63,051 nucleotides of DNA from assembly GCA_947306495.1 (NCBI GenBank), contig CAMZGT010000005.1:1-63051 (forward strand). The letters are read 5' to 3'. The notes under the pieces were generated by a model. The model saw nothing but the letters and a program-made list of their open reading frames with translations, had not been told where the DNA came from and made no database searches. Shown one piece after another: positions 1 to 63,051 of the stretch. Within the stretch, counting starts at the first letter, position 1. The number at the start of each line of letters is the position of its first letter. A program made the position numbers and the translations under genes. Source of the stretch: an uncultured Acinetobacter sp. (GTDB taxonomy: Bacteria; Cyanobacteriota; Vampirovibrionia; Gastranaerophilales; Gastranaerophilaceae).

Positions 1-1
1 A

Positions 2-457
2 TCAGGCTTTGACTACGATTCTAAAATGGCTAAAATTATAGCATCTTATAAAGCAGGAGTTATTATACAGCATTCACAAGGAACTCCTGAAAATATGCAA
101 ATATCACCTCAATATGATGATGTTATGGAAGAAATTTATCTGAGTTTGCAAAACAAAACTGAGTATGCGCATTCTCTGGGAATAAAAGATATAATTATTG
201 ATCCTGGGATAGGATTTGGTAAAACTCGTGAAAATAATTTTGAAATATTAAACAGAATAGAAGAATTTTACACCCTTAAACTTCCTTTAATGGTAGGGGT
301 TTCAAGAAAAGGGTTTTTGACAAAAAATGGTGATAACAATTTGAAAGATGCACTAACTATTGCTGTTTCATACCCTTTAATTTTAAAAGGAGTAGATTAT
401 TTGAGAGTTCATAATGTAAAAATGCATAAAGCTATTCTCCGAGCGGCTAATATTTAA
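2..457 (+). CDS. folP: Dihydropteroate synthase, C-terminal part
   Basis: This is the 3' part of a dihydropteroate synthase, the folate enzyme that joins p-aminobenzoate to the dihydropterin pyrophosphate. The frame is open to the left edge and begins SGFDYDSKMA, which resembles the family's NDISG...D..M segment, so the true start lies outside the window. Seen motifs are DPGIGFGKT (pterin-binding loop) and VGVSRKGF near the end, both diagnostic of FolP. About 150 residues of a roughly 270-residue enzyme are present. The next gene starts about 80 bases downstream on the same strand. Identity is firm and only the N-terminus is missing. Confidence 0.93.
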   Translation, partial: SGFDYDSKMAKIIASYKAGVIIQHSQGTPENMQISPQYDDVMEEIYLSLQNKTEYAHSLGIKDIIIDPGIGFGKTRENNFEILNRIEEFYTLKLPLMVGVSRKGFLTKNGDNNLKDALTIAVSYPLILKGVDYLRVHNVKMHKAILRAANI

Positions 458-538
458 GTGCCCTGTAAGGCAATTTATCTTTCAATGTATATGCTCTAAT
501 ATGGTTAGTACAAATTAGTATATTGTATGGTGAGAACT

Positions 539-1393
539 ATGAAAGATTTAATTTTTTTGTGTGCATTTTTATACAGTCTAAAGCTTGTTTTTATATCACA
601 GAGTTTATTTGCATATGTAGTTGTTATACTCCTAACGATAGTATTTTCAATAAAATATTTTAGAAAAAGTATTGAAACAGAAAAATTGGTTAGTGAATTT
701 CGAAAAAAGGTAAGTAAGCAAAACAAATATTTTTTAGAGATTTTGAACCATGATATAAAAATTCCTGTAATAGCTCAAATAAGAGGATTGGAACTTTTAA
801 AAAAAGAAAACTTCGGGAAAATTAATAAAGAGCAGGAATATATGCTTCAACAGATAACGCACTCTTGTCGATGTATTCTTAATATGATTGGTATGTTGGA
901 AAGTGTGAATAATTTTGAAAATAATTCTTATAAACTAACGTATGAAAAATTTAATGTTGCGGATTTAATAATATCTTGTTTTGAAAAGTTAGGAAATATT
1001 GCTGCGGATAAAAATATCACGTTTTCTTTAAACGGACAAAGGGATTCTTGGCTGGTAGCAGATAAGGCAGAAATCAAAAGAGTAATTTTAAGTTTGCTGG
1101 AAAATTCTATAAGTTATTCTAGTATCGGAACAAGATTGGAAATAAATTTATTAGCAAACGACAGTGCTCTAAATTTTTCTGTTGCTGGCATGAAATTTGC
1201 TTACAGAAATTTATTACCTGATAGTTACTCTCCAGTCGGACACAATATAGGGATGCATTTATGTAAAAAAATTATAGAATTGCATAACGGAAAATTTTTT
1301 ACAAATACTAACAATGGATTTTTGAACTCTTTTTCTTTTATAATCCCCAAAACTCCCGAAATTAGAGAAAATATACTGATAAAAACTGTGTAA
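539..1393 (+). CDS. Membrane sensor histidine kinase (HisKA-like)
   Basis: A protein of about 284 residues with two N-terminal hydrophobic helices (roughly residues 3-40) and a cytoplasmic kinase region. The H-box-like NHDIKIP (around residue 70) would carry the phosphorylated His. A later LLENSISYSS resembles the N-box of the HATPase domain, and NIGMHLCKKIIELHNGKF resembles its C-terminal G2 region. The ATP-binding part is divergent: the usual DxGxG G1 motif is not obvious. I prefer the ATG at 539, which follows a GGTGAG sequence, over the in-frame ATG at 527. No partner response regulator is adjacent. A role in signal transduction is likely, but the signal is unknown and full kinase activity is uncertain. 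Confidence 0.7.
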   Translation: MKDLIFLCAFLYSLKLVFISQSLFAYVVVILLTIVFSIKYFRKSIETEKLVSEFRKKVSKQNKYFLEILNHDIKIPVIAQIRGLELLKKENFGKINKEQEYMLQQITHSCRCILNMIGMLESVNNFENNSYKLTYEKFNVADLIISCFEKLGNIAADKNITFSLNGQRDSWLVADKAEIKRVILSLLENSISYSSIGTRLEINLLANDSALNFSVAGMKFAYRNLLPDSYSPVGHNIGMHLCKKIIELHNGKFFTNTNNGFLNSFSFIIPKTPEIRENILIKTV

Positions 1394-1591
1394 TTTTTAT
1401 AAGTGTAATATAAACATTTGTAAACAAATTAAAATTTTACACTAGAAAAACTTTGAAAAAATGTTAATATATGAATTAAGGACCTGGAGAATTTAACAAA
1501 TTAATTTGTAGAATTGTAAAATTTTTGTAATAAACAATCAATTTTTTAAATTTAGATGTTTTATAGGTTATGTAGTTTAGAAGGCGACATA

Positions 1592-3430
1592 GTGGAACAA
1601 AAACAAAAAATAGCTGAAATAAATTCATCAAACACAGATAAGACAACGGTTACATCTCCATTGTCATCAGTTAATTTAGTTTCAAAAGTTAATTCTTTGA
1701 CTTTAAACAGTACATCTCATTCTTATTATGTGGCACCTAAAAAGGCAAACGGTAATGATAAGAATGTCGAATCTGATTACAGTTATGTCATAAGTGAACT
1801 TGTAAAATTGGGTGAAATTCTGTCCTTGAACGAATTTTATTCAAAAATATACTCAATTTTACAGCAAAAATTTGATTCTGGATTTATGGCAGTAGGACTA
1901 TACAAAGAGCAGTCGAATTGTATAAATTTAAGATTACAGGATAAGCTGGGTAACTTTTATTCCACTAAAGTCTTTTTGAAAGATTCCGAGAATCCTATTG
2001 TTCAGGCTTTTAATTCTCAAAAGCCAGTATACAGGGATAATGTTGAGTTTTTAAAATTATCGTATTTTAAAAACAATTCAGCAGTTATATTGCCATTATT
2101 GTCTGTTAATAAATGTTTAGGAGTAATAATTTTTGCGGATATAAATCCCAAACAGAATATTACTCTTTACTCGCATATAGCAAATTATGCGGCATTAATT
2201 TCTCATAATTATGACTTGGTTGCAAGAAGTGACGCATACATTAATACTGATAGTTTGACGTTGTTGTATAATCATAGAGGTTTCCAAGAAATTCTTTCAA
2301 ATGAAATTTCAAGTGCAAAAGTAAGCAAACAAGAACTTTCTATTTTGATGATGGATATTTGCAATATTACCAAAATTAACAGAGAGATGGGGCACGCCAA
2401 GGGCGATGAAGTTATTAAACTGGTTGCTGAAAATATTAAAAAGAATTTACGAGAAAATGATATTGCTGCAAGATACGGCGGAGACGAACTTGCAATAATA
2501 TTACCGAACACATCAGTAGAACAGGCTAAGTATGTTGCAGAATATTTAACGTATTCGCTATCTTGTTTTTATATAGATGATGTAGGGCCGGTTAAAGTAT
2601 CTGTCGGAATTTCAACTTATCCATCAAGCGCAGACGATAAGGAAAAATTACTAATATTGGCAGAGCAAGCTATGTATATCTCTAAAGCCAAAGGTTATAA
2701 AGATGGCATGTCAGCAATAATAAGTTCATGTGATTTTAACTTCTGGGATGACATAGCTCTTAAGTCGTATGCAACAGTGTTAGGCAAACGTCATGCACAG
2801 CTTGGTATAAACTTTGAGGAAGATTTGATAACAAAGTTCAATGCAGAGCATTCAATAGAAGGTAATAAAATATTTGAAATTGCTACATCACTGGCAGGTG
2901 CTATTGATGCCAAAGATCCTTATACGAAGGATCATTCAACCTCTGTATCGAGATTTTCAGAGGCATTAGCAAGGGCAATTAATCTGCCTGAGGAAGAAAT
3001 CGAACGCATCAGATTAGGTGCGTTATTGCACGATGTTGGTAAAATCGGTATACCGGAAACAGTTCTTCAAAAACAAGGTCCCCTTTCTGATGAAGAATGG
3101 CAGATAATGAAACAACATCCGGCTATCGGTGTTGATAAAGTTTTGATGCCAAATGCAGCTTTAAGAGATTTAATACCTATAGTAAAATATCACCATGAAA
3201 GGGTTGATGGTAAAGGATATCCTGAAGGTTTGACAAAGGATCAAATCCCTCTTGCTGCAAAGATTGTTGCGATTGCAGATACTTATCACGCTTTGATTAG
3301 TGACAGACCGTATCGCAGAGGTATGGATATAGAAAAGGCAATTTCTATATTGGAAGACGGCTCTGGAACACAGTGGGATGCAGATTTAATCAGAACATTT
3401 ATAAGTATTGCTCCATCTTTGGGTGTATAA
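1592..3430 (+). CDS. GAF-like/GGDEF/HD-GYP cyclic-di-GMP protein
   Basis: A c-di-GMP turnover protein. From the GTG start, residues about 60-205 look like a GAF-type sensor. A GGDEF domain follows, with RYGGDEL at about 294-300 (intact cyclase signature), then an HD-GYP phosphodiesterase domain with HD at 480-481 (HDVGKIG) and GYP at 542-544 (GKGYPEG). Both active-site signatures are intact, so it could both make and degrade c-di-GMP. The GTG at 1592 has an AGAAGG ribosome site 7 bases upstream and is a better start than the in-frame ATG at 1556. No signal peptide or membrane segment is seen, so it is probably cytoplasmic. It may act on motility, given the flagellar genes nearby. Confidence 0.88.
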   Translation: MEQKQKIAEINSSNTDKTTVTSPLSSVNLVSKVNSLTLNSTSHSYYVAPKKANGNDKNVESDYSYVISELVKLGEILSLNEFYSKIYSILQQKFDSGFMAVGLYKEQSNCINLRLQDKLGNFYSTKVFLKDSENPIVQAFNSQKPVYRDNVEFLKLSYFKNNSAVILPLLSVNKCLGVIIFADINPKQNITLYSHIANYAALISHNYDLVARSDAYINTDSLTLLYNHRGFQEILSNEISSAKVSKQELSILMMDICNITKINREMGHAKGDEVIKLVAENIKKNLRENDIAARYGGDELAIILPNTSVEQAKYVAEYLTYSLSCFYIDDVGPVKVSVGISTYPSSADDKEKLLILAEQAMYISKAKGYKDGMSAIISSCDFNFWDDIALKSYATVLGKRHAQLGINFEEDLITKFNAEHSIEGNKIFEIATSLAGAIDAKDPYTKDHSTSVSRFSEALARAINLPEEEIERIRLGALLHDVGKIGIPETVLQKQGPLSDEEWQIMKQHPAIGVDKVLMPNAALRDLIPIVKYHHERVDGKGYPEGLTKDQIPLAAKIVAIADTYHALISDRPYRRGMDIEKAISILEDGSGTQWDADLIRTFISIAPSLGV

Positions 3431-3476
3431 TTTAATTTTTATACAAAACAAAAATCGGAATTTAAATCCTGCTTTT

Positions 3477-3950
3477 TTATTCTGCATATCTTAGAAAAAT
3501 TTGTTGTTTAGTTTGCATCATTTCTTCTGTAATTAACCATTTTCCGCTTGGTTGTTTTTCGATAATTTGGTATGTTTTTAATTTATAAGTTTCGCCTTTT
3601 GGCTGTCTTAAAGCAGAAATTTTATATTTTTTATTCGGAATAATTTCGGTTACAGCATAATTTGAATAAGAATTTGTATATCCTCTGAGTTTTGCACCTG
3701 CTTGTCCGATTTTCATTTGTTTTATGTATGTTGCTGTATCAGTATATGCATTTGCTGTAGTTCCGTCAGGCTTAACAACTTGTCGAATGATTTTCGCGGA
3801 AGGAGAGTACATATCTGCAATAGTGTTACTATATGTATTTGCCGCATTAACGTAATTTTGAAAAAATGTCAGTGCTTCTTGAGCTCCGTCTGCATATGCC
3901 GCCAGAGTAATACAAACTGTTGCGACTAATGATAATAAAAATTTTTTCAT
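3477..3950 (-). CDS. Secreted NTF2-like protein
   Basis: A 157-residue protein with a clear signal peptide (residues 1-20, MKKFLLSLVA...AYADG). The mature part resembles the NTF2/SnoaL-like fold used by many small periplasmic proteins: ALTFFQNYVNAAN, a variable middle, and a C-terminal strand ending with KWLITEE. No catalytic residues can be assigned. It lies convergent to the GGDEF/HD-GYP gene and about 50 bases downstream of lysC on the same strand, so it may be read through from lysC. The function is unknown; envelope location is likely. Confidence 0.6.
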   Translation of the reverse strand: MKKFLLSLVATVCITLAAYADGAQEALTFFQNYVNAANTYSNTIADMYSPSAKIIRQVVKPDGTTANAYTDTATYIKQMKIGQAGAKLRGYTNSYSNYAVTEIIPNKKYKISALRQPKGETYKLKTYQIIEKQPSGKWLITEEMMQTKQQIFLRYAE

Positions 3951-4003
3951 TTTTTATCCTCTTTGTAATTATCAAACGATATTCTGTAAAAAATAGTTCA
4001 TTT

Positions 4004-5269
4004 TTAGATATTTGGTAAATCGCCTTTTACTTCGGCAATTTCGTCACTTTCTAAATGAAATGCACTATGTAAGCTTTCTACGGATTTTTTTGCATCGTTT
4101 TCATCAACAATACAACTAATTTTAATTTCACTTGTAGAAATCATCTTAATATTTATATCGTTATCAGCAAGAGTTTTAAACATCTGAGCGGCTATACCGG
4201 GTCTGTCAATCATGCCTGCGCCAACAATAGAAATTTTAGCAATCTTATCATCTACATAGACGTTACTAAAATTCAATTGAGATTTTACTTTTTCAAGTAT
4301 TCGCAGAGTTTGTTCTTTGTCTGCTTTATCAATTGTGAAAGCAATATCATTTGTATTTAAGTCTTTTCTTGCATAAGATTGTATAATCATATCTACTGAA
4401 ATATTAGCTATTGCAAGACCGTTAAATAATATTGCAGCTGTTCCCGGATTATCTTTAACATCACATACAACAATTCTTAATTGTGATAAATCGGAAGCTA
4501 CTCCGGTTACTGGTCTGTGTAATTCCATTTTATTAACTCCTAATATCAAGGTTCCTAAATTATCTAATTTAAACGTTGAACGTACCCTGACAGGCACATC
4601 ATATTGCTTTGCAGTTTCTACCGCACGCGGATGAAGAACGTTTGCACCAACCCTGGCAAGTTCAAGCATTTCTCCGTACGAAATTTCATCGAGTCTTGAT
4701 GCATTTGGCACAATTCTCGGGTCCGTAGTGTAAACTCCTTCTACGTCAGTATAGATATCGCACCTCTTCGCATTTAATGCACCAGCCAAAGCTACAGCGG
4801 AAGTATCAGAACCTCCCCTACCAAGAGTCGTAATTTCCAAATCTTCTGTTACGCCTTGGAAGCCTGCTACAACAACAACTTCACCCCTTGCAAGATGTTT
4901 TTTTATTTTTTCAGTTTCTATGTTTATTATTCTTGCTTTTGAATGAACTTTTTCGGTCATAATACCGACCTGAATAGCATTCATACTGACAGCGGGGCAA
5001 CCTTGAGCTTGCAGTGCCATAGCAAGAAGTGCAATAGAAACTCCTTCCCCTGTAGAAAGAAGCATGTCCATTTCTCTTGACGAAGGGTTATCAGAAATGT
5101 CATGAGCCATTTTAACAAGATAATCGGTAGTATGCCCCATTGCCGACACGACTACAACTATATCATGTCCTAAATTCTTTTCCCTGATGATTGCTTTTGC
5201 TACATTCTTAATTTTTTCCGTATCTGCTACGGAAGTTCCTCCGAACTTTTGTACAATTATATCTTTCAT
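4004..5269 (-). CDS. lysC: Aspartate kinase
   Basis: Aspartokinase catalyses the first step from aspartate to lysine, threonine and methionine. The N-terminal VQKFGGTSVAD (residues 6-16) is the family's ATP/substrate motif, GRGGSDTSAVAL (about 151-162) is the second signature, and two ACT domains fill the C-terminal 160 residues (SIVGAGMIDRPGIA within the second). At 421 residues it is a monofunctional enzyme of normal length, with no homoserine dehydrogenase fused. Feedback control by lysine or threonine through the ACT domains is expected from the family. A good sigma-70-type promoter lies upstream at 5296-5324. The pathway continues with lysA at 26.6 kb. Confidence 0.97.
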   Translation of the reverse strand: MKDIIVQKFGGTSVADTEKIKNVAKAIIREKNLGHDIVVVVSAMGHTTDYLVKMAHDISDNPSSREMDMLLSTGEGVSIALLAMALQAQGCPAVSMNAIQVGIMTEKVHSKARIINIETEKIKKHLARGEVVVVAGFQGVTEDLEITTLGRGGSDTSAVALAGALNAKRCDIYTDVEGVYTTDPRIVPNASRLDEISYGEMLELARVGANVLHPRAVETAKQYDVPVRVRSTFKLDNLGTLILGVNKMELHRPVTGVASDLSQLRIVVCDVKDNPGTAAILFNGLAIANISVDMIIQSYARKDLNTNDIAFTIDKADKEQTLRILEKVKSQLNFSNVYVDDKIAKISIVGAGMIDRPGIAAQMFKTLADNDINIKMISTSEIKISCIVDENDAKKSVESLHSAFHLESDEIAEVKGDLPNI

Positions 5270-5295
5270 TTTTATTTCAACCTGTGCCTTTAAAT

Positions 5296-5324
5296 ATTAT
5301 ATATATAAACATGTTCTTTGACAA
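5296..5324 (-). promoter_or_regulatory. Sigma-70-type promoter for lysC
   Basis: On the minus strand a TTGTCA -35 box (5319-5324) and a perfect TATAAT -10 box (5296-5301) are separated by 17 bases. The -10 lies about 27 bases before the lysC ATG. Confidence 0.6.
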
Positions 5325-5512
5325 CATTTTTATCAAGAATCAGTTTTAAATATTATTTTGTGTTATTGATGTAAACTTTTGTAAAGTTTTTTATAAAAAA
5401 TCATGGAAAAATAGCAAAAAGATTTTTTACGTTTTTTATGGATAATATCTAGCCAATCTATTAAAAACAAATATAAATAAATCATAAAGCATGCAAAAAG
5501 GAGTAAAAACGT

Positions 5513-7402
5513 ATGAACATTACAACAAACGAACTTATGTTATTGAACAAAATCAGATTTGGGGAAGCAGAAAATCCTAAACCGACAGTTGAAGAACCGG
5601 TTGCAGAAGAACAATCACCTGAAAAAGGTATGAATGCCTTAATGTTTAAAGGTATGCAAAATTTGATGAGTAATCCCGGTTTGGCACAACAAACTGGTGC
5701 TATGAATAGTACTAATGTTGCTTTCCAAGGTAAATTTGCGCAAAAAGCTATGATAGGAACTTTAGCTTTGAGCTCTTTATTGGCAGCAAGCACATTCCAA
5801 TCATGCAGACCGTATGACAGTCCTATTAGTGTTAGTCAATCAGTAGAAGTTAAACTTGATATGCAAGTAATTACAGCAATGTTGGCAGAGTTGCAAGCTA
5901 TGCGTCAGGATATGAAAGATAGAGATGCTGCTCAAGAAGCAAGATTTGCAAGATTATATGCATTACTTGTTGATATGAGTGAAACACTTGCAAATTTGGA
6001 AGACGGTCAAAATGCTAAAAATGCATTATTAACTCAAATTTGGGCAAATCAAAACACTTATATTTCATTATTGCAGGATGAAAAAACTTCTAGAGAAGAG
6101 GCAATGAAGTTATTTTTACAATTCTATGAAGATTATAAAAATGATAAAATTACATTATCTCAATTCTTACAAGCAATACAGGATCATGTAGCAAACATTG
6201 ATGCAAATGTAGCTGATTTATTGGCATCATTCAAGCATTATGTTAACAACCAAAATAAATTCCAAGTTTTGGCTATATTATATGCTCAACAAATAGCTTA
6301 TAATACACAAGCAACAGCTCACAATACAGCATCAACTGACAAAAAAATGGATAAATTAATTGCAGCAGCAGACAGTGCAATGACTTATATGGGCGGAACA
6401 GCAGCAAAACTTGAAGATATTGAAGAAGCTATTATCAATGCAGATAACAATAACCAAGCAGGTCAGCAAAAATTAGCGCAAGAAATTCAAAAAGCAAAAG
6501 ATGCTTTGATGGCACTTGGTTACCAAAAAATGTTCCTTGACTCTATGAATGATTCACAAATAATTGCGTTGTTAAAGGAACAAAATGCATTATTAAGACA
6601 AACTCAACAAGACTTAAAAGATTTGAAAAATAAATTCACTCAAGGTATGATTGATGCTCAAAAATATGCACTTGAAGTTACAAAGCTATTAAGAGATATC
6701 AAAAAAGATATGGGTGTATTAACTGTAGCTGTAGTAGACTTGACTAAGAGTGTTAAACAAAGTGAAGCAAATACTAACAAATTATTAACACAAATTAGGA
6801 ATAGCGGATATCACAGAAACTACTTAATTGAACAATTGTTAAATGCACACGAAGCAGAAGCTGCTGACAGAGGTGCTTTAAAAACAGCATTTGAAGAATT
6901 ATTAAACGTAGTTAAGAATATTGACGGCACTTCAACATCTATATACAATGCTCTTCTTGAACGCGGTTTAAGCAAACAAGAAATTGAAGAATTCTTCAAG
7001 ATATTGAATATGCACCAAGAAGAAAGAAACAACAATCTGATAGATGCAGAAACTGCTAACAAAGATGAAATTATTGCAGCTATTAACGATTTCAAAGCAG
7101 ATCAACTAGCTAAAGATGATGCAATGATTAAGGTACAAAACTTAATCCTTGATAAACTTACCGAAATAGCAGGTAATATTGATAATAACCAAGGTAATAC
7201 AGTAGATCTTACTAAACTTGAAAAAGGTTTGGCTGATATCCTTGCAGCAATCAAGGCATTGCCACAAACAAATCCTAATTATATGGATATATTAAACAAA
7301 ATTTACAATAAAATAGGTGATATCAAGTGTACTTGTGATTGTCAAGCAGATGCATCAAATCACGAAGGTATTTTACAAGATATCAATGACATTCTTGGCT
7401 AA
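5513..7402 (+). CDS. Large coiled-coil protein with internal lipoprotein-like signal
   Basis: A 629-residue protein of unknown function. Residues 1-75 are polar and include INKIRFGE-like and TNVAFQGKF segments. Residues 78-98 (a Lys, a hydrophobic stretch, then FQSC) look like a lipoprotein signal peptide placed internally. From about 110 to 600 it is rich in Gln, Asn, Ala and Lys with long predicted coiled coils. The last 20 residues contain CTCDC. The start has a good ribosome site (AAAAAGGAG). It may be a surface or envelope fibre-like protein, but this is inference. It stands alone between lysC (divergent) and the convergent 917-residue unknown, with a strong terminator after it. Confidence 0.75.
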   Translation: MNITTNELMLLNKIRFGEAENPKPTVEEPVAEEQSPEKGMNALMFKGMQNLMSNPGLAQQTGAMNSTNVAFQGKFAQKAMIGTLALSSLLAASTFQSCRPYDSPISVSQSVEVKLDMQVITAMLAELQAMRQDMKDRDAAQEARFARLYALLVDMSETLANLEDGQNAKNALLTQIWANQNTYISLLQDEKTSREEAMKLFLQFYEDYKNDKITLSQFLQAIQDHVANIDANVADLLASFKHYVNNQNKFQVLAILYAQQIAYNTQATAHNTASTDKKMDKLIAAADSAMTYMGGTAAKLEDIEEAIINADNNNQAGQQKLAQEIQKAKDALMALGYQKMFLDSMNDSQIIALLKEQNALLRQTQQDLKDLKNKFTQGMIDAQKYALEVTKLLRDIKKDMGVLTVAVVDLTKSVKQSEANTNKLLTQIRNSGYHRNYLIEQLLNAHEAEAADRGALKTAFEELLNVVKNIDGTSTSIYNALLERGLSKQEIEEFFKILNMHQEERNNNLIDAETANKDEIIAAINDFKADQLAKDDAMIKVQNLILDKLTEIAGNIDNNQGNTVDLTKLEKGLADILAAIKALPQTNPNYMDILNKIYNKIGDIKCTCDCQADASNHEGILQDINDILG

Positions 7403-7427
7403 CAGCGAATAAATGCGGGATGCATAA

Positions 7428-7464
7428 AGAAAAGAGGCAGTTTCTTTGAATCTGCCTCTTTTCT
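7428..7464. terminator. Bidirectional terminator
   Basis: A perfect 13-bp stem (7428-7440 with 7452-7464) and an 11-base loop, A-rich on the left arm and T-rich on the right arm. It sits between two convergent genes, so it can end transcription from both sides. Confidence 0.85.
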
Positions 7465-7489
7465 AGAAAAACAACCATATACTCTGTAA

Positions 7490-10243
7490 TTAGTTACAAT
7501 TTTTTGCTTTTGGATTTTGTTTTAAGTATGAATCTCTTGCTGCGCTTGCCTGTTGCATAGCATCTCTGCCGTTAAAATGTCTTCTTTCTATTACCTCACC
7601 GGTTCTGCTATTTGTAACAGTCATTGTTGCGTTGCCGTCTCTTGCAGCACTTCCGCCTCGTAATTGTGTATCACCTGCGTGGCCTGATCTGTAGTTCGCT
7701 TTACCGTATCTTGTAACTTTGAAATTACCTTTAATGTTAGGATCTCTTTCGCAGACAGTTGTTTCGTTTATTATGATTTGAGGAATTTTTTGTTCACCGA
7801 TAGCTTGAGCGTGGAGAACTTTAATGTATTCTTCAACATCGAATCCTTCGACTCCTGCAAACGCTGCTCTGATGTTAGCATCTTTAGTTCCTGCTTTTAG
7901 TGATATTTCTGTCAACTTTTTAAGATTTTCAAGTGTATAATTGTTATTGTTTACTGCTTGCATAACTTTCATCATTCTGATTCTTGTGTTTTGATTTGGT
8001 ACGTATTGTGACAAGCAATCATATTGTGCAGCTAAGTTAGCCCAAGCAACTCCTTTTGTTGTATCAACTTTCACTTCTGTAGGGGTTGGAGCTACTGCAT
8101 CAGCACCGTTTTCTCCTGCTATGCAAACTTCAATTTCGTCTTCTTTGCGTTCATGCTTATCCCATTTCTTTTGTGCAAAGAATTTTCTGCATTCTTCAGG
8201 GTTCATAGTAGAACCTAAGCCTGCTGCAACTCGCATATCGTTTTGGAATTCAGTGTGCCAATCATCTCCGTATTGTTCTACATATTTGTCAACAAGAGCT
8301 TTTACAGCTTCTACTTTCATTGGGCTACTTGCATATCTTTCTGCAATATATTCTTTGTATCTGTTTGCATCTGTATAACGATTGTCTTTGAAGTCATAAT
8401 CGGATGGTGACAAACAAGTTTTTTCAGCTTTATCAGCACCTGCTATAATTCCTGTCAAAATGCCTGCTGCAGCTCCGATTGGAAGTCCGTTGATAAGACC
8501 GAATAGAGTATTTACTTTTTGAGAATCAGGTTTGATAACTTGTTGGAATACTGTAATAAGAACTTTACCTGCAGTCAAATCTGTTGTATTGTATTGAACG
8601 CCACTGTCACTTAGTTGTTTTTTAAGAGTTTCAGCCATAGTCTTGTCATTAATTTCAATATTTACCATTTGTGTAACTTCAAGAGCGCCGTGTCTTGCAA
8701 CCAAACCGCCTAATAAACCTGCTAAAGCAGATGCTGCTCCTGTAATAGCTCCGATACCTATCGCTTTTGCAAAATCTTTGTGTTCAATTTTTGCACCGAT
8801 CAACTTAACTAAAGCTCTTGCTTCAGCAGTAGTCAAACCGTCTTTCCCTGAAAGTCCCATTCTGTCATTCATATGAGCTTTTAAGTTTTCAATTTCTGAT
8901 GAATTCGGATCAACATCATTACGGCTTAATACATAATCTAATCCGATATCGTTAATTACATCCTTAGCAATATTTTCTAAGTTGTATGTTCCGTCTTGGT
9001 TAATGTATGCATCATTTCTGCCTAATTTCAATACAAGTTTTTCTGCATCGTGTGTAGAATCTTTAGTTATACCTGTAATGCCACTGTATTGTTTAAATGC
9101 TTTCCAAGAAGTTACTCCGTTTATAGCTCTTTTAATGTCTTGTTGAAGTTCTTCTGCAGAAACATTTGTCTTTCCGGAAGTTGTTTTATAAACGTTATTT
9201 TCACGAGCGTTTACTTCCATATCCATTTTTATGGTTTTTGTACGATCATTGCTTGTCGTTCTTTCGTAGGCATCTTCTAAGAAATTATCATTGCTTACAT
9301 TTAAATTTTTCAATATTTTACGCATTTCACTTTTTGTAGTTGCGTTTTGGAGTCTTTGAGCAATTTCTCTGTCAGCTCTTAGTTCAGCCAAAATTACTCC
9401 TTTATCTTCTGGACTAATTTCTGTATCAGCTTCTATTGCTTCAATTGCAGCCTCTACATCTTTTGTTTTTGTGTTTACAACGGATGCTTCATATCTTACA
9501 GCCATTTGTTTTGCTTCTTTTTCAAGAATATCAAGAGCATCATTTGTATAATCGTTTTTATGTCCCTTTAGCTCTTTCTTTAGTTCTTTAAATTTTGCAC
9601 CAAAATTGTGACTGCCTGATAATTTAGTAATATATTTTTCTCTTAAAGAAGTTAATTCTTTAGCAATAGCAACTTCTTCTGCCATATCTTCAAGACTGTC
9701 GTTAATAAAATCTTTTTGGAACTTGCTTGCATTTGGTAATGCTGCTAAAGCTGCTTTTTTTACACCTTTAACTTCTTTTTTGCTTGTTACATTATCAAGA
9801 TTAACTTTATCTAATACGGCAGCAACTTCTTCAACGGCTTGTTTGTATGCCGGAGAAACTACTACATTTCCGTTTTCGTCTTTTACAATTTCACCATTGT
9901 TTCTTTGTGCATACTTTGTACTTAGAGCATCAATAATACCATCTTTATCAGCACCTGATTTTGCAAGCTCTTTTACTTCTCTTAAAACACTTTTTGCAAC
10001 TGTTTTATTAACAGTTCCGGAAGTTTGAGGATTGCTTGCCTTAACTTCTAATCCCATAAGGGATTTATATTCGCTATCGTTTTCTAAATTAGCATTTTTA
10101 ACGCTGTTTTTGAAAATAGATATTTCCGTTTCTGTATCTATTTTACCGTTTCCGTTTCCTTCAGAATCTCCGATTTTCTTATCGGCCTCCAAAGCTAAAT
10201 TTCTTAGTGTCTCATTTTGAATTTTAGAAATGTCAAAATCCAT
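7490..10243 (-). CDS. Large unknown protein with EF-hand-like N-terminus and two Gly/Ala-rich membrane segments
   Basis: A 917-residue protein not assigned to a family. Residues 26-45 form an acidic loop (NGNGKIDTETEISIF) like an EF-hand or dockerin calcium loop. A closely similar segment starts the glucosaminidase-like protein at 28080. Residues about 50-430 are charged and helical. Two Gly/Ala-rich hydrophobic segments occur near 505-530 and 595-625 and could be membrane-inserting helices, separated by about 70 polar residues. The C-terminus is polar with RSGHAGDTQLRGGSAARDGN. No signal peptide is present. A ribosome site (AAAAGGAG) precedes the ATG. It has its own transcription unit ending at the shared terminator. 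It could be a membrane-active or exported protein; no function is claimed. Confidence 0.75.
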   Translation of the reverse strand: MDFDISKIQNETLRNLALEADKKIGDSEGNGNGKIDTETEISIFKNSVKNANLENDSEYKSLMGLEVKASNPQTSGTVNKTVAKSVLREVKELAKSGADKDGIIDALSTKYAQRNNGEIVKDENGNVVVSPAYKQAVEEVAAVLDKVNLDNVTSKKEVKGVKKAALAALPNASKFQKDFINDSLEDMAEEVAIAKELTSLREKYITKLSGSHNFGAKFKELKKELKGHKNDYTNDALDILEKEAKQMAVRYEASVVNTKTKDVEAAIEAIEADTEISPEDKGVILAELRADREIAQRLQNATTKSEMRKILKNLNVSNDNFLEDAYERTTSNDRTKTIKMDMEVNARENNVYKTTSGKTNVSAEELQQDIKRAINGVTSWKAFKQYSGITGITKDSTHDAEKLVLKLGRNDAYINQDGTYNLENIAKDVINDIGLDYVLSRNDVDPNSSEIENLKAHMNDRMGLSGKDGLTTAEARALVKLIGAKIEHKDFAKAIGIGAITGAASALAGLLGGLVARHGALEVTQMVNIEINDKTMAETLKKQLSDSGVQYNTTDLTAGKVLITVFQQVIKPDSQKVNTLFGLINGLPIGAAAGILTGIIAGADKAEKTCLSPSDYDFKDNRYTDANRYKEYIAERYASSPMKVEAVKALVDKYVEQYGDDWHTEFQNDMRVAAGLGSTMNPEECRKFFAQKKWDKHERKEDEIEVCIAGENGADAVAPTPTEVKVDTTKGVAWANLAAQYDCLSQYVPNQNTRIRMMKVMQAVNNNNYTLENLKKLTEISLKAGTKDANIRAAFAGVEGFDVEEYIKVLHAQAIGEQKIPQIIINETTVCERDPNIKGNFKVTRYGKANYRSGHAGDTQLRGGSAARDGNATMTVTNSRTGEVIERRHFNGRDAMQQASAARDSYLKQNPKAKNCN

Positions 10244-10389
10244 GATTATACTCCTTTTTCTCGTGTTACTATCTCGTACTTATATAAAGTGTTTTTGATT
10301 TCAAAAATTGCTTTTTTGCATGATATATTATTTACATTTCTTAATAAAATGTATTGCATAAAAAGGTTGTATTTATTATAAACGCGTTG

Positions 10390-11748
10390 TTATAGAATGT
10401 TTTGAATTTTAATAAATTCTTGTAATATTTCAATAGAACGTTTTGATAAAAATTCTGTTTTTAGTTTTTTATTTTTTCTTTCATTGCGGGTTAAATTTAT
10501 AGGTGAAACTATAGCCCAATTTGAATTTATAGGTTGTGGCGGTAAATATCTTAAGGAACCGTCACGTTTACTTATGTGTTCCAAATGAGCTTTATCTGTT
10601 ATATATTGGCTGATTGCACCGAGCATTGTTTCTTTTGGGAAAATAACAGGTTCGCTTCCTCGTATTCTTCTTGCCATATTTATCCCTGCAAGCAAACCGC
10701 CGGCAATTGATTCGGTGTAGCCTTCGGTTCCGGTTATTTGCCCTGCGAAGAATAAACATTTACGTTTTTTTGTCTCAAAGGTTGATTCCAATACTTCAGA
10801 GCTGTTGATAAAAGTGTTTCTGTGCATTACTCCATATCGTACGATGGACGCATTTTCTAATCCCGGAATTGAATGGATAAGTTCTTTTTGAGCTCCCCAT
10901 TTTAAGTTGGTTTGAAATCCTACGAGATTGAAAAGTGTTTTTGCAGAATTATCTTGTCTAAGTTGAACAACAGCATAACTTTCTATGCCGGTTCTTTTAT
11001 CTACAAGCCCTACAGGTTTCATCGGTCCATAACGGAGCGTATCTGTTCCTCTGGAGGCCAATACTTCAACGGGCAGGCATGATTCAAAAAATTTTGCATT
11101 TTTATCTACGGCATGTTGCTCAATACGAGGTGCATTTATTAGTATCTTATAAAAATTTTCGTATTCTTCTTTGTTCATAGGGCAATTGATATATGAAGCT
11201 TCACCCTTATCATATCTTGATGCCCAAAAAGCTTTATCAAAACTTATGGAATCAATTTCGACGATAGGTGCAATTGCATCAAAAAAACTCAGATGTTCAA
11301 ATCCTGTAAATGCTTGGATTTTTGCGGCAAGAGCATCACTTGTTAAAGGTCCTGATGCAATAATTACATTACCTTCCGGAATATCAGTAATTTCCTCTCG
11401 CAAAAGTTCTATATAAGGACTATCTTCTATTTTTTTTGTAACAGCTTTAGCGAAATCCTCTCTGGCAATAGCTAAAGCATTTCCGGCAGGAACAGCGTTT
11501 TCGAGTGCTATCTTTATAAGTTCACCGCCTAAAAGTTCCATTTCATGTTTTAAAAGTCCGCTGGCATTAGTAATGTCGTACGAACCCAAACTGTTTGAAC
11601 ATACAAACTCTGCACAATCTTTGCCGACATGAGCACCTGTTGTCTTATTTGGGCGCATTTCAAAGAGCTTAACTTTAATACCTCGCTTTGCAAGCTGTAA
11701 TGCTGCTTCGCTTCCGGCTAATCCTGCTCCAATAATCTTAACGCACAT
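10390..11748 (-). CDS. trmFO: Folate-dependent tRNA (uracil-54-C5)-methyltransferase TrmFO
   Basis: TrmFO makes ribothymidine at position 54 of tRNA using methylenetetrahydrofolate and FADH2. The FAD-binding dinucleotide motif GAGLAGSEAALQLA lies at residues 6-19, and RPNKTTGAH, NSLGSYD and GYTESIAGGLLAGINMARR are all typical. The start is the ATG at 11748 (MCVKIIGAG), giving 452 residues, the family's normal length. An in-frame upstream extension to 11865 overlaps the previous gene and is not needed. Only one base separates this ATG from the stop of the diguanylate cyclase, so the two are probably translationally coupled. Confidence 0.95.
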   Translation of the reverse strand: MCVKIIGAGLAGSEAALQLAKRGIKVKLFEMRPNKTTGAHVGKDCAEFVCSNSLGSYDITNASGLLKHEMELLGGELIKIALENAVPAGNALAIAREDFAKAVTKKIEDSPYIELLREEITDIPEGNVIIASGPLTSDALAAKIQAFTGFEHLSFFDAIAPIVEIDSISFDKAFWASRYDKGEASYINCPMNKEEYENFYKILINAPRIEQHAVDKNAKFFESCLPVEVLASRGTDTLRYGPMKPVGLVDKRTGIESYAVVQLRQDNSAKTLFNLVGFQTNLKWGAQKELIHSIPGLENASIVRYGVMHRNTFINSSEVLESTFETKKRKCLFFAGQITGTEGYTESIAGGLLAGINMARRIRGSEPVIFPKETMLGAISQYITDKAHLEHISKRDGSLRYLPPQPINSNWAIVSPINLTRNERKNKKLKTEFLSKRSIEILQEFIKIQNIL

Positions 11749-11749
11749 T

Positions 11750-13564
11750 TTAGTATCTTCCCACTTGATTTCTGCCGTGTTCTTTTGCGTAATAAAGTCC
11801 TTTGTCGGCCCATTCAATAAGATCCTGAGGAGTTTGTGCATTGTCAGGGAATGTTGATACACCAAGGCTTATTGTTATATTTGTTTTATCAACAGGAGTA
11901 ATGTGGAATGGTTTTTCCGAAACAGCAGAACAAATTCTGTTTGCTAAAAGCATAGCTTCTTCAGCATTAGTATTAGGAAGAATAATGCTCATTTCTTCTC
12001 CGCCGTATCTGCAAACAAAGTCTGTAACTCTTGAGTTTTTCTTAAGAGTTTGTGCAACTTGTCTTAAAACGGCATCGCCGGTTTGGTGTCCGTATGTATC
12101 ATTAAATTTTTTGAAGAAATCTATATCGCAAATAATTAAAGAAACGGACTGATTATATCTTCTTGCAATGTCAATTTGTTTTCTTAAAGTATCTTGAAAA
12201 TATCTGTGATTATACAGTTCTGTCAAACCGTCCAATGTTGCAAGTTTATATTGGTATTCGAAATCTCTGGATTTCATTAAATATTTTGCAAGTATTGATA
12301 ATGTGAATGCAGCGACAACTGCCAAAACAGGTAATACTATAGGTATCCATAAATTATATAAAACAAGAATGTAGTAAGATACAAACACATAAGCTATACC
12401 GAAAAGAACTGTTGAAAGAAGTGCAAATACTGTTGAATTTGATAGCATAACAATTGCGCCTACTAATAATATTACTGCAGCAGTTATTAATACATTTAGG
12501 TATGAATCTGTTTTTTTAATAAAGTTATTATCAAGAATGTTATTTAGAACAGTTGCCTGAATGGTTACTCCCGGATATTTTTTTTCAATAGGGACACTTT
12601 TAATGTCATACATAGAGTCTGCAGTTACTCCAAGAAATATAAATTTGTCTTTAAAATTAAATTTTGTACCTTGAAAATCTGGGCTCATTTCGTTAATAAG
12701 TTTGTACAGCGGATAAGTGTTACTGATGCTGTCAAAATGAGAGTACCAATTAAGAATTGCATTCCCATGGCTTGTAAGAGGAATTTTAACATCTTCTACT
12801 TGCAAATTTCTATCGTTGTCTATGTACAATTGTTCTAAATTTTTATTTAAAATATAATCAGCACCTGCTTTGAATGCAAGATGAGGATAATAATTATTAT
12901 TATATAGCATTATAGGTGAAAAATGTCTGATAATTCCGTCAGCATCTCTTTCTGTATTTGTAGATGCAACATTTACATTTCCGTTTAGCAATCCGTCAAT
13001 TATGGGTCTGCAATTTTTATATTTAATAAAATTAGCTTTGGAAGTATTATTAACTTTAACAGATAATCTTTCGGGTAAGTTTATAGGTTCTCTTGCATCA
13101 TAATCCATATTATCAAAATTTATACCTGTATAGATATTACTATATTTATTCATTGTGCTTATCAATTTTGAGTCAGCATCTTTTGATGTCTTTAAAGATT
13201 TGATAAACATTAAATCAAAAATAATTGCCTTTGGCTGTTCTGTTTCCAAGTATTCAATGATATCAGCGTATACATTTCTGGGAATAGGCCATTCACCGTA
13301 TTTGTCCCATAATGATTCCATGCTGGCATCGTCAATTGCCAAAATTACAATGTCTTTGTTAGGAAAAGAGTTTTGGCGGTTGACTTTTATTGATTGCCTG
13401 TAGTCAAAAGTCCGATTTTCCGCAACTTCAAAGAAAGAGGTTACAATTTTATTTATAGAATTATCCCCGTTTTTAAGCAATACAAAACAAATTAATAAAG
13501 TAGAAAAAACGAGTAATAAATACGTACCGTATATAAACCATTTAGTTTTTGCCAAGTTTTTCAA
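11750..13564 (-). CDS. CHASE2-domain membrane diguanylate cyclase
   Basis: About 604 residues. After an N-terminal membrane helix comes a long extracytoplasmic CHASE2 sensor (VILAIDDASMESLW, FVFDLMF-like core), then three closely spaced transmembrane helices, then a cytoplasmic GGDEF domain. The signature reads RYGGEEMSIILP, an active GGEEF-type site, and no separate I-site was verified. It should synthesise c-di-GMP in response to an external cue. The start is set at a TTG at 13564 because GGAAGAGAGG lies 5 bases upstream; another in-frame TTG at 13591 lacks such a site. Upstream lie a short ORF and a sigma-28-like promoter, which would tie the gene to motility control. Confidence 0.9.
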   Translation of the reverse strand: MKNLAKTKWFIYGTYLLLVFSTLLICFVLLKNGDNSINKIVTSFFEVAENRTFDYRQSIKVNRQNSFPNKDIVILAIDDASMESLWDKYGEWPIPRNVYADIIEYLETEQPKAIIFDLMFIKSLKTSKDADSKLISTMNKYSNIYTGINFDNMDYDAREPINLPERLSVKVNNTSKANFIKYKNCRPIIDGLLNGNVNVASTNTERDADGIIRHFSPIMLYNNNYYPHLAFKAGADYILNKNLEQLYIDNDRNLQVEDVKIPLTSHGNAILNWYSHFDSISNTYPLYKLINEMSPDFQGTKFNFKDKFIFLGVTADSMYDIKSVPIEKKYPGVTIQATVLNNILDNNFIKKTDSYLNVLITAAVILLVGAIVMLSNSTVFALLSTVLFGIAYVFVSYYILVLYNLWIPIVLPVLAVVAAFTLSILAKYLMKSRDFEYQYKLATLDGLTELYNHRYFQDTLRKQIDIARRYNQSVSLIICDIDFFKKFNDTYGHQTGDAVLRQVAQTLKKNSRVTDFVCRYGGEEMSIILPNTNAEEAMLLANRICSAVSEKPFHITPVDKTNITISLGVSTFPDNAQTPQDLIEWADKGLYYAKEHGRNQVGRY

Positions 13565-13654
13565 AATGACCTCTCTTCCTTTTTTACACAAAATCGTCAG
13601 ATTCAGTTTTTATATCCGGTCTGACAAAAATTTGTTTCAATATATGAATTATCA

Positions 13655-13816
13655 TTAAACCCCAGTATAATTAATTTTAGTTTTTTTCGCAAGAAAATTT
13701 CTTTCTGAGATTCTTTTTTCCAGTATGCAATTATTAAGCTTTAACACTTCTGTAGCTTGAAATAAGTCAAACGGGTTGATTAAATATTTAATTAAGCATT
13801 CTTCGTGTAGATTCAT
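13655..13816 (-). CDS. Possible 53-residue small protein upstream of the diguanylate cyclase
   Basis: An open frame from ATG at 13816 to TAA at 13655 encodes MNLHEECLIKYLINPFD..., amphipathic and rich in Lys, Asn and Leu. It has no Shine-Dalgarno sequence. A sigma-28-like promoter ends only 7 bases before its ATG, so if real it would be read from a nearly leaderless mRNA. It resembles no family I know and lacks FlgM features. The alternative is that this stretch is simply the long 5' UTR of the diguanylate cyclase transcript. Confidence 0.35.
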   Translation of the reverse strand: MNLHEECLIKYLINPFDLFQATEVLKLNNCILEKRISERNFLAKKTKINYTGV

Positions 13817-13823
13817 ACCATAT

Positions 13824-13850
13824 TTAACGGCATTTCTTTATATTTCTTTA
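13824..13850 (-). promoter_or_regulatory. Sigma-28-like promoter
   Basis: On the minus strand TAAAGAAA (13843-13850), 11 bases, then GCCGTTAA (13824-13831). This is the flagellar sigma arrangement TAAA-N15-GCCGATAA with one change in the -10 box. It would drive the 53-codon ORF, the CHASE2 diguanylate cyclase and trmFO. In the rest of the 394-base gap before ctpA I see only a TATAAT at 13942-13947 on the plus strand, with a TTGAAA 20 bases further upstream. Confidence 0.55.
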
Positions 13851-13985
13851 ATATTTATAAAAACGATACTTCAAACAGATGATATTTTATTGATAAAAAA
13901 AGATATTTTGAAAATTTGAAATATAAAAAATAATTGTGTAGTATAATATAAAGAGCGCTTTTTGTTTTATAAGGAGTGAGGTTAA

Positions 13986-15191
13986 ATGAAAAAAAGATTT
14001 ATAACAACCGGATTAGTGTTGTTAACAGCAGCTTTAACAACTGTAAGTAATGCATATTCCGCGACACCGGCAGAACTCTATGATAATGTATGGATGTTGG
14101 TAAATAAAAAATATTATGATCCGTCAGACAATTGTCAGGACTGGAAAAAATGGAGATATCGTTACGAAAATAAATTAAAGACAAAAGAAGATGCTTATGT
14201 AGCGATAGAAACTATGTTGGCAAGTTTAAACGACCCGTACACAAGGTTTTTAGATCCGAAAGAATTTTCGGAAGAAAATCAATCAATAAAGGGCTCATTA
14301 AAAGGTATTGGTACTCAAATAGGTATAAGAGACGGACAGTTGGTTATCATTGCACCGTTAGAAGATTCTCCTGCGGAAAGAGCCGGATTACAGGCAGATG
14401 ATGCAATACTTGAAATTAATGGCGAAAGTACAAAAGGTATCAGTATAGATGTGGCGGCTGATAAAATTCGAGGAGAAAAAGGAACAACAGTTACGTTGTT
14501 AATTCAAAGAAAAGATGTTCCAAATAAAATTTATTCTATTGTAAGAGATGAAATAGAAGTTAAATCGGTTTCTGTTAAACCGCCTTTTGAAACTGAAATT
14601 CCGAAGGACATTCAATACATACGACTGAGTTCTTTTATAAGTAAAAATGCTTCAGGAGAGATTGAGTCGATATTAAATAACTCTAAAGATGCAAAAGGAT
14701 ATATTATCGACTTGCGTTCAAACCCGGGAGGACTTTTAACGAATGCTATCTATATTTCTGATATGTTGTTAAAAGGTGGTGTTATAGTCAGTACTGTAGA
14801 CAGAGATAGTTACAAATCAACCACAAGAGCTCGCTATCAACAAGTTACCGACAAGCCTATTGTTATATTAATCAATAAAGGCTCAGCATCAGCAAGTGAA
14901 ATTCTTTCAGGAGCGTTAAAAGATAATAAACGTGCGACAATTGTAGGAGAACAATCTTTTGGGAAAGGACTTGTTCAAGAAATAAACAGATTACCTGATG
15001 AAGCAGGTTTGAATATTACAATACAAAGATATCTGACTCCGTCAGGAACCGATATTCATAAAAAAGGTATCACGCCTGATGTTGTGGTAGAATTATCAAA
15101 AGAGAATGCAGAAGCAAAAGATGATGTTCAACTTAAAAAAGCAATAGAAATTTTGGAAAATATGACATGTCTTGTACAAAAGAATGGATAG
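13986..15191 (+). CDS. ctpA: C-terminal processing protease CtpA (S41)
   Basis: A secreted serine protease of the carboxyl-terminal processing family, 401 residues. Residues 1-26 form a signal peptide. A PDZ domain spans about 95-170 (IGTQIGIRDGQLVIIAPLEDSPAERAG region). The S41 catalytic dyad is Ser302 in GSASASE and Lys327 in FGKGLVQ, with the standard 25-residue spacing. A ribosome site (AAGGAGTGAGG) precedes the ATG. It acts in the periplasm or at the envelope, trimming or degrading protein C-termini. It overlaps recJ by 25 bases, so the two are co-transcribed. In Cyanobacteria CtpA matures D1, but no photosystem genes are present here. Confidence 0.95.
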   Translation: MKKRFITTGLVLLTAALTTVSNAYSATPAELYDNVWMLVNKKYYDPSDNCQDWKKWRYRYENKLKTKEDAYVAIETMLASLNDPYTRFLDPKEFSEENQSIKGSLKGIGTQIGIRDGQLVIIAPLEDSPAERAGLQADDAILEINGESTKGISIDVAADKIRGEKGTTVTLLIQRKDVPNKIYSIVRDEIEVKSVSVKPPFETEIPKDIQYIRLSSFISKNASGEIESILNNSKDAKGYIIDLRSNPGGLLTNAIYISDMLLKGGVIVSTVDRDSYKSTTRARYQQVTDKPIVILINKGSASASEILSGALKDNKRATIVGEQSFGKGLVQEINRLPDEAGLNITIQRYLTPSGTDIHKKGITPDVVVELSKENAEAKDDVQLKKAIEILENMTCLVQKNG

Positions 15192-17497
15192 TTAGAGGTA
15201 AAAAAGACAATAAATCTATAATAGACAGTTTGCTGGAAATTAGGGGCATTAAAACAAAAGAGGCTAAAGAAGAATTCTTGAATCCGTTGGAGATAACGTT
15301 AATGCACCCTAATGCATTCTGTGATATGCCAAAAGCAGTGGAGAGAATTTGTAAAGCAATTGATGAAAAAGAACAGATTCTTATATATGGTGATTTTGAT
15401 GCAGATGGTGTTACTTCGACTTCATTGCTTTTAAAGACTTTTAATTATTTGGGAGCACAAGCGGATTTTTATATACCTGACCGTGAAACGGAAGGACACG
15501 GGATGAGCTCAAAGTCGCTTGTTAAGCTTCTCTCTCTGAAAAAGCCTAAGCTTATTATTACTGTTGATAATGGTATAAGCAATGTAGAAGAAGTGAAGTT
15601 TATAAATAGTTTCGGGAGGGATGTAATTATAACAGATCACCACGAAGCGCCGGAAGAACTCCCTTCTGCATATGCTATTATAAACCCAAAAGCAATGAAT
15701 GCGCTGGATGAAAGATTATCACCCATACAAATAGAATCTTTAACATCGTTGGCAGGTGTTGGAGTTGCATTTAAACTTGCTCAAGCAGTTTTGGAAAAGT
15801 ATGATAAATTAGACTATATTTATGAAATACTTCCATTTGTGACTGTAGGTACAATTGCGGATTTGGTTCCTCTTATTGGTGAAAACAGATATTTTGTAAC
15901 AAAAGGTTTAGACTTAATCGCAAAAGGGAAACATTACGGTTTAAAACGTATGTTAGATGTTGCCGGAGTCGGAACAGATAATGGTTTAACAGCCGAACAA
16001 ATTGCATTTACAATAGCTCCGAGAATTAATGCATCTGGAAGAATTGATACTGTAGACAATGCAATAAAAGTCATGATTTCTGAAAATAAACAAGAAATAG
16101 AAATGGCTATTCTTCAATTGGAAAACTATAATAAATTGCGTCAAGAGATGTGCGCTCAAGTTTTTGCAGAAGCAGACGAAATTCTGAAAAACACAGGTAA
16201 CAGAGACAATGCAATAGTACTTTGTTCAAAAGATTGGCACATAGGTATAATTGGTATTGTTGCATCTAAGTTCGTTGAAAAATACTATAAACCAACTTTT
16301 ATAATGAATTATTCAGAAGAAACAGGTCTTTACAGATGCTCAGCAAGAGGCGTAAATGAATTAAACTTGTACGACATCATGTTTAATATTTCAGAGTACT
16401 TTGAAGGATTTGGCGGGCACAAATTGGCAGGCGGATTTTCTTTCTTAAATGAAAAAGTTTCGTTTGAAAATGTTAAAGCTGCGCTAAATAAAACAATTGA
16501 TGAAATGCTAAATGGCAGAAAGCTATCTCCATCCTTGGAGGTTGATTTTGAATTGTCAATTAACGATGTAGATATAAGTTTAGTTGAGGAAATCTCTAAG
16601 CTGGAACCATTTGGAGCATCAAATCCTTCACCAACTTTTGTAGTTAATAATTTGACATTGAAACAAAAGAGATTAATGGGGGCAAGAAAAGAACATTTAA
16701 AACTTTCTGTTGAAGGACCGAACGGGTATATTGATTGTGTATGGTGGTCAAGAGGAGATGTTCCTTTGGTTGTCGGGGATAAATTAGATATCGCGTTTGC
16801 TCCGCAAATTAATGAATTTAACGGTTCAACTACAGTGCAGTTAATAATAAAAGATATTCATTCAGAGGCTCTAAAAGAAGAGGAAGTGGCTAAAGAAAAA
16901 ATATATGATCACAGAAAAAAAGTTAATATATTTGCTCAAGTAAATGATTATATAAAAGCAGCTCAAAAAGATGTTTTAGTTTATGTAGAAGATAATCTTA
17001 TAAAAGAGAGATTAAAACCCTATGAAAATATTTATAAAAATTGCATAAATAGAAATACTGCTCATAAATCTGATGTATTAATGTTTTTCGATTACCCGCC
17101 GGAAGAAGAAGTTTATGAACAGGTTATAAAACAAGTATCACCGGTTTCTATTCATTATATGAATTATGAAGCCGGAGTTTTCAACGAAGAAAGTTTCATA
17201 AAAATTTTTTCAGGGATGATTCGTTATACTTGCAATAATTTAGAGGGCGTATTTTCACTGAACAGAGCTGCTGCAACTCTTGCCGTTACTAATGTTGCAG
17301 TTGAGTCTGCTTTGGAAATGTTTGAAGATGCAGGAATGATAAAAATAAAAGAGCGTAAAGAAAAGGAATTTATAATAGATTTTGTTTCTGCAATAGAGCT
17401 TTCAAAGACTTTGCATACACAAAAGTACTCAGAATTTATAGAACACATTAATACAATCAAAGATTACAAAAATAAGTTTATGACAATCGAACTGTAA
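15167..17497 (+). CDS. recJ: Single-stranded-DNA exonuclease RecJ
   Basis: A 5'-3' ssDNA exonuclease used in recombination repair. The DHH-family motifs are clear: DFDADGVTS (motif I, about residue 75), TVDNGIS, ITDHHEAP (motif III), and the DHHA1 motif GFGGHKLAGGFSF near residue 420. An OB-like region and a longer C-terminal extension follow, making 776 residues, at the long end of the family. The last 200 residues (from about YDHRKKVNIFAQ) are less conserved and resemble the extra C-terminal domain of Firmicute-type RecJ proteins. The start at 15167 lies inside the end of ctpA, which suggests coupling. Confidence 0.95.
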   Translation: MSCTKEWIVRGKKDNKSIIDSLLEIRGIKTKEAKEEFLNPLEITLMHPNAFCDMPKAVERICKAIDEKEQILIYGDFDADGVTSTSLLLKTFNYLGAQADFYIPDRETEGHGMSSKSLVKLLSLKKPKLIITVDNGISNVEEVKFINSFGRDVIITDHHEAPEELPSAYAIINPKAMNALDERLSPIQIESLTSLAGVGVAFKLAQAVLEKYDKLDYIYEILPFVTVGTIADLVPLIGENRYFVTKGLDLIAKGKHYGLKRMLDVAGVGTDNGLTAEQIAFTIAPRINASGRIDTVDNAIKVMISENKQEIEMAILQLENYNKLRQEMCAQVFAEADEILKNTGNRDNAIVLCSKDWHIGIIGIVASKFVEKYYKPTFIMNYSEETGLYRCSARGVNELNLYDIMFNISEYFEGFGGHKLAGGFSFLNEKVSFENVKAALNKTIDEMLNGRKLSPSLEVDFELSINDVDISLVEEISKLEPFGASNPSPTFVVNNLTLKQKRLMGARKEHLKLSVEGPNGYIDCVWWSRGDVPLVVGDKLDIAFAPQINEFNGSTTVQLIIKDIHSEALKEEEVAKEKIYDHRKKVNIFAQVNDYIKAAQKDVLVYVEDNLIKERLKPYENIYKNCINRNTAHKSDVLMFFDYPPEEEVYEQVIKQVSPVSIHYMNYEAGVFNEESFIKIFSGMIRYTCNNLEGVFSLNRAAATLAVTNVAVESALEMFEDAGMIKIKERKEKEFIIDFVSAIELSKTLHTQKYSEFIEHINTIKDYKNKFMTIEL

Positions 17498-17566
17498 ATT
17501 TTGTTGACATTAAATTAGTTATTATTAAAAACATAGTACAAATGTATGATTTTTAAATAAAAATTT

Positions 17567-17592
17567 TAAAAATCATTAAATTATGCCGATAA
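17567..17592 (+). promoter_or_regulatory. Sigma-28-like promoter for the fliE operon
   Basis: TAAA at 17567-17570, 14 bases, then GCCGATAA at 17585-17592, which is exactly the textbook flagellar sigma -10 box. It lies 29 bases before the fliE ATG. Confidence 0.7.
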
Positions 17593-17621
17593 CACTTAAT
17601 AAATAATCAAAGAGGTGAGCT

Positions 17622-17960
17622 ATGTTTAACGGTTTTTATCCGCAATATGATTTAGAGGCAAGAATTCAGCATACAAAGCTTGACAGCTGGGGGGATATTC
17701 CATCTGCAAGAATGAATCGAGTTGAAGAACCATCAACATCTGATTTCAAAAGCGTTATGTCAGGACTTGTTGAGGGTATGAATACTTCTATGAATGCACC
17801 TGATAATATGCTGAAAGATGTTATGATGGGATCTGAAAATGTCGATATACACGATGTTATGACAGCAATGGCTAAGGCGGAACTTTCCGTTAATATTGCA
17901 ACAACAGCGGTAGGAAAAGTCATCCAAGCGTATGATAAAATAATGCAAATACAGATTTAG
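17622..17960 (+). CDS. fliE: Flagellar basal-body protein FliE
   Basis: FliE joins the MS ring to the proximal rod. The 112-residue length and the C-terminal segment KAELSVNIATTAVGKVIQA followed by YDKIMQIQI match the conserved FliE C-terminus (family pattern AELSLQ...KL.EAY.EIM.M.I). The N-terminal half is variable and contains FKSVMSGLVEGMN. AAAGAGGTGAG precedes the ATG. It is the first gene of a flagellar cluster and sits directly behind a sigma-28-like promoter. flgB and flgC, which often precede fliE, are not in the window. Confidence 0.9.
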   Translation: MFNGFYPQYDLEARIQHTKLDSWGDIPSARMNRVEEPSTSDFKSVMSGLVEGMNTSMNAPDNMLKDVMMGSENVDIHDVMTAMAKAELSVNIATTAVGKVIQAYDKIMQIQI

Positions 17961-18008
17961 GCTTCTCATAAACACTAAATATGTGTATAATAATTACAGG
18001 GTAGGATT

Positions 18009-19676
18009 ATGGATTTTAAACAATTACTAGAAAACAAAGTTTTATTAGGCTCAATCATCGGAGGTATTGTACTCCTCTTAGTTGTGTTTATTATAGCAGG
18101 AACCGTTGCTTCTTCAAATAAAACAGCTAAAGAAGGAGTTGATGTCAGTAATGAGCCTTTGAAAGAAGATGTAGATTTACTTACCACCGATAATTTGGGT
18201 AAAGCATTAGAAATACAAGCTTTGCTGGCTAAAAACAATATTGTTGCTTCCCGTTTAGTAGATGGTACTAAATCTGTTTTGAGATTGAAAAAAGGTGACT
18301 GCACCCCTGGAATGAAGAAATGTACAACTGAGCAACGCGACAGAGCAATAATGGTAATTGTTGAAAGCGGTTTATATGACCAAAATGTTGGTTTGGAAAT
18401 TTTTGATAAAGGTGACTTTACATCTACTAAAGAAGATAAAAGAATAAGATTAGTTCGTGCAATGAATGGCGAACTTTCAAGATTAATTAAAAGAATTGAC
18501 GGTATAGAAGATGCCTCGGTATTTATTTCCATTCCGGAGCAATCTATGTTCCAGTCTAATCAAAAACCTGTGACGGCAACGGTACAGTTGACAGTTGCTG
18601 TTGGTCAGACTTTAAATATGGGAACTATTAAGGCTGTTTCTAATTTGCTGTTAGGAAGCGTTTCCGGACTTACAGCGTCTAATATATCCGTAACTGATAC
18701 TAACGGTCATGTATACAACAGTCTTGTAGATGCACAATCAGAAATGATTGAACGCCTGCAGCAAAATGATAAATATATGCAGGAAAAGGTTCAAGCTCAA
18801 TTAAACAGATTAATTGGTAACGGAAAATATGTCGCTACGGTTTCAACTTTTTTGAAGCAAGCTCCTGTTGAAAAGTTTACTATTTCATATGATCCTGATA
18901 AAAAGGCTGCTGTTAACGAGCAAACATTCTCTGAAGGATTGGGAGATCAAACAACTGATGTTAATAAAAATACAAATGCGGTAAGTGTATACCTTCCAAA
19001 CGGATTACCCGCAGGCAGTTCTGATTCTTCTCAAAACAGGAGTTATTCAAGAACAGCACGAGAGACTCAATATGGTGTAACAAAAGTACAAACTAATGAA
19101 TACATGTCTCCAGGAACAATTGAGGAAATTTCAATTGCAGTTACATTGGAAAAAGATGCCCTTCCGGTTGAATTGACATTGGAAGAATTAAAGGAATTGG
19201 TTGCCCATGCTGCCAGTCCGAAAGCAGACCCTAATAACGTAACAATAGCATTTTCTGATTCTATTGATCCTTTTATGGCCGGTGACAAAAATGTTAAAGC
19301 ACCAATTAAGGCAGCTCACGGAAATCCTTGGTGGTTAGCAATAGTACTATTATTCTTCGGTTTATTATTTGGTCATAATATTTTGACGCAGAAAATTAAA
19401 TCAGCTAAAGAGGCTCAAGAAGATGAAATTAACAGATTGAGAGCTCAGAACGAAGCTCAGGAAAAACAAATAAAGGATTTGAGTATTAATGCAGCAGATT
19501 TGATACAAAAACAATCGCAACTTCAGCAAGGGCTTTTGGAACAACAACAAAGGCCTGCTGCTATACCTACATCAGGAGCTGAAATCAGAGAAGCGTTGCG
19601 TGACCTTAAAAGAGAATTCGACGGTGTGGATGAATCTGAAGCAGGTGAGCGCATAAAGAGTTGGATAGAGGGTTAG
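18009..19676 (+). CDS. fliF: Flagellar MS-ring protein FliF
   Basis: FliF builds the membrane-embedded MS ring that anchors the motor and export gate. The first membrane helix spans about residues 12-34 and the second about 436-458 (WWLAIVLLFFGLLFG). Between them are the ring-building repeats, including RLVRAMNGELSRLIKRIDG and VSVYLPNGLPAGSS. The cytoplasmic tail is a Gln-rich coiled coil and ends with EAGERIKSWIEG, which should bind FliG. At 555 residues it is within the family range. GGTAGGAT precedes the ATG, 48 bases after fliE. Confidence 0.95.
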   Translation: MDFKQLLENKVLLGSIIGGIVLLLVVFIIAGTVASSNKTAKEGVDVSNEPLKEDVDLLTTDNLGKALEIQALLAKNNIVASRLVDGTKSVLRLKKGDCTPGMKKCTTEQRDRAIMVIVESGLYDQNVGLEIFDKGDFTSTKEDKRIRLVRAMNGELSRLIKRIDGIEDASVFISIPEQSMFQSNQKPVTATVQLTVAVGQTLNMGTIKAVSNLLLGSVSGLTASNISVTDTNGHVYNSLVDAQSEMIERLQQNDKYMQEKVQAQLNRLIGNGKYVATVSTFLKQAPVEKFTISYDPDKKAAVNEQTFSEGLGDQTTDVNKNTNAVSVYLPNGLPAGSSDSSQNRSYSRTARETQYGVTKVQTNEYMSPGTIEEISIAVTLEKDALPVELTLEELKELVAHAASPKADPNNVTIAFSDSIDPFMAGDKNVKAPIKAAHGNPWWLAIVLLFFGLLFGHNILTQKIKSAKEAQEDEINRLRAQNEAQEKQIKDLSINAADLIQKQSQLQQGLLEQQQRPAAIPTSGAEIREALRDLKREFDGVDESEAGERIKSWIEG

Positions 19677-19696
19677 TTATATTAACAGAAAGGAAT

Positions 19697-19725
19697 TTGT
19701 GAATATTTGAGAAAGTTGTTATAAA
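19697..19725 (+). promoter_or_regulatory. Candidate sigma-70-type promoter before the fliG-like gene
   Basis: TTGTGA (19697-19702), a 17-base spacer and TATAAA (19720-19725), in the 109-base gap after fliF. It would allow internal expression of fliG-like, fliH and flhA. Confidence 0.4.
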
Positions 19726-19785
19726 TTGAATTAGTGTAAAATCGCTCAATTAAATAATTACTTAATCACGTAGTCACTTAATGTT

Positions 19786-20820
19786 ATGCCAATAGAAGGA
19801 TTTGATTATAAAGGTTTTGCAACATCAATGGCTGAACAAGCAAGAGAGCTTGTTCCAAAAGAGTTGGAAGATAGGGAAAAAGACTATGTTGTAAAAACGT
19901 TAGGCAATTTCACGCTTCTTGCAGGTGAAGCATTATATAATGATGAAAGCTTGAAACTTACTCCAGAACAAGCTGTTTTTATCACTCAAGTAATAGCGGA
20001 ATGGTCTTTTCACAAGTCTATCGATTTGATTCATTCGGGCATTTTGCCGCAATATTGGGATGGAATAATGCAAAAAATTGCTTTTACTATTTTTGAAGTA
20101 GCAAAGCAAGCTGTTATAAGAAATATTCCTCAAGACCAAATGCTTCAAGCAGTGGAACATCATGTTGTTAAAGTTTACAAGTCGAGTATTGAAGAACTTG
20201 AGCAAAAAGGTATAATCAATGAAGAGGTAAAAAACAGAGCAGAAAGTCAATCAAATATTGATGCTATGGCTCAGCAAGTTCAGGAAGAACAGCAAAGGCA
20301 ACAAGCAGAAGCTGCTAAGCAAGAGAAAAAAGAACGTGAAGAAGTACAAAAACGCAGGGAAGATGTAAAAAAACAACGGCAGCAAAAAACAGTTACAGAA
20401 CTGCAAGGTATAAGCAATAAGCAAATGAAGTTAATGACATTGGCTTTAGTCCTTAAGATTTTATCTCAAGATAAAGTAACTACAATACTGAATAAATTTG
20501 ATGCTGATGATTCAATGCAGATATCAAAGTACATGGATATGGCTGATTTAGAATCCCATCTCGACGGAGCACTTGTCACGGATTGCTTAAAGGAAATAAA
20601 AGAATTTCTTCCTACAAAGAGAAAACTTACAAAAGAGAATGTACTGGGTGATTTGTTAAGAATATATAGAACATCACCAAGAGAGCAAATTGAAAAAATA
20701 GTCAAAAACGAAAGACCTTTAGTTAAGAGATTTTTATCTCAAGCGTATGACGGAGAGTTTTCTGATTTGCCGCTAAGGGTTGCTGGTATTGTTGCACAAT
20801 ATGTTGAGGATAGTATATAA
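19786..20820 (+). CDS. Divergent FliG-like flagellar protein
   Basis: 344 residues, placed between fliF and fliH where the switch protein FliG normally sits. Residues 1-140 are helical and unlike standard FliG. Residues about 155-205 form a highly charged Gln/Lys/Arg coiled coil. Residues about 215-344 (LALVLKILSQDKVTTILN, FDADDSMQISKYMDMADLE) weakly resemble a FliG-type helical domain. The EHPQ motif of the FliG middle domain and the charged torque helix of the FliG C-terminal domain are not seen. It may be a degenerate FliG, a FliF-binding adaptor or something new. No Shine-Dalgarno sequence is obvious before the ATG. Confidence 0.65.
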   Translation: MPIEGFDYKGFATSMAEQARELVPKELEDREKDYVVKTLGNFTLLAGEALYNDESLKLTPEQAVFITQVIAEWSFHKSIDLIHSGILPQYWDGIMQKIAFTIFEVAKQAVIRNIPQDQMLQAVEHHVVKVYKSSIEELEQKGIINEEVKNRAESQSNIDAMAQQVQEEQQRQQAEAAKQEKKEREEVQKRREDVKKQRQQKTVTELQGISNKQMKLMTLALVLKILSQDKVTTILNKFDADDSMQISKYMDMADLESHLDGALVTDCLKEIKEFLPTKRKLTKENVLGDLLRIYRTSPREQIEKIVKNERPLVKRFLSQAYDGEFSDLPLRVAGIVAQYVEDSI

Positions 20821-20832
20821 TATTAATAAATC

Positions 20833-21588
20833 ATGATAATCAAGAAAAACAAACAGAAATTGAGGGAGCAAAAAGAGGTAATAGAAAAAGATGCAATGGC
20901 ATCTTCAATTTTTGTGTCTGATGAATTTAAAGAAGAAGAAGGATTCTCGGACGGTGTTCTTCATCAAGAAGAATCTACTGATGATATTGATTTATTTGAT
21001 ATAGAAAATATTGACTTTACTCAACGTGAAGAGCGCAGGCGCGGAACAAGAAGACGTGGTTATAGACGTATTGATGACAGGAATCTTGTTTCAAGAGCTC
21101 AGGAAGAGGCTGAAAATATTAAGCGTTCAGCATACGAAGAGGGCTATCGTATCGGATTAGAAAAAGCTTCGGAGGATTTACAGAAGCTCAGAGATAATAT
21201 GAAAAACTTCATGAATGCTACTCAAGAGGTTTTTGAGTACATTGCTCCTGATATTTTGGAAATAAGTGTTAGTATTGCAAAAAAAATTATAAAAAAAGAA
21301 GTTGAGAGTGATCCTCAGATTTTAGTTAATACAATTGTAGATGTTTTAAAAACCGTAACAAAAAGTGAACCGAAAGTGAGTATACGTGTGCGTCCGCAAT
21401 CGGTTAATTTTATTAAAGACACTTTACCTAATGTTACTTACGAGTATGGTATAGATTCAAAAATAAATATCATATCAGACCCTTCTATAGAAGAAGGCGG
21501 GTGCGTTTTGCAAACAAATAACGGTATTGTAGACGCCTCTATTGACACTCAGTTAGAAATTATTAAAAAAGCATTAGAGGGAATATAA
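20833..21588 (+). CDS. fliH: Flagellar export regulator FliH
   Basis: FliH regulates the FliI export ATPase at the base of the flagellar secretion system. The 251-residue protein has an acidic N-terminus, an Arg-rich patch (REERRRGTRRRGYRRID), then the typical AQEEAENIKRSAYEEGYRIG coiled coil and a C-terminal FliH/HrpE domain with ISVSIAKKIIKKE and SDPSIEEGGC, both family hallmarks. The Arg-rich patch before the coiled coil is unusual. It starts 12 bases after the fliG-like gene and its stop overlaps the flhA start. Its normal partner fliI is not in the window. Confidence 0.9.
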   Translation: MIIKKNKQKLREQKEVIEKDAMASSIFVSDEFKEEEGFSDGVLHQEESTDDIDLFDIENIDFTQREERRRGTRRRGYRRIDDRNLVSRAQEEAENIKRSAYEEGYRIGLEKASEDLQKLRDNMKNFMNATQEVFEYIAPDILEISVSIAKKIIKKEVESDPQILVNTIVDVLKTVTKSEPKVSIRVRPQSVNFIKDTLPNVTYEYGIDSKINIISDPSIEEGGCVLQTNNGIVDASIDTQLEIIKKALEGI

Positions 21589-23678
21589 TGGCAGCAGAAG
21601 GACAACAGAGTAAACCTATATCAGAAATCTTTCTTGCACTCTTCGTAATGACGCTTGTTTTAATTTTGATTATGGAGATGCCAACTTGGGTTATAAATTT
21701 TTCTATAAGTTTAAATATAACCTTGGGTATTGTTCTTTTAATGATATCTTTGTATGTTCAAAAACCATTAGAATTGGCGGCTTTTCCGTCAATTATACTT
21801 ATAGGTACTATGTTTCGATTGGTACTTTCAATTGCGTCTACCCGTCTAATATTAGCAAAGGGTGATGCAGGCGAAGTCGTGCATGCATTCGGAACTTTCG
21901 TTACCGGCGGAAATATGGTAGTTGGTGCTGTAATCTTTTTGATTATTACAGTTGTACAATTTATGGTAATCACAAAAGGTGCAGAACGTATAGCCGAAGT
22001 TGCAGCACGTTTTGCCTTAGATGCTATGCCAGGTAAACAGATGACTATTGATGCTGATTTTAATGCAGGTCTTATTTCTCCGGAAGAAGCTGTTAAGCGT
22101 CGTGAAGATTTGCAAAGAGAATCAAGCCTTTTTGGTTCTATGGATGGTTCAATGAAATTCGTTAAAGGTGATACTATGGCTGGTATCATCATTGTTATAA
22201 TAAATATTGTAGGCGGTTTATGTGTCGGTTGTTTAATGAACCAAATGCCCATTGCTGATGCTGTTGGAAAATATACAGTTTTAACAATAGGTGACGGCCT
22301 TGCTTCACAGTTACCCTCTCTTTTGATGTCAATAGCAGCAGGTATAGTTATGACAAGAGCTTCTGCGGGGAACGCTTCTTTGGGTGGTGATTTGACAAAT
22401 CAAATTATGTCAAAACCTTATTCTCTGTTTTTTGCAGCTTTGTTTTTAGGTTTGATAACAGTCACTTGTCCTATTACAGGTCTGCCATTCTTGCCATTCT
22501 TGATATTTACAATAGGTCTTGCATTGGCAGGTTTCTCCGTATTAGTTAACGCAGATGTACAATCTCAATTGGGACAGTTAGAAAGTGTTCGCCAAAATAT
22601 GCAAGATTTGGTTAATCCAAATAAGATGTATGAAAGGCTTGGTGTTGATGTTTTAAGCTTGCAGGTTGGTGCGGGCTTGCTTGTTATTGCTGATCCGGAC
22701 CAAGAAGGTCAATTGCTTGCTAAAATAGCTGCTTTGCGTCAAAGAGTTACAGATGAGTTAGGATATATTTTGCCGAATATTCGTATTATGGATTCTTCCG
22801 CCTTGGAGGCAAATGAATATGTTATTTCTATTCGTAATAATGTTGTTGCATCTGGTTATGTGTATCCGGGAAAATTTATGGTTATAGCTGATCAGTGGGA
22901 TTCTGTTAAGAAAAATATACCGGAAGATGCAATCATAGGTGTTGATCCGACATACCAAACTCAGGCTTATTGGATATCTGAAGAAGATGCGAAAGCTGCT
23001 AAAAATGTTACTGCCGTAGATGCAACAGATGTATTGGTAACGCACTTACAAGAATGTGTAAGAAAACACGTTGATGAAGTTATGACAAAAACAGATGTAC
23101 TGAAGCTTATGGAACTTGTTCGTTCGCAAGATCCGACTCTAGTTAATGATTTGGTTCCTGCAATTATTTCAACATCAGATTTGCGTAAAATATTTGTTAA
23201 CTTAATTAGAGAAAAAGTGTCAATTAAGGATATTATTTTTGTATTTGAGCGGCTTTGCGATTACGCAAGGTTTTCAAAAGAACCGGATATTCTTTCTGAG
23301 AGACTGCGTGCAGCATTAGGGCGTCAAATTTGTTTAAGTAATGTAGACAGAGATCACGTATTATATGCGTTGACTCTTTCTCCAGAATGGGAAAAAACAC
23401 TTGATGACAGTTGTCAAAGAACTGAACTTGGAACAATGTTTTTGCTCAATCCTATGCAGGTCCAAGATTTAATAGAATCAACTGCAATGACTTTAATGCG
23501 TGCTCACCAATCAATAGGTCAACAGCCTGTAATACTTTGTTCTCCAAGAATACGTTTACCTTTATACCAACTTCTCGAAAGGCATATTCCGACAATTGTT
23601 GTTATATCTTATTCAGAACTTATTACTGATATAAAAGTTGAAGCTGTTGATACAATTGGTGAAAATGCCGGCTATTAG
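21588..23678 (+). CDS. flhA: Flagellar export gate protein FlhA
   Basis: FlhA is the large export-gate subunit of the flagellar type III secretion system. The 696-residue length is standard. Eight membrane helices fill about residues 15-310. The FHIPEP signature region reads FRLVLSIASTRLIL, and GKQMTIDADFNAG and RREDLQRESSLFG are typical of the cytoplasmic FHIPEP loop. The cytoplasmic C-terminal half (FlhA-C) follows, ending VEAVDTIGENAGY. It overlaps the fliH stop, so the two are coupled. Confidence is very high. Confidence 0.98.
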   Translation: MAAEGQQSKPISEIFLALFVMTLVLILIMEMPTWVINFSISLNITLGIVLLMISLYVQKPLELAAFPSIILIGTMFRLVLSIASTRLILAKGDAGEVVHAFGTFVTGGNMVVGAVIFLIITVVQFMVITKGAERIAEVAARFALDAMPGKQMTIDADFNAGLISPEEAVKRREDLQRESSLFGSMDGSMKFVKGDTMAGIIIVIINIVGGLCVGCLMNQMPIADAVGKYTVLTIGDGLASQLPSLLMSIAAGIVMTRASAGNASLGGDLTNQIMSKPYSLFFAALFLGLITVTCPITGLPFLPFLIFTIGLALAGFSVLVNADVQSQLGQLESVRQNMQDLVNPNKMYERLGVDVLSLQVGAGLLVIADPDQEGQLLAKIAALRQRVTDELGYILPNIRIMDSSALEANEYVISIRNNVVASGYVYPGKFMVIADQWDSVKKNIPEDAIIGVDPTYQTQAYWISEEDAKAAKNVTAVDATDVLVTHLQECVRKHVDEVMTKTDVLKLMELVRSQDPTLVNDLVPAIISTSDLRKIFVNLIREKVSIKDIIFVFERLCDYARFSKEPDILSERLRAALGRQICLSNVDRDHVLYALTLSPEWEKTLDDSCQRTELGTMFLLNPMQVQDLIESTAMTLMRAHQSIGQQPVILCSPRIRLPLYQLLERHIPTIVVISYSELITDIKVEAVDTIGENAGY

Positions 23679-23725
23679 ACAAATTTAGAATGTTTTACTC
23701 GACCATTTTTAACATTTCTTAATAT

Positions 23726-23757
23726 TATGCGTAAAAAAAGCAAATTTTTAACGCATA
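23726..23757 (+). other. Hairpin between flhA and the small gene at 23820
   Basis: TATGCGT (23726-23732) pairs with ACGCATA (23751-23757), and A/T tracts inside extend the stem with one bulge. No T-run follows, so it is a weak terminator at best; it may be an operator or mRNA structure. Confidence 0.4.
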
Positions 23758-23819
23758 AATACTTTATATATATAGGATATATAAAACATCTTACAAAAAT
23801 CTGACGAGGAGTATAGTAT

Positions 23820-24059
23820 ATGGCAGTTGGAGCAAGAGATTTTATCGACAAACTGCTTGTCGAGAAATACGCACAGGAAAAAGTTGACAACCACGACGAA
23901 AATGCCTTAGTTTCAAGAGTTTCGGCCGATGACATGATGAGCGCAATGAATCGTTCGGCTTCATCTTATAGAACAATGCTTAATTTAAATAACAGGCTGT
24001 CAATGGTATGTTATGGGATAAATTCACGCTTTGCAAAATATCAAAGTTTGCCTACATAA
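23820..24059 (+). CDS. Small unknown protein downstream of flhA
   Basis: 79 residues, soluble and helical, beginning MAVGARDFIDKLLVEKYAQ and with RSASSYRTMLNLNNRLS near the C-terminus. No family is recognised. It has a good ribosome site (GACGAGGAG). It follows flhA by 141 bases and is closed by a strong terminator, so it may belong to the flagellar unit or use its own promoter near a CTTTATATATAT element about 50 bases upstream. A small chaperone-like or regulatory role is possible but not supported by sequence. Confidence 0.65.
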   Translation: MAVGARDFIDKLLVEKYAQEKVDNHDENALVSRVSADDMMSAMNRSASSYRTMLNLNNRLSMVCYGINSRFAKYQSLPT

Positions 24060-24117
24060 TAAATGAAATTTATCATACAACTCTCTTATATAATCTTACA
24101 TCTTACTAAAAATTTTA

Positions 24118-24141
24118 CGGGCATTTTGCCCGTTTTTTTTT
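24118..24141 (+). terminator. Rho-independent terminator
   Basis: CGGGCA-TTT-TGCCCG stem (24118-24132) followed by nine T. It ends the unit containing the 79-residue gene. Confidence 0.85.
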
Positions 24142-24186
24142 ATAACAAAAAGCTGTGATACCTTTGTATCACAGCTTTTTGTTATA
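24141..24186. terminator. Bidirectional terminator (21-bp perfect inverted repeat)
   Basis: Arms 24141-24161 and 24166-24186 are perfect complements around a 4-base loop, with A5 in the left arm and T5 in the right. It separates convergent genes and mainly serves the minus-strand zinc-ribbon gene. Confidence 0.8.
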
Positions 24187-24196
24187 AATTTATACT

Positions 24197-24373
24197 TTAT
24201 TCTTCTCCGTTATTTCCTTGTTCATCCAGAATAGGATATACATAATGTTCTCCGCAATTCGGACATACAACTTCTTGTTGTTTACCATTCTCAAGCTTAG
24301 CAACTTCAAATAATGTTTTGCATCCTGATTGAGTACATCTAACAGCCCAGCTTGGTCTTATTAATTTTGCCAT
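24197..24373 (-). CDS. 58-residue zinc-ribbon protein
   Basis: A short gene from ATG 24373 to TAA 24197 encodes MAKLIRPSWAVRC..., with CTQSGC and CPNCGEHY giving four cysteines spaced as a zinc ribbon. The acidic tail ends NNGEE. AAAAGGAGAT lies just before the ATG. It starts 16 bases after the stop of the 115-residue gene, so the two form an operon. A role in RNA or protein binding through the zinc ribbon is plausible, but no partner is known. Confidence 0.8.
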   Translation of the reverse strand: MAKLIRPSWAVRCTQSGCKTLFEVAKLENGKQQEVVCPNCGEHYVYPILDEQGNNGEE

Positions 24374-24389
24374 AAATATCTCCTTTTAT

Positions 24390-24737
24390 CTAAAATGGTT
24401 TTGTTTGACTTAATTTAGCTCTTAATTCTCTGAATCTAGCAATATCTTCTTGTGCTTTAGGATTTTCTCTGAATAAAGCTTGTGAAGTAGGATGAACCAT
24501 AAGAACATAGTCCATGTGGATTTCTAAGAAATTATATCTTCTTGGAGGTTGATTTGAATTTTTAGAATATATCTCTACATTAGTAACAGCTAAAAATCTT
24601 CTTTCTTTGTCATTTAACAGATCTGTAAGCTCTCTGTTTGTATCAGTATATTTTGATACATGCACAGTTCCTTTAATATCATGTTCTGCTGTTAAAATGA
24701 TCACCTCTATAGGTATAGTATCTACATTTTTTGACAT
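24390..24737 (-). CDS. Conserved hypothetical protein, 115 residues
   Basis: A soluble protein with an N-terminal beta-rich part (IPIEVIILTAEHDIKGTVHV, then a DLLNDKERRFLAVTNVEIY strand-turn region) and a helical C-terminus (KAQEDIARFRELRAKL). The first half resembles an Sm- or barrel-like small domain seen in proteins of unknown function; I cannot name the family with confidence. It precedes the zinc-ribbon gene in the same unit and follows yitT by about 60 bases. An AGAGAGGGA ribosome site precedes the ATG. Confidence 0.65.
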   Translation of the reverse strand: MSKNVDTIPIEVIILTAEHDIKGTVHVSKYTDTNRELTDLLNDKERRFLAVTNVEIYSKNSNQPPRRYNFLEIHMDYVLMVHPTSQALFRENPKAQEDIARFRELRAKLSQTKPF

Positions 24738-24799
24738 TAATTTCCCTCTCTTTATATATAGATTTTATAATAATTTTTCAGTCCTGTCCAGTCTGAAGA

Positions 24800-25690
24800 T
24801 TATTTATGTTTTTTAACTCTGACTCCCTCGACTTCGTGAACATCTTCTGTTACGATAAAAGCTCTCGGGTCGATAGAATGTACAACATCTTTGAGTTTTG
24901 CAATTTCAAATTTATTAACTACGCAGTAAGTTATAAATTTTTCTTTTCTGGAATACCCCCCCTGAGCTTTCAAATATGTAACACTTGTGTCAAGTTCTTT
25001 CATTATTTCGTCACCAATTTCGTGGTATAAATCAGAAACAATTCTGATAGATTTAGATTTATCTAACCCTTCCATTACGCTATCAATAACTTTAGATGCT
25101 ATGTAGTATGTTAGAATTGAGTATAAGGCCCGTTCCCATCCGAATAAAAAGCCTGCTGCAGTATATATAAATAGATTTATGAACATTAGAAGTTCGCCGA
25201 CAGAAATAACCTTAAGTTTTTTTGAGATTGTGATGGATAACATTTCTGTCCCGTCAAGAGAGGCATTGTTTCTTAAAATCAATCCGACTCCGAATCCTAA
25301 AATTAAACCGCCGAATACAGTTGATAATAATAAGTCTTCAGTTACCTTAAAACCATGAAAAACATTTGTGGCAATTGCAAGCATACCGGTTGCAAAAAAT
25401 GTTTGAATAACAAACTTGTGTCCAAGTTTTTTCCATGCAAGCAGAATAAATGGTATGTTAATACAAAAAATTAATAGACCTAAATTCCATTTTGTTATGT
25501 AGTGTAACATCATTGAAATACCAATGACACCGCCGTCAATAATGTTATTTGGAAGTAAAAAAGTTTCAAGAGCGGCTGCTGTGACAAAAGCTCCAAATAT
25601 TATAAATAAAGCCCTTATAAAATATTCTCTGAATACTTGAACCTTAGTTTTTTTTATTTTTTCATGTTTTTTTTTATGGTGAAAAAACAT
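24800..25690 (-). CDS. YitT-family membrane protein (DUF161/DUF2179)
   Basis: 296 residues. After a Lys-rich start, five or six membrane helices (about residues 27-185) include PNNIIDGGVIGISMML and LRNNASLDGTEML, the two conserved loops of YitT proteins. The soluble C-terminal DUF2179 domain reads LKAQGGYSRKEKFITYCVV. The family is widespread and its substrate is unknown. It lies 21 bases after cdaA, so the two are probably co-expressed, which hints at a link with c-di-AMP or osmotic control, though this is only context. Confidence 0.9.
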   Translation of the reverse strand: MFFHHKKKHEKIKKTKVQVFREYFIRALFIIFGAFVTAAALETFLLPNNIIDGGVIGISMMLHYITKWNLGLLIFCINIPFILLAWKKLGHKFVIQTFFATGMLAIATNVFHGFKVTEDLLLSTVFGGLILGFGVGLILRNNASLDGTEMLSITISKKLKVISVGELLMFINLFIYTAAGFLFGWERALYSILTYYIASKVIDSVMEGLDKSKSIRIVSDLYHEIGDEIMKELDTSVTYLKAQGGYSRKEKFITYCVVNKFEIAKLKDVVHSIDPRAFIVTEDVHEVEGVRVKKHK

Positions 25691-25711
25691 ACGCTCTTAT
25701 CTTTCTGTTAA

Positions 25712-26602
25712 TTAATTTTTTCCTCGTAATATATCAAAAATATTTCTATGTTTAACTTGAGTTTCGTCAACAGGTTTAAGCCCTAGAATTGATTCCAAGT
25801 CATTTTTTAATGTCATTAAATCTTCATATTTCTTCAGCATTCCATCCATACAAACAGAAACATCACCAGTTTCTTCTGATACAACCAGACATGCAGCATC
25901 AGAAACTTCTGACATCCCGATTGCAGCTCTGTGTCGTGTCCCGTATTTCCAGCTTAACTTAGGATCTTCCGTAAGCGGGAGCAGGACCCCTGCCGAATGA
26001 ATTTTGTTACCGCTTACAACCATTGCTCCGTCGTGAAGCGGAGTGTTGGGATGAAAAATTGTCAATATAAGTTCTGTTGATATTATCGCATCAATTTCAG
26101 TTCCTACATCTGAATATAATCCGCTGTTCATACCTTTTTGGAAAACTATTAAAGCTCCTGTTTTTGTTTTTGTAAGATATTTAACAGCTTCAATAATTTC
26201 TTTTATAATATCGACATTGTCTTCTTTATGATGTTGAGTAATCCCTGAGGAAAAGAAAGTATTCCTTATAAATCCCGGTTGTCCAAGGTAACCGAGAAAA
26301 CGTCTAAGTTCAGGCTGAAATATAACAATTAAACTTAGTGAAACCAAAGCAACTAAAGAACGAAGAAATACTCCTAAAATTCTTAAATCTACTATTATAA
26401 GTATTTCTGAGAACAACCACAGAAACATAAGAAAAAATAATCCTTTAACGAGTTTTTCAGATTGAGTATTTTGTATGAATTTTTTATAAAAGACAAATAA
26501 TATAGCTGCGATGATTGCTATTTCAAGAAAATTTACCCAACTTAAACTCCCTTGAAGCGGGCTTATAATACTTTGAAATATTGAGTAAAAAGTATCTGTC
26601 AT
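25712..26602 (-). CDS. cdaA: Diadenylate cyclase CdaA
   Basis: CdaA makes cyclic di-AMP from two ATP. Three N-terminal membrane helices (about residues 25-95) are followed by the DAC domain, with the two catalytic motifs DGA at 191-193 and RHR at 223-225. The 296-residue length is normal for the family. In Firmicutes cdaA sits with cdaR and glmM; here it lies between lysA (1-base overlap) and yitT, a different context. c-di-AMP in other bacteria controls potassium and osmolyte uptake and wall homeostasis. Confidence 0.96.
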   Translation of the reverse strand: MTDTFYSIFQSIISPLQGSLSWVNFLEIAIIAAILFVFYKKFIQNTQSEKLVKGLFFLMFLWLFSEILIIVDLRILGVFLRSLVALVSLSLIVIFQPELRRFLGYLGQPGFIRNTFFSSGITQHHKEDNVDIIKEIIEAVKYLTKTKTGALIVFQKGMNSGLYSDVGTEIDAIISTELILTIFHPNTPLHDGAMVVSGNKIHSAGVLLPLTEDPKLSWKYGTRHRAAIGMSEVSDAACLVVSEETGDVSVCMDGMLKKYEDLMTLKNDLESILGLKPVDETQVKHRNIFDILRGKN

Positions 26603-27909
26603 TATTTTCTCAACCTATCAGGAATGTTATCTCTTGCTATTAAATCATCCAAAGACTCTCTATATACTATCATATCAGATTGTGAATTATTTACAAGTAC
26701 CATAGCAGGTTTTTCCACACAATTATAATTGGAAGCCATAGAATAATTATAAGAGCCTGTGTTGTAGACGCAAAGAATATCTCCGGCTTTAGGTTTTGGA
26801 AGTTCTATATTTTCTATAAGAATATCTCCGCTTTCGCAGTATCTTCCTGCAATTGTTACGAGTTCTTTTTTTCTTCCTTGAGTGTCATTGGCTATTTCTG
26901 CTGTGTATTGAGCTTGATACATACTCGGGCGTGGATTATCAGCCATTCCTCCATCTACAGCAACGTATTTTCTGCCATTTGGAACTTGTTTTGAGCTTCC
27001 TATTGTGTATAAAGTTATTCCGGCAGTTGAAATAATACTTCTTCCCGGTTCAAGGTATATAGTTGGAATTTTTAAATTACTTGATTTTATAGCATTTTCT
27101 ATGGCTTGAGCAAGTTCACGAATATTCGGAGGATTATCAGCATCAGTATATTTTACCCCCAAACCTCCTCCGATATTCATTTCATCAAGAGTAATATTGT
27201 GGGTACTTTCAATGCGCTTAATTTCTTCCAGTAAAATTTTGACTTCATCAGTAAACGACTGCATTTCAAAGATTTGAGAGCCTATGTGAGCGTGCAGTCC
27301 TCTAAGATTAAGATTTTTGTATGAAATTTTTATTAAATTAACGATTTCATCAATTTGGGTTAAATCGAATCCGAATTTTGAATCTGTTTGACCGGTTTGT
27401 ATATATTCGTGAGTATGACATTCAATTCCGGGTGTTATTCTGAGAAGAATATCAGCGGTCTTATTTTTTTCTTTCCCAATTTTGTTCAGGAGTTCCGCTT
27501 CATAAAAATTATCCACAGAGAATCTTCCTACGTTCAAATCCAGTGCAAGTTCAATTTCTTTTTGAGTTTTGTTGTTTCCGTTAAAAAGAACTTTTGACAT
27601 ATTTACACCGGCTTTATACACAGTATAAATTTCTCCTGCAGATACGGTATCAAAACCAAAGTCTTCTTTGTCAAGAATTCTTGTAATAGCGGATGTGCAC
27701 AGAGCCTTTGAAGCGTACATCATTTTTATGTTAGGATAATTTGCAAATGCACTTTTATATTCTCTGCAAATTTGGCGAAGTGAAGTTTCGTCAATAACAT
27801 AAAGCGGGGTTTCATATTTTTGTGCAAGTTCAACTAAATCACACCCTCCTACAATTAAATTTCCGTTTCTCTCTGTTGTTATTGGTTTTATATATTGATT
27901 GACGCTCAT
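26602..27909 (-). CDS. lysA: Diaminopimelate decarboxylase
   Basis: LysA converts meso-diaminopimelate to L-lysine, the last step of the pathway that starts with LysC. The PLP-binding lysine is K68 in MYASKAL. HIGSQI, GGGLGVKY and EPGRSI (phosphate-binding and active-site segments) are present, and CESGDIL near residue 365 carries the conserved Cys. At 435 residues it is of normal length. It is the first gene of the lysA-cdaA-yitT unit. Confidence 0.97.
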   Translation of the reverse strand: MSVNQYIKPITTERNGNLIVGGCDLVELAQKYETPLYVIDETSLRQICREYKSAFANYPNIKMMYASKALCTSAITRILDKEDFGFDTVSAGEIYTVYKAGVNMSKVLFNGNNKTQKEIELALDLNVGRFSVDNFYEAELLNKIGKEKNKTADILLRITPGIECHTHEYIQTGQTDSKFGFDLTQIDEIVNLIKISYKNLNLRGLHAHIGSQIFEMQSFTDEVKILLEEIKRIESTHNITLDEMNIGGGLGVKYTDADNPPNIRELAQAIENAIKSSNLKIPTIYLEPGRSIISTAGITLYTIGSSKQVPNGRKYVAVDGGMADNPRPSMYQAQYTAEIANDTQGRKKELVTIAGRYCESGDILIENIELPKPKAGDILCVYNTGSYNYSMASNYNCVEKPAMVLVNNSQSDMIVYRESLDDLIARDNIPDRLRK

Positions 27910-28019
27910 AATATTCTCCGCTTTTCATTATCAGTACAATCGTATCAAAAAAATAATAAGGTTTCACTCAGTCCGAATAGGCAATTTGTAAATTTTTGTT
28001 ACAATTATTTTAATAACAC

Positions 28020-28046
28020 TAAAGTTTTGAAAGATTTTGCCGTTAA
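28020..28046 (+). promoter_or_regulatory. Sigma-28-like promoter for the glucosaminidase-like gene
   Basis: TAAAGTTT (28020-28027), 11 bases, then GCCGTTAA (28039-28046). This matches the full enteric flagellar consensus TAAAGTTT-N11-GCCGATAA with one change. It ends 33 bases before the ATG at 28080. Confidence 0.68.
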
Positions 28047-28079
28047 TATTTTTGTAAGTCAAGTTTATATGGAGTTATT

Positions 28080-28919
28080 ATGCCTGATCCTATTGATATA
28101 AAAAGCTTATCAGGAGCCGAAAAATTTATTGCCCAAAAGAGTGATATTTTAAATCATAATCAAAAGATAGAGGGTGATGAAGTCAGTATCTTTAATGCTG
28201 CTATCAAAGAATATGAAAAAAGCGGAAAACAAAGGTTTTCAGTATTAGGTACAGTATATGAAAGGGTTGGTGAGACCTTTAAAATTGTTCGTTCATTTTT
28301 CCAAAGAGATGATAAAGAAAGTCTATTAACTGAAGGTCTGCCAAATGATGCAACTCGTGTAGAAACACTTGTACCGCCTGAAATATTAAATATAACAAAG
28401 GATGAAAATAAAGCTCCTGTTAAAATAAATACAAAATTTACAGCGAACACAAGTGTTAGTTGGGACGAGTCACAAGCTCCTGACGAAAAAACTTTTGAAA
28501 AAGCATTAGAAAGTTTGATTCCACCAAACAGCAAATTAAAAGGTCAAGCAAAATATTTTATAGAAAAATCAAAAAAATATGGAATAAATCCATTCTTTTT
28601 GGTATCAATTGCGATGCACGAATCAGCCAGGGGGAATTCAAGTGCCGCACAAAATCACAACAATGTCGGCGGTATAAATGATACAATACAAGCAAGAAAA
28701 CTTCACAGAAAATTTTTTGCAAGAGATTTTAGTAGTGTTGATGATTGTATAGAAATCATGGCAAAAACTGTTGCAAAAAGACAAAGTGAACAATATACAA
28801 CAGTAGGTAAAGTCGCTTTTTCTGGTCGTTACTGTGGTAAAAGTGAAGGTCACGGTTGGCAAAAAGCAGTATTATCTTTTATGGAAAGCTTAAGAACTAA
28901 ATACAATAGTTTTACGTAA
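28080..28919 (+). CDS. Glucosaminidase-like peptidoglycan hydrolase with EF-hand-like N-terminus
   Basis: 279 residues. Residues 22-40 (LNHNQKIEGDEVSIF) form an EF-hand-like loop shared with the 917-residue protein at 7490. A linker follows, and the C-terminal 130 residues match the glucosaminidase/FlgJ-like lysozyme fold: YFIEKSKKYGINPFFLVSIA, MHESARGNSS with the likely catalytic Glu, and NNVGGIND. No signal peptide is seen, as in FlgJ, whose export is flagellar. A sigma-28-like promoter precedes it. I infer a muramidase that opens the wall for rod growth, but substrate and export are unproven. A GGAG lies just before the ATG. Confidence 0.8.
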   Translation: MPDPIDIKSLSGAEKFIAQKSDILNHNQKIEGDEVSIFNAAIKEYEKSGKQRFSVLGTVYERVGETFKIVRSFFQRDDKESLLTEGLPNDATRVETLVPPEILNITKDENKAPVKINTKFTANTSVSWDESQAPDEKTFEKALESLIPPNSKLKGQAKYFIEKSKKYGINPFFLVSIAMHESARGNSSAAQNHNNVGGINDTIQARKLHRKFFARDFSSVDDCIEIMAKTVAKRQSEQYTTVGKVAFSGRYCGKSEGHGWQKAVLSFMESLRTKYNSFT

Positions 28920-31014
28920 TAATATAGCTATAAACTTTATTCAGTACGTCTTCAAAAGCATTCTCGTTTCCGAAGAATACATAGAACTCTGCCTTGCAGC
29001 GTTTTAGCATTTGTAAGTCAATGACTTCGAGTGGTGGTCCTGCAGGTGTTGTCCTTGCAGGATTATAAGGATTGGAAATTTGTCCTGTTGCTCTTAAAAG
29101 CGGAACGCAAATACGATTGTCAGATACTTCATACTGAGTTAAACCTTTAGTGACTATACCAATATTGTTTCCCTCTTCATCTATTAAAAGCCCTCTTTGC
29201 ATTGGAGCTGTGTTGTTTTTAGCTTCTAATCCTCTTGTTTTAGGAAGGTATTTTCTTATGTTATACTCAGGGGCAAATTTGCGCTTAATCAGTTTATTCA
29301 TATCTTCCGAAAAAACTTCATGGATTGGATTGTTCAGACAAAAAACCGCACACAATAAATGATTTTTTCTTGTATTCTCCCAATCAAAATCAAATTTGAA
29401 GAATGCATCACCTCTGTTTAAACTGACTATAAGTGGAATAATGTCCCAAGCACCTTCAAAATCTATTCGCAGAGAAACTCTTAAAGACGTATTCATGAGG
29501 ATTCTGGTTCTTAGTATATTAAAAGTTTTGCCGTCGTCGTTTTTATCCGGTCCAAAGTTGTAACTGTCTCCTAAGTCCGCATAATTAATAAGAGAAAAAT
29601 TAATGCCATTAATAAAAATCTGTCCGTCCTCTATCCTTAGGTTTATTTTAGAGTTTCCGATAAAATTTTCTTTTACGCATAAATCAGATTCTTTGACAAC
29701 AGGCATGATGTATTCAACCTCATTAGGTTCAATTTCGTCAACTTCTGCCATATACGTATAAAGAGTTTTATAATCCTCTGTTATCGGAACTCTTAAAGTA
29801 TTTGCGAGAAGTTCCGATTCAAATCCTTTTCTTGTAGAAAGTTTTTCATAGCCTTCTTGAACAGTTGATGTTTCAAATTCAATTACTCCGGAAAAGCATT
29901 TGTATGAAAGATTTATAACTTTCTTTTCTTCAAAATGATTTTCAAATTTTAGTTCATCAATTATTCCGTTCGCAATTTGCAAAATCTTTTTGTATCTGAT
30001 TTCATTTTCTCTGTGTACATCATCTATTGAGCATCCGCATATACTGTCATGTGCTTGATTCTGTATAAGCAGTTTATAACCCCAATCGATTAAAGTATCA
30101 TATTTTTTTGTTCCTTGCTGTTTAGCGAACTTTGATGCTAAATCCAATTTGTATGTGCATTCTATGTTAAGTCTTTTTAAATCAAGCCTGGAGGAGTAGC
30201 AACCCTGTAGAGTGAATGTTTTAGAATTATCTCTGAGTTCATCATTCCATACAAAGTTGTTAAACTTATCCTGAACTTTGTTGAAATAATCAAAAGGAGA
30301 GCCTAATGTAATTTCGTATTCATCTTGCAGTATCTGGTTAATTTGTTTAATTTCCTCTGTTATACATTCATTAATCCCCAAGTGGTCACCGCCTAAAGGC
30401 AGAAGAATGTATTCGGATGATTTTTCTGCTATTAAGTCCAATTCTTTTTTAAGAAATTTTGCTTTTGCTGCAATATCAATATTTTGACAGAAAATGTCAT
30501 TAAAGTAACCTCTTATTAGGTTTACTGTATCCGTACCGCACCATTTAAACTCAGCAGGAATATCTCCACATCCGCGCCATACAATACATTTATCTATTCC
30601 ATATTCGTGCAGAATCTCCGTAACGTTTTGGCTATGTCCGAAAGTGTCTGCCAAATATCCTATAAAATCTTCACATCCGTATTTGTGTGCAATTTTTAAC
30701 CCAATTTCCAGATTTTTTGAAAAACAAGTTTTGTCGGTCAGAAACTCATCAACCAAGCAGTAAAAAGGTCCGATAAAAAGTTTCTTTTCCTGTATAAGTT
30801 TCCTTACAAGTTCTTCTTTCTCCGGACGCATTTCAAGATAGTCTTCCAGTGCACTAACCTGCCCGTCAAAGTAAAAAGAAGGAATTATGCAATTTTCAAG
30901 TAAATTCAAAATATTATCAAATACTCTTAATAAGCGCATTCTAAATATTTCAAATTCTCTATACCACTCTCTGTCCCAGTGCGTGTGTAAGTACGCTATA
31001 ACTTGTTTTGTCAT
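28912..31014 (-). CDS. GH38-type alpha-mannosidase
   Basis: A glycoside hydrolase of family 38, acting on alpha-mannosides. From the ATG at 31014 (MTKQVIAYLHTHWDREW) the zinc-site motif HTHWD is at residues 10-14 and the predicted nucleophile is D123 in LADTFGHS. QNQAHDSICGCS, with another conserved metal-binding region, follows. Length is 700 residues, shorter than eukaryotic GH38 but normal for bacterial forms. No signal peptide is seen, so it is probably cytoplasmic and acts on imported glycans. Another in-frame ATG at 31050 is possible; neither has a clear ribosome site. The 3' end overlaps the convergent glucosaminidase gene by 8 bases. Confidence 0.9.
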   Translation of the reverse strand: MTKQVIAYLHTHWDREWYREFEIFRMRLLRVFDNILNLLENCIIPSFYFDGQVSALEDYLEMRPEKEELVRKLIQEKKLFIGPFYCLVDEFLTDKTCFSKNLEIGLKIAHKYGCEDFIGYLADTFGHSQNVTEILHEYGIDKCIVWRGCGDIPAEFKWCGTDTVNLIRGYFNDIFCQNIDIAAKAKFLKKELDLIAEKSSEYILLPLGGDHLGINECITEEIKQINQILQDEYEITLGSPFDYFNKVQDKFNNFVWNDELRDNSKTFTLQGCYSSRLDLKRLNIECTYKLDLASKFAKQQGTKKYDTLIDWGYKLLIQNQAHDSICGCSIDDVHRENEIRYKKILQIANGIIDELKFENHFEEKKVINLSYKCFSGVIEFETSTVQEGYEKLSTRKGFESELLANTLRVPITEDYKTLYTYMAEVDEIEPNEVEYIMPVVKESDLCVKENFIGNSKINLRIEDGQIFINGINFSLINYADLGDSYNFGPDKNDDGKTFNILRTRILMNTSLRVSLRIDFEGAWDIIPLIVSLNRGDAFFKFDFDWENTRKNHLLCAVFCLNNPIHEVFSEDMNKLIKRKFAPEYNIRKYLPKTRGLEAKNNTAPMQRGLLIDEEGNNIGIVTKGLTQYEVSDNRICVPLLRATGQISNPYNPARTTPAGPPLEVIDLQMLKRCKAEFYVFFGNENAFEDVLNKVYSYIIT

Positions 31015-31150
31015 GAAATTATGATACATCAAATAGATGAAATTTACCATACTTGTTAAAGTAATTACTGCGCTAAGCCGTCTTACATGTTGACTTTGTC
31101 AAAAAAAATATTAAATACAATTTGAATACTATAAATAGGAGACTCCGTCT

Positions 31151-32632
31151 ATGGGAATGGCAGCATCACAGGCAAGATATTTAGCATTAACGGCAAGAAA
31201 AACCAATACAGAGTGGGAAGGTCAGCAAATCAACCAAGCAAGGACTGCACTCGCAAATCAAAGTGCAAATTTATTTAATCGCCTGTTGAATATGGAGGTT
31301 CCTAACCCTCCCAAAACAACCGATTATACAAAATTACAGTATTCATATTCTGACGGAGAGAATGAGTCAGTATTAGATAAATGGACACAGCTTTCTTCTG
31401 CAGACCCTAATTACAATTATGAAGTTGTGCATCACTATATGGCAAATGTATACACAGGGGCGCAAAAACAGCTTCAGGATCCTCAAGTTCAAGTCGGAGA
31501 TGTATTAAAACAATTAAAATATGATAAAAATGCTGTATCAGTTGAGCAAAACAATGATACTCTCACAGTAAAATACAAGGTTGCAACTGAACAGAAACAG
31601 CAAGATTATACTCGAATTTCAACGTTGCCTGCAGATCAAAGTTTAGATGAAGCATTCGCAAAGTTCCAAACAGAAAAAAATATTACACTGGATTATGACG
31701 ATGTCTACGGATATAAAGACGGTGACGGAACGTGGCACTTTTTTGTAGCCAGTGAGTTCGATAAAGTTCCGGATGTACGACCTGCCGATTTAACTAATGC
31801 TCTTAAAGCAAATGGTTATTTGGATGATGCCGGAAATCTTACGGCTAATGTTTATTATCACAAAAGTGATGACGGAACTTTTGATTTTTCAATAGAAAAA
31901 TCAGATTCACCCGACAGAGTTATTAAACCAATGGATTATGTAGATTACTCTACGGTTCAAGGGCCTTCTTGGGTCGGGAACTCTAAGTTAACAGAGCTAA
32001 ATGAATTAATTGTTAATGATAAAATCGACCAAGTTACTGAATTGGCTCAAATATTACGAGATTGTCCAAATTCTGCAATATCAAAATATGTAAGTTTTGA
32101 TGCAAGCGGTAATTTGCAATATAGCGGTTCCGGAATATATACATTTGATTATTTGGGTCATACTTATTATACTACCTATGATGATTTGATGAAAAGTTAT
32201 CAAAACCCTTATGATCAAACGAAACCAATAGACTTACAGCAGGCGAAATTAGCATATTATAATGCATCTTATGTGGAAAAAAGAATTGAAGAAAAAGAAC
32301 ATGCACTTCTTGAAACTGATTCAAGCGGAAGATTTTCAACAGTAAGATTTGAAAATGATACTCGAAAGTATGATTTGAATGTTGAAACGGTTACAAATGA
32401 AGCTGCTTATCAAGATGCAATGAACCAGTATCTTTACAAAAAAGAACAGTACGAAAAAACCATTGCAGATATTAATGCAAAAACGTCAATTATTCAAAAA
32501 GAAGACAGAACTTTGGAACTTCGCTTGAAGCAGCTTGATACTGAACAGCACGCTTTGGCTACAGAAATGGATGCTGTTAAGAAAGTTATCAAAGATAACG
32601 TTGAAAAAACTTTCAAAACATTTGGAGATTAA
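31151..32632 (+). CDS. Unknown protein with MGMAASQARYLALTARK N-terminus
   Basis: A 493-residue soluble protein. The N-terminal helical segment (MAASQARYLALTARKTNTE, then QQINQARTALANQSA) is a motif I recall on hypothetical proteins of flagellated gut bacteria. The C-terminal 100 residues form a coiled coil (EKTIADINAKTS, RLKQLDTEQHALATEMDAVKK). Such helical ends around a variable middle resemble flagellar axial proteins, but that is inference. AGGAGACT precedes the ATG. A weak sigma-28-like site (TAAAG, 16 bases, GCCGTCTT) lies at 31057-31084. A terminator follows directly. Confidence 0.7.
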   Translation: MGMAASQARYLALTARKTNTEWEGQQINQARTALANQSANLFNRLLNMEVPNPPKTTDYTKLQYSYSDGENESVLDKWTQLSSADPNYNYEVVHHYMANVYTGAQKQLQDPQVQVGDVLKQLKYDKNAVSVEQNNDTLTVKYKVATEQKQQDYTRISTLPADQSLDEAFAKFQTEKNITLDYDDVYGYKDGDGTWHFFVASEFDKVPDVRPADLTNALKANGYLDDAGNLTANVYYHKSDDGTFDFSIEKSDSPDRVIKPMDYVDYSTVQGPSWVGNSKLTELNELIVNDKIDQVTELAQILRDCPNSAISKYVSFDASGNLQYSGSGIYTFDYLGHTYYTTYDDLMKSYQNPYDQTKPIDLQQAKLAYYNASYVEKRIEEKEHALLETDSSGRFSTVRFENDTRKYDLNVETVTNEAAYQDAMNQYLYKKEQYEKTIADINAKTSIIQKEDRTLELRLKQLDTEQHALATEMDAVKKVIKDNVEKTFKTFGD

Positions 32633-32651
32633 TATTTCAATTTCAAAAAAT

Positions 32652-32686
32652 AAAATCGGGAATAAATATGTTCCCGATTTTTTGTT
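32652..32686 (+). terminator. Rho-independent terminator
   Basis: An 11-bp stem (32652-32662 with 32671-32681) around an 8-base loop, ending in a T-run. It follows the 493-residue gene and lies 24 bases from the convergent gene's stop. Confidence 0.8.
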
Positions 32687-32709
32687 CTTCATAATAATCT
32701 CTTCCGATT

Positions 32710-33777
32710 TTAAATCCCAACATTATTTTTTGTTAAGCTTGCTTTTAAACCTTGCGCCAAATCGTGGCGTCCGCTCTTTTCATATATAGCAGTCATTGAT
32801 TCTAAAAATTTTAAATTATCTACATTTGGGTTAGATTGATTAACCGGCGCTGTGTTTACCGGTGTGGTGTATGGTTTCGGTCTGGTAACTGTTTTTTGTA
32901 CTATTTGGGTTTTTGTTTGAATTGGTGTAGTCTGGATTTGAGTCGCTGCAGCAGTAGGATTAGCCATAGCTCTCAATTTTGGATTATGAATAGGCATTGC
33001 TTCTGTTTCGTAAGGATTTTTATTTCCTTTTTGATAAGCATTTATGCCATAGTTAACTGTTGTAAACGGTTTTTCCGTAATTGCTGCAGAAAGGCCTATC
33101 GGTTGTTGAGAATTACGATACATTTCTATTTCACGTTCTGTTAAACTTTGACTTAAGCCAATTTTCATATCCGAATCTTTTTTCTTAAACAATCTTATTA
33201 CAGAAAATGCCAACAAACCAATTAAGCCGAATGAAAATGCTTTGTTCATCGTATCAGTTGTATCTATAGAATTGTCTTGTAAGCCGTCATCATATACAGA
33301 TGTTTTCTTTGTAATTTTATCAAATAAGCTTGATGTTTTTTCTTTCTTTAAATCTTCTCTGTAAATTGGAGCGTAACTTTCGATAGGGTTACTTAATTTT
33401 ACTTTTTGCGGTTGAGTCTTAGCTGTATTTTCAGCGATTCCAAGTGAATCAAATGTCACACTTGCAGCTTGAGCATTTTCAGCTTGGAAGAAGATGCTAA
33501 TACCGTTGCCTGCAGGCTCTACCATTACTGTATCAACGTTTGAAGCGTTATTATAAACAGTATTTAATGTGCGTGATGCTCTGATGCCTTTCATATTCAA
33601 AGTAATTCTGTTATCTGCTTGTACTGTTTTTTTTATATCAACTGCTTTGTCGGCGATTAATACTATATTATAAGTATCCTTTACAGGAACTATTTCTATA
33701 GATTGTAGAACATTGTCCTCAGCATGAACGGTCAGCATGGAAAAAATTAATCCTAAAAATAACAACGTTTTTTTCAT
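32710..33777 (-). CDS. Exported AMIN-like domain protein with membrane anchor
   Basis: 355 residues from the ATG at 33777 (MKKTLLFLGLIFSMLTVHAED), where GGGAGAGAGAG lies upstream; the longer in-frame start is not supported. After the signal peptide, residues 25-115 resemble an AMIN domain (IEIVPVKDTYNIVLIADKAV, ITLNMKGIRA), a peptidoglycan- or pilus-binding module. A second membrane helix (FSFGLIGLLAFSVIRLF) at about 180-197 leaves a long Pro/Thr/Gln-rich cytoplasmic tail. It could assist envelope machines such as pili or secretion, but no partner is adjacent. Confidence 0.7.
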   Translation of the reverse strand: MKKTLLFLGLIFSMLTVHAEDNVLQSIEIVPVKDTYNIVLIADKAVDIKKTVQADNRITLNMKGIRASRTLNTVYNNASNVDTVMVEPAGNGISIFFQAENAQAASVTFDSLGIAENTAKTQPQKVKLSNPIESYAPIYREDLKKEKTSSLFDKITKKTSVYDDGLQDNSIDTTDTMNKAFSFGLIGLLAFSVIRLFKKKDSDMKIGLSQSLTEREIEMYRNSQQPIGLSAAITEKPFTTVNYGINAYQKGNKNPYETEAMPIHNPKLRAMANPTAAATQIQTTPIQTKTQIVQKTVTRPKPYTTPVNTAPVNQSNPNVDNLKFLESMTAIYEKSGRHDLAQGLKASLTKNNVGI

Positions 33778-33910
33778 AATAATATACTCTCTCTCCCTTG
33801 TTAACAGTGTACATGATTGGCATGCCCATGCCATCAATCAAGAGATTAATTTTTAAAGCTTGTAAATAGACCATATGGTGTATGAAAAAGAAAAATTACT
33901 GTTCTTATAG

Positions 33911-34965
33911 TTAACGGATTATATTTCTGCTTAAAAAATCAGTAAAATCTTGAACTTTGTATCTCCAGAAGGCAAATACTTTTAATGCTACTTCGCAGCC
34001 TAAACAAGAAGTTAGAACCACTTTAGCGCCTGTGTTCAAAATATTTTTTCTTTTGTTAAAGAAAAGCTTTTTGAGGATTTTGTATTCGTTAGTTTTGTTA
34101 TTCCGTTTAATCCGCAACATTTGTCAAATTCTTCCATTTTAACGTATTCAAGATTTTTGGTATTATTTAAAATCCATTCAATATTTTCAAAATTATTTAT
34201 ATTGCAGGGTTTGTGGAATGTAACCTTTGTGTTTTTCTTAAGTTCTGTTTTAAAATTGTTTTCTCTGATATATTCAAAAATATTTTTAACATTAAATTCC
34301 GTATCGGGAAATAGTTTTTTATATGATTTAACTGTTTTTTCGCAGCTGGCGCATGTTGTAACGATTTCGGTTATACCAATTTCTCTAATTTTTTTTGTAA
34401 AATTCTCTGCGCATTTCCTATAATTTTCAATATCTCCGCGTACATAATAAGGGATTCCGCAGCATTCAAAATTTGGTGATATAACTTCTATACTTAAAGC
34501 ATTTAAGAGCTTTACTACAGATTTGTTTCCCGTTATTTTTCCGCCGCATCCGCCAAAATAAATAACTTTTTTTTTGAATTGCTTACTTTCTGACTTCGGA
34601 GAAAAAAAAGCGAGCAAATTTAGTGCAAAACCAAAAATAAATGTTTTTTGAAACCAAGAAATAAATTTTTCTATAACATGTTTTTTAAAGTATTCTGATT
34701 TCGCAAGTGCAACAATTTCGACTATATCAATTTCACTTGGACAAAATTTTGAACAAGCACCGCATTTTAAACACAGATTAAGGTAGCGGTTTATTGATTT
34801 AGTCATCTTTAATTCGCCTTTTAAAAATCCTCTTAGCATAATAAAATGCCCACGAGAAACAGTACAGTCATTCCCTGTTATTTTGTAGATGGGGCATACC
34901 GATTGACAAAGGCCGCACTTTGAACATGAATGAATTTCTTCTTTGTAATCATACAATGTTTTCAT
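33911..34965 (-). pseudogene. Frameshifted Fe-S (CCG-domain) oxidoreductase subunit
   Basis: An HdrB/GlcF-type protein split by one frameshift. The first frame (34965 to a stop at 34036) has two 4Fe-4S clusters, CSKCGLCQSVCP (residues 14-25) and CLKCGACSKFCP, then the first CCG domain with FGGCGGK and FECCGIPYY, and the start of the second (KCCGLNG). The rest of the second CCG domain (ILNTGAKVVLTSCLGCEVAL) continues in another frame to a stop at 33911. The switch point lies at a T6 run at 34044-34049 (A6 on the coding strand); one extra A there would restore a protein of about 351 residues. Causes could be a real mutation, programmed slippage or a sequencing error. Confidence 0.75.
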
Positions 34966-35068
34966 ATCAATATTCTAGGCTGAATGCGAATCAATGTAAA
35001 GAAATAGTTTGTTAAAACAAATTTCAAGATTTGTTATTTATGTGTATAATAAACATAGAGGGAAAATT

Positions 35069-35800
35069 ATGTTAGTATTTTTTGGCAAGTGCGTAGAAAA
35101 TTTACAAAAAAGCATTAAATACCTATTTTCAGGACAGTCAAGAGTTGAACATATATTAAATCAAGCAGCATTAATCAGTTATGACTCTTTGGGGATATCT
35201 TTGGTTATATCTTTTGTGTCTGCTGCAGTTATCGCAATACAGGTTTCAAAACAGTTTTTAATGTCAGGTGCTGAAGCATACGTCGGTGGTTCTTTGGCAA
35301 TTGTTATGATTAGAGAAATCGCTCCAGGATTTGTTGCTTTGGCGATAGGAGCAAGAGCTGGTACTGCAATTTCTGCCGAAATTGCTAATATGCAAGTAAC
35401 ATCTCAGGTTGATGCCATAAAGACACTAAAAGTTGATCCTGTAGGGTACTACTTTACTCCAAGGTTGTTGGCTGCAGCAATAACAGTTCCTATGGCCGTT
35501 ATGATAGCAGAATTGGTAGGTATTTTAGGCGGACTGATAGTTTCGCATGCAACAATTGGCTTGCATCCGCATCGTTATATAAATTCTGTTTGGCTATGGC
35601 TCAACGCCAGAGATATATACATAAGTTTATTTAAGGCATTCGTTTTTGGAGTGCTGATAGCTCTTGTTTGTGCAACGCAAGGCTATGAAACAAAGGGTGG
35701 TGCAAAAGATGTAGGAAATTCAACCACGAAAGCCGCAGTGCGTTCTACGGTTTATATGCTTTTTGCGGATTTTATTATTAATTTAATATTTTATTTGTAA
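35069..35800 (+). CDS. mlaE: MlaE-family ABC transporter permease
   Basis: The permease of the Mla lipid-transport system, which moves phospholipids between the two membranes of Gram-negative cells. From the ATG at 35069 (after AGAGGGAAA) it has 243 residues, normal for the family. IAPGFVALAIGARAGTAISAEIANM is the diagnostic MlaE/TGD1 loop (given here in parts: IAPGFVALAIGARAG and TAISAEIA). Five or six membrane helices are seen. No MlaF, MlaD or MlaB lies adjacent, so the partners must be elsewhere, as in Cyanobacteria. Its presence supports a diderm envelope. Confidence 0.93.
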   Translation: MLVFFGKCVENLQKSIKYLFSGQSRVEHILNQAALISYDSLGISLVISFVSAAVIAIQVSKQFLMSGAEAYVGGSLAIVMIREIAPGFVALAIGARAGTAISAEIANMQVTSQVDAIKTLKVDPVGYYFTPRLLAAAITVPMAVMIAELVGILGGLIVSHATIGLHPHRYINSVWLWLNARDIYISLFKAFVFGVLIALVCATQGYETKGGAKDVGNSTTKAAVRSTVYMLFADFIINLIFYL

Positions 35801-35855
35801 AAATTGATTAATGCTGGCTATTATGCTAGTATAACAGTAAGTACGGAGAAGAATT

Positions 35856-36665
35856 TTGCAGTATCAAGGAAAAGATAGTAAAACATATGAGCAGGTCTCT
35901 AAATGGCTTTTAGAGTATCGTAATGAAAAAGACAGTACTAAAAAAAGTAAAATAAAGACTCGTATTGTTACAAACATGCTTCCAATAGTTAAGCGTATTG
36001 CTAAGACAATTGCAAGACGAGACTATGACCCTATTGAAGATTTGGAGCAAGCCGGATCTATAGGATTGCTGCGTGCTATTGATAGCTATTCATCTGAGGT
36101 TAATGATAATTTTAGGTTCTATGCAGGTTCTGTGATTATTGGAGAGATGAAACATTATTTGAGGGATAAGCTTAATGCAATAAAAGTTCCGAGATATATT
36201 CAAGAATTAGCGTATCGCATAAATTCTTTTACAAGTTCTTTAACTTATGAAGAGCTTAGTGAACTTACTAGTGACTACGTATCAGAGGCATTGAATGTTA
36301 CTACTCAAGAAGTTGATTATGCTATGATGGCAGACAGAAGAACAAAAGTTATATCTTTAGAGGTTATTCGAGGTGCAGATTCTGACAATATGACATTTGA
36401 CGATATTTTGCCTGCTGAAGATTATGTGGAAGCCTCAGAACTTGCCGATGCAAGACTTATTGTTAGAAATGTAATAAACAAGCTTCCGGATGAGTATAAA
36501 GAAATCATTGAACTATATTATTATGAAGATATGAGCCAGCATGATATTGCTGTAAAACTTGAAATGACAGATATGCAGACTTCAAGAAAACTAAAAAAAG
36601 CTTTTGGTATGTTATATGAAATGATAGCTGATTCAAATTGGGAATTCCCTGTTATAGGAGCGTAG
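35856..36665 (+). CDS. Alternative sigma-70 family factor (FliA/SigF/SigB-like)
   Basis: 269 residues from a TTG start preceded by GGAGAAG. Region 2 has DPIEDLEQAGSIGLLRAIDSY and GEMKHYLRD, the latter typical of the SigB/SigF branch rather than classical FliA. Region 3 follows (IKVPRYIQELAYRI), and region 4 has DEYKEIIELYYYEDMSQHDI with a helix-turn-helix. It lacks region 1.1. It is a candidate for reading the sigma-28-like promoters in this window, though a second flagellar sigma could exist elsewhere. It lies two bases before the prepilin peptidase start, so the two genes are coupled. Confidence 0.88.
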   Translation: MQYQGKDSKTYEQVSKWLLEYRNEKDSTKKSKIKTRIVTNMLPIVKRIAKTIARRDYDPIEDLEQAGSIGLLRAIDSYSSEVNDNFRFYAGSVIIGEMKHYLRDKLNAIKVPRYIQELAYRINSFTSSLTYEELSELTSDYVSEALNVTTQEVDYAMMADRRTKVISLEVIRGADSDNMTFDDILPAEDYVEASELADARLIVRNVINKLPDEYKEIIELYYYEDMSQHDIAVKLEMTDMQTSRKLKKAFGMLYEMIADSNWEFPVIGA

Positions 36666-36667
36666 TA

Positions 36668-37567
36668 ATGTTATCATTTGGGTATGTATTATTCTGGGTG
36701 TGTGTTGTAGGACTTTGTTTCGGAAGTTTTTATAATGTAGTTATTTTGCGTTCTTTATCAGGCGAGAGCGTAGTTTATCCGCCTTCAAAATGCCCTGCTT
36801 GCGGTAAAAGCTTGTACTGGTGGCATAATGTACCTGTTTTGTCTTTTTTATTGCTTAAGGGCAAATGTTATTTTTGCAAGAAGAAAATTAGTATACAGTA
36901 TCCTTTGGTAGAACTTATAACAATGGTATTATTTGCGTTTTCTTATATAAAATATGGTTTTACTTTAAAAGCACTTTTTATGATGTTTTGGTTCTCTTGT
37001 TTTCTGATAATGACAGTCACTGACCTGAAAGAAAAACTCGTTGATTGTAATATAGCAATAGCAGCAGCTGTCTGCGGAATTATTTTTTCGTTTTTATACA
37101 ATGGTTTAACCGGATTTTTATATTCTTTCCTTGGTTTGGTTATGGCTGCTATTGTTATAGAAACGGTTGCCAGATTAGGTTTTATTTTTGTAAAATCTCG
37201 TGCTATGGGAGAAGCGGATACTTATGTAGCTGCGGCATTAGGAGCTATTTTCGGAATTCAATCAATAGGATATATTTTGCTGTATTCATTTGCTGTTTCA
37301 ATGTTATTTATCATCCCGACATTTTTGTACAATCGTTACAGGTCAGGTGATAAAACGACGGTTCTGTTGTTTTGTATTTTTTTAATATTTGTAATTCTTT
37401 TTAAATTGTATTTTCAAAATTATTTAACGATGTCAGGTGTAGCTGTTAGTGGTATTGTGTTAGCATTATCAATTCTAAAAACAATTGGTAAAACAGAAAA
37501 CAGAAATTATTTACCTTTTGTTCCAGCTCTAAGTGTAGGAGCATTGTTTTATATATTAATTAGTTAA
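36668..37567 (+). CDS. Prepilin peptidase (A24A, PilD-like)
   Basis: An integral membrane aspartic protease that processes type IV pilin and pseudopilin leaders. From the ATG at 36668 (ATAGGAG site) it has 299 residues. The cytoplasmic N-terminal loop has the zinc tetrad CPACGK...CYFCKK, and FGSFYNVVILR is the family's opening motif. The two catalytic Asp lie in TDLKEKLVD and in GEADTY, where the family usually reads GxGD; the second Gly is Ala here. Eight hydrophobic segments are seen. No pilin gene is nearby. Confidence 0.9.
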   Translation: MLSFGYVLFWVCVVGLCFGSFYNVVILRSLSGESVVYPPSKCPACGKSLYWWHNVPVLSFLLLKGKCYFCKKKISIQYPLVELITMVLFAFSYIKYGFTLKALFMMFWFSCFLIMTVTDLKEKLVDCNIAIAAAVCGIIFSFLYNGLTGFLYSFLGLVMAAIVIETVARLGFIFVKSRAMGEADTYVAAALGAIFGIQSIGYILLYSFAVSMLFIIPTFLYNRYRSGDKTTVLLFCIFLIFVILFKLYFQNYLTMSGVAVSGIVLALSILKTIGKTENRNYLPFVPALSVGALFYILIS

Positions 37568-37588
37568 CTTTAAAATAAATTCCTAAAC

Positions 37589-37616
37589 AAAAAAAAGCCC
37601 GATTTTAGAATCAGGC
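37589..37616 (-). terminator. Rho-independent terminator for the 57-residue gene
   Basis: On the minus strand GCC-x-GATT / AATC-x-GGC (one mismatch) around a TTAG-type loop, followed by eight T (A-run 37589-37596 on the plus strand). Confidence 0.6.
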
Positions 37617-37683
37617 GCTAATAGATAAGTAAGTTTAGGGGAATTAATTTTTAAGTAAGATTTGTAAAAATATTTGTTAAAAT

Positions 37684-37857
37684 TTATTTTTTTACTCGGG
37701 ATATAAATGTTACCCGCGATTTCATATCCATTGCGAACAGTCGCATTTCATCAACAAGTACATATGATTTGTTATCAACAGGATTATCCTGAATGAAAAA
37801 ATCTCTTGAAATGTTTGTCGCCATTGCATTAATGGCATAGCTGTCTAATACTGCCAT
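37684..37857 (-). CDS. 57-residue small protein
   Basis: From ATG 37857 to TAA 37684, encoding MAVLDSYAINAMATN... with DNPVDNKSYVLVDEMRLFAMD and a basic C-terminus. It has a GTGAGG ribosome site 7 bases upstream and normal codon use for this genome. A terminator follows. No family is recognised. A perfect 14-bp palindrome (37876-37889) lies 19 bases upstream of the ATG and could be an operator or an mRNA hairpin. Confidence 0.65.
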   Translation of the reverse strand: MAVLDSYAINAMATNISRDFFIQDNPVDNKSYVLVDEMRLFAMDMKSRVTFISRVKK

Positions 37858-38197
37858 CTCGATACCTCACTTAGGGTCCTTATAAGGACGTTTTTACTTA
37901 AGCCGTCAAAAACTTTAATTAGTGCAATCCAAGGGGTGCCGAATTAATTCTTGCGGTTTCTCTTAATATTGCTTACATATACAAATTTGTAATGTAAATT
38001 TTTTGTTGCTCTCTTAAATTTGTCTTACATATATATAAAGTATATATAAAGAAAGGAATTTCAAACAAAGACAAATATGTTACAAAAGTTTACAATATAT
38101 ACTATAGTATATATACTCATGCAAGTGTTGAAACTTAGTAATAGCTCGATTTTTAAGTTGTTTTTGTAAAGATTTGTAAATATTTTTATTAAAAAGC
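37858..38197. other. Divergent intergenic region with palindromes
   Basis: About 340 AT-rich bases between the 57-residue gene and the 156-residue gene. It holds the palindrome GTCCTTATAAGGAC (37876-37889), repeated TATATATAAAG blocks (about 38025-38050) and a perfect 20-bp palindrome centred on CTATAG (38095-38114). On the minus strand a TTGACG lies about 18-19 bases before the TATAAG inside the first palindrome, a possible operator-promoter overlap. No convincing ORF is seen. Confidence 0.5.
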
Positions 38198-38224
38198 TAA
38201 AGTTTTTAGAAAATGTGCCGATAT
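38198..38224 (+). promoter_or_regulatory. Sigma-28-like promoter
   Basis: TAAAGTTT (38198-38205), 11 bases, then GCCGATAT (38217-38224). This is the full flagellar consensus with a single change in the last base. It ends 29 bases before the ATG at 38254. Confidence 0.7.
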
Positions 38225-38253
38225 ACATTATATATCGTATAAGAGGTGTCGTT

Positions 38254-38724
38254 ATGTCAAATTTCACTGTAAACGGAGTATATTCATATACCAGTTCTAA
38301 TATTTATTCATATCTGGGACGTGTACCAACAAATTCCAGAGAACTCAAAGATGCCTTTTCTAAATATGATATCACGCCAACGGGAACAGCTGATGATTTA
38401 AAAAAACTTAATCGTGCTATGTACAGTGAGTATTCCGCTCAAGTACAAGAGCAGATGAAAAACCAGAACAACCCGCAAGTTGTTCCTTGGGCAGGAATAT
38501 GTGCACAAATAGGTGTGCAGGCAACAGGTGATTACGAAAAAGATTTTGCAGCTTTTAATGATGCCATAAAGTTATTAAGTCAAAGTGCAGTTGACGGTCA
38601 GGCGATGGCTTATTTTGCAGGTTTAAGAAGTGAAGCACAGATTGCATTTGGTCTTTCTAATAAACCTGAGGCTCAACAGCAGCCCATATCATTTGAGATG
38701 TATAAAGCTCAATTCCTATCTTAG
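38254..38724 (+). CDS. Unknown 156-residue protein under a sigma-28-like promoter
   Basis: From the ATG at 38254 (GAGGTG upstream), 156 residues, beginning MSNFTVNGVYSYTSSNIYSYL. There is no signal peptide or membrane segment. It is mostly helical with a Gln-rich middle (QVQEQMKNQNNPQ) and ends with ISFEMYKAQFLS. An in-frame ATG at 38215 overlaps the promoter and is unlikely. Its promoter suggests expression with flagella, so it may be an exported or cytoplasmic motility accessory protein. No family recognised. Confidence 0.75.
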   Translation: MSNFTVNGVYSYTSSNIYSYLGRVPTNSRELKDAFSKYDITPTGTADDLKKLNRAMYSEYSAQVQEQMKNQNNPQVVPWAGICAQIGVQATGDYEKDFAAFNDAIKLLSQSAVDGQAMAYFAGLRSEAQIAFGLSNKPEAQQQPISFEMYKAQFLS

Positions 38725-38746
38725 GGACATGGCTTTGGTAAAGTTT

Positions 38747-38785
38747 GGCACGGTTGTGATAGGTCACGACCGTGCCCTTGTTTTT
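38747..38785 (+). terminator. Rho-independent terminator
   Basis: A 12-bp GC-rich stem (38747-38758 with 38765-38776, one G-T pair), a 6-base loop, then CTTGTTTTT. It ends the 156-residue gene unit. Confidence 0.8.
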
Positions 38786-38801
38786 GTGTTATTATATCTT
38801 T

Positions 38802-39503
38802 ATGAATATACTTGTTACAGGAGCAACCGGAGGAATTGGCAAAGCCATTGCAGATATACTGTCTGGTGGTCACATTATTCATGCTACAGGCAGAAATCTT
38901 GCAGTGCTTGAAAAATATGACAAATATATTGCGTGTGATTTAAAACAAAATGATGATATAGAGCGATTAGGTAAATATATTATTGATAATAAAATTGATG
39001 TTTTAGTAAATAATGCCGGTTCATATATATATTCTGAGTCAAAAAAATTAAATAAAGAGATTATTGATAATATGATAGACGTAAACTTAAAAGCACCGTT
39101 ATATTTGATTTCTAAAGCAATTCCTCATATGCAGGAACAAAAGTGGGGAAGAATAATTAATATTGGTTCTATAAGCGGTGTTATGGGTGAAGCCGGAGCG
39201 TCTGTATATTCGGCTTCAAAGGCAGGATTAATAGGTGCAACAAAGGCGCTGGCATTAGAGCTTGCTGAATACGGAATAACAGTAAATACTATTAACCCCG
39301 GATGGGTTGATACCGATATGGGCAACTCTTCATCTGAAGCAGGAGATTGGACAAAAGAAGAAATTATAGAGTGTATTCCTCAAAAGAGATTTGTTTCTCC
39401 GTATGAAGTTGCTGCTATGGTTAAATATTTGGTATCAGATGATGCAAAAGGGGTAACTGGACAATCCGTAAACCTTTGTGCCGGTTTAAGTGTCGGGTGC
39501 TAG
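38802..39503 (+). CDS. SDR-family oxidoreductase
   Basis: A short-chain dehydrogenase of 233 residues from the ATG at 38802. The Rossmann motif TGATGGIGKAIA is at residues 6-17, NNAGSY follows, and the catalytic Ser (INIGSISG), Tyr and Lys (YSASK) are present. NPGWVDTDM is typical of FabG-like enzymes. The substrate cannot be told. FabG itself usually occurs in a fatty-acid cluster, which is absent here. It precedes the chromate-transporter genes by 4 bases. Confidence 0.88.
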   Translation: MNILVTGATGGIGKAIADILSGGHIIHATGRNLAVLEKYDKYIACDLKQNDDIERLGKYIIDNKIDVLVNNAGSYIYSESKKLNKEIIDNMIDVNLKAPLYLISKAIPHMQEQKWGRIINIGSISGVMGEAGASVYSASKAGLIGATKALALELAEYGITVNTINPGWVDTDMGNSSSEAGDWTKEEIIECIPQKRFVSPYEVAAMVKYLVSDDAKGVTGQSVNLCAGLSVGC

Positions 39504-39507
39504 ATAA

Positions 39508-40047
39508 ATGTCATTATTAAAGTTGTTTTTTATATACGTAAAAATAGGCGCTATACTTTTAGGCGGCGGTTATGTGATTTTACCTATACTGTCACACGAA
39601 TTTGTTGAAAAGCGCAGTCTTATTACTCAGAATGAATTAACTGATTATTTTGCACTATCTCAGTCTTTGCCTGGGATTATTGCTGCAAATATGTCTATAT
39701 TTATCGGCTATAAATTGTGCGGTAAAATGGGTGCTATTGTTGCAATGATAGGTATTATAACAGTACCTTTTTTAATTATAGTATTTTTAGCTTCTATGTT
39801 GGATTTGCTTGTTGGTAACATATATGTGCAAAGTGCTTTATGGGGAGTTGGAATTGGGGTTATTGCGCTCATTATTTTAACATTTAGGGAAATGCTTCAA
39901 AACTCTAAGAAAGATTTATATTTTTATATTATATTTTTGTTGTCTTTTTTATCTATTATATGGTTCAATTTGCCACCGATAAAAACTATATTAATATATT
40001 CTGTTTTAGGAGTTTCTGTTAAAAGAACTATGGAGGGTGTAAAATGA
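39508..40047 (+). CDS. Chromate transporter, first half-size subunit
   Basis: A 179-residue CHR-domain protein with about six hydrophobic segments. GGGYVILPIL, SQSLPGIIAANMSIFIGYK and the PG pair match the N-terminal CHR signature. In many bacteria ChrA is one protein with two such domains; here two short genes encode them. The stop overlaps the start of the next gene (ATGA). The family moves chromate or related anions, though physiological substrates of short CHR pairs are poorly known. Confidence 0.85.
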   Translation: MSLLKLFFIYVKIGAILLGGGYVILPILSHEFVEKRSLITQNELTDYFALSQSLPGIIAANMSIFIGYKLCGKMGAIVAMIGIITVPFLIIVFLASMLDLLVGNIYVQSALWGVGIGVIALIILTFREMLQNSKKDLYFYIIFLLSFLSIIWFNLPPIKTILIYSVLGVSVKRTMEGVK

Positions 40048-40568
40048 TATATCCTCAATTAATTTTAGAATTTTTTAAAATAGGTTTGTTTTCTTTTGGC
40101 GGTGGTTATGCAACAATCCCATTTTTATATCATATTTCAGTAACCTATGGCTGGTATTCTTTAGCTGAGTTATCACAAATGACAGCTGTAGCATCTATTA
40201 CACCCGGACCTGTGGGAATAAATGTTGCAACTTATGCAGGTCTAAAAGTCGGAGGAATTATCGGGGCACTATGTGCAACAATATCTGAAATGCTGCCATC
40301 ATTAATTTTGGTAATTATTGTATCAAGAGTATTAAATAAATTTAGCGATAACTATTATGTAAAGACTTTGATAGAAACATTAAAACCTATAAGCTGTGCT
40401 TTATTATTGTCAGTGGCAGTTGGTTTAGTAAAACCGAATTTAGGTGATATAAATGCCCTAATTTTGTTAGTTTTTTTGTTGCTGCTAAGTTGGAAGTCAA
40501 AAAAGAGTCCGCTTTTTTATATTTTAATATCTGCGTTATTGGGTGTAATTAATACGACCATGCTATAA
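40044..40568 (+). CDS. Chromate transporter, second half-size subunit
   Basis: 174 residues, the partner of the previous gene, with FFKIGLFSFGGGYATIPFL and ASITPGPVGINVATYAGLK, the second CHR signature. It has about six hydrophobic segments. The 4-base overlap shows coupled translation, as expected for two halves of one antiparallel transporter. Confidence 0.87.
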   Translation: MIYPQLILEFFKIGLFSFGGGYATIPFLYHISVTYGWYSLAELSQMTAVASITPGPVGINVATYAGLKVGGIIGALCATISEMLPSLILVIIVSRVLNKFSDNYYVKTLIETLKPISCALLLSVAVGLVKPNLGDINALILLVFLLLLSWKSKKSPLFYILISALLGVINTTML

Positions 40569-40601
40569 TAAATTTAATCATACGATTAAAGGGAGAAAAA
40601 T

Positions 40602-41882
40602 ATGTTAAAATCAGTAATTTTGGCTGCCGGAAAAGGTACAAGAATGAAGTCTGAAACACCAAAAGTTTTGCATACCATTTTTGATAAAACCTTGGTAGGG
40701 TATGTTATAGAGGCTGTTAATAATACCGGGTTGGCCGATGAAAATTTTGTGGTAGTTGGTCATCAGGCAGAAAAAGTAGAAGAGCATGTTAAAAAGAATT
40801 ATTCTAATGCAAGGACGGTTCTTCAATCGCCGCAATTAGGAACGGGGCATGCAGTAAGCATGGTATTGCCGTATCTGGAAAACTTTGAGGGTGAAGTTAT
40901 AGTTTTATGCGGTGACACTCCGCTCATAACAGCAGAAACTCTTAAGGAGTTTGTTGAATTTCACAGAAAAAGTTCATCTGATTTAACCGTTATGAGTGCG
41001 ATGTTTGATAATCCTGCAAACTACGGCAGAATAATAAGAAATTCAATTGGAGTAGAATCGATTGTAGAAGAAAAAGATGCTACAGTTGAACAAAAGGCCG
41101 TCAAGGAAATAAATGCAGGAATTTACTGTTTAGATTGGAGTAAAGTTAAATATGCTTTTTCAGAGCTTAAGACTAACAATGCTCAAGGTGAATACTATTT
41201 AACGGATATTATTAAATGGGGTAACGAAAAAGGACTTAAGGTAAATGCTTATACCTTAAAAAACAATGAAGAAATTTTTGGTATAAATTCAAAATCTAAT
41301 TTGGCTCAGGCTGCAAAAATGCTAAACAGAAGAATTATTAATAAACATTTAGATGCGGGTGTAACAGTTGTAGATCCTGATACAACATGGATTAGTCCTG
41401 AAACAATTATAGAACAGGATACTGTAATATATCCGATGACTTATATAGAAGGAAAAAATAAGATAGGTAAAAATTGTAAAATAGGTCCTTTTGCTCATCT
41501 TCGCGGCGATGTAGTGTTGGAAGATTTTGTTAAAGTCGGTAATTTTGTTGAAGTTAAGAAAACAACAATAAAATCTAATACAAATGCGTGCCATCTTTCT
41601 TATATAGGTGACAGTGAAGTTGGTTCAAATGTAAATATAGGAGCGGGTACAATTACTGCTAACTATAACCCACTGACTAAAGAAAAAAGCAAAACTATAA
41701 TAGGAAATAATGTAAAAATCGGTTCTAATTCTGTTTTAGTTGCGCCTGTTACAATAGAAGAGGGTGCGAACGTTGGGGCGTTAAGTGTTATTACTAAAGA
41801 TATTCCGTCTTGGGCGCTTGCAATAACCCGTGCACCGATAAAGATAGTTGAAGACTGGGTAAAAAAGGTCCTGAAGGGATGA
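40602..41882 (+). CDS. glmU: Bifunctional UDP-N-acetylglucosamine pyrophosphorylase / GlcN-1-P acetyltransferase
   Basis: GlmU makes UDP-GlcNAc for peptidoglycan and lipopolysaccharide. The N-terminal uridyltransferase has LAAGKGTRMKSETPKVLH (residues 6-23), QLGTGHAV and VLCGDTPL. The C-terminal left-handed beta-helix acetyltransferase has GNFVEVKK, the catalytic His in CHLSYIGD, and NIGAGTITANYN. At 426 residues it is about 30 residues shorter than E. coli GlmU, but both active sites are intact. AGGGAGAAAA precedes the ATG. Confidence 0.95.
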   Translation: MLKSVILAAGKGTRMKSETPKVLHTIFDKTLVGYVIEAVNNTGLADENFVVVGHQAEKVEEHVKKNYSNARTVLQSPQLGTGHAVSMVLPYLENFEGEVIVLCGDTPLITAETLKEFVEFHRKSSSDLTVMSAMFDNPANYGRIIRNSIGVESIVEEKDATVEQKAVKEINAGIYCLDWSKVKYAFSELKTNNAQGEYYLTDIIKWGNEKGLKVNAYTLKNNEEIFGINSKSNLAQAAKMLNRRIINKHLDAGVTVVDPDTTWISPETIIEQDTVIYPMTYIEGKNKIGKNCKIGPFAHLRGDVVLEDFVKVGNFVEVKKTTIKSNTNACHLSYIGDSEVGSNVNIGAGTITANYNPLTKEKSKTIIGNNVKIGSNSVLVAPVTIEEGANVGALSVITKDIPSWALAITRAPIKIVEDWVKKVLKG

Positions 41883-41973
41883 CCTTTAATAGGGTTAAAT
41901 ATTTATGTTATGCCTTGTTTTCGTGTCTATCTTGTCGGATTTTGATTTGGCTTATGTACTGAAATAATAAATA

Positions 41974-42002
41974 AGGATATGGCTTTTTGATTGCCATATC
42001 CT
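41974..42002 (-). terminator. Hairpin between glmU and the collagen-like gene
   Basis: A perfect 10-bp stem (41974-41983 with 41993-42002). On the minus strand a TATTTATTATTT tail follows, so it probably ends the collagen-like gene; on the plus strand no T-run follows. Confidence 0.5.
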
Positions 42003-42032
42003 GTGTGTTAGAAGATATAAGTATTTGATTTA

Positions 42033-42731
42033 TTACGTGTAGTAAGGGGAAATAATTCGACTAATTGTTTTTTGTTGTCCGTTAGGAGCTGTTATTGTAA
42101 CTGATAAATTATATCCGTCAGGATCTTCCATCCCTCTGTAAACCTTTTCATACTTGCCGGTTAATCGTTGATTTTTACCCTTACCTTTTGTTGACACCGC
42201 AACAGGATCAATTTCTATACTGATCATAAAACCATCCATGTCCGCTTTTTCTACAATCGGACGGAATTGCTCGTATGCTAATTTTCGTACGTCCGAGAAA
42301 TTATTTTGTATTTCTTTATTTATGATTTTTCTTAAAAGCATTGTTCTACAATTATTTATCAATGAAGTTGCATACGTATTATAGAAATCTAACTTTTCTT
42401 CAGTTGCCTCAGTTCCTGTTGCACCTGATGCCCCTGTTGCACCTGATGCTCCAATACCACTTGATACTACGTCTGTACGTACATTAATCTGAACACCTTT
42501 ATAATTTGCAATGTTTTTAGCATTTAAATTTTCTGTAGCAATACTGCTTTCTCCCATGCTTCCGGTAGCGCCATCAACTCCTGTTGCACAGCTTGCACCA
42601 GACGCACCATCAGCACCAGTAGCACCCGTAGCTCCACTAGCTCCTGGTGCATTTGCTTTTTTTTGAGCAGTCTTTTTTGGGTCTGCTAAAAACGGTACAT
42701 GTAAATTTCTGTATCCTGAGATTCCACCCAT
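42033..42731 (-). CDS. Collagen-like Gly-X-Y protein
   Basis: 232 residues. Two runs of Gly-X-Y triplets (about 30-60 and 94-106) use mainly GAS, GAT and GAD. One Gly is replaced by Cys48 (TGT for GGT), interrupting the first run. Between and after the runs are non-collagen segments; the C-terminal 120 residues are helical then beta-rich (FMISIEIDPVAV, YNLSVTITAPNG). No signal peptide is present. GAAAGGAGAC precedes the ATG. Bacterial collagen-like proteins are usually surface fibres, and a sigma-28-like promoter suggests a motility link. Short repeats of this kind may also expand or contract. Confidence 0.82.
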   Translation of the reverse strand: MGGISGYRNLHVPFLADPKKTAQKKANAPGASGATGATGADGASGASCATGVDGATGSMGESSIATENLNAKNIANYKGVQINVRTDVVSSGIGASGATGASGATGTEATEEKLDFYNTYATSLINNCRTMLLRKIINKEIQNNFSDVRKLAYEQFRPIVEKADMDGFMISIEIDPVAVSTKGKGKNQRLTGKYEKVYRGMEDPDGYNLSVTITAPNGQQKTISRIISPYYT

Positions 42732-42817
42732 GTCGTGTCTCCTTTCGTTGTTTTACTATACTTTATTTTATACAATATGTGTTAATACACAAAAGTAAAA
42801 AATATTGACATTATGTA

Positions 42818-42844
42818 TTAACGGCACAAATTTAAAAAACTTTA
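42818..42844 (-). promoter_or_regulatory. Sigma-28-like promoter for the collagen-like gene
   Basis: Minus strand: TAAAGTTT (42837-42844), 11 bases, GCCGTTAA (42818-42825), identical in both boxes to the site at 28020. It leaves a leader of about 80 bases containing the inverted repeat TGTGT-TAAT-ACACA (42778-42791). Confidence 0.65.
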
Positions 42845-42988
42845 ATAATTTTTGACAGGAAATTTTTATAAATTGCCAATATGCAATAATATCTTGAAAA
42901 ACTTATATTTACAAAACTTAATAATTAATCAATTTGTACTAGCAAATACGTTTTTGAGCAAAAAGTGTATTTCATACAATTAAACTAT

Positions 42989-43016
42989 TGATTTTCCCAT
43001 TTGATATAGTAAAATT
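42989..43016 (+). promoter_or_regulatory. Sigma-70-type promoter for pckA
   Basis: TTGATT (42989-42994), 16 bases, TAAAAT (43011-43016), 44 bases before the pckA ATG, in the 329-base divergent gap. Beyond this and the sigma-28-like site I see nothing coding in the gap. Confidence 0.5.
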
Positions 43017-43060
43017 AAGTTGTATAGACCGTTTAAACCTAAAAAAGGAGGAAAATATAG

Positions 43061-44659
43061 ATGGAAACTTATGGAATCGAAAAATGGGGAATAACATCTC
43101 CAAGTGCTGTTCACAGAAACTGGACTCCGGCACAATTAACTGAAGCTGCATTATCAAGAGGAGAAGGAAAACTTTCTGAAACGGGTGCTCTTGTTGTTAC
43201 AACAGGAAAATATACCGGTCGTTCGCCTAAAGATAAATTTATCGTTGACACTCCAACTATTCATGATGACATTGCTTGGGGAAAAGTAAACAGACCTATA
43301 TCAAGAGAAGCTTTTAACTCAATCAGAGATAAAATTGCTAATTACCTAAACGGCAAAGAAGTATTTATATTTGATGGTTTTGCAGGAGCTGATAAAAAAT
43401 ATACTCAAAAATTCAGAGTAATTAATGAACTTGCTTCTCAGAACTTGTTTATCCACCAATTATTAATCAGACCGACTTCAGAAGAACTTTCTTCATACGG
43501 AGAAGCAGACTACACAATTCTTTGTGCACCAGGATTCAAATGTGATCCTGCTGTCGACGGAACAAATTCAGAAGCTTGCATTGCAATTGACTATGAAGCA
43601 CATACAATCATTATTGCAGGTTCTCAATATTCAGGTGAAATTAAAAAATCTGTATTTGCAACTATGAACTATGTCATGACAAAGAAAAATGTTCTTCCAA
43701 TGCATTGTTCTGCAAATATGGATCCTGAAACTCATGACACAGCCGTTTTCTTCGGTCTTTCAGGAACAGGTAAAACAACTTTATCTGCAGACCCTGCTCG
43801 TAAATTAATCGGTGATGATGAGCACGGTTGGTCTCCAGATGGCGTATTTAACTTTGAAGGCGGATGTTATGCTAAATGTATTAATTTAACAGAAGAAAAT
43901 GAACCAGACATTTATCACGCTATCAAATTTGGTTCACTCGTTGAAAACGTAATAATGAATGAAGAAACAAGAGAATTAGATTTTGCGGATGGTTCTTTAA
44001 CAGAAAATACTCGCGTTGGTTACCCTGTTAATTACATAAACAATGCAGCGTTACCTTCAATGGGCGGAATCCCGAAAGTAGTCATTTTCTTAACAGCAGA
44101 TGCCTTCGGTGTATTACCTCCTATTTCAAGATTGGATAAGAATGCTGCTATGTACCACTTCGTAACAGGTTTCACTTCTAAGCTTGCCGGAACAGAAAGA
44201 GGTATTACTGAACCTGTTCCAACATTCTCAACATTATTCGGTGAACCATTTATGCCAATGGATGCATCTGTATATGCTAAAATGTTAGGGGACAAGTTAG
44301 ATCAATACGGTACAAAAGTTTACTTAGTAAATACAGGTTGGGCTGGCGGAAGTGCTTCATCAGGAGCTAAGAGAATGAAACTTTCATATACTCGTGCAAT
44401 GGTAACAGCAGCACTTAACGGTTCATTTGATTCAGTGGAATTTAAACACCACGATGTATTTAATGTAGATTATCCAACATCTTGTCCGAATGTTCCTTCT
44501 GAAATGCTTGATGCAAGAGGAATGTGGACAGATAAGGATGCATACGATAAAGCAGCTAACGAATTGGCTAATATGTTTAATGATAACTTCTCATCTAAAT
44601 ATCCAAATATGCCTTCGGAAATCGTTAATGCAGGTCCTAAACCATTGAGTCTGGTATAA
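43061..44659 (+). CDS. pckA: ATP-dependent phosphoenolpyruvate carboxykinase
   Basis: Interconverts oxaloacetate and PEP with ATP. The 532-residue length is standard. The P-loop GLSGTGKTT is at 232-240, preceded by MHCSAN and followed by LIGDDEHGW (metal and kinase-2 motif); KYTGRSPKDKF and NTGWAGG are also conserved. AAAGGAGGAAAA is a strong ribosome site. In gut anaerobes this enzyme can fix CO2 toward oxaloacetate, but direction cannot be told from sequence. It stands as a single gene with its own promoter and terminator. Confidence 0.98.
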   Translation: METYGIEKWGITSPSAVHRNWTPAQLTEAALSRGEGKLSETGALVVTTGKYTGRSPKDKFIVDTPTIHDDIAWGKVNRPISREAFNSIRDKIANYLNGKEVFIFDGFAGADKKYTQKFRVINELASQNLFIHQLLIRPTSEELSSYGEADYTILCAPGFKCDPAVDGTNSEACIAIDYEAHTIIIAGSQYSGEIKKSVFATMNYVMTKKNVLPMHCSANMDPETHDTAVFFGLSGTGKTTLSADPARKLIGDDEHGWSPDGVFNFEGGCYAKCINLTEENEPDIYHAIKFGSLVENVIMNEETRELDFADGSLTENTRVGYPVNYINNAALPSMGGIPKVVIFLTADAFGVLPPISRLDKNAAMYHFVTGFTSKLAGTERGITEPVPTFSTLFGEPFMPMDASVYAKMLGDKLDQYGTKVYLVNTGWAGGSASSGAKRMKLSYTRAMVTAALNGSFDSVEFKHHDVFNVDYPTSCPNVPSEMLDARGMWTDKDAYDKAANELANMFNDNFSSKYPNMPSEIVNAGPKPLSLV

Positions 44660-44676
44660 TAACAATTGTAAATAAA

Positions 44677-44707
44677 AAACGGGTTCGCATCACGAACCCG
44701 TTTTTTT
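44677..44707. terminator. Bidirectional terminator
   Basis: An 11-bp stem (44677-44687 with 44693-44703), a 5-base loop and a T7 tail. The left arm starts in an A-run, so it also suits the minus-strand DUF4127 gene that ends 3 bases away. Confidence 0.85.
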
Positions 44708-44709
44708 AT

Positions 44710-46047
44710 TTAAATATTTTTAAATTCAATCTCTATTTCAAATTTTCTGTTCCAAGGATAAGTATATTCAATATCATAGCGACAACCTAATAAATTGAAA
44801 ACTTTGTTTTCGTACGGTTTCATTAAATCTTTTATATCACAAAGTTTGTCTATTTTATTTCTCACATTTGACTGATAGGCCCAGTCATCTAAAAGTCTAA
44901 CAATTTGCAATTTTTTAAAAGCTTCATTATTATATTTTCCGTTTTTTATTGATGCAAACTTCATTTTTATTGCTGATAAGAGGCTGCCTAAAGTATTTGC
45001 GCTTGTATTCCAGCCTGAATATCCGAATTCAGGAAGAGATGTTTTCAATAAAGCTTCCATAAAAGCATTGTCTGCTCCGTTTGCATACCTTACGTCAGCA
45101 ACTGCGTAAGGTTTGTGTGGATGATTAAATCCCCATTTATATGGTTCGGTTTCCCATCCCATAACAAGATCACCCTGCTTTTCCTTAAAATTATTTATTA
45201 TTAGTATAATATCAGCTTCGTCTTTGGAGTTAACAACATCAAATCCGCCTAACTCAAGTTGCCCAAGCACGGATTGTTCTATAGAAACATCTTCATAATT
45301 AGAAATTCTATCTTTGTACTCCGGTTCTATAAAATGAGGATAAATTTTTATCTTTTCTTCTACAGCTTTTGCTAACAACGTCAGTGGTATTTCATCAGCA
45401 CCGGTTTTTGTTATGGCACCCCAATTTTCGAGCATTATAGCTTCAGAAATATTAAATCCATATTCTGCACAATCATCTTTTGAAAAGATTAAAGTATCAA
45501 AAATACCCTCATTTTGCCAATCAAGATACATTGCGTTAATACCAAAATTCCGTTTTCTTGTTTTTATGTAATCTTCAAGTATTTCCAGAGGAACATCGGT
45601 TTTCTGAGGAGTTTGATATTTGCATGAATTAAAAGAAAATTCAAATATTTTTTCCCCCCAATCTTTCCAATAATCTTTTTCTTCTTCATTAAAGTTATTA
45701 TTAGAAATTCGCATGATACTTGAGAAAGCTAAAACTTTTTTACCGATGAGTAACGGTTTTATCCTTTCCATCCTATGCTTAATATCTTCATAAGAATCAT
45801 TTATCCTTCTTGAAGGAATAAGTCCGCCATACGCAAGCGTATCCAAGGAAAGGACCATTACATCAATATCTTTTGGTAGCATTAGCATCCAATTGTATAT
45901 AGAATCAACATCAGCTTTTTTATCCAGTCCGCCTAACAATTCACGAGACGGAATAAAAAGCTCAATATCTTTATTAATAGCACAAACATCTTTGGCCAAA
46001 TTATAACACACCGGACGATTATCAATAGGAATAAAGCAAATCTTCAT
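44710..46047 (-). CDS. DUF4127 family protein
   Basis: A 445-residue protein beginning MKICFIPIDNRPVCYNLAKD, with PSRELLGGLDKKAD, LSLDTLAYGGLIPSRR and GWNTSANTLGS. These are hallmarks of the DUF4127 family as I recall it. The function is not established; the fold is expected to be an alpha/beta enzyme. No signal peptide is seen. It is a single gene, lying upstream of the pckA terminator and about 95 bases from flhB. Confidence 0.82.
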   Translation of the reverse strand: MKICFIPIDNRPVCYNLAKDVCAINKDIELFIPSRELLGGLDKKADVDSIYNWMLMLPKDIDVMVLSLDTLAYGGLIPSRRINDSYEDIKHRMERIKPLLIGKKVLAFSSIMRISNNNFNEEEKDYWKDWGEKIFEFSFNSCKYQTPQKTDVPLEILEDYIKTRKRNFGINAMYLDWQNEGIFDTLIFSKDDCAEYGFNISEAIMLENWGAITKTGADEIPLTLLAKAVEEKIKIYPHFIEPEYKDRISNYEDVSIEQSVLGQLELGGFDVVNSKDEADIILIINNFKEKQGDLVMGWETEPYKWGFNHPHKPYAVADVRYANGADNAFMEALLKTSLPEFGYSGWNTSANTLGSLLSAIKMKFASIKNGKYNNEAFKKLQIVRLLDDWAYQSNVRNKIDKLCDIKDLMKPYENKVFNLLGCRYDIEYTYPWNRKFEIEIEFKNI

Positions 46048-46142
46048 ATTATAATTCTAGCATAGATAATTTAATTGTATATAACAGCTTTTATTGGTTG
46101 AGAATAAATTTTATAAACACCGAAATTTGTATTTTATAATTA

Positions 46143-47204
46143 TTAATTTTGCTTATTTTTAAGTCCGTAAACAAATAACAAAATTTCAGCAACAGCTTTA
46201 TAAAGTTCGGGAGGAATTTGCTGATTTAAATCAACCATTCTGAATAAAGCACGTGCTACAGGAGCATTGTCAATCACCGGAACGTTATGTTCTATTGCTA
46301 TTTTTATAATTTTTTGGGCTATTAATTCTGTACCTTTTGCCGTAAGCGTAGGCGATTGCATTGTTTCTGCATCATATTTTAAGGCACATGCAACGTGGGT
46401 AGGATTTCTTACTACAAAATCAGCATCCGGTACAGAATCCATAGCACCTTGCTGTAACATTTGCATGCGTCGCTGACGCAAGGCCGCTTTTACATGCGGA
46501 TCCCCTTCAGAGTTTTTGTATTCGTCTTTTATTTCTTTAAAAGACATTTTTTGGTCTTTTAAAAATTTCCATTTAGTTACTCCATAGTCTGCAGCTGCGA
46601 TAACTAAGAACGCTATGCAAGCTTTGTAAATAAATTCAACAATAAGTTTTCCGAACTCTATCATGACCGCAAAATTGTTATCAATAGAAGCTAACATAAG
46701 AATGCTTTCTAAATGAGAACGATACACTGACCATCCAACAAGGCCTAAAACTGCAACTTTTAAAATGTTTTTAAAAAGTTCAAAAAGCGTTTTAACTTGG
46801 AATAAATTTTTGAAGTATTTTGTCGGATTCAGTTTATCTAATTTAGGCACCAAAGGTGCTGTGGCAACAAGAGGTCCGACTTGCATAAAGTCTCCCAATA
46901 TAGCAATAAATGCTGCTACAAATAAGATTGAACCAATAATAACAATAGATGGTATTAAGGTATTTGTTAAAATATATGTTATGCCAATGCTGTCAATATG
47001 TTGATTCGGAATTTGTTCATAAAGGGTTTTAAAAAGTCCAACAATCAATTTCCATATAATTGGAGCAAGCATATAAATAAAAGAGAACATAACAAGCAGG
47101 GATAATGCAGTTGACACATCCTTGGATTTTACGACTTGCCCTTCTTTTCTTGCTCTCTCAAGTTTTTGGGGCGTAGCATCAAATTGTTTATCTTCATCAC
47201 CCAT
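46143..47204 (-). CDS. flhB: Flagellar export protein FlhB
   Basis: FlhB sets substrate switching in flagellar export. 353 residues; the N-terminus reads DKQFDATPQKLERARKEGQV, four membrane helices follow (about 30-215), and the cytoplasmic domain carries the autocleavage motif NPTH at 267-270 (VVRNPTHVACALKY). The C-terminal YKAVAEILLFVY is typical. AGGTAA precedes the ATG. It is far from flhA and reads on the opposite strand, so the flagellar genes are scattered. fliP, fliQ and fliR, its usual neighbours, are not in the window. Confidence 0.97.
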   Translation of the reverse strand: MGDEDKQFDATPQKLERARKEGQVVKSKDVSTALSLLVMFSFIYMLAPIIWKLIVGLFKTLYEQIPNQHIDSIGITYILTNTLIPSIVIIGSILFVAAFIAILGDFMQVGPLVATAPLVPKLDKLNPTKYFKNLFQVKTLFELFKNILKVAVLGLVGWSVYRSHLESILMLASIDNNFAVMIEFGKLIVEFIYKACIAFLVIAAADYGVTKWKFLKDQKMSFKEIKDEYKNSEGDPHVKAALRQRRMQMLQQGAMDSVPDADFVVRNPTHVACALKYDAETMQSPTLTAKGTELIAQKIIKIAIEHNVPVIDNAPVARALFRMVDLNQQIPPELYKAVAEILLFVYGLKNKQN

Positions 47205-47329
47205 TGTTTATTTACCTGTGTTTTCTCAGTTTCATGAATTAATGTGTATAAGTTGGATTCTCTTATATGATAGCATAAATTAATATTTTAGAATATAATC
47301 TTTTATGTCTATGATGTGAGGACCTCATT

Positions 47330-47626
47330 ATGAAGAAAATTTTTTACATGTTGTTACTTTTTATCTTGTCTGTTACAGCAGGTTTGTATAGCTATTATAA
47401 TCTTGCAGGCAAATGGCTTTTAGCGGGAATTTTTGTATCGGGGATCGGCATCGGTATGTTTTTAATGCTGATAAGATTGAATGTCAAAAATAAAAAAATT
47501 AATCTTTATAAGCGCGAACTGGAAAAAGAATCTTTGGAATCAGATGCTAATTTAGCAAAAGTAAAAGTATTAGAATCTAAAATTGCAGTTTTGGAAAAAG
47601 CTTTGGAAAATGCATTAAACAAATAA
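47330..47626 (+). CDS. Small two-helix membrane protein (LapA-like)
   Basis: 98 residues with two membrane helices (about 5-22 and 29-50) followed by a basic stretch and a C-terminal coiled coil (NLAKVKVLESKIAVLEKALENA). The layout matches LapA-domain (DUF1049) proteins, though the sequence match is weak. It is divergent from flhB and sits before the first AAA ATPase. GTGAGGACC precedes the ATG. Function unknown. Confidence 0.6.
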   Translation: MKKIFYMLLLFILSVTAGLYSYYNLAGKWLLAGIFVSGIGIGMFLMLIRLNVKNKKINLYKRELEKESLESDANLAKVKVLESKIAVLEKALENALNK

Positions 47627-47659
47627 TGTAAACTTTTATTAAATTCTTGTTAAATTTTA

Positions 47660-47689
47660 TTTACATGTTAGCATAAAATATACTACAAT
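47660..47689 (+). promoter_or_regulatory. Candidate promoter for the first AAA ATPase
   Basis: TTTACA (47660-47665), 18 bases, TACAAT (47684-47689), 40 bases before the ATG. Confidence 0.4.
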
Positions 47690-47729
47690 TGCAGTAATAC
47701 TCAAGATTTAACTTGGTGGCAGGTATCAT

Positions 47730-48869
47730 ATGATTCAATCAATAAGCAGTGTTTCATTAAGAAATACATATCCTAAAATGGCTTCAACTGGTGCAAAGAA
47801 AAAAGAAAAGCCGCAGCAGATTGTTGTACAGCAAGATCCACAAATGTATGAGCTGTATGAAACCATAAAAACCCAAAACGATAAAAGGAATTTGCTGTTG
47901 GCAGGAGGCGTAATTGGCTTAATCGGCACGATTGCAGCTATAATGTTTAGTGCAATAGGCGGGAAAGGACATGCTGCTAAAAATGCTGCAATAAATGTAA
48001 GTAAGGAATTCGAATCACTTGCGGGTATTAAAGAAATTCCTACGTTGGATGAATGCAAAAAGTTAGATAAGAATTTGCGTGAAATTCTTATGCAGCGTGT
48101 GAATATTGCTCAAGCTTCACCCGAATTAAGAGAAAAACTTGGTATGAATGCTTCAGAAAATCGGTTTATGCTATGCGGTTCTCCCGGTGTTGGTAAAACT
48201 TTCTTCGGTAAAATTTTTGCAAAAAGTATTGATGCTGACTTTATGGAAATAAAATTTTCAGATTTCAATTCTCGTTGGGCAGGAGAAGATATAGAAAAGA
48301 TGCAATCTCTTTTTGAAAATATTATTACAACAGCAGAAAGTAATCCTAAAAAACACTATGTTGTTGTTTTTAACGAAATAGATACGAGTATACAGCCTTT
48401 GGATAAATTAAAAAATTCAGGTATGAGCGGACATATAATGAGTAAAATTGAAGAGCGTTCAACATTATTAAACTATCTCGACGATATTTCTAATAGAGCG
48501 CCTAACGTTACGATTATAGGTACTACTAACCAATTGGACGGTCTTGACGGAGCTGTATTGAGTCGTTTTGACAGTACTGTTGAAGTTAAATTTCCAGAAA
48601 AAGATTCATTAAAAGAAGTTCTCGAGTTTAATTTGAAGTTTATGGATGACGGTGATAAATTTATACAGGCGAATCAGGATAAAATAGAAAAGTTAGCTGA
48701 AGATATGGCAGCGCGTAAGTGTTCTTTTAGGGACTTGAATAAAACATTGAAAAAATCAAAATCCTACTATCTTGCAGATTTGTTAAAAGACAAAGATACG
48801 GTTTATAGCTTTGACTATTTGGAAAAAGGTCTTAAATCTTTAACAAAAACAGATGGAGAAATTAAATAA
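47730..48869 (+). CDS. Membrane-anchored AAA+ ATPase (paralogue 1)
   Basis: 379 residues. A membrane helix at about 54-77 (LLLAGGVIGLIGTIAAIMF) precedes the AAA module. Walker A is GSPGVGKT (150-157). The Walker B position reads VVVFNEID (211-218), with Asn in place of the usual Mg-coordinating Asp, followed by the catalytic Glu. Sensor 1 is TIIGTTNQ and an SRF motif follows. There is no HExxH protease domain, so it is not FtsH. A close paralogue lies at 49702, and clpP sits between them. It may be a membrane unfoldase or remodelling ATPase; feeding ClpP is only a guess. Confidence 0.85.
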   Translation: MIQSISSVSLRNTYPKMASTGAKKKEKPQQIVVQQDPQMYELYETIKTQNDKRNLLLAGGVIGLIGTIAAIMFSAIGGKGHAAKNAAINVSKEFESLAGIKEIPTLDECKKLDKNLREILMQRVNIAQASPELREKLGMNASENRFMLCGSPGVGKTFFGKIFAKSIDADFMEIKFSDFNSRWAGEDIEKMQSLFENIITTAESNPKKHYVVVFNEIDTSIQPLDKLKNSGMSGHIMSKIEERSTLLNYLDDISNRAPNVTIIGTTNQLDGLDGAVLSRFDSTVEVKFPEKDSLKEVLEFNLKFMDDGDKFIQANQDKIEKLAEDMAARKCSFRDLNKTLKKSKSYYLADLLKDKDTVYSFDYLEKGLKSLTKTDGEIK

Positions 48870-48896
48870 TATTTTATATATTGCATCTTGTATGCC

Positions 48897-48925
48897 TTGC
48901 ACAACTTGTGAATTTATTGTAAAAT
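48897..48925 (+). promoter_or_regulatory. Candidate promoter for clpP
   Basis: TTGCAC (48897-48902), 17 bases, TAAAAT (48920-48925), 72 bases before the clpP ATG. Confidence 0.4.
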
Positions 48926-48997
48926 TATCTTGACGAGTGTTAAGGTACAACTCTTGTTCATGTATAAAGTTACGATTATACCGATCAAGGAGAGATT

Positions 48998-49603
48998 ATG
49001 AGCGAAGAAACAAAAAAAATACTAAGCTATGTTCCTACAGTTATAGAGCAATCATCAAGGGGTGAAAAATCTTTTGATATTTTTTCAAGACTTTTAAGAG
49101 AAAGAATTATATTTCTGGGAACTGAAATTGATGATGATGTAGCAAATTCAATAGTTGCTCAACTTCTTTTATTGGATAGCGAAAATCCTGAAAAAGATAT
49201 TATGCTTTATATAAATTCTCCGGGTGGAAGTGTAACAGCAGGCTTTGCAATATATGATACAATGCTGCATATAAGAGCGGATGTACAAACTATTTGTTTG
49301 GGTCAAGCTGCTTCAATGGGAGCTTTCCTTCTTTCGTCCGGTGCTAAAGGCAAAAGAATGGCTTTGCCGAATTCACGAATCATGATTCACCAACCTTTAG
49401 GTGGTGCAAGAGGTCAGGCAACAGATATAGAACTTGAAGCAAAAGAAATTATGAGGATGAAAGAACTTCTTATCGGGATTATGGCTGAAAATGCAGGTCA
49501 AGACTATGAAAAAGTTAAAGCAGATTGCGAACGTGATCACTATCTTTCAGCCCAAGAGTCTGTTGAATATGGATTGATTGATAAAGTTGTAACATCTGTG
49601 TAG
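48998..49603 (+). CDS. clpP: ATP-dependent Clp protease proteolytic subunit
   Basis: ClpP forms the 14-subunit peptidase barrel fed by Clp AAA unfoldases. 201 residues. The catalytic triad is Ser106 (QAASMGAF), His131 (MIHQP) and Asp180 (ERDHYLSA). [12 protein letters not shown] is conserved. CAAGGAGAGA precedes the ATG. It is not linked to clpX here but lies between two paralogous membrane AAA ATPases. Confidence 0.98.
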
Positions 49604-49701
49604 AATTGTAAATATTTTTTTACATAAGTAAAGATACTATTTACTATCGATATTGTTGAGTTTAGTATTATTTTAGGTATTATAATGAGTACGTATTACG
49701 A

Positions 49702-50931
49702 ATGATATTGGCAGTAAAAGAATATAGTGATGGTTTATTATATAACTGTCAACGTAGGGTTTCCTCAAAGAAGCAAGACTATGCTTTCTGTGGTTCCGAG
49801 TTTTCTTACGAAAATGATAGTTTTAATTCAACCCAAAATAAAAAACGGGATAATATACTTCTTGCGGGTGTTTTAGGTTTATTTTTTGTAGGTTTTAGTG
49901 TTCTTGCATCTGCGTATCTTAAGACCAACAAAAGATCCTCTTTTAGGGAATCAGGCAGTTTTGTCATGAAAACATTTGAATCTCTGGCGAATAAAAAAGA
50001 GATACCTACTTTTGAACAATGTAAAAGTTTAGACAAAAATTTAAATGAATTTCTGCACAAACGGATAAATTATATTAATGCTCCTCGGGATTTAAAAAAT
50101 AAAATAGGTATAAAAAATGATGAAAACCGGCTTCTCTTGTACGGAAAACCTGGAACAGGAAAAACTTTTTTTGGAAAAGTTTTAGCTAAAACATTAGGTG
50201 CCGATTTTATGGAAATAAAGTTCTCGGACTATAATTCTCAATGGATAGGTGAAGATATAGAAAAAATGCAATCTTTATTTGAGGGTATTTTAAAGGAAGC
50301 AACCGCTAACCCTAAAAAAAGATATGTGGTAGTTTACAACGAGATAGATACTGCGATTCAGCCGATTGAAAAACTGGTTAATGCCGGTAAAAGCAGGCAT
50401 CATATGTATAAAATAGAAGAACGTGCTACATTGCTTCAATATATGGATGATATATCTGAAAAAGCACCGAATGTTACAATTATTGGAACTACAAATCAAT
50501 CACCTAAAAATAATGGTTTAGATGGTGCAATATTAAGCCGTTTTAAAAATATAGTTGAATTAAATTACCCGAATGCAGATATGTTGTATGAGGCTATTAA
50601 GCGTTCATTAGAGTGTATGAATTCAGGAAAAGATTTTATAAAAGCAAATAAAGACAGATTAAAAAGTTTAGCTTCTGAAATGGAATCAAGAAGATGTTCA
50701 TTCAGAGATATGGATAAAGTTGTTGATAAATCAAAGGAATTGCATTTAGAGGACGCCTTGAAGAATCCGAATATAAATTATAAATTCGATTATCTAAAAA
50801 CAGCGTTAAAATCTATCGGCAATACTGACGGTGAGTTCAATTTTAATAGCAAGAGAGGAGAATATTATGAGAGTAAATCCTATTTTATCAAATTATGGAA
50901 CAAACTGTTCAATCGCAAGAAAAGTGAATGA
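49702..50931 (+). CDS. Membrane-anchored AAA+ ATPase (paralogue 2)
   Basis: 409 residues, clearly related to the gene at 47730. A membrane helix spans about 51-73. The shared stretch SLANKKEIPTFEQCKSLDKN precedes Walker A GKPGTGKT (148-155). The Walker B position is VVVYNEID (209-216), with the same Asn substitution as its paralogue. Sensor 1 TIIGTTNQ and LSRF follow. The N-terminal 50 residues differ from paralogue 1. No clear ribosome site is seen before the ATG; a TATAAT lies about 20 bases upstream, giving a very short leader. The 94-residue gene starts within its 3' end. Confidence 0.84.
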   Translation: MILAVKEYSDGLLYNCQRRVSSKKQDYAFCGSEFSYENDSFNSTQNKKRDNILLAGVLGLFFVGFSVLASAYLKTNKRSSFRESGSFVMKTFESLANKKEIPTFEQCKSLDKNLNEFLHKRINYINAPRDLKNKIGIKNDENRLLLYGKPGTGKTFFGKVLAKTLGADFMEIKFSDYNSQWIGEDIEKMQSLFEGILKEATANPKKRYVVVYNEIDTAIQPIEKLVNAGKSRHHMYKIEERATLLQYMDDISEKAPNVTIIGTTNQSPKNNGLDGAILSRFKNIVELNYPNADMLYEAIKRSLECMNSGKDFIKANKDRLKSLASEMESRRCSFRDMDKVVDKSKELHLEDALKNPNINYKFDYLKTALKSIGNTDGEFNFNSKRGEYYESKSYFIKLWNKLFNRKKSE

Positions 50932-51151
50932 CAGTAAATCCGGTACTGTTATAGAACCTGTTCAGAGTACAAATTTTAAAGGAAATTTAGGAAGATTTTT
51001 TGGCGGTACCGCAGGTGCAATTGTAGGCTCTTTAGCGGGAGCTGCGACAGGCTTTGGAATCCTTTTGCCGTTTTGTTTATATGCAGGGGCAAAGTGGCTT
51101 AGTGACGTAGAAGACGAAGCAAAGAGTAACAATAAAAGACCCTCTAAGTAA
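50867..51151 (+). CDS. Small glycine-zipper membrane protein
   Basis: 94 residues from the ATG at 50867, which follows AAGAGAGGAGA; it overlaps the AAA ATPase by 65 bases in another frame. The sequence has a polar start (MRVNPILSNYGTN), a STNFKGN motif, then a Gly/Ala-rich hydrophobic region (FFGGTAGAIVGSLAGAATGF) typical of glycine-zipper membrane segments, and a polar tail. It is probably inserted in a membrane. The overlap suggests co-expression with the ATPase. Confidence 0.72.
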   Translation: MRVNPILSNYGTNCSIARKVNDSKSGTVIEPVQSTNFKGNLGRFFGGTAGAIVGSLAGAATGFGILLPFCLYAGAKWLSDVEDEAKSNNKRPSK

Positions 51152-51184
51152 TTGTAAAATTAAAAATTGTATTTTTTACAATTG

Positions 51185-51213
51185 TTGATTTTTTGTATAT
51201 TAAGTTATACAAT
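51185..51213 (+). promoter_or_regulatory. Sigma-70-type promoter for metK
   Basis: TTGATT (51185-51190), 17 bases, TACAAT (51208-51213). It predicts a leader of about 60 bases before the metK ATG. Confidence 0.6.
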
Positions 51214-51226
51214 ACTGCTAATGTGT

Positions 51227-51259
51227 AACCGGGTCGGAATTAAAAACCTTACCGGTAAG
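51227..51259 (+). promoter_or_regulatory. Structured metK leader
   Basis: The short leader holds AACCGGGTCGG followed by the perfect palindrome CTTACCGGTAAG (51248-51259); ACCGG/CCGGT segments could pair in two ways. It is too short to match a SAM riboswitch class that I can recognise. It ends about 12 bases before the ribosome site AAGGAG. Confidence 0.4.
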
Positions 51260-51281
51260 TATAAATTAAGGAGAAAAAATT

Positions 51282-52553
51282 ATGACATCAAAAAAATTTT
51301 TGTTCACATCCGAATCAGTGACGGAAGGACACCCAGACAAAGTTTGCGACCAAATTTCTGACGCAATTTTAGATGAATTCTTAACAAAAGATCCATCCAG
51401 TCGTGTAGCAGCGGAAACAACAGCCACAACAGGCATGGTATTAGTATGTGGGGAAATTACTTCTAATTGTTATGTAGATATTCCGCAAGTTGTAAGGAAT
51501 ACAGTAAAGAGTATAGGGTATACCGGTACTTCCGGCGGCGGATTTGATGCTGATACTTGTGCTGTTTTGACCAGTATTGATGAACAGTCGATTGATATAG
51601 CCGGTGGTGTTAATAAGGCATTGGAAAGCAGAAGTGAGAATGCAGATACATCATCAAGTGAAACTTCTAATATTGGAGCTGGTGACCAAGGTATTATGTT
51701 TGGTTTTGCTTGTAACGAAACTCCGGAATTAATGCCGCTTCCGATAAGCTTGGCTCATAAACTTTCATACAGACTTACACAAGTCAGAAAAGAAGGTTTG
51801 TTAAGTTACTTAAGACCGGATGGAAAATCTCAAGTAACTGTTGAGTATGTTGACGGAAAACCTTCAAGAATACATACTGTTCTTATCTCTACTCAACACG
51901 CACCTGAAATTAACGGTATAAGTGATAATTCAAAAATTCAATCTATTATCAGAGATGATTTAAAGAGATTAGTAATAGACTATGTTTTTGAAACAGAATC
52001 AATAAAGCTTGATTCAGATACAATAATTTTGATAAATCCGTCAGGAAGGTTTGTCGTAGGCGGACCTCAAGGTGATACAGGATTGACCGGTCGTAAGATT
52101 ATAGTAGATACATATGGCGGATATTCACGTCATGGCGGCGGAGCTTTTTCAGGAAAGGATCCTACAAAAGTTGACAGGTCTGCTGCGTATGCTGCAAGAT
52201 ATGTTGCTAAGAATATTGTAGCAGCAGGACTTGCTGATAAATGTGAAATTGAATTAGCTTATGCAATTGGTGTTGCTGAACCGGTTTCTATCTTTGTTGA
52301 TACGTTTGGAACGGGAAGAATTTCTGATGATGAAATATCTTCATTGGTTCGTTCTAACTTTGATCTCAGACCTGCTGCAATTATATCTAATTTTGATTTA
52401 AGAAACTTACCTGCAAAGAACGGCGGTAAATTCTATCAAAAACTTGCTGCGTACGGTCATGTTGGCAGGACAGATTTAGTTGTACCTTGGGAACAATTGG
52501 ATAAGGTAGATTCTTTAAAAAAGTCATTGGATAATTCTTTAGCTTTATGCTAG
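51282..52553 (+). CDS. metK: S-adenosylmethionine synthetase
   Basis: Makes S-adenosylmethionine from methionine and [23 protein letters not shown] (residues 7-26) carries the ATP-binding His, [10 protein letters not shown] is signature 1 and [16 protein letters not shown] is signature 2. At 423 residues it is somewhat longer than the usual 380-400. AAGGAGAAAA precedes the ATG. It has its own promoter and terminator. Confidence 0.98.
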
Positions 52554-52565
52554 GAATGGTAAAAT

Positions 52566-52601
52566 AAAAAATGACCTTCGCATTAGCGAAGGTCATTTTT
52601 T
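52566..52601. terminator. Bidirectional terminator metK/coaE
   Basis: A perfect 16-bp stem (52566-52581 with 52586-52601) with a 4-base loop. The coaE stop codon lies in the loop and start of the right arm (52583-52585). Confidence 0.85.
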
Positions 52602-53143
52602 ATAAAATCTTCAACAGATTTCTGCAATTGTTCCAAAGTTCCGTTATTTTTTATAATATAGTCTGCTTTTTTTATTTTTTCTTTTTCTGGAATCTGTGCA
52701 TTAATGCGTTTTAGAGCATCTTCTTTAGAAGAGTTGTCTCTTTTAATCAATCGTTCTAATTGAATATTTTCATCAACAGATATTAGTAATACTTTATCAA
52801 ACAGTATTTCAAAACCGGCTTCATACAAAAGGGGAACTGATACAAATATTATTTTCTCATTTTTGTGTAGTTCAAATATTTTAAGTATCCTTTCCTTAAT
52901 TTTGGGATGCAGGATGTTTTCTAAATTTTTTCTCAAATTATTATTGTTAAAAACAAGTTTTCCAAGTTTTTTACGGTCAATTTTACCGTTTGTGTATACA
53001 TCGTATCCATAAAAATCAGTTAAGTCATTTAGTATGTCATGTGCAATTTCATCCGTATCATATACGTGAAATTGCTTTGCAAGAATTTTTTCAACTTGTG
53101 ATTTACCGGATGCGATATTCCCTGTAATGGCTATTTTAAGCAT
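52583..53143 (-). CDS. coaE: Dephospho-CoA kinase
   Basis: The last enzyme of coenzyme A synthesis. 186 residues with the P-loop GNIASGKS (residues 8-15), DTDEIAHDIL (substrate region) and VPLLYEAG. KRDNSSKEDALKRINAQI is the conserved lid region. It overlaps the pseudouridine synthase gene by 8 bases, so it is the second gene of a three-gene unit (thioesterase, pseudouridine synthase, coaE). Confidence 0.95.
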   Translation of the reverse strand: MLKIAITGNIASGKSQVEKILAKQFHVYDTDEIAHDILNDLTDFYGYDVYTNGKIDRKKLGKLVFNNNNLRKNLENILHPKIKERILKIFELHKNEKIIFVSVPLLYEAGFEILFDKVLLISVDENIQLERLIKRDNSSKEDALKRINAQIPEKEKIKKADYIIKNNGTLEQLQKSVEDFIKNDLR

Positions 53144-53879
53144 TATTCCTCTTTATCTTTTCCAAATAACCTTTAAGTTCTTTGATCTGTTTAGGTTTTA
53201 CTATTTTTGTCTGTCCCTTTTTCAGTCCTTCAAGTGTTATTGTTGCATGCTGTACTCTTTTAAGAACTTTAACTTCAAATCCTAACTTCGCAAACATTTT
53301 TCTTATTTGTCGATTTATGCCTTGATATAATGTTACCTGAATTAAAGAAGACTTATTAGCAAGTTCTAGTGGCATAGTTTCAGCGTAAGCAATTTTTTTC
53401 TCGCCGGAATCTGTTTCAATTTCTATTCCTTTATACATTTCTTCAGCTTGTGATTGAGTAAGACGTCCGTTAATTGTAACCAAATATATTTTTGGAACTT
53501 TAACAGACGGGTGTGTCATTTCGTTAATTAAATCACCGTCATTTGTTAAGATTAAAAGTCCGGTAGAGTCTTTGTCAAGTCTTCCTACGGGTTTTAGATG
53601 TTTAAGTTCGGGAGGAATAATATCATAAATCGTTTTTCTTCCGTTCTCGTCGTCAAGCGTTGTTATGTATCCAGCTGGTTTATAAAATCTGTAATATTCA
53701 AGTTTTTTCGGACGAATAATTTTCCCTTCTACAGTTACTTTATCTTTTTCCCGAACATGAAACCCAAGCTCTTTAACCGGTGAGCCATTTACACAAACTT
53801 TCCCTTCTAAAATTAATTCATCGGCTTTTCTCCGAGAACATAGACCGCTTGAAGCTATATGTTTATTAAGTCTGGGCAT
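53136..53879 (-). CDS. RsuA/RluB-family pseudouridine synthase
   Basis: 247 residues. An N-terminal S4 RNA-binding domain (LNKHIASSGLCSRRKADELI, about 1-60) precedes the synthase domain with the catalytic Asp in GRLDKDSTGLLILTNDG. IRKMFAKLGFEV is also conserved. It modifies uridines in ribosomal RNA, probably 23S (RluB type), but the exact site cannot be told. It overlaps coaE and lies 2 bases after the thioesterase. Confidence 0.92.
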   Translation of the reverse strand: MPRLNKHIASSGLCSRRKADELILEGKVCVNGSPVKELGFHVREKDKVTVEGKIIRPKKLEYYRFYKPAGYITTLDDENGRKTIYDIIPPELKHLKPVGRLDKDSTGLLILTNDGDLINEMTHPSVKVPKIYLVTINGRLTQSQAEEMYKGIEIETDSGEKKIAYAETMPLELANKSSLIQVTLYQGINRQIRKMFAKLGFEVKVLKRVQHATITLEGLKKGQTKIVKPKQIKELKGYLEKIKRNNA

Positions 53880-53881
53880 GT

Positions 53882-54292
53882 TTATTCTTCCATTGCTCTA
53901 AGGCAGGCATCTTTTAATATGTCTGGCAGTCGCCTGTATATTTTGCCTTCGTTATTAACTGCCACAACTTCAATTTCAGCTATTACATATGGTTTACCGT
54001 TTTCTTTTGCCTTAATGCTTTGTGCAAAAGTAATTGTCAGTGGTGTTATTTTAGCAACTTCTGTTTCTACAATGATTTTGTCATCTAATTTTGCAGATGC
54101 CTTGTACCTTACATTGATATTTGTGACAGGAATAAGAATATTATTCTTTTTGAGTTCTGTTAGGTCTAATCCCATGTTTCTGCAGATTTCCACACGACCT
54201 TGTTCAATCCATCTCAGATATGTGCCGTGCCAAACAACTCCGTAGGCATCAGTATCTGCGTAATAAACTGTATGTTCAATAACATTTTTCAT
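53882..54292 (-). CDS. YbgC-type acyl-CoA thioesterase
   Basis: A 136-residue hotdog-fold 4HBT thioesterase. The catalytic motif YYADTDAYGVVWHGTYLRW (about residues 10-28) matches YbgC/FadM enzymes, which hydrolyse acyl-CoA esters. In Proteobacteria ybgC is linked to tol-pal, but here it is with rRNA and CoA genes. First gene of the minus-strand unit. Confidence 0.9.
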   Translation of the reverse strand: MKNVIEHTVYYADTDAYGVVWHGTYLRWIEQGRVEICRNMGLDLTELKKNNILIPVTNINVRYKASAKLDDKIIVETEVAKITPLTITFAQSIKAKENGKPYVIAEIEVVAVNNEGKIYRRLPDILKDACLRAMEE

Positions 54293-54349
54293 ATAAGAAT
54301 TTTATCATGGTAAAATTAACGAGTAAATATTCTAATAGGAGTGTTGATA

Positions 54350-54733
54350 ATGAAATTTTTGCATTCAATGATAAGGGTTAAAAATGTTGTGGAATCATTA
54401 AAATTCTATACCGAATTATTAAATATGAAATTGGACCATAAAAAAAGGTTAAATGATTGTTGGTTGTATTTTTTAAATGATGAAGACAAGACGTGTCAAA
54501 TAGAATTGACATATAATGATGAAACTCCGGCAGAAGGATATTCTAACGGAAGTGCATTCGGACATTTTGCATTTCAGGTTGACTCTTTGGATGAATTCAC
54601 TTCAAAAATTTGTAAACTCGGATATAAATACTTATACGAGCCGTTCGATTTGAACGGAAAAGGTTCAAGAATAGCCTTCGTAAAAGATCCTGACGGGAAT
54701 GAAATAGAACTTATCGAAAAGGTAAATTGGTAA
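54350..54733 (+). CDS. Glyoxalase/VOC-family protein
   Basis: 127 residues from the ATG at 54350, preceded by AGGAG. The VOC fold is clear: MIRVKNVVESLKFYTELLNM, then FGHFAFQVDSLDEF and FVKDPDGNEIELIE. The metal ligands His, Glu, His and Glu of lactoylglutathione lyase appear to be present, so GloA-type glyoxalase I is likely, though other VOC enzymes cannot be excluded. Confidence 0.88.
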   Translation: MKFLHSMIRVKNVVESLKFYTELLNMKLDHKKRLNDCWLYFLNDEDKTCQIELTYNDETPAEGYSNGSAFGHFAFQVDSLDEFTSKICKLGYKYLYEPFDLNGKGSRIAFVKDPDGNEIELIEKVNW

Positions 54734-54829
54734 AACTTCGCTTAATAAATCTTAATAATAAGTCAATTTTTCAAAAAAAAATAACTTTATATATATGTAA
54801 GATTAAGAAATAGGTATCTAGGAGGTTTT

Positions 54830-54982
54830 ATGAACATTGCTTTGAGAAAGCTTGCTATGTTAGAGAAAGATTTAATTGCACGTGAAGAATCTGCAAGACT
54901 TGAAGGTTTAACAACTTGTCCGATAAATAAAGATTTCAAAGAACGCATTTCAAAAGTTTTAGATCAAGTACGCTATTTGTAA
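54830..54982 (+). CDS. 50-residue small helical protein
   Basis: From ATG 54830 to TAA 54982, with the strong site AGGAGG just upstream. It encodes MNIALRKLAMLEKDLIARE..., a helix-turn-helix-like hairpin with LTTCPINKDF at the turn and a charged second helix ending VLDQVRYL. It has no known family. A CTTTATATATAT element (54785-54796) lies about 40 bases upstream. Confidence 0.72.
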   Translation: MNIALRKLAMLEKDLIAREESARLEGLTTCPINKDFKERISKVLDQVRYL

Positions 54983-55119
54983 ATTTTTACTTTATTAAAA
55001 ATCAAAAAGAAGTCATACTAAAAAACACATTAAAAAAACATTAATACCTGATTTTTAGTAAAAGATTTATGGTATACTGTAATTGGTTATTGATAAACAA
55101 AACCAATGGAGGTTATAGT

Positions 55120-55845
55120 ATGGCGAATCCGATTTTGAATCAAAATTTTTCAGAACAAGAGAGAGTTTATGAATCTGAACCGATGACAGTAAACGGCACT
55201 ATTCAGATTGCAGGATTTCTTGGACTTATAATGGTAGCAGCAGCAGGATTTGTGTGGTCAAAATATATGTTGGGATATACTGATTTTGCTTTTATGCTGA
55301 CTGGCGTAGGTCTGATTGTAGGTTTTATCACTGCTTTAATAATTTCATTTACAAGGAATAAGTATTTAATTCCTATATACGCTGCTTGTGAAGGTATGAT
55401 GCTGGGTGGAGTTTCAGCTACATTCGAATCTTCATACCCTGGAATTGTCACTCAAGCCGTAGCAGGAACATTTGCAGCCTTGTTTGCTATGTTGATTCTA
55501 TACAGGGCAAATATTATAAGATGCACCGATAAATTTAGAAGTGTTATATTTATTACAACTGCTTCAATTGCAGTTGTATATTTGGTAAATCTTATAGGAA
55601 GTTTTTTCGGATTACATGTTCCTTTGTTAAATTCATCCTCCCCGTTAGGAATTCTTATAAGTATAGCAATATGCGCAATAGCTGCATTAAATCTTATAAT
55701 TGATTTTGATTTCATAGAACGAGGTGCTCAAAATATGCTTTCCAAGGACATGGAATGGTATGGAGCATTCGGTTTGATGGTAACAATTGTATGGTTGTAC
55801 TTAGAGATTCTAAGGCTTCTTGCAAAATTTAGCAACAGACGTTAG
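55120..55845 (+). CDS. Bax inhibitor-1/YccA-like membrane protein
   Basis: 241 residues from the ATG at 55120 (GGAGG upstream), with seven membrane helices. PIYAACEGMMLGGVSATFESSYPG is conserved in the COG4760-type Bax-inhibitor-like branch (given in parts: PIYAACEGMMLGG, SATFESSYPG), and AALNLIIDFDFIERGA carries the two conserved acidic residues near the C-terminus. The family may conduct calcium or modulate membrane stress. Single gene. Confidence 0.85.
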   Translation: MANPILNQNFSEQERVYESEPMTVNGTIQIAGFLGLIMVAAAGFVWSKYMLGYTDFAFMLTGVGLIVGFITALIISFTRNKYLIPIYAACEGMMLGGVSATFESSYPGIVTQAVAGTFAALFAMLILYRANIIRCTDKFRSVIFITTASIAVVYLVNLIGSFFGLHVPLLNSSSPLGILISIAICAIAALNLIIDFDFIERGAQNMLSKDMEWYGAFGLMVTIVWLYLEILRLLAKFSNRR

Positions 55846-55914
55846 GTATAAATATATTTAGCCAGCCTGGCAACTATAGTTTTCATAGTCGGATATGAAA
55901 AAGGGGTGAATTTA

Positions 55915-57132
55915 ATGTTATCAATAATAGTTTCATTTATATCAGGAGTAATTCTTTCAGCTCTTGTTTCCTACATAATTTTTTCAAAAAAAGAAAGTAG
56001 TGCAAATGAAGAATTAGTAAGACTTAAGGCAAAGTTTGAAAGTTCCGTTGAGTTGCAAGAAATTATAAAACGCGACTTTGTGCAGTTGGCAAATGAAACC
56101 ATTAAAAATGAACAGGAGGACTTGCGTAAGCAAAACAGGGAAACATTGGAAGAAAAAATTCTCCCCTTAACCAAAGAGTTGGGTGAATTTAAGGATAAAG
56201 TCGAAAAATTTAATCTTTCCGGAGTTGAAAATACAACAAAAATTGTAGAACAGATTAGTAATCTGGAAAAAAATAATAAAATTATTGAACAAGAAGCAAA
56301 GAATTTGGTAGAAGCGTTGACAAAAAATCAAAATGTCAAAGGTTCCTATGGTGAAGATCTTTTGGATACAATATTGCAGTACTCGGGTATGCAAGAGGGT
56401 GTCCATTATACCAAGCAGTTTGTTACAACATCATCTAATCTTAAGGATGAAACAGAGCATATAGTAAGACCTGATGTTGTTATAAATTTGCCAAATAACA
56501 GACATTTGATAGTTGATTCTAAGGTAACTTTAACAAGTTATCTCGAGTATATTAATAATTCTGAAAAATTAAAAGAATTCAAAGCCGAGGTAAAGAAGAG
56601 AATTACGGATTTGGCGAATAAAAACTATCAAAATGCAGGAGATTTGTCTCAACCGGATTTTGTTTTAATGTATATGCCGATAGAATCTTCTTTAGGCTTG
56701 CTTTATGAAGATAGTGAGTTAATTAATAATGCTTATAAATCTAATATTATTATTGTAGGGACGGCATCTCTTCTCGCGACGATAAGATTAGTTAATCAGT
56801 TTTTTGCGCAGCAGAAACAAGGTGAAAGTGTTTCTAGAATTGTTGCTGCAGGAACCAATTTGTATGAAACTTTTGTTCAATTCTGTGAAGATTTAATTGA
56901 TGTTCAAAAACGCTTTGAGGGTGTTTCAACTCAATTGAATAAGACAATAAACAGGTTTAAAAGAGGAAATAAAAATAAACCGAGCCTGTTTTCTCAAGTA
57001 GAAGCGTTGAAAGAATTCGGAATTAACTCAAGTAAAGAAATCCCTACGAACCTTACAGATGAAGCTGATGATGAAATATTGCAAATAGAGGGCAATCATA
57101 AGGAACCGGAAGGAGTCTTTGCAAATGACTAA
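55915..57132 (+). CDS. rmuC: DNA recombination protein RmuC
   Basis: About 405 residues from the ATG at 55915, 9 bases after AAGGGG (an in-frame GTG lies at 55906). An N-terminal membrane anchor (about 3-22) and a long coiled coil precede the RmuC nuclease-like domain: NVKGSYGEDLLDTIL, GVHYTKQ, RPDVVINLPNNRHLIVDSKV and YMPIESSLGLL. RmuC limits inversions at short repeats. The last bases overlap the response regulator start. Confidence 0.93.
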   Translation: MLSIIVSFISGVILSALVSYIIFSKKESSANEELVRLKAKFESSVELQEIIKRDFVQLANETIKNEQEDLRKQNRETLEEKILPLTKELGEFKDKVEKFNLSGVENTTKIVEQISNLEKNNKIIEQEAKNLVEALTKNQNVKGSYGEDLLDTILQYSGMQEGVHYTKQFVTTSSNLKDETEHIVRPDVVINLPNNRHLIVDSKVTLTSYLEYINNSEKLKEFKAEVKKRITDLANKNYQNAGDLSQPDFVLMYMPIESSLGLLYEDSELINNAYKSNIIIVGTASLLATIRLVNQFFAQQKQGESVSRIVAAGTNLYETFVQFCEDLIDVQKRFEGVSTQLNKTINRFKRGNKNKPSLFSQVEALKEFGINSSKEIPTNLTDEADDEILQIEGNHKEPEGVFAND

Positions 57133-57820
57133 AATTCTTGTAATTGATGATGATAGTGCAATAAATGAGTTGATTAAAGTTAACCTTGAATTGCAAGGTT
57201 ATGAAGTAGTACAGGCTTTTAACGGAGTAGAAGGTTTTGCAAAAGCAAAACAGGAACAACCTGCTTTAATAATATTGGATGTTATGATGCCTGAAGTAGA
57301 TGGATTTACTGTTGCTCAAAGAATCAGACAAACCAGTGAAATTTCAGACGTACCTATAATCATGCTTACTGCACTTTCTCAGTTGGATGACAAGGTTAAT
57401 GGTTTTAACTTAGGAGTGGATGACTACCTTACAAAGCCGTTTCAAGTAGAAGAACTTATAGTAAGAGTTCGTGCGCTATTAAAGCGTACAAAACAAATTC
57501 CAAAATCTTCCGCGATAAGAGAGCTTTTAACTTATAAAGAAATAACGCTGCTGCCTGAAACATACAGTGTACAGATTAATGATAAAATTCAAAAACTGAC
57601 TCCAATTGAGTATGATATATTTAATTTGTTATTCCAAAATCATGGCAATATGGTATCAGGATCTAAATTGCTAAAAGAAATATGGGGCTATGAACCTGAT
57701 GATAACGTTGAAACGATAAGAGTACATATAAGGCATTTGCGCTCAAAAATTGATAAAATATCCGATGGTAAGCAGTATATAGAAACAATTTATGGTGGAG
57801 GCTATAAATTAAATATTTAG
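57125..57820 (+). CDS. OmpR/PhoB-family response regulator
   Basis: 231 residues from the ATG at 57125 (AAGGAG upstream). Receiver: acidic pocket DDD at residues 8-10, phospho-acceptor Asp in IILDVMMPEVDG (about 53), TAL and K in LTKPFQVEE. A C-terminal winged-helix DNA-binding domain ends with ETIRVHIRHLRSKID and YGGGYKLNI. It overlaps rmuC by 8 bases and has no kinase next to it, so it is an orphan here. It resembles cyanobacterial RpaA/RpaB-type regulators, but this is only by eye. Confidence 0.93.
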   Translation: MTKILVIDDDSAINELIKVNLELQGYEVVQAFNGVEGFAKAKQEQPALIILDVMMPEVDGFTVAQRIRQTSEISDVPIIMLTALSQLDDKVNGFNLGVDDYLTKPFQVEELIVRVRALLKRTKQIPKSSAIRELLTYKEITLLPETYSVQINDKIQKLTPIEYDIFNLLFQNHGNMVSGSKLLKEIWGYEPDDNVETIRVHIRHLRSKIDKISDGKQYIETIYGGGYKLNI

Positions 57821-57931
57821 TTTTGTAACAAAATTATCAAAGCTTGAAATTAGTATTTTCTAGAAGTTTTTATATATATGAGCGATGAGAAGAGAGCAGG
57901 TAAGATGTAAAAACAGACTTGGAGGATATTT

Positions 57932-58837
57932 ATGCGCTCAAATTTTGGAGTATCAGTGCCACAGGAACTGATGCAATTTAGAAAAACTTATGCTTCTCAA
58001 ACTACAAAACTTGAAACTCTTCAAAATTATGATTATGGTGTGAAGATCGTTAAAAATGATAAAGGTGAAATAGATTCGGTCCTTTACTATTCTGACGATA
58101 ACGAATTGCAGAAGCAAGTCTGTTATTCTGCCTCCGAGATAAGCAGTATAAAATATTATTCAAATGGTAGGATAGTATCTTTAGAAGAATATAAAGAAGG
58201 TAGAGTTTTATCAAAGCTTAAGTACAACAAAGCCTGCTTTGTTATATCAAGACTTGATTATGAATATAATAGGTCAGGCTATATTACAAAAATTAAAAAG
58301 AAAAAGAATGATAATTTTTGCTCGGTAGAATATACGTATGATGATTTTAAAAATATTAATTCCAGAAAAGTTTCAGTCGGGACTGAGGTTATATTATATC
58401 AAAAGTATCGTTATGACATATTAGGAAGAATTGTTGAATATAGCGATGATAATCAAACAATATCAATTCATAAAATGGGAACAAAAAATGAGTTGATATC
58501 TTATACAATAATTGATAAAATAGGGAATAAGACATCTGTTAATAACCATTATGCCGGTTCGGAATATATAAGAACGGATGTCAGTCTTAACGGACACGTG
58601 TTATCAATAAAAGACAGCAGCTATGTGGATAATGTTATGCTAAAGAAACCATATACAACAGAAGACGATTTAGATTTAATTATTTCAAACTTATTTAGAG
58701 CCACAGCTGAAAACTGTACAAAAAGAAAAACTGCAGAGGAGTGTTCATCAGACATGGTAAGTGATAATATTCAATCACGTGTATTACCTATATCGATTAG
58801 AAAAAGGCTTCTGTATAATATAGCCGTTCAAGTATAA
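57932..58837 (+). CDS. Unknown protein with YD-repeat-like strands
   Basis: 301 residues, beginning MRSNFGVSVPQELMQFRKTY. The middle has recurring strands of the form Y-x-YD or YN-x-x-G-x-I (YEYNRSGYITKI, EYTYDDFKNI, YRYDILGRIVEY), as in YD/RHS repeats. No signal peptide or toxin domain is seen. GGAGG precedes the ATG. Its leader shares ATGTAAAAACAG with the flagellin leader. Function unknown. Confidence 0.7.
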   Translation: MRSNFGVSVPQELMQFRKTYASQTTKLETLQNYDYGVKIVKNDKGEIDSVLYYSDDNELQKQVCYSASEISSIKYYSNGRIVSLEEYKEGRVLSKLKYNKACFVISRLDYEYNRSGYITKIKKKKNDNFCSVEYTYDDFKNINSRKVSVGTEVILYQKYRYDILGRIVEYSDDNQTISIHKMGTKNELISYTIIDKIGNKTSVNNHYAGSEYIRTDVSLNGHVLSIKDSSYVDNVMLKKPYTTEDDLDLIISNLFRATAENCTKRKTAEECSSDMVSDNIQSRVLPISIRKRLLYNIAVQV

Positions 58838-58843
58838 TAATAC

Positions 58844-58872
58844 GTTTACAATCATGCCGAATTATAGTATAA
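58844..58872 (+). promoter_or_regulatory. Sigma-70-type promoter
   Basis: TTTACA (58844-58849), 17 bases, TATAAT (58867-58872), 34 bases before the ATG at 58906. Confidence 0.6.
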
Positions 58873-58905
58873 TATTCCTGTTAAGATTGTTATCAGGAGG
58901 TTTCT

Positions 58906-59304
58906 ATGAAGGAAGAGTTTACAACAAATGCTAGACGCTGGTATGATAAGGATCCGGTTTTGTCTTCTGCAATGAAAACGTTAGAAGAATCTGATGACGA
59001 AACGCAAATCAAAGTTGCACTTAATTTAATCAAAATTATTACTGAACACCAACTTTCAAGTACCGAATACGAATCGGTAGAGGATATAGTTTCTGCTACG
59101 GAAGATGTTTTAGATGATTCAAAACACGGTCGTTGGTACGATATCGACGGTACATTAAGAACAGCAATAAGTTTACTTCAAAATTGTCCGGAATCAACAA
59201 GACATATTATTGCAAAGGAAATGGCAAAGAATGTTGTTGAGGTTATTAAAAAAGAAGATCAAGATGACGTTGATGATGTTGAAATAGAAATTCCGGAAGT
59301 GTAA
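58906..59304 (+). CDS. Unknown protein with duplicated RWYD motif
   Basis: 132 residues, acidic and helical. RWYDKDPVL at 11-19 recurs as RWYDIDGTL at 76-84, each followed by a helix, so it is an internal duplication with a period of about 65 residues. The C-terminus is very acidic (EDQDDVDDVEIEI). TCAGGAGG precedes the ATG. No family recognised. Confidence 0.75.
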   Translation: MKEEFTTNARRWYDKDPVLSSAMKTLEESDDETQIKVALNLIKIITEHQLSSTEYESVEDIVSATEDVLDDSKHGRWYDIDGTLRTAISLLQNCPESTRHIIAKEMAKNVVEVIKKEDQDDVDDVEIEIPEV

Positions 59305-59321
59305 AAATAAAAAGTATTGTA

Positions 59322-59858
59322 CTAAACCAAAGTACCTTTGCCGCATTCAAGAGCTTTTATATTCAGAGGCAGTAGATCCTTTTTCTTTTCTCCAAGAACT
59401 TTTTTAATGCCTTGTTTTAAAGCTTCTGTAGAAATAAAATCGCAGACTGAAGACAAAACACCCAAAGATACAATATTTGTAACTTTGCTTGTTCCTAATG
59501 AATTTGCAATGTTTCCCATTGGTGCGAAAATGTAATTTATATCAGTTCTTGGTTTGGACTCTTTTATTAAGGTAGAATTTGCAACAACAGTTCCTCCTGT
59601 TTTAACCCTTTTAATAAACCTGTCAAAGGACTGCTGATTTAATACAAGTGCATAATCGGTGTCTTGTTTATGAACAGAACTGACTTCCGTATCCGAAACC
59701 ACAATTTCACAATTGACGGTTCCGCCTCTCATCTCTGCGCCGTAACAAGGATACCAAGTCACATTTTTACCGTCAAGCATAAATGCGTTAGCTAAAACTG
59801 TTCCTGCAAGTAGTACTCCTTGTCCGCCAAAACCTGCAATTATAAAATTCTTTTCCAT
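59322..59858 (-). CDS. 2-oxoacid:ferredoxin oxidoreductase, gamma subunit
   Basis: 178 residues. IIAGFGGQGVLLAGTVLA at the N-terminus is the gamma-subunit signature, and YGAEMRGGTVNCEIV follows. It completes the four-subunit enzyme (delta, alpha, beta, gamma order on the minus strand). Together they oxidise a 2-oxoacid (2-oxoglutarate or branched-chain) to acyl-CoA with reduced ferredoxin. Sequence alone does not separate the Kor and Vor types. Confidence 0.92.
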   Translation of the reverse strand: MEKNFIIAGFGGQGVLLAGTVLANAFMLDGKNVTWYPCYGAEMRGGTVNCEIVVSDTEVSSVHKQDTDYALVLNQQSFDRFIKRVKTGGTVVANSTLIKESKPRTDINYIFAPMGNIANSLGTSKVTNIVSLGVLSSVCDFISTEALKQGIKKVLGEKKKDLLPLNIKALECGKGTLV

Positions 59859-59880
59859 AGTTAGTCCTTTGTTGATACAA

Positions 59881-60624
59881 TTATTTTGTTATATCTTTGA
59901 ATACACTTAACGGAAATGTTTCTGTCATTTCTGTTCTGATTCTTTCATGTGCTTGTTCAGGTGTCATTTTCCAGTTTGTTGGGCAAGATGATAGAATTTC
60001 AACAAACCCGAATCCAAGTCCGTCAAGCTGAACTTGAAATGCTTTTTTAATAGCTTCTTTTGCCTTATTTATGTGCGGAACAGAGTCTAGTGCAACGCGG
60101 GCCGAAAAAGCTGTTCCGTCACAAAGTGCCATGTGCTCAGCCATTTTTATCGGGTATCCGTAGTATTCTTTGTTTCTACCCATAGGTGAAGTTGTTGTCT
60201 TTTGCCCCATTGTAGTTGTAGGTCCCAACTGTCCGCCTGTCATTCCGTATGTAGTATTATTAAGCATAAAGGAAGTTATTTTTTCTCCACGCAGAGCAGT
60301 ATGCATAGACTCAGCAAGTCCTATGGATGCGAAATCACCGTCACCTGAATAAGTAAATACAATTTTATCGGGTTGTGCTCGTTTTACCCCTGTGGCAGAA
60401 GCTAATGCTCTTCCGTGCGGAGCTTCTACGCAATCTACTTTAAGAAAATCATAGATAAAAACAGAACAACCAATTGCTGTCGAAGAAATAGTATTCTCTG
60501 TTACCCCAAGCTCATCAAGAACTTCTGCAACAAGCCTCATTGCTATCCCATGGTCACAGCCGGGGCAAAATGTGAATTTGAAATCATCTTTAAAAGATTT
60601 TGGTACACTAAACACTTGCTGCAT
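59881..60624 (-). CDS. 2-oxoacid:ferredoxin oxidoreductase, beta subunit (TPP-binding)
   Basis: 247 residues from the ATG at 60624 (MQQVFSVPKSFK); a longer in-frame start overlaps the alpha gene more deeply. FCPGCDHGIAMRL, GIGCSVF-like AIGCSVFIYDF, and GDGDFASIGLAE with NNTTYGMTGGQ (TPP and Mg binding) identify the beta subunit. It overlaps the alpha gene by 17 bases, so translation is coupled. Confidence 0.93.
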   Translation of the reverse strand: MQQVFSVPKSFKDDFKFTFCPGCDHGIAMRLVAEVLDELGVTENTISSTAIGCSVFIYDFLKVDCVEAPHGRALASATGVKRAQPDKIVFTYSGDGDFASIGLAESMHTALRGEKITSFMLNNTTYGMTGGQLGPTTTMGQKTTTSPMGRNKEYYGYPIKMAEHMALCDGTAFSARVALDSVPHINKAKEAIKKAFQVQLDGLGFGFVEILSSCPTNWKMTPEQAHERIRTEMTETFPLSVFKDITK

Positions 60625-61687
60625 AATTTTTCTCCATAATTTTTTCAATTCCGGAAACAATTTCTTCTACACTCAACCATTCTCCGCAAGGTCTGTTAAT
60701 CAAGTATGCTTTTGATTTTCCGTTAATAGCGTATTTAATATCTTTAAACATTTGTCCCATATTCATTTCAACGACAGCAAAATCCTTTCCTTTTTGAGCA
60801 AGTTCACTTATCCTTTTATAAGGAAACGGACTGAGTGTTACAGGTCTAAAACAGCCTGCTTTGATTCCTTTATTTCTAAGGACTTTCATTGCTGCTTTAA
60901 TGTTTCTTGTCATGGAACCGAAAGCTGTTAAAATAATATCAGCATCACTTGTATTAAATTCTTCATATGTGGTTTCGTTTTGGGTGATAACTTCAAATTT
61001 TTTAAACAGGTCTTTAATATGCTGAATTTGAGCTTTTTCTTCTCTTGCGCAAGAATAAATAGCTCTTGCCTCTCTTCCTTTTGCACCGGTTAGAGCCCAA
61101 GAAGAATTGTCAATCTCTGTATAAGGGTATTTGCCAAAACTAGCAGGTTCCATCATTTGTCCTAAAAGGCCATCTGCTAAAAGTATGGTTGGGTTTCTGT
61201 ATTTTTGTGCAAGATAAAATGCTCGATATGTTAAATCTATGCATTCCTGAACAGTCGAAGGAGCAAGAACAATAACTTTATAATCGCCGTTTCCGCCACC
61301 TGTAACAGCTTGATTGTAATCGCCCTGTGCAGGATAAATATACCCTAATCCCGGTCCGGTTCTCATAACATTAACTAAAACAACCGGAAGTTCGTCAGAA
61401 GCAGCGTAAGAGAGAGCTTCTTGCATTAATGCTACAGCGCAGGAAGATGATGAAGTCATAGCTTTAACGCCTGTTGCAACAGCTCCCATAACCATATTTA
61501 TTGCGCCGAGTTCGCTTTCTGCACAAACATAACCTCGTCCGAGCTCCTGCATTTTTCCGCTCAGGTATTCTCCGATTTCTGTCTGCGGTGTTATGGGGTA
61601 CCCAAAATAACATTGACAGCCTGCGTTTACAGCAGCTTGTGCTATAGCGTAATTACCTTTGATTAAAACCTTTTCAGAATTTTCCAT
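60608..61687 (-). CDS. 2-oxoacid:ferredoxin oxidoreductase, alpha subunit
   Basis: 359 residues. GNYAIAQAAVNAGCQCYFGYPITPQTE is the alpha-subunit N-terminus (parts: GNYAIAQAAVNAG, FGYPITPQTE), with AESELGAINMVMGA and TSSSSCAVALMQEALSYAA. LRNKGIKAGCFRPVTLSPFP closes domain II. It follows the ferredoxin gene by about 65 bases, and that gap holds a small inverted repeat. Confidence 0.93.
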   Translation of the reverse strand: MENSEKVLIKGNYAIAQAAVNAGCQCYFGYPITPQTEIGEYLSGKMQELGRGYVCAESELGAINMVMGAVATGVKAMTSSSSCAVALMQEALSYAASDELPVVLVNVMRTGPGLGYIYPAQGDYNQAVTGGGNGDYKVIVLAPSTVQECIDLTYRAFYLAQKYRNPTILLADGLLGQMMEPASFGKYPYTEIDNSSWALTGAKGREARAIYSCAREEKAQIQHIKDLFKKFEVITQNETTYEEFNTSDADIILTAFGSMTRNIKAAMKVLRNKGIKAGCFRPVTLSPFPYKRISELAQKGKDFAVVEMNMGQMFKDIKYAINGKSKAYLINRPCGEWLSVEEIVSGIEKIMEKNYAASV

Positions 61688-61752
61688 TTACATCTCCCGC
61701 CTCTACTTAAGGAAAGGGTTTGGGTTAGGTGTTAACCAACCCCAATAATTTT

Positions 61753-61962
61753 TTATCGCCATACCTCAGTTATTGCCACGTCAGGACATCTTTTTGCGCA
61801 CATAGCGCATCCGATACATTCACCTTTAGGATCAATAAATTCAACCATAAAATCTCCCAATCGATTTGTTTTATTGCTCTTTTTTATTAGTTTTTTTGGA
61901 CAAGTTTCTGTACAAATATAGCATGATTTACATCGATTATTATCAATCAAAATTCTTCCCAT
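61753..61962 (-). CDS. 2-oxoacid:ferredoxin oxidoreductase, delta (2x4Fe-4S) subunit
   Basis: 69 residues from the ATG at 61962 (AGGAGTTGAG upstream). Two clusters: CKSCYICTETCPKK and CIGCAMCAKRCPDV. It passes electrons from the TPP site to ferredoxin. First gene of the operon. An in-frame start further upstream is not needed. Confidence 0.92.
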   Translation of the reverse strand: MGRILIDNNRCKSCYICTETCPKKLIKKSNKTNRLGDFMVEFIDPKGECIGCAMCAKRCPDVAITEVWR

Positions 61963-62135
61963 CTCAACTCCTAACATGTAAAAGTATATCAAAAACAATG
62001 TTTTTAGGTTATTAATGTTAAGTTTTGTAACAGTATTAAATGGTTTTTGTTAGAAATTAAAAAAAATGTGGAATGAAGAAATATAAACTAAAAAATGTAA
62101 GGATACATGTAAAAACAGCCAGAAAGGAGTTAACA

Positions 62136-63051
62136 ATGGCACTAACTATTAACACAAACTTATCATCACTTGTTGCACAAAACAATTTGAACAAAGCAAC
62201 AGCAGGCTTGAACAAAGCAATTGAGAGAATGACAACAGGTTACAAGATTAACCACGCATCTGATAACGCAGCAGGTTATTCAATCGCAAGGAATTGGGAA
62301 GCACAATTGGGATCATTGGATGTAGCAGCTGATAACGCAGCAACAGGTGCAGATATGTTATCAACACTGGAAGATAACTATGCACTTATTTCAACACACA
62401 TTCAACGTGTAAGAGATTTGACAGAACAAGCAGCAAACGGAACTTATGGTACTCAATCAAAACAGGCAATCCAATCAGAAATTATGGCAAGATTGGAGGA
62501 AGTAGACAGAATTGCAGCAAACTGCGAATTTAATGGTCTGGAGTTGATGAGTGGTGATTTAGCACAAGCTGGAAAAACTATCGCAATTCAAGTAGGTACA
62601 GAAGGCACTCAATCAAAGAGCCAAATTGTATTGAAGAGTGATTTGTTTAAATCTGGTAACATTAGTTCACTATTCTCTGTTACGAAGGATGAAAATGGAG
62701 ATGATTTAGCAGCTGCAAATCAATATATAATTGCTAATAGTGATGCAGGCAGAACACTTTTGGCTCAAAAATGTGCCGGTTTAGACCCTAAAACTGGTGG
62801 TGATTCAGTTCATACAGTTGAAAGAAAAGAATCAGCTGCTGATATGTTAGCGAGAATTGATAATGTTATAAATATAATTTCAGATCGTGTAACAACACTA
62901 GGTGCTGCACAAAACAGAATAGAATCAGCAATCGAATCAATTGGTGTTCAAACTGAAAACATAACTTCATCACTTTCAACATTACGTGATGCAGATGTAG
63001 CACAAGAATCATCAAACTACATTAAATCACAAATATTACAACAAGCAGCAG
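62136..63051 (+). CDS. fliC: Flagellin, C-terminus cut by window edge
   Basis: Open from ATG 62136 (AAAGGAG upstream) to the right edge, about 305 residues. The N-terminal D0/D1 part is classical: MALTINTNLSSLVAQNNLNK, ...ERMTTGYKINHASDNAAGYSIA, and QAANGTYGTQSKQAIQSEI. The variable region is short. The C-terminal D1/D0 part is also visible (TLGAAQNRIESAI, LRDADVAQESSNYIKSQILQQAA), so only a few residues and the stop are missing. It is the filament subunit exported by the FlhA/FlhB system. No sigma-28-like site is seen upstream, in contrast to other genes here. Confidence 0.97.
   Translation, partial: MALTINTNLSSLVAQNNLNKATAGLNKAIERMTTGYKINHASDNAAGYSIARNWEAQLGSLDVAADNAATGADMLSTLEDNYALISTHIQRVRDLTEQAANGTYGTQSKQAIQSEIMARLEEVDRIAANCEFNGLELMSGDLAQAGKTIAIQVGTEGTQSKSQIVLKSDLFKSGNISSLFSVTKDENGDDLAAANQYIIANSDAGRTLLAQKCAGLDPKTGGDSVHTVERKESAADMLARIDNVINIISDRVTTLGAAQNRIESAIESIGVQTENITSSLSTLRDADVAQESSNYIKSQILQQAA

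Follow-up and report, generated by a model that had tools for sequence, protein, structure and literature searches.

HLR1-type boxes in helical phase upstream of sigma-28-type promoters in a genome of the Gastranaerophilales

The stretch of DNA analysed here (the window, 63,051 nucleotides) contains five sequences that resemble promoters of the flagellar sigma factor sigma-28, the consensus core of which is TAAAGTTT-N11-GCCGATAA. The original prediction placed the five in one motility regulon, and the question is whether they form one class, which proteins act at them and which genes they serve. The pattern TAAA-N14/15-GCCGWTAW occurs at the five predicted places, on the predicted strands, and nowhere else in the window; 100 dinucleotide shuffles gave a mean of 0.14 matches and a maximum of 2. 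The sites were said to be intergenic, and none of them lies in an ATG-started ORF of at least 100 aa, a class of ORFs which covers 87% of the window. The full TAAAGTTT-N11-GCCG form is found, as proposed, at 28020, 38198 and 42818. These three sites and the genes behind them are:

38198..38224, plus strand: canonical sigma-28 core TAAAGTTTT-N10-GCCGATAT (pattern; matrix score 32.3 bits)
38254..38724, plus strand: 156-aa protein of unknown function with 433 homologues at E <= 0.001
28020..28046, plus strand: canonical sigma-28 core TAAAGTTTT-N10-GCCGTTAA (pattern; matrix score 27.8 bits)
28080..28919, plus strand: glucosaminidase-domain protein (PF01832, 44.6 bits, cut-off 30.2) with no Sec-like N-terminus
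42818..42844, minus strand: canonical sigma-28 core TAAAGTTTT-N10-GCCGTTAA (pattern; matrix score 30.3 bits)
42033..42731, minus strand: collagen-like protein (GATGATGAD...), Pfam Collagen 23.2 bits, below the cut-off of 27.2

The matrix was made from 32 TAAAG sites of the same genome, four of the window sites included. The site ahead of the CHASE2 unit scores 15.1 bits, which is near the next best background match in the window (13.8 bits), and the best score in the reversed window is 10.8 bits. The fliE site, which has a spacer one base shorter, falls outside the matrix scoring. The idea of a single class of five sites therefore holds for the three canonical ones; the fliE and CHASE2 sites are conserved but degenerate. 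An Rfam scan of the window gave no matches at the gathering threshold.

The genome to which the window belongs (1.65 Mb in 60 contigs, 92% complete) was searched with the strict pattern, which gave 40 matches compared to 3 for a reversed-pattern control. The canonical form TAAANTTTT-N9/10-GCCGWTAW is present in 33 of the 40, every one of them exactly 27 bp long, and all 33 combine a TAAA -35 element with the GTTT extension, a GCCGATAA-type -10 element and fixed spacing. The seven others are the fliE and CHASE2 sites, one located at the start of a contig (C14:5) and four apparent chance matches (C9:27881, C12:12568, C19:17615 and C25:872). It should be noted that the 33 are not fully independent: two sites at contig ends (C7:55864 and C20:27, i.e. 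L014 and L028) have a common core and may be one repeat, both being counted, and upstream sequence is common to L002 and L035, to L025 and L036, and to both sites of L032. The prediction could have failed by an occurrence of the motif inside genes; none of the 33 canonical sites lies within an ORF of at least 100 aa. On these sequence criteria the genome carries dozens of sigma-28-type promoters, and it also encodes a FliA, so that the sigma-28 reading of the sites and their extension to a genome-wide set both stand.

The reader of the promoters had been proposed to be the sigma factor at 35856 or another FliA.

35856..36665, plus strand: SigB/SigF/SigG-like sigma factor (150 bits, under that model's cut-off of 234)

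Among the seven Sigma70_r2 matches of the genome, this protein reaches only 89 bits with the FliA_WhiG model (cut-off 189.6); it is not a FliA and hence an unlikely reader of sigma-28 promoters. The second half of the proposal fared better, since L046, encoded on contig C30, scores 223 bits with the same model and can be aligned to the FliA of E. coli (6pmi) across regions 2 and 4. The genes served are mostly not the expected ones. The genome has 6 Flagellin_N and 8 Flg_bb_rod matches, from which our flagellar gene labels derive. Canonical sites are present at none of 11 flagellar gene starts, 4 flagellins included, several of these starts being inside operons and a twelfth (L058) having been dropped because it has no upstream DNA. 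Relaxed sigma-28 matches occur at 2 of the 11 starts; one of the two is plausible, and one flagellin has a relaxed site. The name of motility regulon therefore suits the set poorly.

An ORF is faced by 31 of the 33 canonical sites, the remaining two being at contig ends. Four of the 31 targets are at most 60 aa (L006, L013, L019 and L023) and were kept outside the Pfam scan. Of the 27 proteins scanned, three exceed a curated cut-off, i.e. a GAF/HD-GYP protein (L024), a calpain-like protease (L031) and the glucosaminidase at 28080, and none matches a flagellar structural family. By a simple hydrophobicity rule a Sec-like N-terminus is found in 1 of the 31 targets, and three more have internal hydrophobic stretches. 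The targets are thus mostly uncharacterised, lineage-specific proteins rather than known flagellar genes. For the 156-aa protein behind 38198 the predicted structure (27 sequences, mean pLDDT 53.7) was too poor for a fold search. Three targets (L007, L034 and L063) make up what we call the SQAR family; they have their terminal segments in common and a variable, beta-rich middle, and there are over 2,000 homologues at E <= 0.001. The model of L063 (73 sequences, mean pLDDT 88.3) has an N-terminal helix at residues 2-47 and a C-terminal one at 424-499. In a Foldseek search with this model flagellar chains head the list at low probability, and coiled-coil proteins score equal or higher in a second aligner; a search with the SQAR profile gave just 2 solved chains with E values up to 1, and both are unconvincing. 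The family may be axial-protein-like.

A conventional motility regulon in which the sigma factor at 35856 reads the promoters of all five genes agrees with the presence of fliE among the five and with a core that is the sigma-28 consensus. It is at variance with the FliA_WhiG scores, in which 35856 fails whereas L046 passes, and with canonical sites that are missing from all 11 flagellar starts and are found before mostly unknown proteins. We regard it as highly improbable.

The most telling feature of these promoters, a phased box upstream of the core, was absent from the original prediction. Alignment of the DNA upstream of the sites gave the tandem repeat TGTAAM-N5-TGTAAM with a 10-bp period. 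This is the reverse complement of KTTACAWW-N2-KTTACAWW, which the accessible parts of two papers give as HLR1, the box of the response regulator RpaB (PMC13421787; PMC11633204). In the strict set 25 of 39 upstream regions score 15-16 of 16 compared to 0.14 expected from dinucleotide shuffles (the fortieth site is at a contig start and has no upstream DNA); the opposite orientation is seen in 2 of the 39. Counted on the canonical sites, 25 of 33 have a box scoring at least 15/16, and 8 of 33 lack such a box, 42818 among them. For the 33 canonical sites the boxes start at -35 relative to TAAA (17 hits), at -45/-46 (7), at -25 (2) and at -79 (1), and they usually end 17 bp before TAAA, sometimes 7, 27 or 28 bp. 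By their sequence positions the starts lie near one face of the helix, i.e. in helical phase. An UP-element was considered as another reading of the repeat; it is less likely in view of the fixed G/C positions, the single orientation and the shuffled expectation of 0.14. In the upstream sequence common to the canonical sites of L025 and L036 an unusual G-rich stretch, GGGACGAGGTCGAGGGAGA, replaces the HLR1. The matches at the three canonical sites of the window are:

38163..38180, plus strand: HLR1-type box, 16/16, 17 bp before the TAAA of 38198
27985..28002, plus strand: HLR1-type box, 15/16, 17 bp before the TAAA of 28020
42908..42925, minus strand: weak and doubtful HLR1-like match, 14/16, 81 bp upstream of the TAAA of 42818

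Which protein would bind the boxes? The genome has three OmpR-family DNA-binding domains. One of the proteins, L071, scores 355 bits with the RpaB equivalog model NF045944 (cut-off 330). Its segment DTRVVDVHISRLR, which we take to be at the location of the recognition helix in OmpR-family proteins, is identical in four cyanobacterial RpaB proteins (Calothrix, Prochlorococcus, Synechococcus and Acaryochloridaceae). L071 is 82-93% identical to proteins of Candidatus Gastranaerophilales and of rumen, horse and other MAGs, and 66-70% identical to RpaB of photosynthetic cyanobacteria. By sequence, then, the genome encodes an RpaB orthologue. The same relatives assign the organism to the sister lineage of the cyanobacteria that lacks photosynthesis, close to Ca. 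Gastranaerophilales. In an alignment of L071 with L163, L198, L208 and L213, the single Cys which the four cyanobacterial RpaB proteins have in common is a Thr in the three from Gastranaerophilales. That non-photosynthetic Melainabacteria have kept homologues of rpaA, rpaB and nblS, which may have another function, has been noted since 2013 (PMC3787301; PMC4040986, both in the accessible parts), and the former reports there the partner kinase NblS. The two other proteins, L072 (C18) and L073 (window 57119-57820), could in principle bind the boxes if they had an RpaB-like half-site. Both have RpaB as their best NCBIfam model, with scores below the cut-off (212 and 210 bits against 330), and L072 adjoins a GAF/HD-GYP gene with a canonical sigma-28 site. 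L071 is the one protein of the three that exceeds the RpaB cut-off and retains the recognition segment of the cyanobacterial proteins, which differs in L072 and L073; we therefore find binding by L072 or L073 unlikely.

The model that we propose is that RpaB, bound in helical phase upstream, co-activates promoters that are read by the FliA protein L046, and we give it a probability of roughly two in three. FliA would read the sigma-28 cores, and the RpaB orthologue would occupy the tandem HLR1 upstream of the -35 element. On the assumption of a start site 7 nt downstream of the -10 element, the usual box would lie at about -69 to -52. The available text of PMC13421787 places activating RpaB boxes at -66 to -45 and repressing ones at -38 to +23, overlapping the start. 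At such an activator-like position RpaB might contact the polymerase and aid FliA-RNA polymerase, so that transcription would depend on the flagellar sigma factor and on a two-component signal together. The model draws on both motifs, on their phase and orientation, on their conservation across genomes and on the presence of genes for FliA and RpaB; from these we infer binding by RpaB, activation rather than repression, the start sites, the signal and any export of the products.

RpaB could also bind as a repressor, or it could serve nearby promoters, the FliA cores then being independent of it. Cyanobacterial RpaB does repress from boxes that overlap the start (PMC13421787, in the part available), and many HLR1 boxes in this genome precede a different core. 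The boxes at the sigma-28 sites are upstream of -35 and in fixed phase, unlike the repressing positions given in that source, and we hold this alternative to be quite unlikely.

The HLR1 boxes with a different core deserve some description. The genome has 49 perfect HLR1 boxes compared to 1 in the control, and 2 of the 49 are inside ORFs. With the pattern used, a sigma-28 core follows 13 of the 49 boxes. Among the remaining 36, there are 9 with an ACTTTAT that begins 37-38 nt downstream, and several with TGAAAT or GGCAATTTT some 14-17 nt downstream. Core-less boxes of this kind (window 38079-38096 on the minus strand, L033, L087, L091, L103, L219, L220, L222 and L223) often have a ACTTTATATATATGTAAG-like sequence at a fixed distance behind them, with TGAAAT or GGCAATTTT in between. 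It is possible that HLR1 with the ACTTTATATATATGTAAG-like sequence constitutes a second class of RpaB-linked promoters; since many HLR1 boxes precede another core, RpaB would be a wider regulator and the FliA promoters one class of its targets. Downstream of the box at 38079-38096, after a long leader, there is a minus-strand ORF of 57 codons (37684-37857), which is a candidate for coding only. Upstream of a flagellin gene whose start is at about 62136 and whose end lies beyond the window there is a 15/16 HLR1 box (62014-62031, plus strand), and no sigma-28 core was seen there.

The occurrence of the combined element was followed in the order and in the phylum. A composite pattern, made of a half-box and a sigma-28 core, matches in 95 of the 146 genomes searched within the order, with a total of 2 control matches. 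A draw of 244 genomes of the phylum includes 136 from outside the order, and none of these 136 has a match. The composite is clade-limited: 51 of the 146 are without it, though 142 of the 146 encode a FliA that passes the cut-off. Nine genomes of the window's genus have 14-39 composites each; in the composite counts a site is counted twice when both half-sites fit. The counts are high in a few other genera and low or zero in many. HLR1 alone is more widespread, being present in each of the 146 genomes of the order; the nine genomes of the genus have 40-69 boxes apiece compared to 1-6 in controls. In the families f2-f5 and f7 there are just 1-13 perfect HLR1 boxes per genome compared to 0-5 in controls. 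In 30 sampled loci, one of them from the genome studied here, 31 sites were inspected; the box is at -35 in 18, at -34 in 3 and at -25 to -23 in 3, and 7 of the 31 have no box of 14 or more. The loci had been selected by a pattern that requires one half-box 7-27 bp before TAAA, so that these positions are evidence for the phase of the box and not for its presence. Of the 29 sampled composite sites in other genomes 13 precede homologues of targets in this genome, 4 of the 13 belonging to the SQAR family and 2 being short matches.

The two degenerate sites of the window have to be treated apart:

17567..17592, plus strand: sigma-28-like site ahead of fliE, degenerate, with a spacer shorter by one base and without HLR1
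17622..23678, plus strand: fliE, fliF, an unassigned ORF, fliH and flhA
13824..13850, minus strand: sigma-28-like site ahead of the CHASE2 unit, likewise degenerate and without HLR1
13655..13816, minus strand: conserved small ORF of 53 codons (MNLHEEC...), downstream of this site and ahead of the CHASE2 gene
11750..13591, minus strand: CHASE2-GGDEF protein

The site at 13824 was predicted to lie ahead of the CHASE2 unit. The orientation is right; the small ORF intervenes, its start being 7 nt downstream of the -10 element, and the transcript could therefore be almost leaderless. Both degenerate sites are without the GTTTT extension, and their best HLR1 match is 12/16, which is the usual value in shuffled sequence. 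Both are conserved in the genus. CCGATA is found within 75 bp upstream of fliE in 24 of 27 loci, the window's own included, with TAAA 12-18 nt before it in 19, and the longer GCCGATA in 5 of the 27. For the CHASE2 unit 26 of 28 loci could be used, one being without the small ORF and one having too little upstream DNA; the small ORF is preceded by TAAAG-N13..15-CG[AT] in 25 of the 26 and by TAAAG[AT]nnGTCAA also in 25, the exception to the latter being the window's own locus. These sites are conserved elements of a degenerate type, perhaps belonging to another sigma factor. In relatives of the genus which have both genes on one contig, fliE and the CHASE2 gene are on opposite strands, separated by a few hundred bases. 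In the window an S41 peptidase gene and recJ are between them (13591-17622), and by eye a common box can be seen on both sides.

For fliE and CHASE2, then, another sigma factor or regulator may be at work at sites which merely look sigma-28-like, an explanation that is compatible with co-activation at the canonical promoters. It agrees with the missing GTTTT and HLR1, with GCCGATA in just 5 of the 27 fliE loci and with a box resembling AAAATCATCnGTTTGTACTA that, by eye, is common to the upstream regions of fliE and CHASE2. The sigma-28-like elements themselves speak against it, since CCGATA and the TAAAG-N13..15-CG[AT] arrangement are kept at nearly all loci with the frequencies given above. 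We regard it as a tentative possibility.

At the canonical promoters the preferred reading remains co-activation by RpaB and FliA. It offers a concrete and testable set of RpaB targets in the form of dozens of promoters that have a sigma-28 core and, upstream of it at a fixed phase, the box. This reading touches the question of what a cyanobacterial regulator does in a cell without photosynthesis, and it gives a common gut lineage a defined, mostly uncharacterised regulon. Going by sequence, the box at sigma-28 promoters points to a job of RpaB that is unrelated to light. As a speculation, which we consider doubtful as a whole, RpaB and HLR1, known from the control of photosynthesis, could in gut Gastranaerophilales give the flagellar sigma-28 checkpoint an additional input; the two would license a large set of non-Sec proteins, some of them axial-protein-like, with the flagellar export apparatus as their way out of the cell, and this role may be older than light control or parallel to it. 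Among the matches listed in the literature there was no paper that links RpaB or HLR1 to FliA promoters.

The nearest known system is the RpaB/HLR1 regulon of photosynthetic cyanobacteria, in which RpaB is a regulator of light stress. So far as the available portions of the sources describe it, the likeness consists in an RpaB orthologue over the cut-off, in the same 18-bp box and in a box position that would be comparable to the published activating one if the start lies where we assume it; the box here reads as the reverse complement of the consensus string as published. Photosynthetic cyanobacteria lack flagella (PMC3787301, in its accessible part). The system described here differs in that the box is joined to sigma-28 cores in a host without photosynthesis, and in the exchange of the shared cyanobacterial Cys for Thr in the three Gastranaerophilales RpaB proteins. 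With the late flagellar regulons of E. coli and B. subtilis it has in common the core and a sigma factor of the FliA family. Unlike these, most sites here have a phased upstream box, flagellin and other flagellar genes are mostly without canonical sites and the targets are mostly lineage-specific. Activator sites of the OmpR/PhoB type are direct repeats with a 10-bp period upstream of the promoter, as is the box described here, which is joined to sigma-28 and not to sigma-70 cores; we know of no such sites joined to sigma-28 cores on this scale. The parts are known, and what is new is their combination and the setting in which they are found.
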